A stretch of 64,000 bases of DNA from Polytrichum commune (taxonomy: Eukaryota > Streptophyta > Polytrichopsida > Polytrichales > Polytrichaceae), in NCBI GenBank assembly GCA_950295325.1, contig OX485809.1:12028001-12092000 (forward strand). The letters run 5' to 3'. Under the pieces are notes generated by a model. It had not been told where the DNA came from. It searched no databases and was given only the letters and a program-made list of their open reading frames with translations. A program made the translations under genes and the position numbers. Shown one piece after another: positions 1 through 64,000 of the stretch. Each line of letters begins with the position of its first letter. The first letter of the stretch is position 1.

Positions 1-2106
1 TATGACTCACCAGTATCCGCGGGTGCAGCCTATCTGTCTGATGTCGCTGCTAGGCCTGTCCGCGAGCGCCGCGGTATTCGACCCGGCGTTGTGCGTATGG
101 TGAATGATACCGGAATTTTGGTGGTCAGTCGCACTGGGAGCAATGCTACTCGGGTTGCTCCCCGTTGTGTGATGATGAATTCAGGGGCACAGCCAGTTAT
201 GATCGCCAAGAGGCTTGCCCAAGAGTTGAGGTTGACGGCCGAGGATTTGGCTCCCTGTCCATTCACCATTGTCACATCCATTGGTCACGTGGAGCGGGCC
301 ATGGGTTATACTCGAGAGCCATTACAGCTTAGCTTCCGAGTGAAGCCTGGAGATTCACCCGCACCTCTTCTTCTTAGGTGTGCGGTGACGGATGCGACCA
401 ACTATGACATTTTAGTTGGTCAGCAAGCACTTTACCCTCTTGGTTTTGGTTTGGACAACTGGACTGAGGAGGCGTGGATTCGACCAGGTTGGTCGGCTGG
501 GGATGGCCGCAGGGAACTTATTCCCGTGGCTTTCGCGGTGGCCGCGATCATAGCACCATTATCTATGGTTTTTGGATGTGGTGCTAAGGTGGACACATTG
601 CCTTATGGTTCCGCATTGTTGGAGGAGTCATTGGCATTCATGGGGAGTATAGACGATCAACGGGATATGGCACCTAAGGGTGCATTGGTGCGCCATCCCA
701 AGGATCCCCTTCCTCCTTGGCGTGATTCCGCCGAGCTATTTCGGAGGTGCGAGGATATTGTTCACTCTCTCACTCCTAGGACACCGGTCATACCGGGTGT
801 CCTCTCGGCATTGGCACATCCCATTTTATGGCAGCCGCCAGACGCGGGGATTACTTTGGTGGAACTGTTTGGGGGCATTGGCACAGGCTTAGCGGCCGTA
901 TTGGAGGCTGGCCTCACGGTCAGACGGTATGTCTATGTGGACAACTCTCTAGTGTCCACCCGTGTGGCTCGTCACCATCTTCACCAGTTGATGGTATTGT
1001 ACCCCCAGCGGTTACATCCAACTGCCATTCATGGGTGTTTTTCACGTCTCCCTCGTGATGTTACACTCATCAGTGAGGCCGACTTACGACACTTGGGCCC
1101 GGTGGATATGGTGATTGCGGGATGGCCATGCCAAGGCCACTCACGTGCTGGAGCAAGCCGAGGTTTAGAGGATCCCAGGTCTAGCCTTTTCTGGGACCTC
1201 ATCCGACTTATGCAGTGGTGGTTTACCCACCAACCTTCCTCTCCAGGGTATATCTTCGAGAATGTACCTTTGTTGGGAGACTCTCGGGACAAGGTGTTGG
1301 AAGGCGATTATTATGTTCGTCAACACCTTGGAGATCCCATTTTTGTGGATGCCGCGAGCATTGGTTCTTATGCCCACCGACCTCGGTGGATTTGGACCAA
1401 CCTCGCACCGTCATCTACTTTAGCTGCAGCATTTTCTGCAGTGCCTCCACCTTTTGATCAAAAGGTGGATGACATCTTGGATCCAAACCGGATTTCTTTG
1501 CCGGTTATTCGAGATGATTTACCCCCGTTGGCATTGGTCAACAACATGGGGGTACCACGGCGGGCCTTTCCCACATTTATGACGTTTCCACAGTCATTCG
1601 CTTTCCGCGATAGGGGGCCGGGTATGGTGTGGGATGTTCACACCAAAACCCACACCGAACCATTGGCTGACGAACGGGAACGTGCCATGGGATTCCGCAC
1701 TGGCACCACCGCAGCTCCCGGCCTTTCTGAGGACCAACGACGCTTCGTGTTGGGCAAAGCTATGGATCTTCATACTATGGTGTGGACTGTTGCTTTATGC
1801 CTTTCATTGCAAAGGCATCGTGGTGACCAGTGGTTGTCTCTGGGGGCAGAGGACTTTGGTCAGGGGGCACAATGGTCCACACCCATGGAGGAGGGAATTC
1901 ACGCCATGGTTGGAGAAGCCGAACGAATTTTTCAATTCGAACAGCATGTGATGGAGGAGCTTCGAGCTCAACATTTTTACACTGCTTCGGTTTCTTCGCC
2001 TTCGGTGTTGGCTTCATCATCACATATTGGTGGTGATGAAGAAATGTCAGACTCTAGTACTAGCACCGAGACTGGGGGCATGGTTAATGCCCCCTCCTCT
2101 CATTAG
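1..2106 (+). CDS. Pol N-terminal part: retropepsin-like domain plus C5-cytosine DNA methyltransferase (5' end outside window)
   Basis: The frame is open from base 1; the first Met is at 91, but this is probably internal. Residues counted from 91: 22-140 look like a retroviral-type aspartic protease, but the catalytic D-S/T-G is N30-S-G (codon AAT at 178-180), followed by a conserved YDILVG block. Residues 254-585 form a C5-cytosine methyltransferase: motif I ELFGGIGTG (258-266), motif IV with the catalytic Pro-Cys (P346, C347, Q348), motif VI ENV (390-392), motif VIII as HRPRWIW (429-435), a motif IX-like block around DERERAMGF, and motif X GKAMDL (555-560). All key motifs are present and uninterrupted, so the methyltransferase could be active, unlike the protease. 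It would methylate cytosine at C5 in DNA using S-adenosylmethionine. It sits between protease and reverse transcriptase, so it would be made as part of Pol. C5-methyltransferase capture by retrotransposons is known in some algae and protists. Confidence 0.88.
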   Translation, partial: YDSPVSAGAAYLSDVAARPVRERRGIRPGVVRMVNDTGILVVSRTGSNATRVAPRCVMMNSGAQPVMIAKRLAQELRLTAEDLAPCPFTIVTSIGHVERAMGYTREPLQLSFRVKPGDSPAPLLLRCAVTDATNYDILVGQQALYPLGFGLDNWTEEAWIRPGWSAGDGRRELIPVAFAVAAIIAPLSMVFGCGAKVDTLPYGSALLEESLAFMGSIDDQRDMAPKGALVRHPKDPLPPWRDSAELFRRCEDIVHSLTPRTPVIPGVLSALAHPILWQPPDAGITLVELFGGIGTGLAAVLEAGLTVRRYVYVDNSLVSTRVARHHLHQLMVLYPQRLHPTAIHGCFSRLPRDVTLISEADLRHLGPVDMVIAGWPCQGHSRAGASRGLEDPRSSLFWDLIRLMQWWFTHQPSSPGYIFENVPLLGDSRDKVLEGDYYVRQHLGDPIFVDAASIGSYAHRPRWIWTNLAPSSTLAAAFSAVPPPFDQKVDDILDPNRISLPVIRDDLPPLALVNNMGVPRRAFPTFMTFPQSFAFRDRGPGMVWDVHTKTHTEPLADERERAMGFRTGTTAAPGLSEDQRRFVLGKAMDLHTMVWTVALCLSLQRHRGDQWLSLGAEDFGQGAQWSTPMEEGIHAMVGEAERIFQFEQHVMEELRAQHFYTASVSSPSVLASSSHIGGDEEMSDSSTSTETGGMVNAPSSH

Positions 2107-2118
2107 CAATTAGAGTCT

Positions 2119-4498
2119 GTGCCAGCATCAGGTGGTTCTCCTTTGGTGGAGAGGGAGACTACAGAGTTTGATGCTTGGCCATTGGAATTGGGCCCTCATC
2201 TCACTGGTGCTGAGGCACGGAAAGTACGAGCATTTATTTTCTCGTACCGTAGGTGTTTTGCTTTTAGCCTTCAAGATCTTGAAGGTTATAAAGGAAAGCC
2301 CGTCCACATTCAGTTGGAGGACGACCATCCCATTTTTCGGAGACCTTATAGGCTCAGTGTTTCCGAGCGGAGCGGCGTTCAGGCTCGTTGCCAAGAGCTT
2401 TTGGCAGCAAGGCTAATCGAACTTTCCAACGGGGAGTATGCTTGTGCTATGGTTATGCCATCGAAAAATGATATCTTTGGCAATTGGACGGAAAAGCGGA
2501 TGTCGGGGATTACCGTCCAGTTAATCGGAAGACCAAGTCGGATCGATATCCCATGCCAATCCCGGAGGAGTTGTTCGATGCCCTCGGATTTGCTCGAGTC
2601 TTTAGCACGTTGGACTTGAGATCCGGCTATCACCAACTCCCATTACTTGTGGGAGACCGAGTGAAAACCGCATTCTGGGGAGTTGATCAAGATGGGAAGG
2701 ATCAACTTTACTATTGGAAGTTTCTTCCGTTTGGCCTGAAGAATGCACCTGCGGAGTTTCAGAGAGTGATGGACCAAGTTCTCTCTGGCTTACCCTTTGC
2801 TCGGTGTTACATTGATGACGTTATCATTTTCAGTATAACACCACAGGAGCATGTAAGGCATCTTCAAGCTGTTTTTGAGCGGTTGCAGCGGTGGGGATTG
2901 CGCTTGCACCACGGCAAGTGCAAGTTTTTCCATGACCGGCTGGCATATCTGGGGCATATGATTGTTCCAGGAGGTCTTGGGGTACAACAAGCTAAGGTGG
3001 ACACCTTGCAGAAGATTCCGGCACCGGTTGATGTGCCAAGACTTCGTGCTTTCTTGGGCTTGGCGAATTACTATCGGCGATTCATCAAGAACTTTAGCTT
3101 GATCGCCAAGCCTCTCACCATTCTCACGAGCAAGGACCAACCGTGAACTTGGGGTCGTGAGCAACAACAGGCGTTTGAGACATTGAAGCAGAAACTGGGT
3201 ACGGCTCTAGTGCTTCGACGTCCAGATGTCTCCAAATCTTTCCAGTTGCATACAGATTGGAGTTCATTGGGTTTGGGAGCAGTTCTCACTCAGAAGGATG
3301 ATTTTAGTCGGGAGTATGTTGTTGCTTACGCTTCGCGAAGAAATAACACGGCGGAGGCTAATTATTCATCCTACGAGGGAGAAGCATTGGCGGCGGTATG
3401 GGCTATTGCCCATTTTCGGCCGTATCTTTATGGTCAGCACATTACTTTAGTGACTGACCATCAACCGTTACGGTGGCTCATGGAGTCGGATAAGCTTACT
3501 GGCAAGCTTGCCAGGTGGGCTTTATTGCTCCAGGAGTATGACTTTGAGGTGGTACACCATGCTGGGATTACCAACATGGATGCAGATGGACTCTCACGCA
3601 ATCCAAGTCCTTCAGATGAGGACTTGACCGGGGCCAGATGGCATGGAAATTATGATCGAGAGGCGGTTCCAGGTTGGCACGCGGCTGCCTACCTTACTTT
3701 ATTTTCTGGTGCATCTGTTGAGATTCCGATACATGGTTCGGATGATGAGACTGATCGGCCTCAAGCTATTGTGGATATATGGGAGGATCTTCCCGTATTG
3801 CATAAGCTTCAACAGGGTACCTTTCATTTGTCTATTTCGGCAATGGAAAGGGATAGGATTGGACATCGAATAACAAGGTTCCGTTGGGAGAACGGTTTGT
3901 TATTTCGATTGTGGCCGGATGGGACAAGGCGTATTGTTCCTAGGCCGGATCAGAGGGCCTCCTTGGTGCGACAAGTGCACGAGGAACTTGGCCATTTTGG
4001 CATACGCAGGACACATTCGATGTTGCGTGGCCAATATTGGTGGACTGGCATGTATCAGCAGGTGGCTGCTTATGTCGGGAGGTGTGAAGTTTGTGACCGG
4101 GTCAGGTCTAGCTTTAACACCTTGTCACCTCAGTTACAGCCCTTACCTATCATGGGATTGGGCTACCGTTGGTCGCTAGACTTTGCGGGACCGTTGGTTG
4201 TCACACCACGTGGAGCAAAATACGTGTTGGTGATGGTGGAGCATTTTAGCAAGTGGATTGAGCTTGTTGCTTTACCCCAAAACTCTGCAGAGTTGGCCGC
4301 GGCCGCCTTTTTGGATCATGTGTTGGCACGTTTTGGAGCACCGGCTGAGGTGTTGACGGACCAAGGGAGGGAGTTCCTTGGTGTTTTTGAGGAGTTGTGC
4401 ACTAAGGCGCTCATAGATCACCGCACCACCTCTCGGGATCATCCGGAGGCAGATGGCTTGGCTGAACGGGTTGTTCAGACAACCAAGCGTGGCTTGAG
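2119..4498 (+). pseudogene. Pol: reverse transcriptase, RNase H and integrase (frameshifted, nonsense codon, cut by transposon)
   Basis: Reverse transcriptase begins near 2240 (a PYR-L block), and its catalytic YIDD is at 2808-2819. RNase H follows (HTDWSSLGLGAVLTQ, about 3247-3295). The integrase has the zinc-binding HHCC (first His 3978, Cys 4083 and 4092) and catalytic D (4179), D (4359) and E (4464). Two lesions are visible: the frame changes near 2503, consistent with one lost base just before a GDYRPVN block, and TGA at 3144-3146 stands where a Trp is expected, with the same frame continuing after it. There is only a TAG and 12 bases between the preceding ORF and this one. The last codons (RGLR) run into the inserted transposon; the frame resumes on the minus strand at 39122. 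Confidence 0.9.
4491..4498 (+). repeat. Target-site duplication half GGCTTGAG (transposon A, left)
   Basis: GGCTTGAG abuts the left end of transposon copy 1. Its partner is not at the right end of copy 1 but at 39123-39130 as CTCAAGCC, next to copy 2. A 9-bp reading (GGCTTGAGG) is possible because the element starts with G. Confidence 0.85.
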
Positions 4499-4645
4499 GG
4501 GGAGTGCTATCTTATGAGCGGTGAGCGATGAGCAGCGACCGATGAGCGGTGAGCGATGAGCGGCGAGCGATGAGCGGTGAGCGATGAGCGGCGAGCGATG
4601 AGCGGTGAGCGATGAGCGGTAACTTATGAGCAGTGAGGAAGATGA
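4499..4645 (+). repeat. Left terminal inverted repeat with GAGCGGTGAGCGATGAGC-type subterminal repeats
   Basis: GGGGAGTG-CTATCTTATGAGC is followed by many short GAGCGGTGAGC / GATGAGCGGCGAGC units up to about 4640. The matching terminus of copy 2 (51830-51873) has only two or three units, 84 bp fewer. Such tandem short motifs at transposon ends are plausible transposase-binding sites; that role is inferred. Confidence 0.85.
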
Positions 4646-5122
4646 AAATTTTGGTAATAGGGCCACCAATATCCTATAACCGTGGAATTGTGGCCTTAAA
4701 AATGATGATTTTAGGGTTTAGTAATAAGAGGGTTGAGAAGGATAAACAACATGAAGTCCAAAAATTTATTCATAAGTAGTAGCACTAGACATGAAACTAT
4801 CTTTTGCCTCGTCATCTATATATATTCGAGCACCTTTGCATTGCGAATTGATTTTGGAACTATAGCAAGATTCTTCATTTGGATCCGAATCTTCGAGATT
4901 CAACATTGCAATTGCAACATTCTCGGCATATGATGGGAGACGCGGGCTACGACTTGGACTTCGTAGGAATTGTCTATGTGCCCAAAACGGGAGACATGTC
5001 CTCTTTCCAATCGTATTCTTGAAATCAAATCGATGAAACATGTAAATAATGTGAAGAAATAAAAATGAACCAATGAATTGAATGAAACGAATGAATTGAA
5101 TAAAAATTTATTGTATCAAAAC
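4646..5122 (-). other. Segment between transposon end and methyltransferase-like stop; possible extra exon
   Basis: This holds a 91-codon minus-strand frame (4766-5041) with an acidic, serine-rich tail. A GTAAGT splice-donor-like site overlaps the stop codon of the upstream gene (about 5123-5128), so this could be an alternative last exon. I could not find a joining that is in frame throughout, so this is only a possibility. Confidence 0.3.
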
Positions 5123-8100
5123 TTACTCACACTCAAATTCAAGCATCTCCTCATCCGAGAGGTCATCATCTTCTTTTGTGAGATCTTGTATATTCTCCTC
5201 AGATGACCCCTCTTTCAAAACCTTTTCCAAAAGCGGTTTCAATATGTGCTCAAACATGTCATTATCACCCTCAAATGCAAGAAGATGTCTGCCACATGCG
5301 CGTGTTGCTAGGATAGAAGCTCCAGTGGAACATGTCAAATCAACAACGCGTCCATTCGATGGTGTAAACAATTCAATAAGATCTTGAAAAAAAACGTGGC
5401 GATTTTTGATATGGCCCCCTCCAAGGTCTTCCCGATTTTGGAAGAAGCGTGTTTTTTCATCCACAAAATTGAAAAGCAAGTTTTTGCTTTTCAATCCAGT
5501 GCCGAAAAAAGTGGAGTTTGGTTGTCTCGTGGATTTTTTGGTAGTAAAATCCCTTACCAAGACATGAGCCATAAATGCCGGAGTCTACAAAAAAATGTAA
5601 ATTGTGTTAAAACTATATACAATGCAAATAACACCAAAATAATTAAATAGAAACAATTGTGATGTGTTATACTTACGGTGTAGGTTGGAGACTCCGGATC
5701 CTTGAACACCATGTACGAATTGAGGCAAATAAAAGTCCTAAGAACTTTCATGTTGCCGTTGTGTAAGGTTGAATTCAAAACCTTCTTGGTTTGCATATCG
5801 ATAGCAGAAAATACTATGAGGACGCCATCATCAGACAAGATGGACTTGCACAAGGACATTGTTGCAACCATCCAGTTCTTGTCATATTTATTCCAAAGAG
5901 GAATTTCAGCAGGTCTATTGGAGAGGTTGAAGTCAAAACCGTCCGGAAATTGCAGAAAAACCAAGTCAACGGCAAATGGAGTCAGACTTCCCATGACATG
6001 AAATTCGCGATTGTCTTTGAACTGAAATACCACAACATATCACAATATAAGACACAAAATAAAATCCAAATGAAAGTAAGAACATTACAGAAAATACAAA
6101 ATGAAGATTACTTACATTTTCAAGAAATGCCCGCCATTGGATCCACTCAGGAGGGCCTACTTCAACCCCTTCAGACTTGTTCTTGACAGCAGTAGATCGA
6201 GCAAAAGAGAGCGTAAGAAAGTTCTTCAGTATGAATAATTTTTTTCTCAAAACATTCGTTGGCGCACGATGAATAGCGTCATAGGTGCTGGAGTAATGAA
6301 ATTCCAATACATCGCACCCGGATTTTGAACTTTCGCCTCCAAGTGTATTCTTATCCAAATCATTGGAAAGAACAAGCAATTCTTCATGTTGTGAAATTTC
6401 CGATTGACCTTGTATTTTGGTTTCAAGAACATGTTTTCTCTTACGACGTTTTGTCTCTTTTGGTTCTGGCTCTCTAAGTTTAAGCTGCACAATTTGTGCT
6501 TGCAAAATTGCAGTATCACGAGGATCTACATTTTTGGCATCATTTATCTGACGGATTGTCTTCTCACTTGACGGACATGCATCCTTAGGACAATCAAGAT
6601 ACCAACCACAATCCTCATAGTGTGGGAGCGACCAATCCAAACAAATCTCAGTAGTGAACATGCATGAGTCTTCCGCACCAGTGTCATGCCAATTTGGAAA
6701 AAAACGAGGTTCTCCTATAACGCATTTGTGCGGAATCAAAACATATCGGAAATACCTACACACAAAAATATTATGAGCCAAATATTGAATGAAAAGTAAA
6801 ATGTAATGAAAAAATATCAAGAAATAGTAAAGAATAAGTTGTACCTGTATAGAACACGCTTCATAGCAAGATCAATATTCGGTTGCTCATCCCAAACGTT
6901 GTGTTTTTTAACTTTTCCGCTTTTGAATTCACGATAGAATATTGAATTGAAAGCCGCAAACTTCCAGGTTTGGATATATTCGGAGAGAGTAGGCACATCT
7001 GCAGGCAATTGAAGAGGAGATGAAAGAATACTTTGAAGCTCTTCAAAAGCTTTTTTCTCTAACTGTGCCCAATATGTAGCCTTTGATAACCACTCATCAA
7101 GTGCAGAATCAGAGAGGGGTGATTTCGGGAAATGCAATGCATCTTTGTCAAATCTATTGCCAATCCAAAGCTTGAGCCATCCGACTTTGACATCTGGATC
7201 CACATTACTAACAGCAACACGATGAAGTTTCTCTTGTAACATTTCAGGCACCGAAAATGAACCCCAATGGTGCTAAACTTCTTCAAGAAAAGCAGGGGTG
7301 AGGTTGATGTCAGCAATTGCTAGTTGTTTTGTAAAACTAGAAGACAACATTGCACGTTTTTTATTGACAGCTGCGGACATTGCTTTAGAAACTCCTTCTG
7401 AAGTTCGTTCAAGAGGATGGGTTTCATTGTAAAGGTTGAGAGCAATATCGCTAGCCTCGGCAAGTTCTTGCTGAAAAATCAAACAAAATCCAAAATTAAT
7501 AAGTACATATAGATGTGATGTAAATGAAAGATAAATAAACATTAAAAACATAGTAGGAAATGCTAGAAAAACTTACACTGTACATATAATCAAGAAAAAT
7601 TGGCCGCGTCAAAGAATACCAACTTTCAACGGACTTCTCCTCACATCGCTTATAACTTCTAGGATCCAGTTGTTTTTTAAAAGAAGTCAAAGGCATGGTG
7701 CCAATACTTTGCATCCGATACAAAGTATGCACCAAATTGGTAGAAACGTGAGAGTTTTCTGTTGACCTGAAAAAATATTGAATTCATGGATTTAGGATGA
7801 TATAATTCAAACAACAAAATACAAACAAAAAATAAATGAAAATAAAGAAGTAAAAACATTACTTGTTGATGTCGTGCATAGCAGTCAACAAACTTGGAAT
7901 GTCATCAAGCTCGGGCGCCAAAATGATGGAATCCACAAAGACATGACGCTCGTAATCTTCGGTATGCAAGCGGTCAATATAACTTTTCCAAGCAAAAAAT
8001 CTGTGATTACCATCCCATATGAAGAACATCTTGTTCTTGTATGATGTAAATGAAGGATCGGCATCTAATTCAGTTTCAAACACCGCATTAGCTTGAGCCC

Positions 8101-9563
8101 AATTTGGGCTCCAAGATGCACGAACCTCGTCATCCACAAATTGAAAATTTCCCCTTAGAGTCGGTAGCCGATAGATAAAACACACGGTCACCATCACGAT
8201 AACTATTGAAAAAATCAGCCTCCAATTTAGTGATGTCGTGTCGTGCACCTCTCCATGAGGAGTGCCCGAAACACCATGGGCACAAGGGGGACCCCGGAGT
8301 GACACCCGGGACTTGTGGCGCCGTTGGTGAGAGGGCCCAAGTGATCCTAGTGTGGGTGAGGGCCCCGGGCGTTGGGAACGCCTCCCACCCACAAAGACTA
8401 GGAGGCATGAGGGTGAGGCCATGAGCTATGCGTAGCTCATGGCGTGGTGATTCTAGAATGCTCAAGATCACCTCAATCGGAGGTGTGAGCTAGGAGTTAT
8501 GGCCATTTGAGTGGGGTGCTGTCCCGGGACAGCGCCCTGGTACAGCAGTGCCTGGGAGTGATTCCCGGGACTGCCAAGGTTCAAACAGGCATAACTTCCT
8601 CAAGACTTGCCCGAATGGGGCAGGCAATGAGTCCATCGGCATCTACGTGAAGCGTAGATGAGGATGGAGTGGTTGGTTGTTATGATCAGACATCATACAA
8701 GGAAGTTATGATGGTCTGAAGCTGCTAGGGGGGTTCTAGGCCCAGCAGCTAAGGGAAAATGTCCACTTGGCCCCAACTCTTGGTAGAGAGACAAGAGGTT
8801 GGTTGGCGGTGGGGTAGGGGCTCCGTGTAGAGTCCTAGAGGCTTATATGGGTGAGGTGGTGTGGCCTCACCCACCCGAGGCCGAACGGCAAGGCCTCCAT
8901 GGGCATTGGCCCATTGTGAGGCCATAGTTGCCTAGTATGGTTCGGGTTGTTGTAGTGTTGCTCCGGCAACGCGATGATCAACATAGGATTGGACTTCCAT
9001 GGATGGAAGTCCACATTGGGGAAATGGGTTACCGATTAAGGGGTGAGTCCCGAAAGCAAAGTAGGAGGGTTGGTTCCCTCCTATGAACTATTGGTCCGGG
9101 GTAAGAGGAGCTATCCATTAGCATGGCGGAATGCGAAGGGTTAGCCACTCGTAACCTTTGCTAGAATTGAAAATTGGCAAGATGGTCAAGGGGGGGCTAG
9201 CAAGGGTTGCAACATGTCGCCTTTCAAAGCAGGACGCACAATAGGCATTGGAACCATGCGACATAAGGGTACACGCAAACGAGATTTCGGTCCAGCACGG
9301 ATTGAGGAAATTGTTGAAGTGGAATTAACCTTTCGCTTGTCTGTAAGCTCCCATACTTTCTGTTGATAGGTTTTATTGTCACCATCATTATCTTCATCCG
9401 AGTCAAAATCATCGAGAGATTCATTTATTTATTTATTTATTTTATTATGAAGATTTGACGATATGTCCTGATGAACATGAACTTGTTGAGAGGGACGATC
9501 TTGAGTTGAATGCATTGTAGAATCATCACTAGTAGAAATAACAGTCGTTCTCTCCAAATCCAT
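5123..9563 (-). pseudogene. ParB-like / N4-N6-type DNA-methyltransferase-like protein, copy 1 (broken)
   Basis: Seven coding segments read on the minus strand: 9563-9215, 8238-7863 (parted only by the solo LTR), 7766-7577, 7470-6845, 6755-6116, 6021-5677, 5584-5123. Introns are 70-110 bp with GT/AG ends and phase that fits, giving about 990 codons. The N-terminal half has WDGNHRFFAW followed by a VDSI...AMHDIN block, like ParB/sulfiredoxin-type domains (DGxHR). The C-terminal half looks like a permuted (beta-class) N4/N6 methyltransferase: a motif-IV-like VDLVFLQFPDG first, then motif I VVDLTCSTGA with a following acidic E. The DPPY/SPPY catalytic motif is not conserved, so activity is doubtful. 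Damage: an in-frame TAA in an AAAT microsatellite, the solo LTR, a frame change near 8150, and a TAG at 7273-7275. All are shared with copy 2. Domain assignments rest on motif reading only. Confidence 0.65.
8239..9214 (-). mobile_element. Solo LTR (976 bp) inside the methyltransferase-like gene, copy 1
   Basis: Read on the minus strand the segment starts TGTTGCAACC and ends GTGCACGACA, with CGACA repeated directly on both sides (9215-9219 and 8234-8238). TG...CA ends, a 5-bp duplication and no coding content are the marks of a solo LTR left by LTR-LTR recombination. It is clearly more GC-rich than its surroundings. It interrupts the N-terminal coding part of the gene; removing it with one CGACA restores the frame at that point. 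An identical insertion is in copy 2. Confidence 0.85.
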
Positions 9564-9785
9564 TGATTGGTCCCAAAAAAAATGAAATAAGTTTCATAAA
9601 TATTTCAAAACCAGTAGAAACACATTAGCAATAACATTACAAAAACAACAGCAATAGCAACAACAATAACAACAGAATACCACAAACACAGGGAAGAAAA
9701 ACAAAAATTATTCTAGACACTACCATTTGCACCTTTAAATATTGTACGATAAGGGTGGCCGCTCACCCCAAAACTACAAGGGCAG

Positions 9786-10065
9786 ACCCTGTGCGTTAAC
9801 GCACAGGGTCTGTGTGTCCAACTACAGGTCTACAAAAGTTGGGCGCGAGGTTTGGGTCGAACGACCCAAACTGTCCACGCGGTTTCGATCGAGCGACCCA
9901 AACCGCCTACAGCCAGTTTGGGTCGAACGACCCAAACCATGCTCACAGTTTGGGTCGAGCGACCCAAAATATACGGATAGTTTGGATCGACCGACCCAAA
10001 CTAGACGGACAGTTTGGGTCGAGCGTCCCAAACTAGGCCGACAGTTTGGGTCGACCGACCCAAAC
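9786..10065. repeat. Array of seven 22-bp palindromes (period about 32 bp) plus one 24-bp palindrome, copy 1
   Basis: At 9850, 9882, 9916, 9948, 9980, 10012 and 10044 there are units with 10-bp arms GTTTGGGTCG and CGACCCAAAC around a variable 2-base centre, separated by about 10 bp of variable sequence. At 9786-9809 is the second family (arm ACCCTGTGCG around TTAA). The array lies 220-500 bp upstream of the methyltransferase-like start codon. Function is unknown; multi-site protein binding or hairpin extrusion are guesses. Confidence 0.9.
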
Positions 10066-10299
10066 TGCCCGCAATTTACGCCTAATTATGCGCAATTACC
10101 CAGTCATCACGAAAGTACAAACAAACCTTGTACTGCACCTGTAGATGAGAGAGCTTGCAGCGACGAGCTCCGGTCCGATAGATGAGAGAAAAAAGACTGA
10201 ATGCTTTGAAGGTGTGGCAATTTATACTACTCGTCCCTGCGGCCATATTTAGCGTGGCTCTTCGTGCCCCGCATAGCCGCTAGAAAGTTGCCAGCGCAG

Positions 10300-10515
10300 A
10301 CCCTGTGCGATAACGCACAGGGTCTACTTGCCCAACTTTGTGAAGCCTCTAGCTAGGCAAATAGACCCTGTGCGATAACGCACAGGGTCTACTTGCCCAA
10401 CTTTGTGAAGCCTCTAGCTAGGCAAATAGACCCTGTGCGTTAACGCACAGGGTCTGCGCTGGCAACTTTGAGGCCACTGTGCGTTAGCGCATAAGGCCTG
10501 TGCGTTAATCGCACA
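10300..10515. repeat. CCCTGTGCG palindromes with 65-bp period, copy 1
   Basis: Three copies of the 24-bp palindrome (arm ACCCTGTGCG, centre TTAA or ATAA) start at 10300, 10365 and 10430, with a shared 41-bp spacer. A degraded copy follows to 10515. The outer edges (CCAGCGCAG... and ...CTGCGCTGG) also pair, making a nested inverted repeat. Confidence 0.88.
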
Positions 10516-10988
10516 GGGCCGAGACATGAATTTGCTAAAAACTTTTAAAATCTGGAATTGGTAGATTTGCCAAAACTTGTAAAATCTGGAAAAAATGCTA
10601 ATGGGATCAAAAAAAAATAAAAAAATGCTATATTATCTAAATCTCCGTAGCTACAAAATCTTCTGATATTTTGTTTTGGTTTGAAATCATTTTCTTTTCT
10701 CATTCTTCTATCTATTTCCTTGTTTTGGGCCACCTCGTAGATTTTGGGTTTCGGGGCAAAAAAAAAATTATGCTATTTTGTGTCATTTTCTAGCTCCTAT
10801 AATGTATTGCATGAATACTTGAGTAGACATATTTCTCATTTCTTGCATTCTAACCCCGTTTTGAATGGTTTTTTTGTTCCTACGCTCTGAAGATCGATTT
10901 AAATTCATACAATAGATATTTGTTTACTTTTAGGCTCTCCTAGTCGTTTTACCTCCCAACTTTTGGCCTTCCTAAGTTGCTCTTACAA

Positions 10989-11530
10989 ACCCTGTGCGTT
11001 AACGCACAGGGTTTCTCCTCCCAACTTTTTGCCTCCTAAGTTGTTCTTGCAAACCCTGTGCGTTAACGCACAGGGTTTCTCCTCCCAACTTTTTGCCTCC
11101 TAAGCTGCTCTTGCAAACCCTGTGCGTTAAAACACAGGGTTTCTCCTCCCAACTTTTTGCCTCCTAAGTTGCTCTTGCAAACCATGTGCGTTAACGCACA
11201 GGGTTTCTCCTCCCAACTTTTTGCCTCCTATGTTGCTCTTACAAACCATGTGCGTTAACGCACAGGGTTTCTCCTCCCAACTTTTTGCCTCCTAAGTTGC
11301 TCTTACAAACCCTGTGCGTTAACGCACATGGTTTTTCCTCCCAACTTTTTGCCTCCTAAGTTGCTCTTACAAACCCTGTGCGTCAACGCACAGGGTTTCT
11401 CCTCCCAACTTTTGGCCTTCCTAAGTTGCTATTACAAATCCTCTGCGTTAACGTACAGGGTTTTAGCTCCCAACTTTTGGCCTCCCTAAGTTGCTCTTAT
11501 AAACCTTGTGCGTTAACGTATAGGGTTTTA
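10989..11530. repeat. Tandem array of CCCTGTGCG palindromes with 64-bp period, copy 1
   Basis: Units start at 10989, 11053, 11117, 11181, 11245, 11309 and 11373, with degraded units near 11438 and 11502 and traces to about 11720. Each has a 24-bp palindrome and a conserved 40-bp spacer containing CTCCCAACTTTTTGCC. Sequence decay increases to the right. The period is exactly twice that of the 32-bp family. Confidence 0.9.
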
Positions 11531-11737
11531 CCTCTAAACTTCTCGCCTCCTAAGTTGCTTTTATAAACCCTGAACGTTCTCCTCCTGATTTCTAGCCTTC
11601 CTAAATTTCTGTTATATACCATGTGCATTAACGTATAGGTTTTTTCCTCTCCAATTTATAACCTCTATAAATTGCTACTACATTATATGTGAGTGAACGT
11701 ACAAGGTTCTCCGTCCTAACTTACAACTTATGCACTA

Positions 11738-12049
11738 TCAAATTATGTGAACGTTGAACCGATTTACCTTTTTGTTTGTCGTCTTCTTTGAACCCGTCTT
11801 CAATTCGGACTCTGATATACGATCATCTATATCTTCTTTGCTCTTTGCACCTTCATCATCCTCCATCGCATCAAAATCCAGTGTCTTCACAGTTTCTTCT
11901 ACCGTACTCAACAAGTTTCTTTTCCCTTCCTTATTTACATTCTTCTTTCCCACACTCAGTTTGAACCTCTTTTTCTCGGAAGTGAAATACAAAGCTTTCC
12001 TACGTCTTCTCTTCGGCCTCACGGGTGTTATTTCTACATCGTCCACCAT
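11738..12049 (-). CDS. Small charged protein, unrecognised (copy 1)
   Basis: This 103-codon minus-strand frame has a basic start (RPKRRRRKALYF) and an acidic middle (about residues 55-85), as in many nuclear proteins. A GT splice-donor-like sequence follows NKKVN codons (AAAAAG-GTAAAT), so it may be only a first exon. It starts about 520 bp from the transposase start and points the other way, so the two could share a promoter region. I recognise no family. It is identical in copy 2. The chance of a non-coding frame is real. Confidence 0.4.
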   Translation of the reverse strand: MVDDVEITPVRPKRRRRKALYFTSEKKRFKLSVGKKNVNKEGKRNLLSTVEETVKTLDFDAMEDDEGAKSKEDIDDRISESELKTGSKKTTNKKVNRFNVHII

Positions 12050-12571
12050 CGTTGGTGTCTATGATATGTTTTCTATCAGGTACTATCATTTATTCTTCCA
12101 ATGTATCTATCTCACAAAATCCGGCGTATATTACGATCACATGTTGTAATTGGCGTTCAATGAGCGAGATATTTCGACGCGTTTGTCATTATGTGTTTAT
12201 TTTTGTTATATCCGCCAAAATTTTCTGACACCTACTTTGTTCTATTCATAATGAGCAATAATTTATTTTTCCAACCAATTTTAATTCTTTCTACATCTAC
12301 GTCAGTCCACACATATATATTTTTGTTTTCTACCAATACTTTTAGTATTTGACGCCATTTTGTGTATATCTTGCTCGTAAATATTCTCTGACTATTATTG
12401 TGTTATGTCCACTTCTGTATTATTAGATGCTATGTATCACATGCTTTCATCTCCATCCATTATTGTATCACACGTTTTCATTTCCATTCATTTCCTCACA
12501 CAACTCTATACAAAACCAACATTCACCCCATATTTTTGTGATGTGTTGTTCATATGTTTTTTTGATTTTCT
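12050..12571. promoter_or_regulatory. Divergent intergenic region between small ORF and transposase, copy 1
   Basis: This AT-rich 522-bp stretch lies between two divergent reading frames and is the likely promoter region by position. I see no clear TATA box or repeat that fixes a start site. Confidence 0.35.
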
Positions 12572-15500
12572 ATGGCTACCATTAGAGCTCATGGATCTTT
12601 TGTTCCCTTCATCTTGCCACTCCAAGATGATGGTCATGTGAGTGTTTCAGAGGATTTACTTAGTTTGAGATTCAACCTCCAGATAGGAACCATGTATTTA
12701 GAGCATGAGATGTACTCTGCAGATGGAGAGGTGTATGAAACGATTTTGGTTCTAAAAAATAGAACTGATGTTGGTTTTATGTGGATCTTAGGACCTGGTT
12801 CATTTAGGGTGATAGGACTTTCTGAGTCTCAGATGCAAGCTTCAACTGTCATTTTGACAAACGAATCCGGTACATCCACAGTTCAAATTCCCTCTATCGC
12901 ACCTGTTAAGGTGGAACCCCTTGATGATAGTGTGTTTGTGCTATCAGATTCAGAAGATGACATTTGTGCATCTGTTGATCTTTCAAACACATCGCCATTT
13001 CCATTTAGAAGTGTTCATTCTACTCCTTCCCAACTTCCTATACATGTAGCCAAATCCCCTTGCGGTCTTATGTACAAGAAGGTGGTTCCCCAAATCTCAC
13101 CTTCTCAACGTCCTCCACTACACCCTTCACCTTCATATACAGGGTTGACTATGGTTGATGCCTTGAAGCTGACAAAGTCAAGAAAAAGATCAAAGTCCGA
13201 TCTTGCATCCATTGATTTTGACAGTATAGATGTTCGTGAAGTCAAGTATTTACCATCTTCTTTTAATGGTGATGTTTTGTTTCTTTTGCCTCCTGTGGCA
13301 CTCAAAGCTCCAAGTACGTATGGTCGCTCAATGGACGGCATGGACAAGATGTGCGACGGTCATCCTTGGTGCACCACCAAAACCACGAATATCCAAAATG
13401 ACTTTGGACTGTCCTTCCGGCGCTCTACTTGTGCTGGTCATCTCCAATGTCATAATGACTACTGTGATTACATGAATCGCAATGGGGGCCTCCGGAACAA
13501 CACTGAATGGGCCGGTTCAACTCCTATCCCATTTGCTGTGGGTGTTGTTCCCCCTACTAAGTCCACTGTCGAGTGTAAGGTATGTCGGTCCACACCTGTG
13601 TGCATTGCTTTGTGTAATGCTCGAATCATATACATCCACTCCACATCCGTTGGAATGTCTAGGGCTTGCATTCATCTTGGTGTACATGATCACCTTGTGG
13701 CCAATGACACATGCCGTGAATCATTGGACATGGCATACCAATGCGTTGCAAATGAAGTATTGAAAACACCCACAGCAAAAAATTCAGCCATAGTTATGGC
13801 GGCGAGCAAACAATTCTTGGCCGATTACCTTCTCAAATCTCCCGCAAATGTCGAAGGCCATCACTTGGTTGGTTCATCCCTAGAGGTCGTCATGGACAAA
13901 TTCAACACTCTTGCGTCTCCAAATTGTCGTAACTTTGTATCTGGATCAAAGCGTTTTTTGCGTAGTGGAATGGGAACTATGGATAGTATTATGGCGCTCA
14001 AAGACCACTCTGCTTTCAAATTCGTCCATGGTAGTCGGTTCCCAGGGCAGTCAAAGGACAAAGTGTTTGTTTTCAAGATGTCTGTAGACCTTCCAGGTAG
14101 TGGTGTGGAGCTTGTGAAGAGGATGCAAGTCGGTGGGGATATGGAGAATTCATGGATTATATTTGACCATGTCAAACGTTTGAAGGACTGGACGACCATG
14201 GCTTGCCATGTGTACGACAGTCGATATTGTAAAGTGTTGACTATTGCGTGTTGTGACATGCAATCTGAAGATGGTGCAGCACAAATTCTCTTTTGGGGAA
14301 ATTTGAATGCTGTCATGGCAGAAAATGGTGTACCATACGTAAACTTCAAAGGGTTTATGGCTGATAGTGCTCAAGCTAATTGGAATGCGGTGAGGGCGAT
14401 TTACGGGGATGGTGATCCAAGTCTACCCATGGTTGCACGTGAGCGTACATGTCTTTTCCATTGGTCCGCAAGCTTGGATAAGGTGACCCAAAAGTATATC
14501 AAACCATCCTTGCAATTTCAACACAAACAAATATGCAAGGATTACAAAGACGCGAAAACAATGGACGACGCTGAGACCAAGTACCATGTGATTCGTTCTT
14601 GGTGGTTGTCATCTGGAGCTGCCTCCGAGGAAGGCATCCTTGGCCTTTCAGAGTGGTTGGGATTTTGGCACTTTCGTTACAGACAATGGGGTGGCCATAT
14701 GCTACTTGTAAATACATATCAAACTTCATTACTCAATGTAATATATCTTATGTTTTTCTTATCTTTGTCTTTCTGTATTGTTCATAGGATATGACAATAG
14801 AAGAGCGTACGGGAATGCCAACATGCAACCTTGCAGAGACTGTACACAACAAACAACAAATAGTTTGGGTCGTTCGACCCAAACCTTGTATGCAGTTTGG
14901 GTCGAACGACCCAAACGTGGCAGGCAGTTTGGGTCGTTCGACCCAAACGTGGCGGCCATTTTGGGTCGTTCGACCCAAACCTTGTAGGCAGTTTGGGTCG
15001 TTCGACCCAAACATGGCAGCCATTTTGGGTTGAACGACCCAAACCTAAACATATAATCTATCTTATGTTTGTCTTATCCTTGTATTTGTGTGTTGCTCAT
15101 AGGATATGACAATACAAGAGCGTGCGGAAATGCCAATATGCAGCCTTGCAGAGACTGTACACAACAAATGGCTCCAACAGTCCGACAACAAGATGACTTG
15201 TTTATATGAAGCTACAGTGGACGACATGATCCGTGCTTTCATGCAAATTGCAAATTACCGGACATGGTTGAAAGGGGGGTCTGATGGTAAAGGTCCTGAT
15301 TCGGCATCCTTGAAACTCAAAGCGGCTGCAAGGTGTGGAGATCCAAAAATGTTGGCCGATGCCATGAAGTCTTATCCAGGGGCAGAAGACGTCAACACTA
15401 GAGATTGTGCATTGGAAGGGTCAGAGCTCTTTGGTTCCACCAAACGCAAACTCAACCTACCACCGGGTGCTGATTGTGACTCTCATCGACCCGACAAAGT

Positions 15501-16470
15501 GAACTATTCCATTCCCCGTCCGAACACCCGAGCAACTCGTCAACGCATAGAGGAATCGTTAAGTTCTGCAATTCATGGTGTGGCTCATACTACATCCGTG
15601 TTAGAGACTGATTGTCTTGCTTCCAACTGGCACATTGCAAGATTACCACCCAACTCAGCCAAACGATGTTGGGCACTGCAGGCCATCACAGGGACTATGT
15701 GCAATGCCAAAGTCGGGACTGGGAAACATGACACACCTGCTCCAACATACAAAGGGCTCAGGAAGGAATTTCGCTCTCCCAATAATGTGGAGTATGAATT
15801 TTGGTTTTGCCCTGACGACATCAAACGTTGTGTGAGTGGCAGTAAGAAGAAATATGTGTTGGACTGGCCTATAGTACCCAACACGTGGCCGGTGAAGATA
15901 GGTACCAATCTATCGCGAGAGGAGGTTTTGGCACTTGAAGATGCTGGATTTCAACTACAGCAGAGGGAGGCATTGTCCCCTCGTCGTAGGCTTTCAACAA
16001 TCGCAACTCTTCCCATCCTTCGCTCGCATTTTTCTATGCCACCAAACCCGGACGCCCACCCTACATTCAGGTTTGGGAAGACAGTGCGTCGTAATCCAAC
16101 AGCACCGCTAGCGGATCACAAAAACAAATGGGAGAGCGCCGGACTCATGGAGGGTTACTATGTGGTTGGGGTCACTGCCATTCCATATCCGGGCTTTGGA
16201 GTGATAATCAACATTGTCTCCAAGCAGGATATCACCTACCATGTCACAATTGGCGACATCCCGCATTGCACATGCCCGGATTTCACGAAAATGTCCTCTC
16301 ATGCATTGGGAAAGAAAGGAAAATGGGTGTATTGTAAACATCTTTATTATGTGTTTAGATTTTTGTGCAAGGTGGATTACGAGAGTGACAAGTTCATTCA
16401 TGCACCTACATATACCTATAACGAGGTCATGCGACTACTTGAACTTGCTGGTATCGTAGAGTATGAGTAG
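12572..16470 (+). CDS. Mutator-like transposase with SWIM zinc finger, copy 1
   Basis: Two exons, 12572-14707 and 15103-16470, joined in phase 0 by a GT-AG intron, give about 1,167 residues. The start ATGGC has a good context. Exon 1 has a Cys/His-rich block (about residues 250-370) that may bind DNA, then a DDE-type core: candidate first D at 549 or 562, second D in FMADSAQANW (598), a C627-x2-H630 pair, and a candidate E694 in LSEW. Exon 2 has a SWIM zinc finger C388-x-C390...C410-x-H412, counted from the Met at 15106. A DDE core followed by SWIM is typical of MuDR-type transposases. No stop or frame change interrupts it, so it may be functional. The intron contains a palindrome array and a second copy of the exon 2 start (14788), which gives an alternative 3' splice site. 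Family naming is by motif only. Confidence 0.78.
14863..15044. repeat. Array of six 22-bp palindromes, exact 32-bp period, in the transposase intron (copy 1)
   Basis: Units at 14863, 14895, 14927, 14959, 14991 and 15023 have 10-bp arms GTTTGGGTCG/CGACCCAAAC around TT or AA, the same family as at 9850-10065. The 10-bp spacers resemble each other (CTTGTATGCA, GTGGCAGGCA and so on). Copy 2 has only five units. Confidence 0.95.
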
Positions 16471-16689
16471 TATTGCAAATGGTCTATTAAGTACCATATA
16501 TTTGAATGTCAAAATATGACATGTTTTGGTTTGGATTTTTATAATAAAAATCAGCAATGGGCTGGAAGTATTTCAAATGATTCAGTACGATCCAACCGTG
16601 AGCGGTTTGATTGATTGACATGGATAAATAATAACAAGTTTCTAAAAATAAAAAATAATTGAGAAGATTCTACGTACATCCGCGTAGTA

Positions 16690-16860
16690 ACGTCTTCTTG
16701 GTATCCGCCTATAGATTATTCGTACTTTATCACTAGCTCAATTTGGGATAGCACCAGTCAATGTAACCAACCGGATTCGAACCCGGGTTGATACAGACCT
16801 AATACCAGTCTCTTACACAACTCGCATCCACAGGCGGATGTCTCAAAACCTAGTAGTTAC
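16690..16860 (-). repeat. tRNA-like / SINE-like segment with RNA polymerase III B box (copy 1)
   Basis: On the minus strand GGTTCGAATCC (16783-16773) matches the tRNA B box, preceded by a stretch (GCGAGTTG...) that could be a degraded A box. It does not fold as a full tRNA by eye. A tRNA-derived SINE fragment is the best reading. It lies between the transposase stop and the transposon end. Confidence 0.4.
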
Positions 16861-16925
16861 CTACATATTGACTATTTCTAATATCTAATTTCCTTTCATT
16901 TGTAGATTCTGGGCCTTAATTCAAC

Positions 16926-17150
16926 CCGTGAGCAGTTTGAGTGGCTCACAATTATGGCACCTACATGTACGTATAATGAGGTTATGCACCTACTTGAACT
17001 TGCTGGTGTTGTGGAATGTGAGTAGTTGTGCAAGTGTTGGTTGTAACTACATGTATAAGGATGTCAATAAATGACATGTATTGGTTTGGATTATTATAAT
17101 AAAAATCAACAATGAATTGAAAGTGTTTTAAATGATCCATGGAAATAGGG
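16926..17150 (+). repeat. Diverged duplicate of the transposase 3' end
   Basis: The segment repeats about 16403-16610: the end of the reading frame (ACTTGAACTTGCTGG), its stop codon, and the downstream stretch with ATAATAAAAATCA. The duplicate differs at many bases and lacks the upstream coding part, so it is an old tandem duplication flanking the tRNA-like segment. Confidence 0.75.
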
Positions 17151-17269
17151 CCCTTTCACTTGTGCTTCATTTAAAATATTGGCAATTTACAATTGAAAAT
17201 ATGCAATTAATTTGTCAAAATTTTGGTTGTGTACCCTAAACCCGTGTGTCTTTACTAAGTTTGGAATCA

Positions 17270-17357
17270 TTGCTCATATGTTACTGCTCATTGCTCATGT
17301 GTTACTGCTCACCGCTCACCGCTCACTGCTCATCGCTCATAAGATAGCTTCCCTCGT
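17270..17357 (+). repeat. Right terminal inverted repeat, copy 1
   Basis: GCTCACCGCTCACTGCTCATCGCTCATAAGATAG-type repeats end in CTTCCCTCGT. The reverse complement matches the left terminus through CTATCTTATGAGC; the outermost bases match imperfectly. Confidence 0.85.
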
Positions 17358-17365
17358 ATGCAAAG
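17358..17365 (+). repeat. Target-site duplication half ATGCAAAG (transposon B)
   Basis: ATGCAAAG follows the right end of copy 1. Its partner, CTTTGCAT, is at 51874-51881 beside copy 2. Confidence 0.82.
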
Positions 17366-18710
17366 TAACAAATAAGCATTTTCTCATTGATAAGATGGTC
17401 CGAGCCCCATTTCCCAAAGGAGTGGCCTTGATATAGCAAATCACAATAAAAACCCACTTCCAAGCCCTATGAATGAAAGGACAATGGTAAAACCCGTGAA
17501 ATAATGATTCGTTCATATTAATTCGGCAACAAATGTATCTAGTGTCAAAGGTAGAAGATATTTTCTACTCCACTCATTGACAGTAATAGCACATAGTAGG
17601 AAAGACCAATGAAATGCAACTTCTTTTTGGAGTTTGGATTTGTGCCATACAAAATTCCAATTCGGTGTAAAATTGTTGGGGAGGGAGCCGCGCCAATTGA
17701 CTTCAATGGGCTTGCTAAGTTGTCTTGAGCCATTGAGGAAGCTCCACCCTTTCTTGGATGTGTAAGAAAGGAAGCTAGATGCATCGCCCCATTGCCAATC
17801 ATTGGGGTCAAATATTAGGGTACAAAGTTTATCATAGATGATATAGGTTTGGATCTTTTGTAGGGCCTCGCATTACCATGTCAACTCTCACCGGGAAGAG
17901 CCAACCCTCAAAAGTTGTAGAGTGTTCTTCAAGTGGAAGCTCATCTTCAATGCGTGTGAGGATTTAGTGATGGTTCCGGCTGTGCACTTGTCCAAGGTTT
18001 TTAGGTATTCAAGTGAGAGTTGATTAAAGCCCGATTTTGGGTTGGTAAATTCTTTGGGTGCGGATTACCCAAATGGATTTGATGTCATTGTCTTCAAAGG
18101 AAGAAACTGGTCCATTCTCCACTCTAAAGAGTATCGTGTAGGGGGGCCGTGAGTTCTTCTCACCAAGGTTCCAAGTTTTGAAGGAGTCATTTCCAAATGA
18201 GCTTTTCCACCTCAAGGAAGTCAAACCGCCTTTGAGCAATGGGCCAAGAAAGAAAGGTGTTTGAATTCTTGTCCGAAGTGTTGGCTATTGTGATTAGTCC
18301 CTTGTACCAAGTGAAGTGCCAAGAAATCCATTTCTCCACCAAAGGTTTTGGTGCTTGATTTCTTCTACAATGCAAGGTTCTTTGAGAAGGAGGAATGGAA
18401 ACATGCATTTCAAAGAGTCCGCAACATGAGCATGATATGTGGTGGTGGTGGTCCCATGTCATGCTTGTAAGGTTTGCCTTACATGAGGAGTCAAGGCCAA
18501 TTTGGGGCTTTGATATGCATAAATCCTCGTACGTGATCTGTCAAATCCATAAATTTAATCTCAAGGCCTTCACATGATGGACTCAAGGGCATTCCATGAA
18601 ATTCGCATTCTAATGAGATGATATTATATTTTAATGCACTAAAGACAAAATATGACATTGTCCACCGGAAGAGAATTGGGTTGGACCAAAACACCACTAG
18701 GATTGTGGGA
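17366..18710 (-). mobile_element. LINE ORF2 remnant (zf-RVT region), broken by transposon
   Basis: Minus-strand frames between 18700 and 17366 include a zinc-finger-like reverse-transcriptase tail (VWHKSKLQKEVAFHW near 17600-17660), a block usual after plant LINE reverse transcriptase. It has several stops and frame changes. Its continuation, ending with WMVWKARN, lies on the plus strand at 51882-52000. Joined through one ATGCAAAG copy, the two give an open frame of about 70 codons across the junction. Confidence 0.6.
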
Positions 18711-18712
18711 CC

Positions 18713-18870
18713 TAGAACACACTTCCCGTTTGCAAACGCAGGTGGTCATTGCGACATGATCCCATTTACATGTGTTGATTCCAATCTATGACGATTCTAG
18801 ATTGGATTCAATACATGTAAATGGGACCATATCGTAATGATCGCCTATGTCAAGTGGGAAGTGTGTTCTA
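18713..18870. repeat. Foldback element 1 (about 75-bp arms)
   Basis: TAGAACACACTTCCC...CCAATCTA (18713-18788) pairs with TAGATTGG...GTGTGTTCTA (18798-18870) with scattered mismatches and a 9-bp loop. Confidence 0.85.
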
Positions 18871-18909
18871 GAACCACGTTTTGTAGTAGTAGAATGGGAA
18901 CCCACATTG

Positions 18910-19031
18910 GTAGAAATGTGGTAGTTTCATGACACAACAACCTAACATGAAGTGACCAAAATGACTTGGGCTAGTGTCATTCTGGTCACTTCGTGGTAGA
19001 CTGTCGTGTCATGAAACTATCACATTTCTAC
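18910..19031. repeat. Foldback element 2 (about 55-bp arms)
   Basis: GTAGAAATGTGGTAGTTTCATGACAC at the left pairs with the sequence ending GATAGTTTC-complement CACATTTCTAC at 19031. The loop is short. It lies next to foldback 1. Confidence 0.85.
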
Positions 19032-19250
19032 TACACTATTTATCCCAATCATTGTGTGTTACTACTCAAAGTTACGCAGTGCAATAAATACTCAAGAGTT
19101 CAATTTCTACTATCAAAAGTTCCATAGGTCGTTCAAACATTATAAAACATAGACGACTTTGCTTGGTAGAATATTACATTCTCATTAAATAGTTATAGCA
19201 TTGCGTAACTCCAAATAATACCACACACTAATTGGGATAATCAGTGTAGT
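19030..19250. repeat. Foldback element 3
   Basis: ACTACACTATTTATCCCAAT at 19030 pairs with ATTGGGATAATCAGTGTAGT ending at 19250. An inner pair (AGTTACGCAGTGC with GCATTGCGTAACT) extends the stem. This looks like a non-autonomous MITE; no duplication is clear. Confidence 0.75.
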
Positions 19251-19255
19251 GCCAA

Positions 19256-20619
19256 TTTGCTTTCTTGGTGCCGTGTTACAGCTTCCTCCCTTCTCGACCC
19301 GAGTCAATATTTCGTGCGAAATGTCTTCAGATTTTGAAAGCCTCGACCCCTCATGCAAAGGTTGGGGCGAACCAACCCGTACACTGGTTCCTTGGAGGCA
19401 AGGGTTTACGCATCCAACAAGGAACATATCTCATGCAAAGCGGACCTAATTAAGCATCCCTTCCACTGAACAGGGAGAACCGACAACTAATTTACAGATC
19501 AACCGGTCAAGCTTGAGAATGAACCGGTTGATTTTGAAGACCTCAGGAAATTCACCAGTCATTGGAGAGGAATGTTTGAAATATACCTCAAACTAATGAA
19601 GAAAAACTGAAAGATCACAACATGTAACCGGTTGGACTTGGAAACACTCGGGTTTCGAGCGAGCACGACCACAAATCTCACCCCCACACTAGTCTCTTTG
19701 CAGTGGAACGCGATCTCCCTTTCCACAATAACCAAATAAAAAATGAGGAGGGCCCAAAACGGGGGTGTACGGTAAATAATGTATAGACCGCGTTTGGGGA
19801 GGTTTCAATGATGATGAGAATGTTGTAGTTGTTGTCTCAACACCGGCAGGCTAGCGAGCCTTGGAGGCAAGCTTTCCGTTGTGAATGACAGTTAACATAT
19901 TCTCCAAAGCAGGGAAAACTGGGAGAAGAGCGAATAGCCGGGCACCAACAAGGCCACCGGGCTAACATGACACATTTCAAGCACAAAGTTGTACTTTCCG
20001 TCTACATGAGTCCGACTGTACGCCTGGGAATTTTATATTATAGGAAGCCCACAGAAATCCGGGGAAAGTGTCAACTGTGGATCCTTTAATTCTACTTGAA
20101 ATTATTTGGTAAAGTGGAAAAGTGACCATGGAATTATGGAGACTAAAGGGATAAGGAGCGAAAAGAGTGAGGCAGCATCTAAACATAGGATGGCCCAGGG
20201 CAATGGCACTTGCAGAAAGGCAAAAGGAAGTGGAATATATATATTCTTATTAGAAGCATATATTTAGCAGTTCATTGAAGTGGGCTCAAGTAGCTCCCTC
20301 GACGGGTCTTTTTTGAGAGAGATGGTAAACACCTGATATTCCATGGTTTTGGGTCCAATGAATGGGGAAAACCGGCCGCTAGTTATAGTTGAACCGGTTG
20401 AGTTTGAGAAGTAACTAATTGAAGTTTAAGATTTTTTGAGAAATACCAATCATTTTAGAGGAATTTAGACAAAACTCCACAATTTAATTAAGAAAACCGG
20501 AAGATGTCAACATGTAAGCAATTGGTCTTAGAAAACACTAGGATCTCAACTGATTATGTCCCAAAACATTCCGGGATATTGTTTTGGTCATATGTTAAGG
20601 GTTCTTTATTTTGTAATGA
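19256..20619. repeat. Non-coding stretch with a diverged direct repeat
   Basis: About 19455-19670 and 20350-20560 share an order of motifs (GGGGAAAACCG / GGGAGAACCG, ACCGGTTGA, TTTGAGAA..., AACATGTAA, GGTCTTAGAAAACAC-like) at roughly 70% identity by eye. I recognise no gene or family here. Confidence 0.45.
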
Positions 20620-23600
20620 GATAGAAGGTCAAAATGCCAATGCCAATGAATTAAGAACCAAGGAAGACACACCCACTTCGAGGGGAGGTGGAGCCCCTTG
20701 GACGAGCCTCAACACCACGTAAAGAGTAACAAAGACCCAAGTAACAAGAACCCACCAAGGACTACCCACCTAGCCAAGGACACACCCCCACCCTATCGGC
20801 CAAGGACAACCCCCAAGCCACCAAGTAACAAATTCAAAGTGCCAACCCACCTACATATGTTCACGTTTCCAATTCCAAGTGGCTCTCATCCTATCCCGTT
20901 TAGAAAGGACGTTCCTAGGCCCCTACATTTGGTCAAACCTTTAAGGAGGGCTTCGGCTGAGTAGGCACTAAGCTTAACATATGTAACCAACCTAACCCAA
21001 GCCACCTCGACAAACATAACAAGGCCATCCCCCATAAAGGTGTTTAATCTTGGATTAATGCCATATTTATTGATTGAAAACCCTATTGTTATGCTCAATC
21101 CAAATCGTCCAAAGCGTAATGTTGCGGAGAAGGTGCCAAATCTCGATTTTCTTAACAAAGTCCTTAGGAATCCTCTCCCCATAGAGAGTTTGTTTCTAGT
21201 GGAAGCTATCGTAGTTGCATGTTCTAACCCCACCAAGCTTGTGCATGATGAAGGTCGCCCACCGCTATGCTCTTTAGGCTTGGACACATTCCCAAAACTT
21301 GTGCTTGATTGATTCACTATATTGTTTATGGTATTTGATGTCACGTACACTATTTGCAAAGGGCCTAGACTAGATCCCTAGAGGTCTCAAAGTATCACGC
21401 ACACTAATTACCAATATTATTCCATTCATCAACACAAGTAATTTTTTAAAGTGAAAAATATCTACATTATGACATTTAGAGTAGCACATTGCGATACATT
21501 AGATGATAGTCTTGCGTTTTAATATGCAAGGGGTATATATTTTTGAGCATACTAATTGCAAGTGTCATGTATCTACATTCTAGTATGCAAGAGGAGGAAA
21601 TCTTGAGCATACTAAAGGCAATTGTCTTTTGTGTACACTTTAGTCAACTTATAGACAATTATGTAACATGGGCATGCACCTCAAAATACTTTTGAACATG
21701 CTCATGCCAAGATATTAGTAAGTGCACTTGAATGCCAAGTGTCATAAGGTGATAATTATGGTGAAGTTGTTAGTCATCAATGTGACCTAGTCAACGCCTC
21801 AAAATAGGGTAAGTGACACTATTACGCGTGTGACACTATATACCATAAACGGTATGGTGTTAGGGAGACCAAAAAATACATTGCTTGGAGATGGAAGCCA
21901 TAGCGATGCGGGCTCATCATTCATTGATTTCGACCACCGTATGCCCAATGGAACACATAAATGTAGCCTCTTTGCCAAAGCGCACATGATCCCAAACCAA
22001 TAATTCCTTGAGAGGTAGCCTTGCCACTTGTCCGCCACTCAGGTCGTGTTAGGAAACATGTTAACGATTGAGTTTTTTCCCATCTTCATTGGATAATTAA
22101 GAAAGTGGAAACCCCCACCCACCTCCAACGGTCCGGATACCACCCAAGTGTGGCAATTTCGCCATAGGAGAAAGTAATTTCCTCTTTCTTCTAGTCTCTA
22201 GTGGTATGAATGGTTTTAACATGATAGGAAAAACCAACCATATCGCATGTAGATTTCTCCCATTCACTAAGGCACCTAGAGTAGGTGCCCATTGTCTACC
22301 ACTTATCCAGAACATGCAAAGACAAATTAAGTTGGTATTCACATGAGGGGGTAAATTTGGCCAAGCAACGGAGAACAAAGACTAGGCCATTTGTGTCCTC
22401 AATGTAGAAACCAACCCATTGTACAGGGTGGGTAACAAAAGGGTCATCCTCAAGCCTATGCTTCCAAAGGTTTATGAATTTTGGTGGTAAGTAAGGTCCA
22501 AACATCTATATCTAGCACTATAAGATTGAACTTAGTCTGGGCCTCGTTCCATGAGATGAAAATATGGTTCTCAATATCCGAAATGCCACCAACATGTTGG
22601 GTCCCCTTTGCGATATAGTTCATGGGCCCTAGCGTAGGTAAATCCATTATTAATGAGTTCAAGGCTTGTTGACCACCAAAGCTTAGAGTGAATCAATTCC
22701 ATCAACGTGCTGGGGGGAGGATCATACACACCTTAAGACATAATCTTCCATGCTTTATTGATATGACCCAAGGCCTTAGACCCAAATTATACTTGGTGTT
22801 GCTTTACTCATAGACCAATCCAAGCTACCCCCCCAAAGGATTTTTTTCCCTCTTTGAGAATTGAATCTAGCCAATATGTACCTAAGGATAAGTTGGAGGT
22901 TGGATTCACCCAATTCCATTGCCTTTACAATCCACTTGCAGAGAAGGTTGGTATTGGTAGCTTCTAACTCAACTAACTCCAAATTTTCTTCTTCATGCAA
23001 CATTCCTTCTAACTAACCCTAGTGCATGTAAGTTGGACTCTACCAGACCACAAGTAACTACAAATGGTGCTTCTAGTTCTGCTAAGTATCTTGTTGGAAC
23101 CACTCAGACAGTGATAAAAAAAACTAAAGTGTGGAGAGAAGGACACTATTACAAATCACCACTTTCTTGGCAAGAGAGAGTTTCATAGTGCTTTAATTGT
23201 CCAATTTCATAGAGATTTTGGTATCGAAGAATTGGTCAACAAGAAGGGTGTTGAGGTTTAGTCTGAATGGAGTGCCTAGGAGTTTAGATAAGTCTCCCTC
23301 CTTTACTCACTTCTATCCATAATTTGCAAGCCAAATTGGTTTATGTGTGTGCTTACCAAACTAGTGAGCACAAGGTTTATCCCAGTTAATTTCCATACTT
23401 GAGGCCTCATTGAACACCTTCAAGATTCTAACAAGCTCATCTACATACTTTTGGTCACCTCTAACCATACATGAGGATTCATCAATGCCTTTAGAAATAA
23501 ATTTTTGCTTTCTTCCCCTTGAATGATAACTCTCCTTAGTCTACCTTCTACCACTGCATTCTTAATATTGTGAGTTAGAACCTCATCCACAATTAAGAGC

Positions 23601-23900
23601 ATGTAGGGGGGCTAGTGGACAACCTTGTCATACCCCCTTTTCAAACTTAAAACTCTCCCTTGGGTTCCCATTGAGATTTACTACCACACTTGCATTGTTT
23701 AAGAGTAGCTTTAGTTGTACCTACACCTATAAGAATGGCCGACTCTAATTGGATATAATGCAATAATTTTGGTCAAAGCTTATTTTCTTAATTGGCATCA
23801 TATTTTTGTATATGTATTTTAGTATATGAATATGTGATTTTTTTTAGTATGATGTTGTTGTGTAAGTGTCTAAAGTATGAGAGACAAAACAAAAGATAGC
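20620..23900 (-). mobile_element. LINE remnant, 3' half (reverse transcriptase to 3' UTR)
   Basis: Read from 23900 down: a reverse-transcriptase block with QGCPLAP (about 23630), a LGTPF-LNLNT block (about 23270), LLCKWIVKAME (about 22940), the zf-RVT-like tail (22400-21800) and a 3' UTR (20900-20620) that matches the one at 27840-28060. There are many stops and shifts. The 5' half of ORF2 and all of ORF1 are missing, as expected for 5'-truncated LINE insertions. Confidence 0.65.
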
Positions 23901-23962
23901 CCATCTGTGAGAGTACTTTTAGGGTGAGAATCCAAGAACTTTGAAAACAAAAGAGGCCTTGT

Positions 23963-24540
23963 GTGGTCACGGAGAGAATGTCACGGAGCTTGGAGATGAA
24001 GTGGAGGAGCATCAAACATGATGTGTCCAAATTCCACGGAGTATACTTGAAGTTTAAGGATTTCAATGAACGTGGCAAGAGTGATGAAGCAATCATTTGT
24101 AATGCTCTTGAATTGTATGCGTTGGAGCATTCGAAGGGTGTTGATCTTGAATTTCATAGTTGTTGGCATATTGTGAGGGAGTTATTGAGTTGGGTTGAGC
24201 TCCTAAATGGTGCGGCGAAGTATTCATGAATCGCTCAAGAGAAGAAGTTTGTGGATGCTTTGACAATGCCTAACGACTTAATGATGGAGAGAGAGGTTGT
24301 GGATGAATCAACACGGGCTTGTCAACGCATCAAAATGGCACTTCATTGAATGGTGGTAGCAAGAGGGTGTTGGATGTCAAACAACTGAAAGAATGTTTAA
24401 TGGAAAAACTTGAGAGCAAGTTGCTCATGCTTTGGCGGAAGCATCGATGGAGATGGCAAGAGCAAGGCATGAAGGTGCAAAATTGCAGTATACAATAGTT
24501 CAAGAACTCTTCGATCAACATCCACATTTGCCTAATCCTT
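23963..24540 (+). pseudogene. PIF/Harbinger-type accessory protein remnant (Myb/NAM-associated-like)
   Basis: An 88-codon frame (RSLEMKWRSIKHDVSKFHGVY... then CWHIVRELLSW) has the pattern of the trihelix-like proteins often called NAM-associated, which are the DNA-binding partners in PIF/Harbinger transposons. It stops at 24229; weak similarity in shifting frames continues to about 24600 (VLDVKQLKE, EYYTLL). No transposase partner is visible. Confidence 0.45.
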
Positions 24541-24600
24541 GACCCTATGGCATGTGAATATTACACCTTGCTTTGTGACAAGGGGTTTGCTAGAATCAAA

Positions 24601-25808
24601 AGAGGTTGCAAGAACAATAAGAGGCACCACCCACCACATTCAAAACCGATAGCCATGTCTGTCCTTGTCCTCCTCCTCTCCTCCACCCTCTACCTCCCTT
24701 CATGCACAATAGCTCTCTCCTCACCTCTATTACACCCAATACAATAATCAATTTGATTGAGGTGGGATATGATTGGGGTTCACAAGAAAACAAAGTCCAA
24801 AATGTTCATTATGGTTGTATTTGAGGTGACTGAGAGGTTGATGCAAATGATGTGTGTCATTTAAAGCGAGGGGAGGCGCATTCTCTAGCTATATGGTTAG
24901 AGGATTCATTTGTTAAACAAAGTCAAGCTCTAGTTGCTCATGTGGAAGAAACTAGGATACCAAGCCATGGCCATAACCTAGGTTCAAGTTTTGAAAGGAA
25001 TGTCAATGTCAAAAGTTCTAGGTTAAAATCACATCGTAATTCATAAATGGGTACATGAGGTACCCATTTATGCTCCAAACATCAAGATTTCTTCAAACAG
25101 TAAGTGACATTAAATACAACTCCTTTGTTTACAGAATGTGTTGTGGGCCCTCAACACGGTCCGTTGTCACTTTTCCAAAAAGCTTCACTGCAGAATTGGA
25201 GTTCTATTTCCCACGGTCAAGGGCCCTCAGAATTTCCACGGTCACAGCTCCAGGTCCCTGTGTAAAAGCCTAGGATGTTGGGCCCCTTTGGGAGCAGGGT
25301 CATGTGATGATGAGGAGCTTGTTGGGTAGGCTAGAGGGACTAGGGGGGAGGGCTGGGCTGGGCTGGGCTGTCAGAGTTGGCATGAGGCCGAATTGTGCTT
25401 GCAAACACTCTTTGGAAGGAGAATCTGTGTGGAGGAAGCCTGCGTGCCTTTTCCGGAGACTGGGAGGGACCTAAAGAATAGTAATAAAGGACGGGGTGGA
25501 ATTGTATATAGCAGTCTGACAGCCTCCTCCGAAAAGTTTGCATATGGAGTTAGTCATCATAACATGTCTGTCAGGACACAGCAATTTTAGCACCGCAGTG
25601 TCCTTGAAGCCCCAAGCTCATCAGGGAAAGAAAGAAACCCCCTCCCCCCAACTCTGCTTATTAGTGGCTAATAGCCACCTCTCATCACTCTGCCCAGTTT
25701 GGTCACACTGCACCAGTTTGCCCAGTAAGGCGTGTCTTTTGCTCCCAATGCTCTTGTCTGCAAGTGCATGTCTGTCACACCCTTTCATCTGATATCAAGT
25801 GTGGTATA
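24601..25808. other. No recognisable gene
   Basis: Short frames only. There is a small GGGCT tandem run near 25353-25370. I see no domain, transposon end or RNA gene. Confidence 0.5.
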
Positions 25809-26413
25809 CATTCTACCCTCTATAAATGTTAACCCTCTGGAGTGGATCAAAGTTAACATTTATAGAGGTGTTAACAGTTAACAATTATAAAATTACTTTT
25901 TTGAGGAATATACAAATCTTAACATTTATAAATATAAGCAATTGTGAAGAGTCCTTGTGAGAGAATACCATTCATAAAATTGCAAACCCAATCAAAACTT
26001 TATCCAATATCAAGTTTACAAATCACGGGTGAAGTATGAATCAATGGTTCTTTGGTGAGATTCAACTGCATGCACAACTTGCAAATATTTCTCAATCTGC
26101 ACCAACAAACCCACATACTTGGACACATCACATGAACGTGATTCCATGTACCTTGTAATGGTACCAAAACTAGATTGCAAGTCACTATAAGATGGAATGG
26201 GTTCCACCTCACACTCCTCTCCCTCACATTTATATTATGGTTGTATTTCATTCGTTAACATTTATAGAGTCAAATTTACAAAGAAGGGAGTACCATTTTG
26301 TTAACAGTTAACACGTTTAACATTTATAGTGTGCAATATGTGGGGAGTAGAAGAAAGTTAACATTTAGAGAAGGTTAACACTTATAGGTGTAACATTTAT
26401 AGAGGGTGGACTG
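25809..26413 (-). mobile_element. pogo-like (Tc1/mariner superfamily) deletion derivative with transposase tail
   Basis: The 24-bp inverted ends (CATTCTACCCTCTATAAATG and, complemented, CAGTCCACCCTCTATAAATG) are flanked by TA (25807-25808, 26414-26415), the target duplication of this superfamily. Several internal TTAACATTTATAG motifs lie near both ends. On the minus strand 26207-26016 encodes YSDLQSSFGTITRYM...IDSYF, which resembles the C-terminal tail of plant pogo-type transposases ending in a KQTTLDSFF-like motif. The catalytic core is deleted. Confidence 0.75.
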
Positions 26414-26539
26414 TATTTGGGTGCTTGACTAATTAGCGGGGGGAGGTCACGAAGCCTTGCATAAAAGACACGTCCGCAAAGCATCGAGGATAGCAAATAG
26501 AATTTACTTATAAAATGACCTAGGGAAAACATTGGTTTT

Positions 26540-26650
26540 ATTATTATTATTTTGAGACAGAAAGCCAACCTGGCCAACGCCAAAAGAATTGAAACCAAAA
26601 GAAAAACCGCACCCATCACTGAGGGGAGATAGGGAAAACATTGGAATGCC
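26540..26650 (-). mobile_element. LINE 3'-end fragment
   Basis: TTATTATTATTATTTTGAGACAGAA followed by CCAACGCCAAAA matches the 3' end of the LINE at 27811. Only about 100 bp remain, a very short 5'-truncated insertion. Confidence 0.6.
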
Positions 26651-26786
26651 TTTAAAAGGTTTCCTGGACGATGGCACCCGGTAGGCCTCGTGCTGAGGAT
26701 GTCACAATCATCGCATAATGCACGGTTGATCCCTTGCCCCTCTTCATGATGATCCACCACAAGTTGTTGTGCATTAAAATACCTTA

Positions 26787-27232
26787 GGGGCGGTTTACAC
26801 TATGGACCATGAAGTCGTCCCACGTAAGAGGCCTATTTTGCGTGGGACGACTTCATGGGACGACTTCCATGGTCCGAGTTACTAAAATATTAGTTTTCAT
26901 GGTTCATGGGCCCTTCACTAGGTGTAAACCGAATGTGGACCATGAAGAATTGACCATGCACCAAAAAGGCTTAAAACGGCATTTTTCTGACATGGGCCCT
27001 TGCTCTTTTTCCCGGACCACCTCTTTTGCTTGTCCCAACGGAAAACCCGTTGGACCATGGCAGTGGATAGAGTAGGCTTAAAAAATAATATTTTGTGGAC
27101 CTCAACCTCCGTGGTCACTCTGCCATTTTTTCCTTGGTGTAAACCCAAGTCGTCCCGGGACGACTTCAACGTCCAATCACATCGCTTAGACGGCCGTGGG
27201 ACGACTTCATGGTCCATAGTGTAAACCGCCCC
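26787..27232. mobile_element. PIF/Harbinger-like MITE (446 bp)
   Basis: The two ends are perfect 38-bp inverted repeats starting GGGGCGGTTTACACTATGG and are flanked by TTA on both sides (26784-26786, 27233-27235), the 3-bp duplication usual for PIF/Harbinger. GTCGTCCC/GGGACGAC motifs recur inside both ends. It has no coding capacity. Perfect ends suggest fairly recent movement. Confidence 0.88.
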
Positions 27233-27235
27233 TTA

Positions 27236-27810
27236 TGTTCACAACACCCAAAATGGAGGCAAAGAAAACATTGGATATGTCATCGATGTCAATATTGGTA
27301 AGACTTATCATGAGTTTTCCATGTCCATGTTTGTGGACCTCAACAAAATGACCCAAGTTGGATTTGGGTAAAATTGATCACTCTTGCACATGTGATACAA
27401 AATTATGGGTAACATGACACCCAATTTTTTTTGCACACGGAATTGTGCTATGAAATCGATACACACAATTGTTCAAGCCAAATTTCCCGAACTTTGCATA
27501 CTCCAACTTACGTTCATTCATGTCATCCGCTGAAACATTATGATGAATGAACTTGAAATGCTCCTCGCCATTGTCCTTCATGCAATAACCCACCATGCCC
27601 TTGAAATTATGCAAACCTCATCCCTCAACTTCTTGCAAGAAGCAACATGATCCATTGGGGGCCTCCCATCCCAACCCAAGCAAACAATTTTTTTGTTCAA
27701 CACCAATAGGCTACTAAATTTGCCCTTCACAATCATTTGGAAATGCTTGGGCGACAGTGCACCACCCTCTCCACCGAGCACAACCCCAAAATACGAATAT
27801 CTTTTATAAA
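27236..27810. other. No recognisable gene
   Basis: Short frames only; I see no domain or repeat end. Confidence 0.45.
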
Positions 27811-28985
27811 CTTCTTTTTTTTCTTTTTTTTGAGACAGAAGGTCAACACATCCAACGCCAAAATGAATAAACCCAAGAAGGAAACAACGTGCCCACATCT
27901 AGGGGAGGCATGACCCCTTGGACAGGAAACACTGCCACATAAAGAGTTTCAAAACCAAACCCCGCCAAGGATAACCCTTGGAACCCACCAAGCCAAGGGC
28001 CACCCCCACCCCACCAGCCAGGGACAACCCCCATCCCACTAGAACCTCCTCAAGCGAGAGCTTGACCTCCTAACTATGTTGCCTTTTCCAGTTCCACTCA
28101 ATATGCAAATTGTGTCTCCTACAAAGGACGTTCCTAGCCCCCCAAGTTTTGTCAAAACCTTTGAGCGTGACCTCCGCCGAGAAATTGTTGATTTTAATTT
28201 TCTCCACCACCCAGTCCCACGTCGCTTTGGCATAGATGATGACTTCGTCCCATATTCGATGCTTGAGCTTAGACATGTGCCATTGTTCATGGTTGAACAC
28301 TTTGTCATTCCATTCGATCCAGATGGTCCAAAGGGCAATGTCCATTAGGAGGTGCCAAATTTGAGACTTTTTGACGTATTTTTGAAGGATCCTTTCCCCA
28401 AACAACGCTTGCTTCTAGTTGAAGCTATCATAGTTTCCAGTTCTTAGCCTGCAGAGTTCATGCATAATAAATGTAGACCATCTCCAGGCTCTCCTAGCTT
28501 GAATGCAGTCCCAAATATTATGTTTGACCGATTCGCTCGTGTTGGGGAGGCAAAAAACGCACTGCTTGGAAATGGAGGCCAGAGAGATGTGGGCCCTTCA
28601 TTCATTAACGACAACAACTTTGTGCCAAACAAACCACATGAACGCGGGTTCTTTCTCTGACCGGAGCGGATCCCACACATGTGACCAATAGAACCTATAG
28701 TTACCCGGAAGATAGCCCTGCCATTTGTCCATTGCATGGGTGGTACCTGATTTCCTATCAAAAATAGACTCTCGCCCATCCTTTGTGGTGTAGTTAAGAA
28801 AATGTCCTCCATCGATCCACCACCACTTGTCCAGGTCCCAAGCGAGGGAGGCCATTTTGCCGTAAAAGAACACTATTTCTTCTTTTTTCCCCTCTTTTTT
28901 TGGTCCTCTATTAGTGTAAACTTCCTCAAATTGACAAACGATCTAAGATCTATATCCACACCACCCACGACAATGGTGACGTGAG
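27811..28985 (-). mobile_element. LINE 3' end with zf-RVT-like tail and poly(A)
   Basis: On the minus strand, 28870-28440 encodes a zf-RVT-like segment (VWDPLRSEKEPAFMW) and 28405-28070 continues with LWTIWIEWNDKVF, the end of a plant-type LINE ORF2. A 3' UTR follows, then a run read as poly(A) (T-rich at 27811-27832 on the plus strand). One stop and one shift are visible. It is the best preserved of the LINE ends here. Confidence 0.72.
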
Positions 28986-31635
28986 CCTAATTACGTGCCC
29001 ACATTTGAAATTTATCTTAGGAATACCATAATCTCTGAATTAGTATTGGTTGTGTTGGTTAGAAGGACTAAAGAGGATTAGAAGCTTAAGAGCTTAAATG
29101 GAATTACATTAGGTGTTCTTAGTCTGGGAATCATTGAAGAAAAGAAAGCCAAAAATAAGAAAAATAGTTGGTTGGGGGTTGAGTAAGGTTTTAAGCCAAG
29201 TGGCTAGGGCAGGAGGTTAATTGTTTGAATTAGGAGGCCCCTGGGGGGATTTGGATAACATGGTTCTCGACAGCCAGGAGAGCTCGGATGGCCAGGGGAT
29301 TTGGAGTTTTTTTAGTCTCACTTAGGAGGAGGGGGAGTCGAAGGGGAACTACTCTCACCGTGCGGCGGAAGATGGTGGTTTTTGGCGGTAGGGTCTATCG
29401 ACAACAGAGGCAGCGACCCAATGCTGGTGGGTGAGGTCATCAGGTAAGGAGAAGATTAAGCGTTGGAGGAGGAGAGGCTCTAGACTCGCGGCCGAGGTGG
29501 GAGTCTGTGCCGAATTAGCTGGACCAAAAATGTTGAGGCAGCTGCGATTTGATATGTGTCGGGAGGAGACCCCACACAATGCATGTTGCACTGGATGCGG
29601 AGGAGTTGTCCTTTTGCCTTGACTGCACCTCTCCTGAGTCGGGGGAAGAGGGGGCTGCAGTGAATCGGAGGTTGTGAGTGAATAGGATTGCTCCAGGGTG
29701 GGCACACAAGATCTGGAGTGGGTCTTTGTCCTCTTGGTGGTCCTCTGAGGTTGAGGACCGGGAATAATTCAATTCAGGTTCGGATTGTGAGCGCCGTCGG
29801 GATCAGCTAGGCTAAGGCAATTTGTGATTGCAAAGAAGAAGGAAGGATTCGGCACATAGCCTCAAACCAGAGCAACAAGGATGAATTCAGATGAAGGTGC
29901 ATTGAGGGATTAAAGGCGCAAGGATAGGGCCTAGGCCTCTGGCTAAGTGCATAACGGAGGGAAACTACTGGGAAAATTGCCTTGAACCTGGTTCGGGTTG
30001 GAGTGAACCGAGGAACATCAGTGCTCCTCGGCTGCAGACTGTGGGATTCCGAATTCGGAAGAGGGGGACTCAGCTAGGTGGCGATGTCTAAGGAGCTGGG
30101 TTGCGAAGAGCAGCGCTGGCGAGGGGTTGGCGCCAACGGAGGGTGCAGCTGGACTTACCTTGGAGACTAGGGCTCCATGCAACTCATGACAAGGGCGAGA
30201 GTTTTGTTGAGGCACTGTGGCACGGCTACGGGGCAGCATTGACGGAAGTCGGGTCTGGTTGGTTGATCCTTGAATTGACACAGAAGAATGAGCCAAACCA
30301 AGGGTTAAACGCGGTACTGACTTGATTTAGTTTAGTTTAATTGTGTTAATGATTGGAGGGTTAAGTGTGGTTGTTGGGATTTAACCATTAAGCTGAGGGT
30401 GGTGACATTCCCAAGGAAGAATAGCATTTTTAAATGCTTGTGACCTTGGTTATTGATGAATAAAGTGGCTTGAGTGGTATTCATCTTGTGAATGCAATGG
30501 ATGTTGAATTCCAATGGTGAAGTAAGGTCAATCGAGTCCATGTCAGCCATAGGCTCTCATCCGGACTAGGACGCACAAGGGTGGGGGTTTAGGGCTCACA
30601 GGTGATGGAGGCCTCAATATACTTTAAAGATGCCCGAGTTCTTTCCTCTGCCTACGAGTGAGCTAGATCTTGTATCCTCGGAGGACTATTTACAACAATC
30701 GTATTCAAAGCACAAGTATACACAAACATGAGGAAAATGATCAAGGAACTTGAGAATTGATTATAGTGCTAGAAAACCACTTGCTCGAGGATAAATGAGC
30801 ATAGAGCTTGCTCACCTGATCAAAACCACCATCCATTGCCGGTAGTTGTTAATTTCGGGAGGAAATTGTGCACCACCACATACCAGCATGTTGTCGACCT
30901 TCCAAATCCAACCCATCAACCTGTAACCAAACACCCCCCCCCTCCCGGCCCCCCCGTCAATCACATGGTTGGCCATGTTAATATATCCATGTTGGCACCC
31001 CCCAATACTCGTGAGTGAGTCTCACTTATTGAGCTCTTTCCCATCTATTGGGGCCAACAAACAACAATGTTTCACATTTCTTACATTCAAACGATGTTGT
31101 TGATTTTTTTAAAAAAAATAGGAAAATGATCCATGCTGGTGGGAGCAATTCAGTGGACACACACACCAAAATGTATTCAACCATGCTATGGATATGAATG
31201 GTGTGCAATGTGTTGCGATCAATCTTTCACACAACAATGTTAACACAATTTTAGATAAGATTGTTGACCATGAGTGGGAATCATAAGACACTTTGGACAT
31301 CTACCTAGCTTGCAGCTACATGGAATGTGATTTTTCTAGGTTCAAGGACAACATGCCAAAAGTTTGTAGTAAAAATAACCTGCATTAACCCCAAAAATGC
31401 AATGACAACAAATTGTAGTATCTCAAAGTTATGCCTTTTTTTACCATAGTTTAATATAAAAGTCTTAGAACTACAATATGATGCACACGACAATAAACGT
31501 GGACATGTTGATATACCAGATTTTGGTTCCACATAATCCAAAAACACAATTTTCCAATAGGCTTTTAGAGATGCTTTTAACTATGTAAAGTGTAAGTTTG
31601 GGAATCCTAAGAGGCACACAAGAGGAGGTGAACCA
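28986..31635. other. No recognisable gene
   Basis: About 2.6 kb with only short frames. A GC-richer patch at 29330-30300 has frames up to 116 codons on both strands but no domain that I recognise. Confidence 0.5.
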
Positions 31636-31639
31636 TGTC

Positions 31640-31765
31640 CAGAATTCAAAGTTTGCTTCAAAGTTTCAAAAGAATTGGACTTTCCACCAAGAATCTGAGG
31701 TTTCCCAAGTTTGGTTCAAAGTTTCAAAAAAGAACGAGACTTTCCACCAAGAATCTAGGGTTTTC
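31640..31765 (+). repeat. Tandem duplication, about 60-bp unit
   Basis: TTCAAAGTTTCAAAA...GACTTTCCACCAAGAATCT occurs twice in a row with small differences. Confidence 0.8.
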
Positions 31766-31899
31766 CTTAATCTTGTAAATTGTTGTAAATTGTAGTTTCA
31801 TTAACGGAACTACAACTTACAACTCCTAAGCGTATTGTAAGAAGCACATTGTGAATAATATAGGGACATTTGGAATTTAAAAATTGAAGAGAAAAATGA

Positions 31900-32410
31900 A
31901 TGGAATTGGGGTTTCATCACAAAAACTACATTTCCACTCATTGTGCTCTATCTTTTATTTTGATTTTTTCAATTCTCACTAGAATTTTGAGGTCAAACCT
32001 GGAGGGTTGGTGGACCAAATCCAGGGTCAAGCCTTTGTACAAGTGCCCAATATGGGAAGGGATGAGAGCCTCAAGAGCATTGAAGCCATCCTATTCATTC
32101 AACCACATATTCCAACCCAACTATTGAATTGGAAAAGGAACCCTCCGTGGTGCCTGCAAACTAAAACAAATCCAAAGATTAAAGGAGCAAAATGTGTGAA
32201 AATGTGGTTTCATTACCCACATATCCACTCACTTTAAAAAAAAATTTAATGTTTCTTTCTTTACTATATAGGATGAATTCCAAAATCAACACATGAGGGT
32301 TGGTGGACTAAACTTATCCTCAAGCCTTCATACAAGTACTCAATATACTAAGGGGAGGGGTGGCTCAAGAGCACTTAACCCATCCCCTTCAACCCTTTAT
32401 ACAAAAATGA
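31900..32410 (+). repeat. Diverged direct repeat, two units of about 210 bp
   Basis: 31905-32115 and 32205-32410 share GGTTTCAT..ACA, CCACTCA, GGGTTGGTGGAC, CAAGCCTT.ATACAAGT.C, CTCAAGAGCA and CATCC in the same order. No family is recognised. Confidence 0.55.
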
Positions 32411-32929
32411 AAAATCAATAACCCGATGAACTTGCAAATTGACAAAAAAAAAACATTAAATCACAAATCTTAAAAATAAAATAAAATAAAAACGAATGGA
32501 AATGAATAAATCAACACATAGGAACAAGTGGAAGAATACATGTACAACACTTACAAACTATGCCACGGTGGGGAAAAATTGCCAATGGGTTATACTACAA
32601 ACAAATGTGTATCACCTATTCATATATCTATGCAAAGGTTGATTACATGATGGCGAACACCTTCATTGTATGCAGCTATAACTTTAATATGCAACAAGGT
32701 CATGCGCATCATATCTGAATCATACAGGGTTATAACTATTATCGAGCACTTATAATCAACAATATATTATCAAGCATTCCATTTATAACCAAATTTTATG
32801 GAACATATTCTTGAAATGGAAACTTCTATCTCATGTTACTGGTCACTACTCACACGTGACCACTCATTGCTCGCATGCTAGCTTCCCTCCCTCTTCATGT
32901 TGCCTTGCTCAACACCGCAAAACTAGTAT

Positions 32930-32994
32930 TTTTTGTTTTGTCTCTCAGACTTTAGACACTTACACAATACCATTATACTCAAAAAAATCATCAC

Positions 32995-33039
<45 letters not shown>

Positions 33040-33620
33040 TACACACACGTATGAAAACATGATGTCAAAATAAACTTTGACCAAAATTATTATATCCAAA
33101 TTATAGTCGGCGATGCTAATAGTTGTAGGTATAACTTAAGCTACTCCTTCACAATGCAAGTGTGATAGTAATCTCAATGGGAACCCAAGGGAGAATTAAA
33201 AGATTGAAACGGGGGTACGGCAAGGTTGTCCACTACCCCCCTACATGTTCTTAATTGTGGATGAGTTACTAACTCACAATATTAAGAATGCGGTGGTAGA
33301 AGGTAGACTAAGGGGAATAATCTTTCAAGGGGAAGAAAGCAACAATTTATTTCTCAAGGCGCCGATGATTCCTTGTTCATGGTTAGAGGTGATAAAAAGT
33401 ATTTAGATGAGCTTGTTAGTATCTTGATGATGTTCAACAAGGCCTCAAGTATGGAAATTAATTGGGATAAACCTTGTGCTCACTAGTTTGATAAGCACAT
33501 GCATAAACCAATTTGGCTTGCAAATTATGGATAGAAATGGGCAAAAGGAAGGAGACTTAACTAAAATCTTGGGTACCTCATTCGGACTTAACCTCAACAC
33601 CCATGATGTTACGATGTTGT
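32930..33620 (+). mobile_element. LINE reverse-transcriptase fragment
   Basis: The plus strand shows QGCPLPPYMFLIVDELLTHNIKN (about 33210-33285) and then LGTSFGLNLNTHD (about 33568-33606), with shifts between. It is the same family as the minus-strand LINE at 23000-23900, including the upstream GTCTCTCA-GACTTTAGACACTTACACAA segment, so the two form an inverted pair about 9 kb apart. Confidence 0.6.
32994..33048. repeat. (AT)n(AC)n compound microsatellite
   Basis: A TATATA run passes directly into a CACACA run. It lies inside the LINE fragment. Confidence 0.95.
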
Positions 33621-36600
33621 CGCAAACCTAGGTACATGATTCTTGATATGAGGCCATCATTAGACCATGTAGATTACAAAAAAATGTATATTTTTAACCA
33701 TGACAGCCATGATATTATTGTTTTTATTAGTTTTGGTTGCAAAACCATGCCATTTGTAACCACATTTTAAGATATGCACATTGTGTTTAGGATACGAGTT
33801 TATTTTAATGTGCAGTTGGAATGGCCCACATATTGTATTCAAGCAATGAAAATTGATATCATATCATGCTTTGTAGGCAAACTGGGTGTAACCAATTATG
33901 GAGGAAATAAAAGAGGATCAATGTAAAGTGTTGAGTGCATATGCAATCGTACCTCAAATCAAATGTAAGGGATCCAAAGCTGCTGGTAGTAGTTCTCAAA
34001 GGCCTCTATGTGCCCCACTACCACAATTACCCCAACTATATTATATGATTATGATTGATGAATACATAGTCCTAACCACACACAACAATGCAAAGCATAG
34101 AACCTCGATATCAAACATGATCTGGTGAAAGATTAATGTACGATATGGGTCCAACCAATGATCGGCCAAAGACCTTGTGGGTGATAGAAATAATGTGCAA
34201 ATTTGTAAGTGGTTGCTTTTGTGCATATCCAATATAGGTTTACAACATCATGTAACCACATATGTAAAATATATACCCCCTCATTCAATAGGGATGTACA
34301 TTATTATTGTGAACCATAAATCCCACTTGAAGACCATGTAGCCATGTTTTCCAGTCCGAGTTTGTAATCATGTATCATTTGTGGATTATGAATGTAAACT
34401 TTCAATATGTATGATTTTGTAACCATGCATAAGTCACCATGAAGATGTAACCATAAATATTATATTTTGTATGTGCAAATATCCCTTGTAAAGTGCAGCA
34501 ATGCCTAGGATGGATGGAATGTAATTTGTGGAACATTGGTGAAATCGTTATTTAATGCGCCCATTAACAAAAACTTTTTACTTGAGTTTATAAGTTAGGA
34601 AGGGTAATTACCAAGTAATCGTACATATTGGTGTCCATGCTTATGTGTGAACAGCAGTCATGGTTACTACAATAAGTGCATACATGTTCATGATGTAAGC
34701 AACAATGTTCTTGCAATATAGAATATAGTATGATAACTAGCTAACACAAGTATTGTAGACAATAAAAAAATATTACAAATTCTGTAACATGTACAAGAAA
34801 TCTAAGAATTTCATTTTCATATTGTTGTAGAGGAGGTATACAAGTTATAAATGAAAATTGTTGTAGCCAACCCTATCTCAAATGTACCCGAAACAACTTA
34901 TGATTGCGCAAACCTTAAACCCAGTCGCAAATTGCGAAACCAAAACCACGTTATTGGTTGCCTGTACATTGAAGAAGGGAGATCGTATGCATGTGGTAAC
35001 TATACTTACATTCACCTATGATCAAGGAAATTTGTCTTCTAAATCAAGCTCATTCCTAAGTCGTCTTCATTCCCACAAACTCAGGCATATTTTGATTTGG
35101 GTAGAACAATCATGCATCTAGTTCATTCTTTAGGTTCTTCATAGTCTCTTGCACAAAAAAAAAGCTAACAAAGGAGCACATTGTTTTCTTGGGATTTTCT
35201 ATGATGGGAACAATCAAACAACAAAAGGGTGGAGGACAAGATGTGTCTTCATATCAAATGTGTGATTATTATTGATATAAGGACTATAGTCTTATTTGTG
35301 AGTTGTACAATTTGAGATTAGTGAACCCTTTAACCAACTAAAGGCAATTAGAATGAAGTTTTGACTAGATAGGTAATTCTAGGGATTACATATTGTAAGT
35401 GAACATTTGTAGTAATGAGAGGATAAACTCTAGATTATCTAGGAGATTTAGGCATGAGTTGTATTAGGGTTAAGTAGGAATCTTAAATGAATATATAGTC
35501 TATAAGAGTGAAGTGTAAGTTAAACAACTTAACAATGCTCTTGTGTGTTACCATGGTTATTGTTATTACTCATGCAAGTTGTGTAGGGCAACCACGACTA
35601 CAACTTGACCTTGGTTTTAGCTATTAAATGCATTATTGTAACTCGTAAGTAAATCTTGGGAGTAACAAATGAACAATTTGTGTTGCATTCGACTTGATAT
35701 TGACCGATTAAGGAAGGAATCTATTATGATATGAAGATGCATTAGCCAATGATTACAAAGATGATTATTACACTACAAGAGATCGTGATTACCAAAGATT
35801 ATTGTTACACTTTACAATTAGGAAATGAAAACTTACAAACCACAACTGGAAGACAAGTCTTAATGAGATATAGTAAGAGAGGTCATGAGAGGAACCTTTG
35901 ATAGAAAAAGAAGTGAAAGACATTTCAATTTTGTTTTTAAAAATGAAATAGAAACTCTTTGGCCTAATTGATGAACTATAATATAACAAATACCTATAAT
36001 AGATACCGATCAAGTCTTCTTTGAGAGTTTCTATTTTGGATTTTGGACATCTTAAGTCATAGGAAAAAACTAACTACATTATGTACATAGTAAATTGTGG
36101 CCATGGTGCACATCATTAGTGCATTCCACAATGACAAATAGAGCATTAAATGTTTTTGTGAAATTTGGTACACACCTCATAATATATAAGAATATGCTTA
36201 GCTTGTGGATCCACATTATGAAATAGCTATGTCTACTGAGAACATTATATATGACTCAAAACATATGTGCCGTAGTGGTTACAAGTGGTGAAGCACAAGT
36301 GAGTCATATTGTTGTAATACTCACAATCAGAGGGTTACATATTGTGACCCACTGAAACCGCTCGTGGTTTCAAGTAAGACTCACGGTCTAGTAAGAAATA
36401 AAGTTAGTTATTAAGAATTAGATTAATGTCAACTAGGTAACATTGTTAAGACAACTTGACGATATACGAAGGCTCGGCACTACGTTGAGCAGACGAAGGC
36501 GTATGCGGACAAAGGCCGTTGAATCAAGAGGGTGGCGAACGAAGACCATTGGATTTAGGGGTTTAGAAAATGATAGCTAGGGTGAAGTTGGTTGTAGATG

Positions 36601-36900
36601 CTCACCGTTAGATGTAGGTACAACTAGATCTACAGTCCGTATGACTTTGTAGTTGGAAGAGGGTGGTCTCCAAAGGTTAGCGCCAGAGTGACTCTCATTC
36701 TCTCTCGCGGTTAGGACATTCTATCCCCTCCCTCCCTCTATGTAGGTAGAGGCGCAAAGCTTGTAGAATGTTAGAAAATGCATATTGAATAAAGAATTTA
36801 GAAACCCTATTAATGTTGAATTAATATATTCTTGAACCTTGTTGGATCATTGTTGTACGGATTCGTGGTTGTTGGAGTGAATTGTGTATGGGTGTATGGT
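33621..36900. other. No recognisable gene
   Basis: About 3.3 kb of AT-rich sequence with frames below 80 codons. I see no domain, repeat end or RNA gene. Confidence 0.5.
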
Positions 36901-37015
36901 TGCTGGAATGAAGGTTGCAACCAGTCGCAGTTTTAGGTTGTTTTGATGTTGGTTGTATAAGTTTATGGTTACATAAGCTGTTGGTTATGTTAGTTCTATT
37001 CACCTTAGTGTTTAA

Positions 37016-37538
37016 TTAACTTGGCTCTGTAGGGCATTTATTTCTCCTATTTGGATGCATCTCCAAATCATTTCTAATGCTTCCACTATCTTCCATAAAC
37101 ACAACATCTTTATTATTTATTATTTTATTTGTTTCCAAACATATCAGCCTATACGGCTTCATACCTTCACAACATCTGAGAAACACACATTTGATTCCTT
37201 TCACATCGAGTTTGCCACTCTTATCATCTGGAACCATTGCATATGCAAGGCTTTCCAACACGTGCATGTATCCAACACAAGGTCTTTTTCTATTCCATGT
37301 TTCTTCGGGTATAACATAGCACAAAGACTTCGTTAGACATCGATTTAGTGTATAAACCACATTACCACTACTTTTGCCCAAAGCAATTTCTTAAGCTTTT
37401 GAGCTTTGAGCATACGCTTTGCCAATGCAATAATGGTTTGATTTGCACACTCCGCCAGTCCAACTTTAGTCTAAGAGGGATAAGAGTTATCCCATATTGT
37501 TTGTACAAACCAAGAAATTTTTTTAAAAAACAAAGCAA
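37016..37538 (-). mobile_element. Ty1/copia integrase fragment
   Basis: On the minus strand about 37470-37400 reads GLAECANQTI-ALAKRMLKA in one frame. 37381-37016 then reads NRCLTKSL...VGYMHVLESLAYAMVPDDKSGKLDVKGIKCVFLRCCEGMKPYRLICLETNKII in part, the integrase C-terminal region of copia elements, up to DVVFMED. It is cut sharply at 37539 by the Ty3 LTR, so the Ty3 element probably inserted into an older copia element. Confidence 0.72.
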
Positions 37539-38085
37539 TGTCGTGTAAATAACGATCGTATGTCACTGCAGCTCGAGTACCAACCACCACTAACAAACAA
37601 CACTAAAACATAGCAAAGTCACACATAAACAACACACCTCGACAGAGAAGGAAGAGAATAAAACACTCATAAGAGCTCTAATTTCTCTCCAAATGTATAC
37701 AACTAGTCAAGCTATCTCTCACTCCACCAAGGGAGAATCCAAGAGTGTAAGTAGGGGAAGAAGAACTCAAGATTTATTGCAAAATCATGCAATCTACACC
37801 TCACACAAGCTCTCTCCACACACTAACTCACAAGACTTGACTTGGCAAGAATGCCAAGCCAAGGAGGAGGCTCCTCACTTAGGAGCCTTCCTCTTTACAT
37901 CTAGATTCATCCATCCAAATCTAGATGGATGAAACCCAACGGATAAGGTGCGGCCGTCGACGCCGCATACCGTGACAGCTGTCGTGTAAATAACGATCGT
38001 GTGTTATTGCAGCTCGAGTACCAACCACCACTAACAAACAACACTAAAACATAGCAAAGTCACACATAAACAACACACCTCGACA
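37539..38085 (-). mobile_element. 3' LTR of the Ty3 element (547 bp) with 106-bp repeats at both ends
   Basis: On the minus strand a polypurine tract (GAGGGGGGGCA) is followed at once by TGTCGAGGTGTG, the expected LTR start. A 106-bp sequence bounded by TGTCG and CGACA occurs at 37980-38085 and again in the same direction at 37539-37644 (three differences noticed), separated by 335 bp. Either the LTR is 547 bp with terminal direct repeats, or it is about 440 bp with a partial second copy. A TRIM reading is less likely because no primer-binding site lies between the repeats. Confidence 0.65.
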
Positions 38086-38369
38086 TGCCCCCCCTCAGCT
38101 GACTATGAAGTCCCGCCAAGCAGCTAGGACCAATGCCAATCTAAAGGGCATGGATAATGAAAGATTGCTCCGCAACTAACTAGTGTGGTAAACGTTATTC
38201 CAAGGAACTGTAGGCTGGGTGCAATGTGAGCCCCATCCTTAATCGCCTCTGATGTTTGGCTATCAGATCCCAAAGAATTAAATCCACCGCCTCATGTTGA
38301 TTGCATCTCTAAGCCATAACTCCTTATTTTCCATTTGGGCAGGCACAAGATGATGAAAACCACACAAGA
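38086..38369 (-). other. 3' untranslated part and polypurine tract of the Ty3 element
   Basis: Between the Pol stop (38370) and the LTR, with the purine run next to 38086. No further gene is seen. Confidence 0.6.
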
Positions 38370-39122
38370 TCATTGAGTACGATTGGTGGAAGCACCAAGT
38401 ACCGAAGATCCTCGACAGCGAGGACAACTCCACTGTCCAGATGGTAGAGAAGTCAAGGATGGCCTCAAGCACGCCATGTGCCAACCGCGTTGACATTGAT
38501 CACACAAGAACATAGTAGCTGCTCCTTTCTTCTCTCCACACACAAAACATGGAAGGCCCTCTGGCACGACAGCCAGTTCAGGATGAACTGTACCCTCAAT
38601 AGGTAGATGACATGGGGCACAATTTTTGGAATGCTCGCGACATTGCCTGCCATCATTGCCTTCCAACAACAACAAACCACTCGGCAACACCTCCTTCACA
38701 CGAAGGATAGTGCGCCCCGCCCTGACATCCAATGTCGTAGGCGCCTCACGTTGGAGATAGACATAATCCCCTTGCCGAAATCTCCGCAACTGAGGTCGGT
38801 AAGCACCACTACGAATGCGTGCATAACGCAATGTGTCACGGTGCTGAGCACTGGATAAATTCTCCATGGCCATAGGCATGGCCCTCTGGAAGAATTGAGC
38901 CCGCTCCTGCAAACACTCTGCCCAAAGGTCTGGGTCATCCAAGTTCACAACAGGAGCTAGTTTTTCCCGAATAGAACTTGGGAGTATAGGCTTACGTCCA
39001 TACAATAATTGATACGGGCTGTAGGATGCCAAAGAGGCCTGCCTACTAAATCGATAGCCCATAGCAATCCAAGGCAACATAAGGTCCCAATCCCGGTGGT
39101 TCCCCGAAGTAATCCATATTTC
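38370..39122 (-). pseudogene. Pol C-terminal part: integrase end and PHD finger
   Basis: This continues the integrase cut at 4498. The frame resumes from GAAATATGG and then shifts by one base near 39090 (a G run) into the 236-codon frame starting at 39080: LPWIAMGYRFSRQ, LYGRKPILP, then a DYVYLQ...LRVKEVLPSGLL segment typical of the integrase C-terminal beta domain. Residues 178-222 (38549-38415) form a C4HC3 PHD finger: C178, C181, C193, C196, H201, C204, C219, C222. A PHD finger in place of a chromodomain could bind histone tails and steer integration; that is inferred from the domain. The N-terminal side is in the inverted partner locus. Confidence 0.85.
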
Positions 39123-39130
39123 CTCAAGCC
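39123..39130 (-). repeat. Target-site duplication half CTCAAGCC (transposon A)
   Basis: This is the reverse complement of GGCTTGAG at 4491-4498. It lies next to copy 2. Confidence 0.85.
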
Positions 39131-39218
39131 ACGAGGGAAGCTATCTTATGAGCGATGAGCAGTGAGCGGTGAGCGGTGAGCAGTAACACATGAGCAATGA
39201 GCAGTAACATATGAGCAA
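39131..39218 (-). repeat. Terminal inverted repeat of copy 2 (transposase side)
   Basis: ACGAGGGAAGCTATCTTATG followed by GAGC repeats; equivalent to 17270-17357. Confidence 0.85.
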
Positions 39219-39337
39219 TGATTCCAAACTTAGTAAAGACACACGGGTTTAGGGTACACAACCAAAATTTTGACAAATTAATTGCATATTTTCAATTGTA
39301 AATTGCCAATATTTTAAATGAAGCACAAGTGAAAGGG

Positions 39338-39562
39338 CCCTATTTCCATGGATCATTTAAAACACTTTCAATTCATTGTTGATTTTTATTATAATAATCC
39401 AAACCAATACATGTCATTTATTGACATCCTTATACATGTAGTTACAACCAACACTTGCACAACTACTCACATTCCACAACACCAGCAAGTTCAAGTAGGT
39501 GTATAACCTCATTATACGTACATGTAGGTGCCATAATTGTGAGCCACTCAAACTGCTCACGG
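39338..39562 (-). repeat. Duplicate of the transposase 3' end, copy 2
   Basis: Equivalent to 16926-17150, with one base change seen at 39502. Confidence 0.72.
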
Positions 39563-39627
39563 GTTGAATTAAGGCCCAGAATCTACAAATGAAAGGAAAT
39601 TAGATATTAGAAATAGTCAATATGTAG

Positions 39628-39798
39628 GTAACTACTAGGTTTTGAGACATCCGCCTGTGGATGCGAGTTGTGTAAGAGACTGGTATTAGGTCTGTATCAA
39701 CCCGGGTTCGAATCCGGTTGGTTACATTGACTGGTGCTATCCCAAATTGAGCTAGTGATAAAGTACGAATAATCTATAGGCGGATACCAAGAAGACGT
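39628..39798 (+). repeat. tRNA-like / SINE-like segment, copy 2
   Basis: The B box GGTTCGAATCC is at 39705-39715. Equivalent to 16690-16860. Confidence 0.4.
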
Positions 39799-40017
39799 TA
39801 CTACGCGGATGTACGTAGAATCTTCTCAATTATTTTTTATTTTTAGAAACTTGTTATTATTTATCCATGTCAATCAATCAAACCGCTCACGGTTGGATCG
39901 TACTGAATCATTTGAAATACTTCCAGCCCATTGCTGATTTTTATTATAAAAATCCAAACCAAAACATGTCATATTTTGACATTCAAATATATGGTACTTA
40001 ATAGACCATTTGCAATA

Positions 40018-43000
40018 CTACTCATACTCTACGATACCAGCAAGTTCAAGTAGTCGCATGACCTCGTTATAGGTATATGTAGGTGCATGAATGAACTTGT
40101 CACTCTCGTAATCCACCTTGCACAAAAATCTAAACACATAATAAAGATGTTTACAATACACCCATTTTCCTTTCTTTCCCAATGCATGAGAGGACATTTT
40201 CGTGAAATCCGGGCATGTGCAATGCGGGATGTCGCCAATTGTGACATGGTAGGTGATATCCTGCTTGGAGACAATGTTGATTATCACTCCAAAGCCCGGA
40301 TATGGAATGGCAGTGACCCCAACCACATAGTAACCCTCCATGAGTCCGGCGCTCTCCCATTTGTTTTTGTGATCCGCTAGCGGTGCTGTTGGATTACGAC
40401 GCACTGTCTTCCCAAACCTGAATGTAGGGTGGGCGTCCGGGTTTGGTGGCATAGAAAAATGCGAGCGAAGGATGGGAAGAGTTGCGATTGTTGAAAGCCT
40501 ACGACGAGGGGACAATGCCTCCCTCTGCTGTAGTTGAAATCCAGCATCTTCAAGTGCCAAAACCTCCTCTCGCGATAGATTGGTACCTATCTTCACCGGC
40601 CACGTGTTGGGTACTATAGGCCAGTCCAACACATATTTCTTCTTACTGCCACTCACACAACGTTTGATGTCGTCAGGGCAAAACCAAAATTCATACTCCA
40701 CATTATTGGGAGAGCGAAATTCCTTCCTGAGCCCTTTGTATGTTGGAGCAGGTGTGTCATGTTTCCCAGTCCCGACTTTGGCATTGCACATAGTCCCTGT
40801 GATGGCCTGCAGTGCCCAACATCGTTTGGCTGAGTTGGGTGGTAATCTTGCAATGTGCCAGTTGGAAGCAAGACAATCAGTCTCTAACACGGATGTAGTA
40901 TGAGCCACACCATGAATTGCAGAACTTAACGATTCCTCTATGCGTTGACGAGTTGCTCGGGTGTTCGGACGGGGAATGGAATAGTTCACTTTGTCGGGTC
41001 GATGAGAGTCACAATCAGCACCCGGTGGTAGGTTGAGTTTGCGTTTGGTGGAACCAAAGAGCTCTGACCCTTCCAATGCACAATCTCTAGTGTTGACGTC
41101 TTCTGCCCCTGGATAAGACTTCATGGCATCGGCCAACATTTTTGGATCTCCACACCTTGCAGCCGCTTTGAGTTTCAAGGATGCCGAATCAGGACCTTTA
41201 CCATCAGACCCCCCTTTCAACCATGTCCGGTAATTTGCAATTTGCATGAAAGCACGGATCATGTCGTCCACTGTAGCTTCATATAAACAAGTCATCTTGT
41301 TGTCGGACTGTTGGAGCCATTTGTTGTGTACAGTCTCTGCAAGGTTGCATATTGGCATTTCCGCACGCTCTTGTATTGTCATATCCTATGAGCAACACAC
41401 AAATACAAGGATAAGACAAACATAAGATAGATTATATGTTTAGGTTTGGGTCGTTCAACCCAAACTGCCTACAAGGTTTGGGTCGAACGACCCAAAATGG
41501 CCGCCACGTTTGGGTCGAACGACCCAAACTGCCTGCCACGTTTGGGTCGTTCGACCCAAACTGCATACAAGGTTTGGGTCGAACGACCCAAACTATTTGT
41601 TGTTTGTTGTGTACAGTCTCTGCAAGGTTGCATGTTGGCATTCCCGTACGCTCTTCTATTGTCATATCCTATGAACAATACAGAAAGACAAAGATAAGAA
41701 AAACATAAGATATATTACATTGAGTAATGAAGTTTGATATGTATTTACAAGTAGCATATGGCCACCCCATTGTCTGTAACGAAAGTGCCAAAATCCCAAC
41801 CACTCTGAAAGGCCAAGGATGCCTTCCTCGGAGGCAGCTCCAGATGACAACCACCAAGAACGAATCACATGGTACTTGGTCTCAGCGTCGTCCATTGTTT
41901 TCGCGTCTTTGTAATCCTTGCATATTTGTTTGTGTTGAAATTGCAAGGATGGTTTGATATACTTTTGGGTCACCTTATCCAAGCTTGCGGACCAATGGAA
42001 AAGACATGTACGCTCACGTGCAACCATGGGTAGACTTGGATCACCATCCCCGTAAATCGCCCTCACCGCATTCCAATTAGCTTGAGCACTATCAGCCATA
42101 AACCCTTTGAAGTTTACGTATGGTACACCATTTTCTGCCATGACAGCATTCAAATTTCCCCAAAAGAGAATTTGTGCTGCACCATCTTCAGATTGCATGT
42201 CACAACACGCAATAGTCAACACTTTACAATATCGACTGTCGTACACATGGCAAGCCATGGTCGTCCAGTCCTTCAAACGTTTGACATGGTCAAATATAAT
42301 CCATGAATTCTCCATATCCCCACCGACTTGCATCCTCTTCACAAGCTCCACACCACTACCTGGAAGGTCTACAGACATCTTGAAAACAAACACTTTGTCC
42401 TTTGACTGCCCTGGGAACCGACTACCATGGACGAATTTGAAAGCAGAGTGGTCTTTGAGCGCCATAATACTATCCATAGTTCCCATTCCACTACGCAAAA
42501 AACGCTTTGATCCAGATACAAAGTTACGACAATTTGGAGACGCAAGAGTGTTGAATTTGTCCATGACGACCTCTAGGGATGAACCAACCAAGTGATGGCC
42601 TTCGACATTTGTGGGAGATTTGAGAAGGTAATCGGCCAAGAATTGTTTGCTCGCCGCCATAACTATGGCTGAATTTTTTGCTGTGGGTGTTTTCAATACT
42701 TCATTTGCAACGCATTGGTATGCCATGTCCAATGATTCACGGCATGTGTCATTGGCCACAAGGTGATCATGTACACCAAGATGAATGCAAGCCCTAGACA
42801 TTCCAACGGATGTGGAGTGGATGTATATGATTCGAGCATTACACAAAGCAATGCACACAGGTGTGGACCGACATACCTTACACTCGACAGTGGACTTAGT
42901 AGGGGGAACAACACCCACAGCAAATGGGATAGGAGTTGAACCGGCCCATTCAGTGTTGTTCCGGAGGCCCCCATTGCGATTCATGTAATCACAGTAGTCA

Positions 43001-43884
43001 TTATGACATTGGAGATGACCAGCACAAGTAGAGCGCCGGAAGGACAGTCCAAAGTCATTTTGGATATTCGTGGTTTTGGTGGTGCACCAAGGATGACCGT
43101 CGCACATCTTGTCCATGCCGTCCATTGAGCGACCATACGTACTTGGAGCTTTGAGTGCCACAGGAGGCAAAAGAAACAAAACATCACCATTAAAAGAAGA
43201 TGGTAAATACTTGACTTCACGAACATCTATACTGTCAAAATCAATGGATGCAAGATCGGACTTTGATCTTTTTCTTGACTTTGTCAGCTTCAAGGCATCA
43301 ACCATAGTCAACCCTGTATATGAAGGTGAAGGGTGTAGTGGAGGACGTTGAGAAGGTGAGATTTGGGGAACCACCTTCTTGTACATAAGACCGCAAGGGG
43401 ATTTGGCTACATGTATAGGAAGTTGGGAAGGAGTAGAATGAACACTTCTAAATGGAAATGGCGATGTGTTTGAAAGATCAACAGATGCACAAATGTCATC
43501 TTCTGAATCTGATAGCACAAACACACTATCATCAAGGGGTTCCACCTTAACAGGTGCGATAGAGGGAATTTGAACTGTGGATGTACCGGATTCGTTTGTC
43601 AAAATGACAGTTGAAGCTTGCATCTGAGACTCAGAAAGTCCTATCACCCTAAATGAACCAGGTCCTAAGATCCACATAAAACCAACATCAGTTCTATTTT
43701 TTAGAACCAAAATCGTTTCATACACCTCTCCATCTGCAGAGTACATCTCATGCTCTAAATACATGGTTCCTATCTGGAGGTTGAATCTCAAACTAAGTAA
43801 ATCCTCTGAAACACTCACATGACCATCATCTTGGAGTGGCAAGATGAAGGGAACAAAAGATCCATGAGCTCTAATGGTAGCCAT
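40018..43884 (-). CDS. Mutator-like transposase with SWIM zinc finger, copy 2
   Basis: Exons 43884-41749 and 41385-40018 on the minus strand match copy 1 in full. One residue differs (Ala in copy 1, Thr here, in the block SP-A/T-NVEGHH; base 42612). The SWIM Cys/His residues and the candidate DDE residues are all kept and no stop interrupts the frame, so both copies could supply transposase. The intron has five palindromes instead of six. The duplicated exon start and its alternative acceptor are also present. Confidence 0.78.
41444..41593. repeat. Array of five 22-bp palindromes, 32-bp period, copy 2
   Basis: Same family and place as 14863-15044, one unit shorter. Reading in element direction, the fifth unit is directly followed by the CTAAACATATAATC flank. 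Confidence 0.95.
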
Positions 43885-44406
43885 AGAAAATCAAAAAAAC
43901 ATATGAACAACACATCACAAAAATATGGGGTGAATGTTGGTTTTGTATAGAGTTGTGTGAGGAAATGAATGGAAATGAAAACGTGTGATACAATAATGGA
44001 TGGAGATGAAAGCATGTGATACATAGCATCTAATAATACAGAAGTGGACATAACACAATAATAGTCAGAGAATATTTACGAGCAAGATATACACAAAATG
44101 GCGTCAAATACTAAAAGTATTGGTAGAAAACAAAAATATATATGTGTGGACTGACGTAGATGTAGAAAGAATTAAAATTGGTTGGAAAAATAAATTATTG
44201 CTCATTATGAATAGAACAAAGTAGGTGTCAGAAAATTTTGGCGGATATAACAAAAATAAACACATAATGACAAACGCGTCGAAATATCTCGCTCATTGAA
44301 CGCCAATTACAACATGTGATCGTAATATACGCCGGATTTTGTGAGATAGATACATTGGAAGAATAAATGATAGTACCTGATAGAAAACATATCATAGACA
44401 CCAACG
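43885..44406. promoter_or_regulatory. Divergent intergenic region, copy 2
   Basis: Equivalent to 12050-12571; likely promoter region by position only. Confidence 0.35.
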
Positions 44407-44718
44407 ATGGTGGACGATGTAGAAATAACACCCGTGAGGCCGAAGAGAAGACGTAGGAAAGCTTTGTATTTCACTTCCGAGAAAAAGAGGTTCAAACTGA
44501 GTGTGGGAAAGAAGAATGTAAATAAGGAAGGGAAAAGAAACTTGTTGAGTACGGTAGAAGAAACTGTGAAGACACTGGATTTTGATGCGATGGAGGATGA
44601 TGAAGGTGCAAAGAGCAAAGAAGATATAGATGATCGTATATCAGAGTCCGAATTGAAGACGGGTTCAAAGAAGACGACAAACAAAAAGGTAAATCGGTTC
44701 AACGTTCACATAATTTGA
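44407..44718 (+). CDS. Small charged protein, unrecognised (copy 2)
   Basis: Identical 103-codon frame to 11738-12049: a basic start, an acidic middle, and a GT donor-like site near its end. It is transcribed away from the transposase gene, towards the 64-bp palindrome array. Confidence 0.4.
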   Translation: MVDDVEITPVRPKRRRRKALYFTSEKKRFKLSVGKKNVNKEGKRNLLSTVEETVKTLDFDAMEDDEGAKSKEDIDDRISESELKTGSKKTTNKKVNRFNVHII

Positions 44719-44925
44719 TAGTGCATAAGTTGTAAGTTAGGACGGAGAACCTTGTACGTTCACTCACATATAATGTAGTAGCAATTTATAGAGGTTATAA
44801 ATTGGAGAGGAAAAAACCTATACGTTAATGCACATGGTATATAACAGAAATTTAGGAAGGCTAGAAATCAGGAGGAGAACGTTCAGGGTTTATAAAAGCA
44901 ACTTAGGAGGCGAGAAGTTTAGAGG

Positions 44926-45467
44926 TAAAACCCTATACGTTAACGCACAAGGTTTATAAGAGCAACTTAGGGAGGCCAAAAGTTGGGAGCTAAAACCCTG
45001 TACGTTAACGCAGAGGATTTGTAATAGCAACTTAGGAAGGCCAAAAGTTGGGAGGAGAAACCCTGTGCGTTGACGCACAGGGTTTGTAAGAGCAACTTAG
45101 GAGGCAAAAAGTTGGGAGGAAAAACCATGTGCGTTAACGCACAGGGTTTGTAAGAGCAACTTAGGAGGCAAAAAGTTGGGAGGAGAAACCCTGTGCGTTA
45201 ACGCACATGGTTTGTAAGAGCAACATAGGAGGCAAAAAGTTGGGAGGAGAAACCCTGTGCGTTAACGCACATGGTTTGCAAGAGCAACTTAGGAGGCAAA
45301 AAGTTGGGAGGAGAAACCCTGTGTTTTAACGCACAGGGTTTGCAAGAGCAGCTTAGGAGGCAAAAAGTTGGGAGGAGAAACCCTGTGCGTTAACGCACAG
45401 GGTTTGCAAGAACAACTTAGGAGGCAAAAAGTTGGGAGGAGAAACCCTGTGCGTTAACGCACAGGGT
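44926..45467. repeat. 64-bp palindrome array, copy 2
   Basis: Mirror of 10989-11530, with the same point changes in the same units. Confidence 0.9.
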
Positions 45468-45940
45468 TTGTAAGAGCAACTTAGGAAGGCCAAAAGTTGG
45501 GAGGTAAAACGACTAGGAGAGCCTAAAAGTAAACAAATATCTATTGTATGAATTTAAATCGATCTTCAGAGCGTAGGAACAAAAAAACCATTCAAAACGG
45601 GGTTAGAATGCAAGAAATGAGAAATATGTCTACTCAAGTATTCATGCAATACATTATAGGAGCTAGAAAATGACACAAAATAGCATAATTTTTTTTTTGC
45701 CCCGAAACCCAAAATCTACGAGGTGGCCCAAAACAAGGAAATAGATAGAAGAATGAGAAAAGAAAATGATTTCAAACCAAAACAAAATATCAGAAGATTT
45801 TGTAGCTACGGAGATTTAGATAATATAGCATTTTTTTATTTTTTTTTGATCCCATTAGCATTTTTTCCAGATTTTACAAGTTTTGGCAAATCTACCAATT
45901 CCAGATTTTAAAAGTTTTTAGCAAATTCATGTCTCGGCCC

Positions 45941-46156
45941 TGTGCGATTAACGCACAGGCCTTATGCGCTAACGCACAGTGGCCTCAAAGTTGCCAGCGC
46001 AGACCCTGTGCGTTAACGCACAGGGTCTATTTGCCTAGCTAGAGGCTTCACAAAGTTGGGCAAGTAGACCCTGTGCGTTATCGCACAGGGTCTATTTGCC
46101 TAGCTAGAGGCTTCACAAAGTTGGGCAAGTAGACCCTGTGCGTTATCGCACAGGGT
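45941..46156. repeat. 65-bp palindrome group, copy 2
   Basis: Mirror of 10300-10515. Confidence 0.88.
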
Positions 46157-46390
46157 CTGCGCTGGCAACTTTCTAGCGGCTATGCGGGGCACGAAGAGCC
46201 ACGCTAAATATGGCCGCAGGGACGAGTAGTATAAATTGCCACACCTTCAAAGCATTCAGTCTTTTTTCTCTCATCTATCGGACCGGAGCTCGTCGCTGCA
46301 AGCTCTCTCATCTACAGGTGCAGTACAAGGTTTGTTTGTACTTTCGTGATGACTGGGTAATTGCGCATAATTAGGCGTAAATTGCGGGCA

Positions 46391-46670
46391 GTTTGGGTCG
46401 GTCGACCCAAACTGTCGGCCTAGTTTGGGACGCTCGACCCAAACTGTCCGTCTAGTTTGGGTCGGTCGATCCAAACTATCCGTATATTTTGGGTCGCTCG
46501 ACCCAAACTGTGAGCATGGTTTGGGTCGTTCGACCCAAACTGGCTGTAGGCGGTTTGGGTCGCTCGATCGAAACCGCGTGGACAGTTTGGGTCGTTCGAC
46601 CCAAACCTCGCGCCCAACTTTTGTAGACCTGTAGTTGGACACACAGACCCTGTGCGTTAACGCACAGGGT
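46391..46670. repeat. 32-bp palindrome array and single 24-bp palindrome, copy 2
   Basis: Mirror of 9786-10065: seven GTTTGGGTCG-type palindromes and one ACCCTGTGCG-type palindrome at 46647-46670. Confidence 0.9.
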
Positions 46671-46892
46671 CTGCCCTTGTAGTTTTGGGGTGAGCGGCCA
46701 CCCTTATCGTACAATATTTAAAGGTGCAAATGGTAGTGTCTAGAATAATTTTTGTTTTTCTTCCCTGTGTTTGTGGTATTCTGTTGTTATTGTTGTTGCT
46801 ATTGCTGTTGTTTTTGTAATGTTATTGCTAATGTGTTTCTACTGGTTTTGAAATATTTATGAAACTTATTTCATTTTTTTTGGGACCAATCA

Positions 46893-49800
46893 ATGGATTT
46901 GGAGAGAACGACTGTTATTTCTACTAGTGATGATTCTACAATGCATTCAACTCAAGATCGTCCCTCTCAACAAGTTCATGTTCATCAGGACATATCGTCA
47001 AATCTTCATAATAAAATAAATAAATAAATAAATGAATCTCTCGATGATTTTGACTCGGATGAAGATAATGATGGTGACAATAAAACCTATCAACAGAAAG
47101 TATGGGAGCTTACAGACAAGCGAAAGGTTAATTCCACTTCAACAATTTCCTCAATCCGTGCTGGACCGAAATCTCGTTTGCGTGTACCCTTATGTCGCAT
47201 GGTTCCAATGCCTATTGTGCGTCCTGCTTTGAAAGGCGACATGTTGCAACCCTTGCTAGCCCCCCCTTGACCATCTTGCCAATTTTCAATTCTAGCAAAG
47301 GTTACGAGTGGCTAACCCTTCGCATTCCGCCATGCTAATGGATAGCTCCTCTTACCCCGGACCAATAGTTCATAGGAGGGAACCAACCCTCCTACTTTGC
47401 TTTCGGGACTCACCCCTTAATCGGTAACCCATTTCCCCAATGTGGACTTCCATCCATGGAAGTCCAATCCTATGTTGATCATCGCGTTGCCGGAGCAACA
47501 CTACAACAACCCGAACCATACTAGGCAACTATGGCCTCACAATGGGCCAATGCCCATGGAGGCCTTGCCGTTCGGCCTCGGGTGGGTGAGGCCACACCAC
47601 CTCACCCATATAAGCCTCTAGGACTCTACACGGAGCCCCTACCCCACCGCCAACCAACCTCTTGTCTCTCTACCAAGAGTTGGGGCCAAGTGGACATTTT
47701 CCCTTAGCTGCTGGGCCTAGAACCCCCCTAGCAGCTTCAGACCATCATAACTTCCTTGTATGATGTCTGATCATAACAACCAACCACTCCATCCTCATCT
47801 ACGCTTCACGTAGATGCCGATGGACTCATTGCCTGCCCCATTCGGGCAAGTCTTGAGGAAGTTATGCCTGTTTGAACCTTGGCAGTCCCGGGAATCACTC
47901 CCAGGCACTGCTGTACCAGGGCGCTGTCCCGGGACAGCACCCCACTCAAATGGCCATAACTCCTAGCTCACACCTCCGATTGAGGTGATCTTGAGCATTC
48001 TAGAATCACCACGCCATGAGCTACGCATAGCTCATGGCCTCACCCTCATGCCTCCTAGTCTTTGTGGGTGGGAGGCGTTCCCAACGCCCGGGGCCCTCAC
48101 CCACACTAGGATCACTTGGGCCCTCTCACCAACGGCGCCACAAGTCCCGGGTGTCACTCCGGGGTCCCCCTTGTGCCCATGGTGTTTCGGGCACTCCTCA
48201 TGGAGAGGTGCACGACACGACATCACTAAATTGGAGGCTGATTTTTTCAATAGTTATCGTGATGGTGACCGTGTGTTTTATCTATCGGCTACCGACTCTA
48301 AGGGGAAATTTTCAATTTGTGGATGACGAGGTTCGTGCATCTTGGAGCCCAAATTGGGCTCAAGCTAATGCGGTGTTTGAAACTGAATTAGATGCCGATC
48401 CTTCATTTACATCATACAAGAACAAGATGTTCTTCATATGGGATGGTAATCACAGATTTTTTGCTTGGAAAAGTTATATTGACCGCTTGCATACCGAAGA
48501 TTACGAGCGTCATGTCTTTGTGGATTCCATCATTTTGGCGCCCGAGCTTGATGACATTCCAAGTTTGTTGACTGCTATGCACGACATCAACAAGTAATGT
48601 TTTTACTTCTTTATTTTCATTTATTTTTTGTTTGTATTTTGTTGTTTGAATTATATCATCCTAAATCCATGAATTCAATATTTTTTCAGGTCAACAGAAA
48701 ACTCTCACGTTTCTACCAATTTGGTGCATACTTTGTATCGGATGCAAAGTATTGGCACCATGCCTTTGACTTCTTTTAAAAAACAACTGGATCCTAGAAG
48801 TTATAAGCGATGTGAGGAGAAGTCCGTTGAAAGTTGGTATTCTTTGACGCGGCCAATTTTTCTTGATTATATGTACAGTGTAAGTTTTTCTAGCATTTCC
48901 TACTATGTTTTTAATGTTTATTTATCTTTCATTTACATCACATCTATATGTACTTATTAATTTTGGATTTTGTTTGATTTTTCAGCAAGAACTTGCCGAG
49001 GCTAGCGATATTGCTCTCAACCTTTACAATGAAACCCATCCTCTTGAACGAACTTCAGAAGGAGTTTCTAAAGCAATGTCCGCAGCTGTCAATAAAAAAC
49101 GTGCAATGTTGTCTTCTAGTTTTACAAAACAACTAGCAATTGCTGACATCAACCTCACCCCTGCTTTTCTTGAAGAAGTTTAGCACCATTGGGGTTCATT
49201 TTCGGTGCCTGAAATGTTACAAGAGAAACTTCATCGTGTTGCTGTTAGTAATGTGGATCCAGATGTCAAAGTCGGATGGCTCAAGCTTTGGATTGGCAAT
49301 AGATTTGACAAAGATGCATTGCATTTCCCGAAATCACCCCTCTCTGATTCTGCACTTGATGAGTGGTTATCAAAGGCTACATATTGGGCACAGTTAGAGA
49401 AAAAAGCTTTTGAAGAGCTTCAAAGTATTCTTTCATCTCCTCTTCAATTGCCTGCAGATGTGCCTACTCTCTCCGAATATATCCAAACCTGGAAGTTTGC
49501 GGCTTTCAATTCAATATTCTATCGTGAATTCAAAAGCGGAAAAGTTAAAAAACACAACGTTTGGGATGAGCAACCGAATATTGATCTTGCTATGAAGCGT
49601 GTTCTATACAGGTACAACTTATTCTTTACTATTTCTTGATATTTTTTCATTACATTTTACTTTTCATTCAATATTTGGCTCATAATATTTTTGTGTGTAG
49701 GTATTTCCGATATGTTTTGATTCCGCACAAATGCGTTATAGGAGAACCTCGTTTTTTTCCAAATTGGCATGACACTGGTGCGGAAGACTCATGCATGTTC

Positions 49801-51333
49801 ACTACTGAGATTTGTTTGGATTGGTCGCTCCCACACTATGAGGATTGTGGTTGGTATCTTGATTGTCCTAAGGATGCATGTCCGTCAAGTGAGAAGACAA
49901 TCCGTCAGATAAATGATGCCAAAAATGTAGATCCTCGTGATACTGCAATTTTGCAAGCACAAATTGTGCAGCTTAAACTTAGAGAGCCAGAACCAAAAGA
50001 GACAAAACGTCGTAAGAGAAAACATGTTCTTGAAACCAAAATACAAGGTCAATCGGAAATTTCACAACATGAAGAATTGCTTGTTCTTTCCAATGATTTG
50101 GATAAGAATACACTTGGAGGCGAAAGTTCAAAATCCGGGTGCGATGTATTGGAATTTCATTACTCCAGCACCTATGACGCTATTCATCGTGCGCCAACGA
50201 ATGTTTTGAGAAAAAAATTATTCATACTGAAGAACTTTCTTACGCTCTCTTTTGCTCGATCTACTGCTGTCAAGAACAAGTCTGAAGGGGTTGAAGTAGG
50301 CCCTCCTGAGTGGATCCAATGGCGGGCATTTCTTGAAAATGTAAGTAATCTTCATTTTGTATTTTCTGTAATGTTCTTACTTTCATTTGGATTTTATTTT
50401 GTGTCTTATATTGTGATATGTTGTGGTATTTCAGTTCAAAGACAATCGCGAATTTCATGTCATGGGAAGTCTGACTCCATTTGCCGTTGACTTGGTTTTT
50501 CTGCAATTTCCGGACGGTTTTGACTTCAACCTCTCCAATAGACCTGCTGAAATTCCTCTTTGGAATAAATATGACAAGAACTGGATGGTTGCAACAATGT
50601 CCTTGTGCAAGTCCATCTTGTCTGATGATGGCGTCCTCATAGTATTTTCTGCTATCGATATGCAAACCAAGAAGGTTTTGAATTCAACCTTACACAACGG
50701 CAACATGAAAGTTCTTAGGACTTTTATTTGCCTCAATTCGTACATGGTGTTCAAGGATCCGGAGTCTCCAACCTACACCGTAAGTATAACACATCACAAT
50801 TGTTTCTATTTAATTATTTTGGTGTTATTTGCATTGTATATAGTTTTAACACAATTTACATTTTTTTGTAGACTCCGGCATTTATGGCTCATGTCTTGGT
50901 AAGGGATTTTACTACCAAAAAATCCACGAGACAACCAAACTCCACTTTTTTCGGCACTGGATTGAAAAGCAAAAACTTGCTTTTCAATTTTGTGGATGAA
51001 AAAACACGCTTCTTCCAAAATCGGGAAGACCTTGGAGGGGGCCATATCAAAAATCGCCACGTTTTTTTTCAAGATCTTATTGAATTGTTTACACCATCGA
51101 ATGGACGCGTTGTTGATTTGACATGTTCCACTGGAGCTTCTATCCTAGCAACACGCGCATGTGGCAGACATCTTCTTGCATTTGAGGGTGATAATGACAT
51201 GTTTGAGCACATATTGAAACCGCTTTTGGAAAAGGTTTTGAAAGAGGGGTCATCTGAGGAGAATATACAAGATCTCACAAAAGAAGATGATGACCTCTCG
51301 GATGAGGAGATGCTTGAATTTGAGTGTGAGTAA
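46893..51333 (+). pseudogene. ParB-like / N4-N6-type DNA-methyltransferase-like protein, copy 2 (broken)
   Basis: Coding segments: 46893-47241, 48218-48593, 48690-48879, 48986-49611, 49701-50340, 50435-50779 and 50872-51333. Donors are mostly GTAAGT-like and acceptors TTTCAG, TGTAG or similar; phases agree at every junction. The start codon has a good context (CAATCAATGG). The damage is the same as in copy 1: TAA at 47025-47027 in an AAAT run, the solo LTR at 47242, a frame change near 48305, and TAG at 49181-49183. Every lesion was therefore present before the copies arose, or was spread by conversion. The ParB-like DGNHR motif and the degenerate methyltransferase motifs are as described for copy 1. 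A lysine/arginine-rich stretch (KRRKRKH) in the middle could be a nuclear localisation signal. Confidence 0.65.
47242..48217 (+). mobile_element. Solo LTR inside the methyltransferase-like gene, copy 2
   Basis: TGTTGCAACC...GTGCACGACA, 976 bp, flanked by CGACA at 47237-47241 and 48218-48222. Same insertion as 8239-9214. Confidence 0.85.
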
Positions 51334-51829
51334 GTTTTGATACAATAAATTTTTATTCAATTCATTCGTTTCATTCAATTCATTGGTTCATTTTTATTTC
51401 TTCACATTATTTACATGTTTCATCGATTTGATTTCAAGAATACGATTGGAAAGAGGACATGTCTCCCGTTTTGGGCACATAGACAATTCCTACGAAGTCC
51501 AAGTCGTAGCCCGCGTCTCCCATCATATGCCGAGAATGTTGCAATTGCAATGTTGAATCTCGAAGATTCGGATCCAAATGAAGAATCTTGCTATAGTTCC
51601 AAAATCAATTCGCAATGCAAAGGTGCTCGAATATATATAGATGACGAGGCAAAAGATAGTTTCATGTCTAGTGCTACTACTTATGAATAAATTTTTGGAC
51701 TTCATGTTGTTTATCCTTCTCAACCCTCTTATTACTAAACCCTAAAATCATCATTTTTAAGGCCACAATTCCACGGTTATAGGATATTGGTGGCCCTATT
51801 ACCAAAATTTTCATCTTCCTCACTGCTCA

Positions 51830-51873
51830 TAAGTTACCGCTCATCGCTCACCGCTCATAAGATAGCACTCCCC
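51830..51873 (-). repeat. Terminal inverted repeat of copy 2 (methyltransferase side)
   Basis: Short version of the 4499-4645 repeat: only ACCGCTCATCGCTCACCGCTC, then ATAAGATAGCACTCCCC. Confidence 0.85.
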
Positions 51874-51881
51874 CTTTGCAT
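51874..51881 (-). repeat. Target-site duplication half CTTTGCAT (transposon B)
   Basis: Reverse complement of ATGCAAAG at 17358-17365. Confidence 0.82.
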
Positions 51882-52200
51882 CATGCTCGCTTTAAGAAGT
51901 CTAGATCTATTTGGGAGTTGATGTGTAGTTTGGTCCTTTGGATGGTTTGGAAAGCTAGGAATGCTTTAGTATTCAATATTAATGGTTGACACGATCATCA
52001 ACCTTACCAATTGTTATAGAATTGCTTGCTAGACTATGGTAGATGCCACTAGAAAAAGTCACAAAGTGCTTACTAAAAACACCTAAAATTGCTCGTTTGA
52101 ACTTCTTTAGTTTGTTCCACCTTAGTTGGGAGAAAACCAATCGATTTGCATTAGGAATAATATACAAAGTAGGTGGATTTCGAATAACCAGCAATGGGCA
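51882..52200 (+). mobile_element. LINE ORF2 3' end, continuation of the 17366-18710 remnant
   Basis: The plus strand reads HARFKKSRSIWELMC and LVLWMVWKARNALVF, ending at TGA near 51990, as in the C-terminus of plant LINE ORF2. It begins exactly at the transposon's duplicated octamer. Confidence 0.6.
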
Positions 52201-54650
52201 TGTGTTTTACTAGTATTGTAAGTTGCATGTACTTTTGTGTTGCCTTAGTTGGCCTTGCTTAGTCTGTAGGTACAGTAGGATTGGCTCTAGTGATCATTAC
52301 CTTGCCCCTGGACCTATTGCTTGGTCTAAATTGGGATTTTCTTAGGGGTTGTGCTTGGGAAGACCGGCCATGTTTACTCTACCTCCTTTGTTACATTCTA
52401 CAATGTATATGCATTTGCACCAAAATAAAATACATAAACATGACAACTACATCTTTCACACATATTGCAATAGTTGCAACGGGAAGGGTTATATTCCACT
52501 ATAGGTGAGAGAAATCACCCCTACAAACATGCGCACCGAACGTTTACATACTCAACCACAAAGAGCAGTTTGACTTTCAACGTTTATTGCCCAAGCTTAA
52601 GTTTGATACCTTTTATGACATGCATGTGAATCCAAACTTTGATATTGAAATCCTCACATCAATGACGTTTCCAATTGTAATGTGTTTTTACTAGCTTGGA
52701 CCGTGGTTGTCACCATCATGTTCATCATGTTTGTCATTGTCCCTGCCTCAAATGGGATAGAGGCCCCCAAGAAAAAATCCCTATAGGGTAAAAGTCAACC
52801 AATGAAGGACACTCCATGCAAGCATACTAGTTGGTCAACACCCCCCCCCCTTTGAAACAAAAATTAAAAATTAAGACTTTATTGGGTTGACTGACCACTA
52901 GGGTTATTTTGATTAATATGGCGAACTATCATATCGGTTTGAATTTTTAGGATCGGTCACATTAGTAAACCAAATTAGTCAAGAGTAGCTTCATCAATCA
53001 ATCTCACAATCAACCTTCAAAAACAAAACAAAATTGAACGATCAATTATGAAGGTCAACCTAAATTTGGGGCTGATTGGTTTGTGAAAAAAATGTTAAAA
53101 TTTTTACTATCCGGTGGCGGTCATGCTTGATAGCAACCCTGTCCAATGAAACAACCTAGTTTGAACCCATGCCGTCATTGCATGTTACACATATGCATAT
53201 CTATTAGTGTACCAAGTAACCCCAATCCCCTAAGCTTAGGCTACCATAAGCTCCCACCATGCATGTCCCCCCACCCATGCCATGACCACCACCTCTTCCA
53301 AGTTTTCCCAACCATACCCATTGTTTGCGTTTGTGTTGGGCCCACCTTTCCACTAGCGTGTGTGTGTGTGTGTGTGTGTGTGTTTTTCTTCCTTCCCGGA
53401 TGTTTAAAAAAAGGGGGGATCTTGAACATATGGCCCTTTCACTCTGAAAATGTTTGAACAATGGCAATTGGTAGGGCAACAATCACACCACCGCCACAAC
53501 TTCATTGTTTATCAAATATCAACAAGAATGTTCTCTTTTGTTTCTACTTTACCCTACCAAAAAGCTTGGACTTATGAAGTTTGATTTCTAGCGATTGCAA
53601 ATTCTTGAATGTAATTGAAAACTTATAAATTTTTATGTACAATTGCATTTTGGAGTTCGCCACAAAGTGTAAGTTGTCTCAAAAAAATTAGGTCATTGTA
53701 TGGAAAGGCTCTCAACATTCAAGAACTCACTTGGAAGATGGCATGGACCTTGGCAATAGAGCTTTGCTTAGAGCTCACTTTTCTAGAGTATGTTCATGAG
53801 CAATTTCCTCAATACCCCTAGAGGGGTTGGGTGGATAAAGTATCACCCAAAGAATCATGCTAACCTAAGAAAGAATGACCGAAGAGGGTGTTTTTTTGGG
53901 GGCGGGGGGGGGGGTAAATAGGAAATCATTTGGAGAGCCAAGATCATTCACAAGTTATGTGACATATGGAGTTTGTCAATGCAATAAAAATCTCAATTTA
54001 ACATAAGTAAAGCATGCTTATAATGTGAAATAGAAAGTAGGTTTTCTAAATTTCATTTCACCAGTTGAACTCAGAATCAATTGAAATCATCTTCTGAATG
54101 GTAGGGATAGTCAGTTGAGCATATTGAATCGATACACGTATTAGAACCATGTATCTGATACTTTATGATTGTTGCATCCATGTGCAGGTTTTCTCACTGT
54201 TTGTTTCCTAAGACAAAAATACAAAAATATTAGGCAAACTTCCATGTTATAAATGTTAGCCATTGACCTAGTTCACTACTAAATAGGTAGAGGTGCGAAG
54301 AGAAGTAGATAGATAGATAGATAGATTACGTGCATTGACGATTGTATTCAAGCAAAGTCTTGTCAAAAGACAAATCGGATACATCCCTCAAAAGAACAAC
54401 ATTGAAATGAAATTGTTTTTGGGGCTAATGGCATTGAAAATACATCATGATGGATTCAAACTACACTAGATATGATACTTAATGTCACTATTGTAACTTT
54501 TTGGATGACACTTCTTATGAATAAGTGAGCAACTACTATCTGAATGATGGATGAGTTCATCCATTGGCCAAAACCCTACCTTCTCTTGTCAGCAACTTGT
54601 GATGAAATATTTTATGGATGATTGAAAATTGGATGAAAAATCACTTGGTA
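52201..54650. other. No recognisable gene
   Basis: AT-rich with short frames. A frame at 53615-53821 (KKIRSLYGKALNIQELTWKM) looks protein-like but is unassigned. Runs of G (near 53903) and TG repeats are present. Confidence 0.5.
53359..53383. repeat. (TG)n microsatellite
   Basis: Uninterrupted TG run. Confidence 0.95.
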
Positions 54651-54659
54651 AGTGACAGT

Positions 54660-54830
54660 AATGGCAACACTGTAAATCTATAATCCACCTAATAATTTTA
54701 CATGGAATGACAAATAATGTTGGGTTAACATTTAGTGTTGGTGACACTATACTAAGGTTTACAATTAGTATTGAGTAAGACTATTAAAATTGGTGACACT
54801 AAATATCATATTTAGTGTAGCTAATTTCCT
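54660..54830 (+). repeat. Dispersed repeat, inverted partner of 63845-64000
   Basis: GTAAATCTATAAT, GGAATGACAAATAATGTT and TTGGTGACAC occur in the same order in the reverse complement of the window end. No family is recognised; there are no clear ends. Confidence 0.65.
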
Positions 54831-56929
54831 AGTATGATGGTCTCTGTGAGATAGAGGCTAATATCAACTTGTTGGTCCAATTAAAAGAAAGACTTGAGGC
54901 TTTCTAATAGTACATGCTCAAATAGTGACAAAAACTTATCTCTCATGGGGTCATATAGGGGAGATTTCACCTTAAAGTGTGCCTACTACATTATAAGAGA
55001 AAAAGTGACGTAATCTATAATCTCTAGAGATATGGATACTTGACCGCCACCTAGTTTCAATGGCAAGTCTACCATTCGAGGCATTCCAATAAGACAAAAT
55101 TCTTTCATAATAGGTTCAACGACAATACCCTAGGGTTTAAAAGAATAAAGCGATTCCCCCAATTCAACACTAGAGTGGATGGGAGGTATAAAAACTTGAT
55201 CAAGAATTCTACCAAGGTTAGAAAGATTTATTTGAATTATTGAATGAAATCTTGTGGTGTTTTCCTTTTCTATTGCGAAGCCACCAAAAGGGATGAACCT
55301 CACATGTGCCCATGCCATTTACCACACTAAGGTGTGAGAATACATACAACATGAGTCCACATTTCATCCAATTCTTATCTATGCAACTATTCAAATAAGT
55401 TAAATACACATAACACATGTACAAAAATTACATCATTTCATAATGAAATTTGACATTGTTAGGTGTCTTTCTACTTCCTAAAATTGGTTGTCACCCAAGT
55501 GCTTGATTAACCAATTTTAAGCATTTGTAGTTGTTAAACAAAACTACCACATTTTGACACTATGTGAAAGCATGATACTCGTGGTACAACAAATGCAACC
55601 ATTTAGGGGTCCATAAGTAGTTTTCCGTTATTAACCAGGATGCTCTTTTTGTATGCCTCACACTAGTAGTACAACAAGTTGGGTTGCCAAACAAGCTTGT
55701 CGAGACACACTTACAAGTTGTGTTGCATGCAAGCAAGGCGGTTGTTGCCACCCTATCGAAAATGTCCCCTACCACATGGGTTTGGGGGTTAATGACCTTG
55801 CTTGAGAATACGAGTCATGATCAATTGGTCATCCATAGCTTTACATCAAGCTATCATCTACGTTGTTAGGTTGCCCATTGGCAAATAACGCAAAACTAAG
55901 GCTGCTTGTAAGCAAATGCAATCCAACCAAAGTTGCCCAAGAAAATATTGTGGTTGCTCAAGCCAGATAAGGGCATTCAAGGTTGTCCAAAAGAAAACCA
56001 TGGCTACCCACGCCATTGGATTAATTGTCTTTGATCCACCCCATGCTTGCACAATTGGGTTGCCTCCTCTGCAAAAAAAAAAGCTCAAACAAGCGTTCCA
56101 ATGAGAGTTTGGTGAGCACCTCCGACATCCTTTGGCCCATTTTTTCTTTGATTTTCCAAATTATTTGAATCAAGCCACATGCCTCAATTATTTGAATTGC
56201 AATGACATCTGGTCGAACATTTTTATTTGAAGTAATTTTATCCCTTTTCTAGGGGTATAGGACATTTTTTTCATGGTGAAAAGACTAAAACATAATCCAA
56301 CATTCATATTCAATGGGCAACTCTAGTAATGCAATCTACACTTCAAAATGTAAAAATAGTAGTTCTTGATTTAGAAAGTGAATATATGAGTGCCCAAGAA
56401 AATTTGAGGGATTTTTTTTTTAATTTTGCACAAATTGGGACATTCTGTGCAATGAATGGCGTGTAGGGTTACAATCATGAACTACAAGGTTGCACAAACT
56501 CTAATCTAATGAATCAAAGTTGAATTCATATAGAAGCTCAAGCCAAGGGAGCGGCTATGGCTATGTCTAAACAATGTCTCATCTTGAACCCAACAATATG
56601 GGTTTTGGGTTTCCTCAACAAATGAATCCTTTGACCATGTAACTGGAGATTGAGCTTCCATTCTTTCCAATGGGCGCCTCTCATTAGCAACATCCTCCCA
56701 CCCACCCAAACACTATGGAGTCATTTTGATGCTTAATATCCTCCACACCACATCATCACCAACTTCACCTGGATTGATTAATGTATTAGGTGAGCTAGAT
56801 TGAAGTGGAGGAGAATGATTTACCATGAAGTGATGTAGGAGGAACATGAGGATTGATGGGTGCCTTCATTTTGAAGGCTCTAGGTAGCACCAACTTGGAT
56901 TCATGCAGCACCCTCTTCAGTTTAGCAAG
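54831..56929. other. No recognisable gene
   Basis: Short frames only on both strands. Confidence 0.45.
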
Positions 56930-57330
56930 TCCTTCATTTGCGGCATAATGTGTAATTTAGGAGCCATTACGTATGCAATTTCAGCGATGTTGATATCAAA
57001 ATGTTGTTGAGAAGCCGTGTTTTTGCAAGATTTGAGCCTTCATCCAAGTTGCTCTTGCCATATTAAGTGATGTTTGAGCTTGAGCAAACGTCATTTGCTC
57101 TCTTCTTTTCTCATTGCTCAATTATAATCTTGCCGCTTTCACACCCAATGGCCTCTTGATCGCATCCATTTACGAAGCACTCCCAATTTGAGTGGTGGGT
57201 GCACTTTGTAAATGCACATCAACAATCTCACTCCCTAAAACCCAAATTATTGTGCATGGCTAAAGCATTGGCCGACCACTTCCACTCAAGAGATTTAGGA
57301 GTCTTCACAAAATCATTGCAAAGTTTCTCC
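56930..57330 (-). pseudogene. PIF/Harbinger-type NAM-associated-like remnant
   Basis: In shifting minus-strand frames: CNDFVKTPKSLEWKWS, MDAIKRPLGVKAARL and MTFAQAQTSLNMARATWMKAQ. The RPxGxKxAK pattern followed by a helical tail is usual in NAM-associated-like partners of Harbinger transposases. It is heavily degraded. Confidence 0.4.
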
Positions 57331-58523
57331 CGACATCATATCTCCTCAAAATTTACCAACAATGTTCAAACCTAGATCAACACCTTTCGGATGTTCCAAC
57401 ACATACAACTCAAAAGTACCTCAAATGATGTCTTCATTATTCTAGTCGCTCTCATTGATGTCCTTAATATTCTGATAAATATTGTGGAACTTTGACACAT
57501 TGTGCTTGATGCTTCCTTCTTTGACTTCAAGCTTTTCTTTTTCCTTGTTATGATACCAAACTGCTATAATTATTTATATATAGAGCACTTGTAATGAGAT
57601 CTTGCAAAATTGCAAGATAGGATATACAAAAAGAAACATTCCTCATTTGTAACATGTTTTTTTTGGCCTTTGGTACGCTTTGTTGCTGCAACAAAAACAA
57701 TGCCAAACCTTGCAAAGGTTGCTATTGTGGTTGCATGCATGACAGTGAAGGCCGACTGGGAGCCAAATGTTGGAGCCATGGTATGACCATACATGGTGGA
57801 GATGTGGCCACGCAGCTTGGGGATCTATTGAGGAAGCGGTAGACCGAGGTACATGGGTTGACTAGGGGGACTGAAAATGTGCCTCGGTTTTGTGGCCAAG
57901 GTGTCTTATTACAAGGGTGGGACATGCCTTTATGGCGTTGGTGGGGGACTAGTGGGAGGCAGAGAAGGAGCTAAAACTAGACTAATCCATTGCAGGTTGT
58001 TTATTGAAATTGGTGTTTTTGCTCTAATCAAATGGTCATTCAAGAATTGATATTCAACAACTTGGCCAACAAACATTGACCGCCTACCAATGTATAGTGT
58101 GGTTACGTACCATGTTTCATTTTTCTTTGAAGAGTGTCAATGCGTGTCATTTTATATAGGTTACAATCTAAAATATAGTGATCACCTCCCATAAAAGAGG
58201 GATGGCCTTCAAATCATGGCCACTATCTGGCTTTTGTTAACCGACTTAATATTCATATTTGGGTAGAAACTAATTTACCAAGGAGAACAAAGACGTTAGT
58301 CAAGATCTTGGGAAAGATTATTGTGGAGTCAATTTTTTGGATTTTTAACTCCGATGAGAAAAAAATGTGACAATAAATTAAAAGAACTAGAAATTTAATC
58401 AACATGTGTCAAAATTCAAGCCATAAAGTAGGAGATAGAGAAAGGAAGGTTTTGAAAGATTATGGTATGATAGGAAGGGTTATAGCCCTAAGAAACATAC
58501 AAAGTTAGATGGAAAAGAGAGAA

Positions 58524-58558
<35 letters not shown>

Positions 58559-61500
58559 GTTTCTTCAGAGATATCCAGAGACAATGTTATTTTAACTTTG
58601 GCGAAGAGGGCAATTATCTCAAAATGTATTAAGGAGCAGGGATTGATCCTCATTTATATCAATTTACACTAGTGGAAAGGATTAGTGGTTTTGTTCTTTG
58701 TAATAAGCAATGCATCTTTACGCTATCATATGCATAAAGAACATTGTACCAACTTATGACACTACTTGAAAGCAAAGTGATGTTGATTAATTTCTATGGT
58801 TTGAGACTATGGTTTCTGTGACAATCAGTAAAAGTTAGTAAGTGGCAGTCATGGGAGAGGAGGTTCAGTATAAATCATATGTTTCATGCATATTGTTTGT
58901 GATTTGTTGGAATTACTTAGTCAATGGATGAGAGAGATTCAATTTGAGTAAGAATAATCTATTAAGACGTTAGGGTGAGACTATTGCCTCCCAAGTAATG
59001 TGAGTGTTTCACATAACCAAGTATTGTATGATACCTTGGAAAACTTTGTGATTGAGTTATTTGAAAAAAAAATTCAATTGTGGGAGAGCTACTTCATTGG
59101 AGAAAAAATTTAGTCAATAGTTAATGTTAAGATGAAATCATTCCAAGGATAGAGACGTGATTGACTAAAATTAATAAACTCCTGAGAATGACCAAAGTTG
59201 TCTAAAATAGACAATCGCTTATTAAATCAAGTAAGGGAAATTTTTTCTAGCATATTGATTATCAAATGAAAGAGATCATGTAATCTAAGGGAACCCATAG
59301 AGGACTATAATGAATTAGGGAGAATAACTCAAAACTAATTGTTTGATAAAAATATAGAGAATTGATTACAAAATGTAAAATTGCCTCGAGTATCTAAGGT
59401 TGAATGATCTCACAAGATTATGTGATTGATGAGATAAATCCAAGTCCCTCATTAATATCCTAAAAAATAATCATTCCATGCTTAGTAGAGATCTTGAGAA
59501 AGACCATTGTCTCAATGTGTTGACACATTCTTAAGAGAACTAATTTTCATTTTGTATCATTGTAGTATAATTGTAGATTATAAGTGTTTGTCGCAAAACG
59601 AACCCCTTGGAGATAGTAATGAAAGGTCAATAGTCTTTGGAAGGCCAAGAGGCATCATGTGAGTCTATGGACTATGAAAGGTTACTAAGAACTCCAAGAG
59701 GCAGAGAGAACCGTATTGAAGTAAGTCTTGAAACTTAGTAAGTAAGTTTGATCTGCATTTGCGAGGTTAATTTAATCCACTAAGCCATAGTCTAGAGATT
59801 TGATTAGTGAGAGGAAATCAAAATGGAATAATAACTTAAGACCTTTGTTTGACATGAAAATTATATTTAAAAAAATCAATAATATTATTAATATTATTTA
59901 GAATAATGTAAGGATGTTTGTACTGCCGTTTCAAGTTACACTAAAAGGATCTAATTAACATGACACTATTGACTACATCAAAATGCCCTTGGCTTTGGTA
60001 AAGAGACTGGAATGGGATACTTTATGCAAGACTCTTGTTGATGGCAATGCATATGCTTAAGCACGCACTTAGTCCAATTAAAATGATTTCATTGCCAAAC
60101 TATTGTCCTGGAAAATAATGTGGGTTGAGTGACTGCCACAAAATGCATATATTGTAATCGAGCGATTTTAAAATCTTTGTGTTCAATTGAATGAAATATG
60201 ACTTTCACAAAACAAAATAACATGACATAACTCTATGTTTGTCTTAATAAAACTTATTTAAGACACCTAGATCATACAAGGATCATTTTTTAAGTCTTCC
60301 CTAAATATTTCCTTGGTTTTTGTCTTATCCAAATTCCTAACTATAATTACTACCATCAATGGTTAAAGAAGGGGATAACTTCTATTAAAGGTGAGAGAAA
60401 GCACCTCACTGGTGCATCAAATGCTAACAAAACTTTTAGTCTCAAAGGTTGGTTGGTATTTGGCACTTCTTAGCTCGGGTGCCTCATGATGTGGTTTCTA
60501 TGTGCCATTCTTGTGTATGTAGTATCGCCCCAAGCTATGGTTGGTGAGAGTCTTAAATATAGTGTCCTTGGAAAAGAAATAAAAAAATACATGTACATAT
60601 AGTCTAGTGATCCAAACCCACACTTAATTCAAAGGTGGCATGTTGTGTAGCACTTGCAGCTGCCAAATGGAATTCAATGGATTCATAATGTCACTAACTC
60701 TGCACAACCACGGCCATGCATGACTTAAACCACTATCTTTTAACAAAATCAATGCGGAGCGCATGCATACGCCTTGCTACGGGTTCCCGTTAGACCCCTT
60801 GCCTGATGAGGTGTAGGGTCAAAGGTCAACCAACCTTGGTCATAGGGACATGCCCCCAACTCCTTGCAAACTATCATTACCACTTACTAGCTTTGGGACT
60901 CTCAATTCGGAGCTCGGGACATGCCCTCACATGTGTGTGTGTGTGTGCATATGCTACAAAATTATGGGTCCATCATGACTAACCACATTAGTCCCCAAAG
61001 TGGGAGAAATTCTAGAGGACCACCGTGTCACTTCACTACCCTTCCCACTCATACTAACTTTTGGTCCATCGTGCAAGACTCCAACTTTATTGCAAAAAAT
61101 GGACTAAGGCTAACTATAACTTCAACTGAGACGGTTTTTACACTATTAGAAAGCCCTTGTGAATAGATTTGCATTCGAAGTTCAGTCACAAATATAAGAT
61201 GTGATATTGATTCTAGACATCCAAAAGAGTGTTGATGACCCTAGGAGGCATCGTGTGGTCCCGTTAGCACCTCTTTAGATCCAACCATGCGCTCAATCAC
61301 CCTTCCATATGGGTGGGTCTCGCCTTGTCGCCTTGAAGGACTTGGGCGTCACCCCAAGATCCAACTCCACAAGCATCCTGTTGGGTCACTCCAAGTAAGG
61401 GTGCGACACTTAACATACCAAATATGTCAAATAATCACACCCTTGTGCATATCCCATTTGTTTAGGACAATTTTCTTGTAGAATAAAATTACAACCAAAA

Positions 61501-62000
61501 CACCGGAAAAGAAAAAGAAAAAGAAAAGAAAAAGAAAAATTGGAGATTATGTTCACAATTCACTTGTAGTCCTTTTCCTCACGAAATTTGGAGCTTACAA
61601 GATTATCTTATTCATTATTAAGGTGCAACCTTTTTCTTTTGTTTTAATGATCATATAGGTCTCCTCAATTATATCAATTATTGAATCTAGAATAATAAAC
61701 AAACTTGAGCCCATAGTCCAATCTTTTAAAGCACATGTCTTTTTGGTGTCTGATTTAAGAGCATCTCCAATAGTTTGGCATATACCCTCTCAACATCATC
61801 CCACCGTCCTAGGTATTGAGGTACTAATACCATCTTCATTCAAGGCCCTTCAATTGGCTTGATGAGGTGTCCATGGTGGTTGGTTCCATGTATGTTGGTT
61901 TCTTTTACTTGGTGGTGTTGACACACTTGAGGTTGTCTTCTCATTATAAATCTTTTACATTTAACTCAATCTAAAGTGTCACATGCGTTTCAAACACAAA
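57331..62000. other. No recognisable gene
   Basis: About 4.7 kb of AT-rich sequence, with a (TG)n run at 58529-58555 and short frames only. Confidence 0.5.
58529..58555. repeat. (TG)n microsatellite
   Basis: Uninterrupted TG run. Confidence 0.95.
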
Positions 62001-62006
62001 AATGAG

Positions 62007-62099
62007 TGTCAATTGACATTTATATTTTATATCAGAATGTCACATCGATTTTGAGTTGTTTGGTAGCATGTGTCGTTTCAATATCTAACGTGTCAATTG

Positions 62100-62144
<45 letters not shown>

Positions 62145-62205
62145 TTCCCCCCCTCACATGTCACACTACCTGGCAATATCTAAATTGTGTGTGTCAATTG
62201 ACATG
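62007..62205. repeat. Three TGTCAATTGACAT palindromes around a (TG)n microsatellite
   Basis: TGTCAATTGACAT occurs near 62007, 62091 and 62193. A TG run at 62104-62141 and a G run near 62275-62290 lie close by. Frames crossing the TG run (poly Cys-Val) are artefacts. Confidence 0.8.
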
Positions 62206-62299
62206 CATTTATTTTGGTGCAAGCTTTTGCGTGTCAAATGTCAAAACTTGCAAAAACTTTGTCAAAAATACACACGGGGGGGGGGGGGGGACAACAAAT

Positions 62300-63840
62300 G
62301 GTGCAGACTTATTTGGCAATATGCAAGTTTGTCTTTTGATTTGTGCCTTCCTCCTATCCATAGGCCTCTTGAGGATTTGGAGTGACTTGTTGCCAATGTG
62401 TTGTGTTAATTTACTTAGTGTTGATTTTTGCACCCATCAAATACCCTTCAAATGCTTGTCACACCTGTCAAATGGGCACCATGTATACATTTGGGGTTGT
62501 GATTTCAAACATTTGGGGTTTGTATCAGGTGCAAAAATAAACCTTGAATTTGCTCATCAACAAAAATAAGTCTTCCCAAATTAGAGAACATAGGATGACA
62601 TGATGTGCTCCTAGCATCAAAAACACGTGCAATTCTTGACTTGGTCAAGTTTTAAGGACATTCTTTATTTCTTCCACCAATGTCTCTATATGCTCACTCA
62701 TATGGTTAGAACTAAGGTATGTGGGTGTTATTCAAGTCATTTATCATGTTCTCCAACTTCCACTTTTAGATTACACAAAGATACTTGTGTTGCATTAGCA
62801 AATTCACGATGAAACATCATCAAAAATTGGACCTCCCTTGACTTAGTTGTATTCTTTAGAAGCACATGTTTGTTCCTAATTTGCTATTGGGTGGCACACG
62901 GTTGTACATAATTTAAACCTCATAATGAAAACATTAGTTTCATATAGAAAATAGGGAGAAAGGTTGCTACCTTTTCAAACACTTCATCATGCACTAGTAG
63001 GAATATGGGGTCTAAAATACTCCTAGCTTTTACAAAAACCAACTTTGCGTTGTTTGAAAGGACCATTTGGGCGGTCACTTTTGCACCTTAGTGATATGGC
63101 TCAAGGCCATGGTCTTTTTGACTAGGCTCAAGACCACCTCGTATCTTCCAATTTAGGAGGTGACACACAATGATGACCACTCTTAGTCTATAGTCGTTTG
63201 AGCAATTTTGACCTCACACATGTGTCGAACCAGCACCCATGGCCCATTTCATGAGGTTCATTTATTCTGGGGGTAATTGTGTGTAGTAAATCTACTAAGT
63301 AAAATTTTATAGTATTTTTGTGCAATATGTACAATAACTCATTGCGCCAACTCTATACATATATTACATGTAATAAAATCGTGTAGTAACTACGTGCTAT
63401 AGCTATGTACAATAACTATGTACATTAACTCAATGCAATATAGTAGAGGTGCCTATTCTTGATCAGAACCCCATTGACAATCTATAGGTTACTAAATTTT
63501 TGATAAATTTGTGTTTGAATTTCAATTAGACTAGAACCAATAGTGCCATGACACATGTCCTCGTTCTGAGTGCTAAAGTGAAGAGGAAATGAACAATTAA
63601 AATGAGCGGTTACGGCAAACTCTAGATATTGGTAATATGTTCGAGCCAACTTTTGGCTTCAAAAATTCACTAAAAATTTCAATAGAAGAACTAAAACGAT
63701 CAAAAACATTGCAGTCCTCTTGATTTCTATCTTCATACATGGGATAATTTGCACCAACTTATACTTATACTCCAAATATGGCACATAATTTGTTAAGTGA
63801 TCGCTTATGGGCGCCTCTACTTTGATTTACTTACCCATTA
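62300..63840. other. No recognisable gene
   Basis: AT-rich, short frames only. Confidence 0.45.
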
Positions 63841-63844
63841 CCTA

Positions 63845-64000
63845 CTACATTAACAATTGGATTTAAGTGTCACCAATTATGTTTGTCTTGCTCAAAACTA
63901 AGTGTAAATTGCCCGTGTGGTGTCACCAACATTAAATCTAAACCTAACATTATTTGTCATTCCTTGTGAAAAGAATTGGACATTATAGATTTACAACGTT
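63845..64000 (-). repeat. Dispersed repeat, inverted partner of 54660-54830
   Basis: Its reverse complement matches the earlier copy through GTAAATCTATAAT, GGAATGACAAATAATGTT, GTTGGTGACAC and TTGGTGACACT. It runs off the window. Confidence 0.65.

Follow-up and report, generated by a model that had tools for sequence, protein, structure and literature searches.

Exchanged target duplications around two inverted transposon copies point to a recent 21.8-kb inversion in Polytrichum commune

A 12.8-kb transposon present twice in opposite orientation

The window analysed here is a stretch of 64,000 nucleotides of Polytrichum commune (positions 12028001-12092000 of contig C7). It contains no N and belongs to a genome assembly of 408 Mb in 64 contigs, of which C1-C7 are of chromosome size (42-78 Mb). 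When the window was compared with itself, a 12.8-kb unit was found to be present twice in opposite orientation. One copy abuts the left part of a Ty3 element and the other abuts the right part, and each also adjoins one part of a decayed LINE-like element. The features of the locus, by position in the window and strand, are as follows.

2484..4498, +: Ty3 pol, left-hand part, with RT, RNase H, H2C2 and integrase core by Pfam, cut by copy 1
4489..4498, +: target duplication 1, GTGGCTTGAG, at the Ty3 site, left of copy 1
4499..17355, +: copy 1, a transposon of 12.86 kb, with start GGGGAGTGCTATC and end CTTCCCTC, the same as in the other family ends fetched
12572..14794, +: transposase-like ORF of 740 aa, first coding part (21 homologous proteins)
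15106..16470, +: transposase-like ORF of 454 aa with a SWIM-like CxC...CxH at its C-terminus (alignment and Pfam SWIM)
17356..17365, +: target duplication 2, GTATGCAAAG, at the LINE site, right of copy 1; its first two bases, GT, are unlike those of its partner
17366..17872, -: upstream part of the decayed LINE-like element (comparison with relatives)
17366..39122, no strand: the segment apparently inverted, 21.76 kb from one duplication to the other (exchanged flanks; relatives with empty sites)
38370..39122, -: right-hand remainder of this Ty3, with the integrase end and a PHD finger, at present next to copy 2 (Pfam PHD; flank abutment)
39123..39132, -: partner of target duplication 1, reading GTGGCTTGAG on the minus strand, adjoining copy 2 at its right end
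39133..51873, -: copy 2, 12.74 kb, inverted, with 3 substitutions and array differences relative to copy 1
51874..51883, -: partner of target duplication 2, reading TGATGCAAAG on the minus strand, adjoining copy 2 at its left end
51884..51986, +: remainder of this LINE-like element, its downstream part (comparison with relatives)

The unit begins with GGGGAGTGCTATCTTATGAGCGG and ends with GCTTCCCTC, limits that we set by comparison with the ends of other copies, and its termini consist of short inverted repeats, imperfect ones, with TGAGCGG-type heptamers next to them. Over about 12.7 kb, copy 1 is separated from copy 2 by 3 substitutions (at 13844, 15143 and 16986), all of them transitions; the lengths differ by a single 32-bp unit in a palindrome array and by 84 bases in the left array of 7-bp repeats (the heptamer array). 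A BLAST comparison gave 24 mismatches in the right 2.5 kb; these are mostly register slips in the palindrome array, and the true substitutions there are two (15143 and 16986). When set against six other copies (L003-L008), two of the three substitutions are seen in copy 2 alone and the third in copy 1 alone. Across the left 4.5 kb the two copies are identical at all 4501 sites, whereas the four further copies aligned with them are 10-15% different from both, and in the right part the six other copies differ by about 0.8-2%. Because their only substitutions are three private ones, and because they are identical over 4501 sites at which others are 10-15% different, copies 1 and 2 are sisters that split very recently. 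The three private substitutions include no informative site, and since the copies thus carry no informative older differences, chimerism is undemonstrable in this pair.

We note that palindrome-bearing tandem arrays of 32- and 64-bp units lie at 9850-10067, 10952-11572 and 14862-15046, one of them between the two transposase ORFs, and that the number of GTTTGGGTC palindromes ranges from 2 to 12 across eight copies, including the two in the window. A direct repeat of 115 bp (14739-14853 and 15054-15168) stands on both sides of the array between the ORFs. Between the two transposon copies, the segment 17366-39122 contains an inverted repeat of its own, of about 540 bp and 87% identity (23246-23786 and 33067-33602).

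The two transposase-like ORFs look like two exons of one gene. The 740-aa ORF has 21 homologous proteins, with a precomputed Pfam domain in 0 of the 21 listed, and the 454-aa ORF has 276, with a precomputed Pfam domain in none among the 120 listed. In its motifs the 740-aa ORF appears to resemble MULE transposases. A PDB sequence search with its alignment gave one weak, unrelated match (E 0.11), and the predicted structure of the ORF has low confidence (mean pLDDT 56.7). In the alignment of the 454-aa ORF the CxC...CKH pattern is largely conserved; the match to SWIM is weak, being found in 6 of 22 members at E up to 1 (best 0.032), and the protein encoded in the window scores 13.0 bits against a curated cut-off of 19.6. 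The element resembles MULEs in its 10-bp target duplications, its short terminal inverted repeats and the SWIM-like zinc site in its second ORF, but it is unlike them in that the MULE transposase domain has no Pfam match in any of the 22 members of the 740-aa ORF alignment at E up to 10, and in that SWIM falls under the curated cut-off. Target duplications of 9-11 bp are ascribed to MULEs in one account of such elements (PMC4334395). On the basis of the 10-bp duplications and the SWIM-like C-terminus we refer to the element as Mutator-like in behaviour, and we withhold its assignment as a MULE.

The minus strand of the transposon carries an apparent intron-containing gene (5126-8425, -), which in copy 1 contains a stop codon in frame as well as a shift of reading frame. 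Its last exon contains what we take to be an AdoMet-binding motif, and its first exon presumably has a DGNHR motif; the gene gave no Pfam match above cut-off and no relative at E 0.001.

Target duplications and the two interrupted elements

Neither copy in the window has matched flanks of its own. The match is instead crosswise, the two GTGGCTTGAG sequences agreeing at 10/10 positions and GTATGCAAAG agreeing with TGATGCAAAG at 8/10; for a single named pair, 10/10 plus 8/10 or better would arise by chance with a probability of about 4e-10. The GT that disagrees with the partner, next to the right end of copy 1, is identical to the first two bases of the right flank of the Ty3 site. As a control for the window copies, ends were fetched from other copies in 38 left and 38 right regions, with a recognisable end in 37 and 35 of them, respectively (L122 on the left, and L103, L109 and L112 on the right, were left out for want of one). 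Among the 20 other copies with both ends fetched, 18 have a matched 10-bp duplication, 17 of them at 10/10 by script, with the register free by one G, and one (L070) by eye, with an extra G. When the 39 left and 37 right ends, window copies included, were compared with each other, the sole cross-copy match above 8/10 was the 10/10 pair of the window. At least two further cross-copy pairs reach 8/10 (among the top two listed for each left end), which is close to chance, with about one expected. A preliminary description of this DNA had proposed two inverted copies with swapped flanks, and the coordinates, the orientation and the crosswise 8-bp matches are all as it described them. Its duplication length of 8 bp gives way to the 10 bp that the family duplicates; flipping 17366-39122 does reunite both pairs, as it had proposed, but the restored duplications are of 10 bp, at 10/10 and 8/10.

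Unmatched flanks were also seen in 2 of the 20 other copies (L055/L075 and L071/L091), and these may mark further rearrangements. A pattern search for a partner of the L071 left flank gave one site with one mismatch, on C2, with no element end there.

At the Ty3 site, flank A (the 601 bases that end at copy 1, with the duplication among them) and flank B (the 601 bases past the duplication of copy 2) were searched separately, and the best 40 of 422 and 40 of 435 candidates, respectively, were scored. The genome has at least 39 further close copies of the integrase flank. Among the 39 and 39 best listed matches besides the window, flanks A and B abut in 25 other Ty3 copies, on the same strand and with 0 bases between them, and there are no near-miss pairs; the remaining matches are without a partner among the matches listed. 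Contrary to the preliminary description, the flip does not join the integrase in frame, for at the join the open frame on one side is displaced by one base from that on the other. In 32 of the 39 listed relatives the right flank matches with 602 bases to the 601-base query, one base different in length.

The ORF directly upstream of the split Ty3 RT (region 91-4498, +) has a match to C-5 cytosine methylase (PF00145), and we have taken both this ORF and the PHD finger as putative parts of the Ty3 element. Methylase-bearing gypsy elements appear in a report on the charophyte Klebsormidium (PMC5890265), and a literature search for gypsy elements with PHD and methyltransferase gave nothing relevant.

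The second target gave no Pfam match, and we call it a LINE on the strength of LINE-like motifs. Its flanks are almost single-copy in a DNA search, with 3 and 1 matches besides the window. The translated halves, searched separately, lie in order and in tandem in 4 of the 4 relatives from the DNA search. In two of these relatives the gap between the halves is exactly as one copy of the target predicts (18 and 57 bases, in L051 and L052), and in the other two it is off the prediction (283 bases vs 36 in L050, 73 vs 111 in L054). A fifth, more distant relative, which lies in the window itself near 28.4 kb, has the halves in order with a gap of 51 bases vs 57. Joining the halves restores a single open frame, as the preliminary description had it, over about 104 codons; outside this frame the LINE is decayed.

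The locus combines copies in inverted orientation, exchanged duplications, empty sites of both targets in paralogs and sister status of the copies. The abutment of the Ty3 flanks and the order and spacing of the LINE halves in their relatives indicate that each target was one continuous element before insertion and that 17366-39122 is inverted relative to that order, and undoing the inversion is strongly supported by these sequence comparisons.

Explanations for the exchanged flanks

An inversion of this kind could be produced by the assembly itself, if the real order is uninverted and the assembler exchanged the flanks of two near-identical 12.8-kb repeats, and the repeats are indeed 12.7-12.9 kb long and just 3 substitutions apart. 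However, differences between the copies are spread over the left 7-bp array (within 4514-4620), position 13844, the array at 14.9-15.0 kb, and positions 15143 and 16986, and the longest stretch identical between them is about 9.2 kb, which is in the range of common long reads. Since the stretch with no difference between the copies is at most about 9.2 kb (4620-13844), reads of less than 13 kb can still connect the flanks, and the read length of more than 13 kb that had been called for is unnecessary, about 9.2 kb of linkage being enough. As the assembly also has 64 contigs for 408 Mb, with no N in the window, we regard an assembly error as improbable, and we infer that the order of the window is correct.

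The explanation that we tentatively prefer is a local daughter transposition followed by a crossover between the sister copies, which flipped the 21.8-kb segment. A 12.8-kb transposon with terminal inverted repeats, resident in the Ty3 element, would have sent a daughter copy in inverted orientation into the decayed LINE 21.8 kb off. Homologous exchange between the sister copies would then have flipped the intervening segment and, in doing so, swapped which half of each 10-bp duplication adjoins which copy. We infer in this case that the exchange was a crossover and that the copy at the Ty3 site was the donor. Long, near-identical and close inverted repeats are good substrates for crossover. 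We place crossover after local transposition slightly ahead, as a weak choice, because plain transposition is the commoner process and long twin repeats recombine readily. The single crossover between inverted copies put forward in the preliminary description stands as regards the inversion, given the swapped duplications and the paralogous empty sites, but as regards the crossover it meets the difficulty that hybrid element insertion leaves the same pattern. Against crossover, the 8/10 agreement of the second duplication has no explanation from a crossover within the element. A habit of leaving local daughters also finds no support in L132 and L133, which lie 25 kb apart on C3 in the same orientation, are 3.8% different and are no sister pair. 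A closer inverted pair on C4 (5.01-5.03 Mb; ORF2 at 5012678 on the plus strand and 5021691 on the minus strand) is without a swap at the checkable copy, the minus copy having its own matched duplication (L056/L076) and the right end of the plus copy being unrecognised (L103).

Hybrid element insertion, of which the P-element and Ac/Ds provide examples, is a serious though less favoured alternative, in which the inversion, two identical copies and swapped duplications arise in one step. After replication, a right end and a left end on opposite sister chromatids would act as one transposon and insert into the LINE 21.8 kb away, and GT would be two bases of donor flank brought along by the cut end. 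The duplication is perfect at both of the ends where this model involves no cut (4489-4498 and 39123-39132), and the sole blemish sits at a newly joined end, where it matches the two bases with which the donor's right flank starts. Identical copies are, moreover, the stated contrast with ectopic recombination in the discussion of Galileo (PMC2775673), and a similar route is proposed for an inversion associated with VANDAL, a Mutator-like element, in Arabidopsis (PMC12312487). On the other hand, GT would match by chance 1 time in 16, and a plain move from donor to daughter also carries GT. Aberrant transposition is usually rarer than plain transposition. Near-identical copies are predicted by hybrid element insertion and also by a crossover between a donor and a daughter newly inserted nearby, while GT suggests that the right end at the LINE site came from the Ty3 site carrying two flank bases, which likewise fits both routes. 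That the locus is the fossil of a hybrid element insertion, made in a single step by a Mutator-like transposon, with the copies as sisters of the Ty3-site element and GT marking the end that was cut and moved, is in this full form a rather unlikely account. Breakpoints that coincide exactly with element ends, and a scar of two bases at one junction, would also be allowed if transposase had cut both facing (right) ends and the loose 21.8-kb segment had been end-joined in reverse, but the other junction is perfect at 10/10, end joining at two ends usually loses bases, and the sister status of the copies is left unexplained, so that we consider this very improbable. Two inverted copies around a segment also look like a composite unit; transposition of the whole 47-kb unit was rejected because the outer flanks are unlike each other, there is no new duplication, and two targets account for all four flanks. 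Reversed-ends transposition was rejected as well, since a new duplication at the junctions is expected from the maize work (PMC8225341) and the flanks here belong to two old targets, and to this pair of possibilities we attach practically no weight.

Comparison with known inversions

The class of mechanism is already known, from Galileo in Drosophila and from VANDAL and Ac in plants. The present locus is like Galileo inversion 2z3 of Drosophila buzzatii, as that case is set out in PMC2775673, in having inverted transposon copies at both breakpoints and exchanged target duplications. It is also like it in the single copy of the target, found there in uninverted chromosomes and here in paralogs only, and in the matched duplications at other copies, of which two were compared there. 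The copies of 2z3 are chimeric, which its authors took as proof of recombination, and the discriminator given in the same source is that copies are chimeric after ectopic recombination and identical after hybrid element insertion (PMC2775673). Unlike in 2z3, the copies here are near-identical, so that recombination and hybrid insertion are inseparable, and the targets are dispersed repeats, the empty sites being paralogs at other loci. The hybrid element insertion model, as presented there, likewise combines identical copies, swapped duplications and an inversion, in one step (PMC2775673). In the inversion of the chromosome 4 knob of Arabidopsis, a plant Mutator-like element is again found at the inversion breakpoints; that element, VANDAL, belongs to another family, and alternative transposition is the route proposed for it in that report (PMC12312487). 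Inversions associated with maize Ac are described in PMC8225341, and a deletion associated with a citrus MULE, with dissimilar duplications, in PMC4334395.

Since the window includes both breakpoints of what appears to be a very young inversion made by a transposon, the uninverted order and the target sites can be read directly. The locus also marks a limit of the usual argument, in that swapped duplications alone are no proof of crossover when the copies are twins. If hybrid element insertion is the true route, the locus would reveal where the transposase cuts the flank strand, and the inversion would be explained without a crossover.
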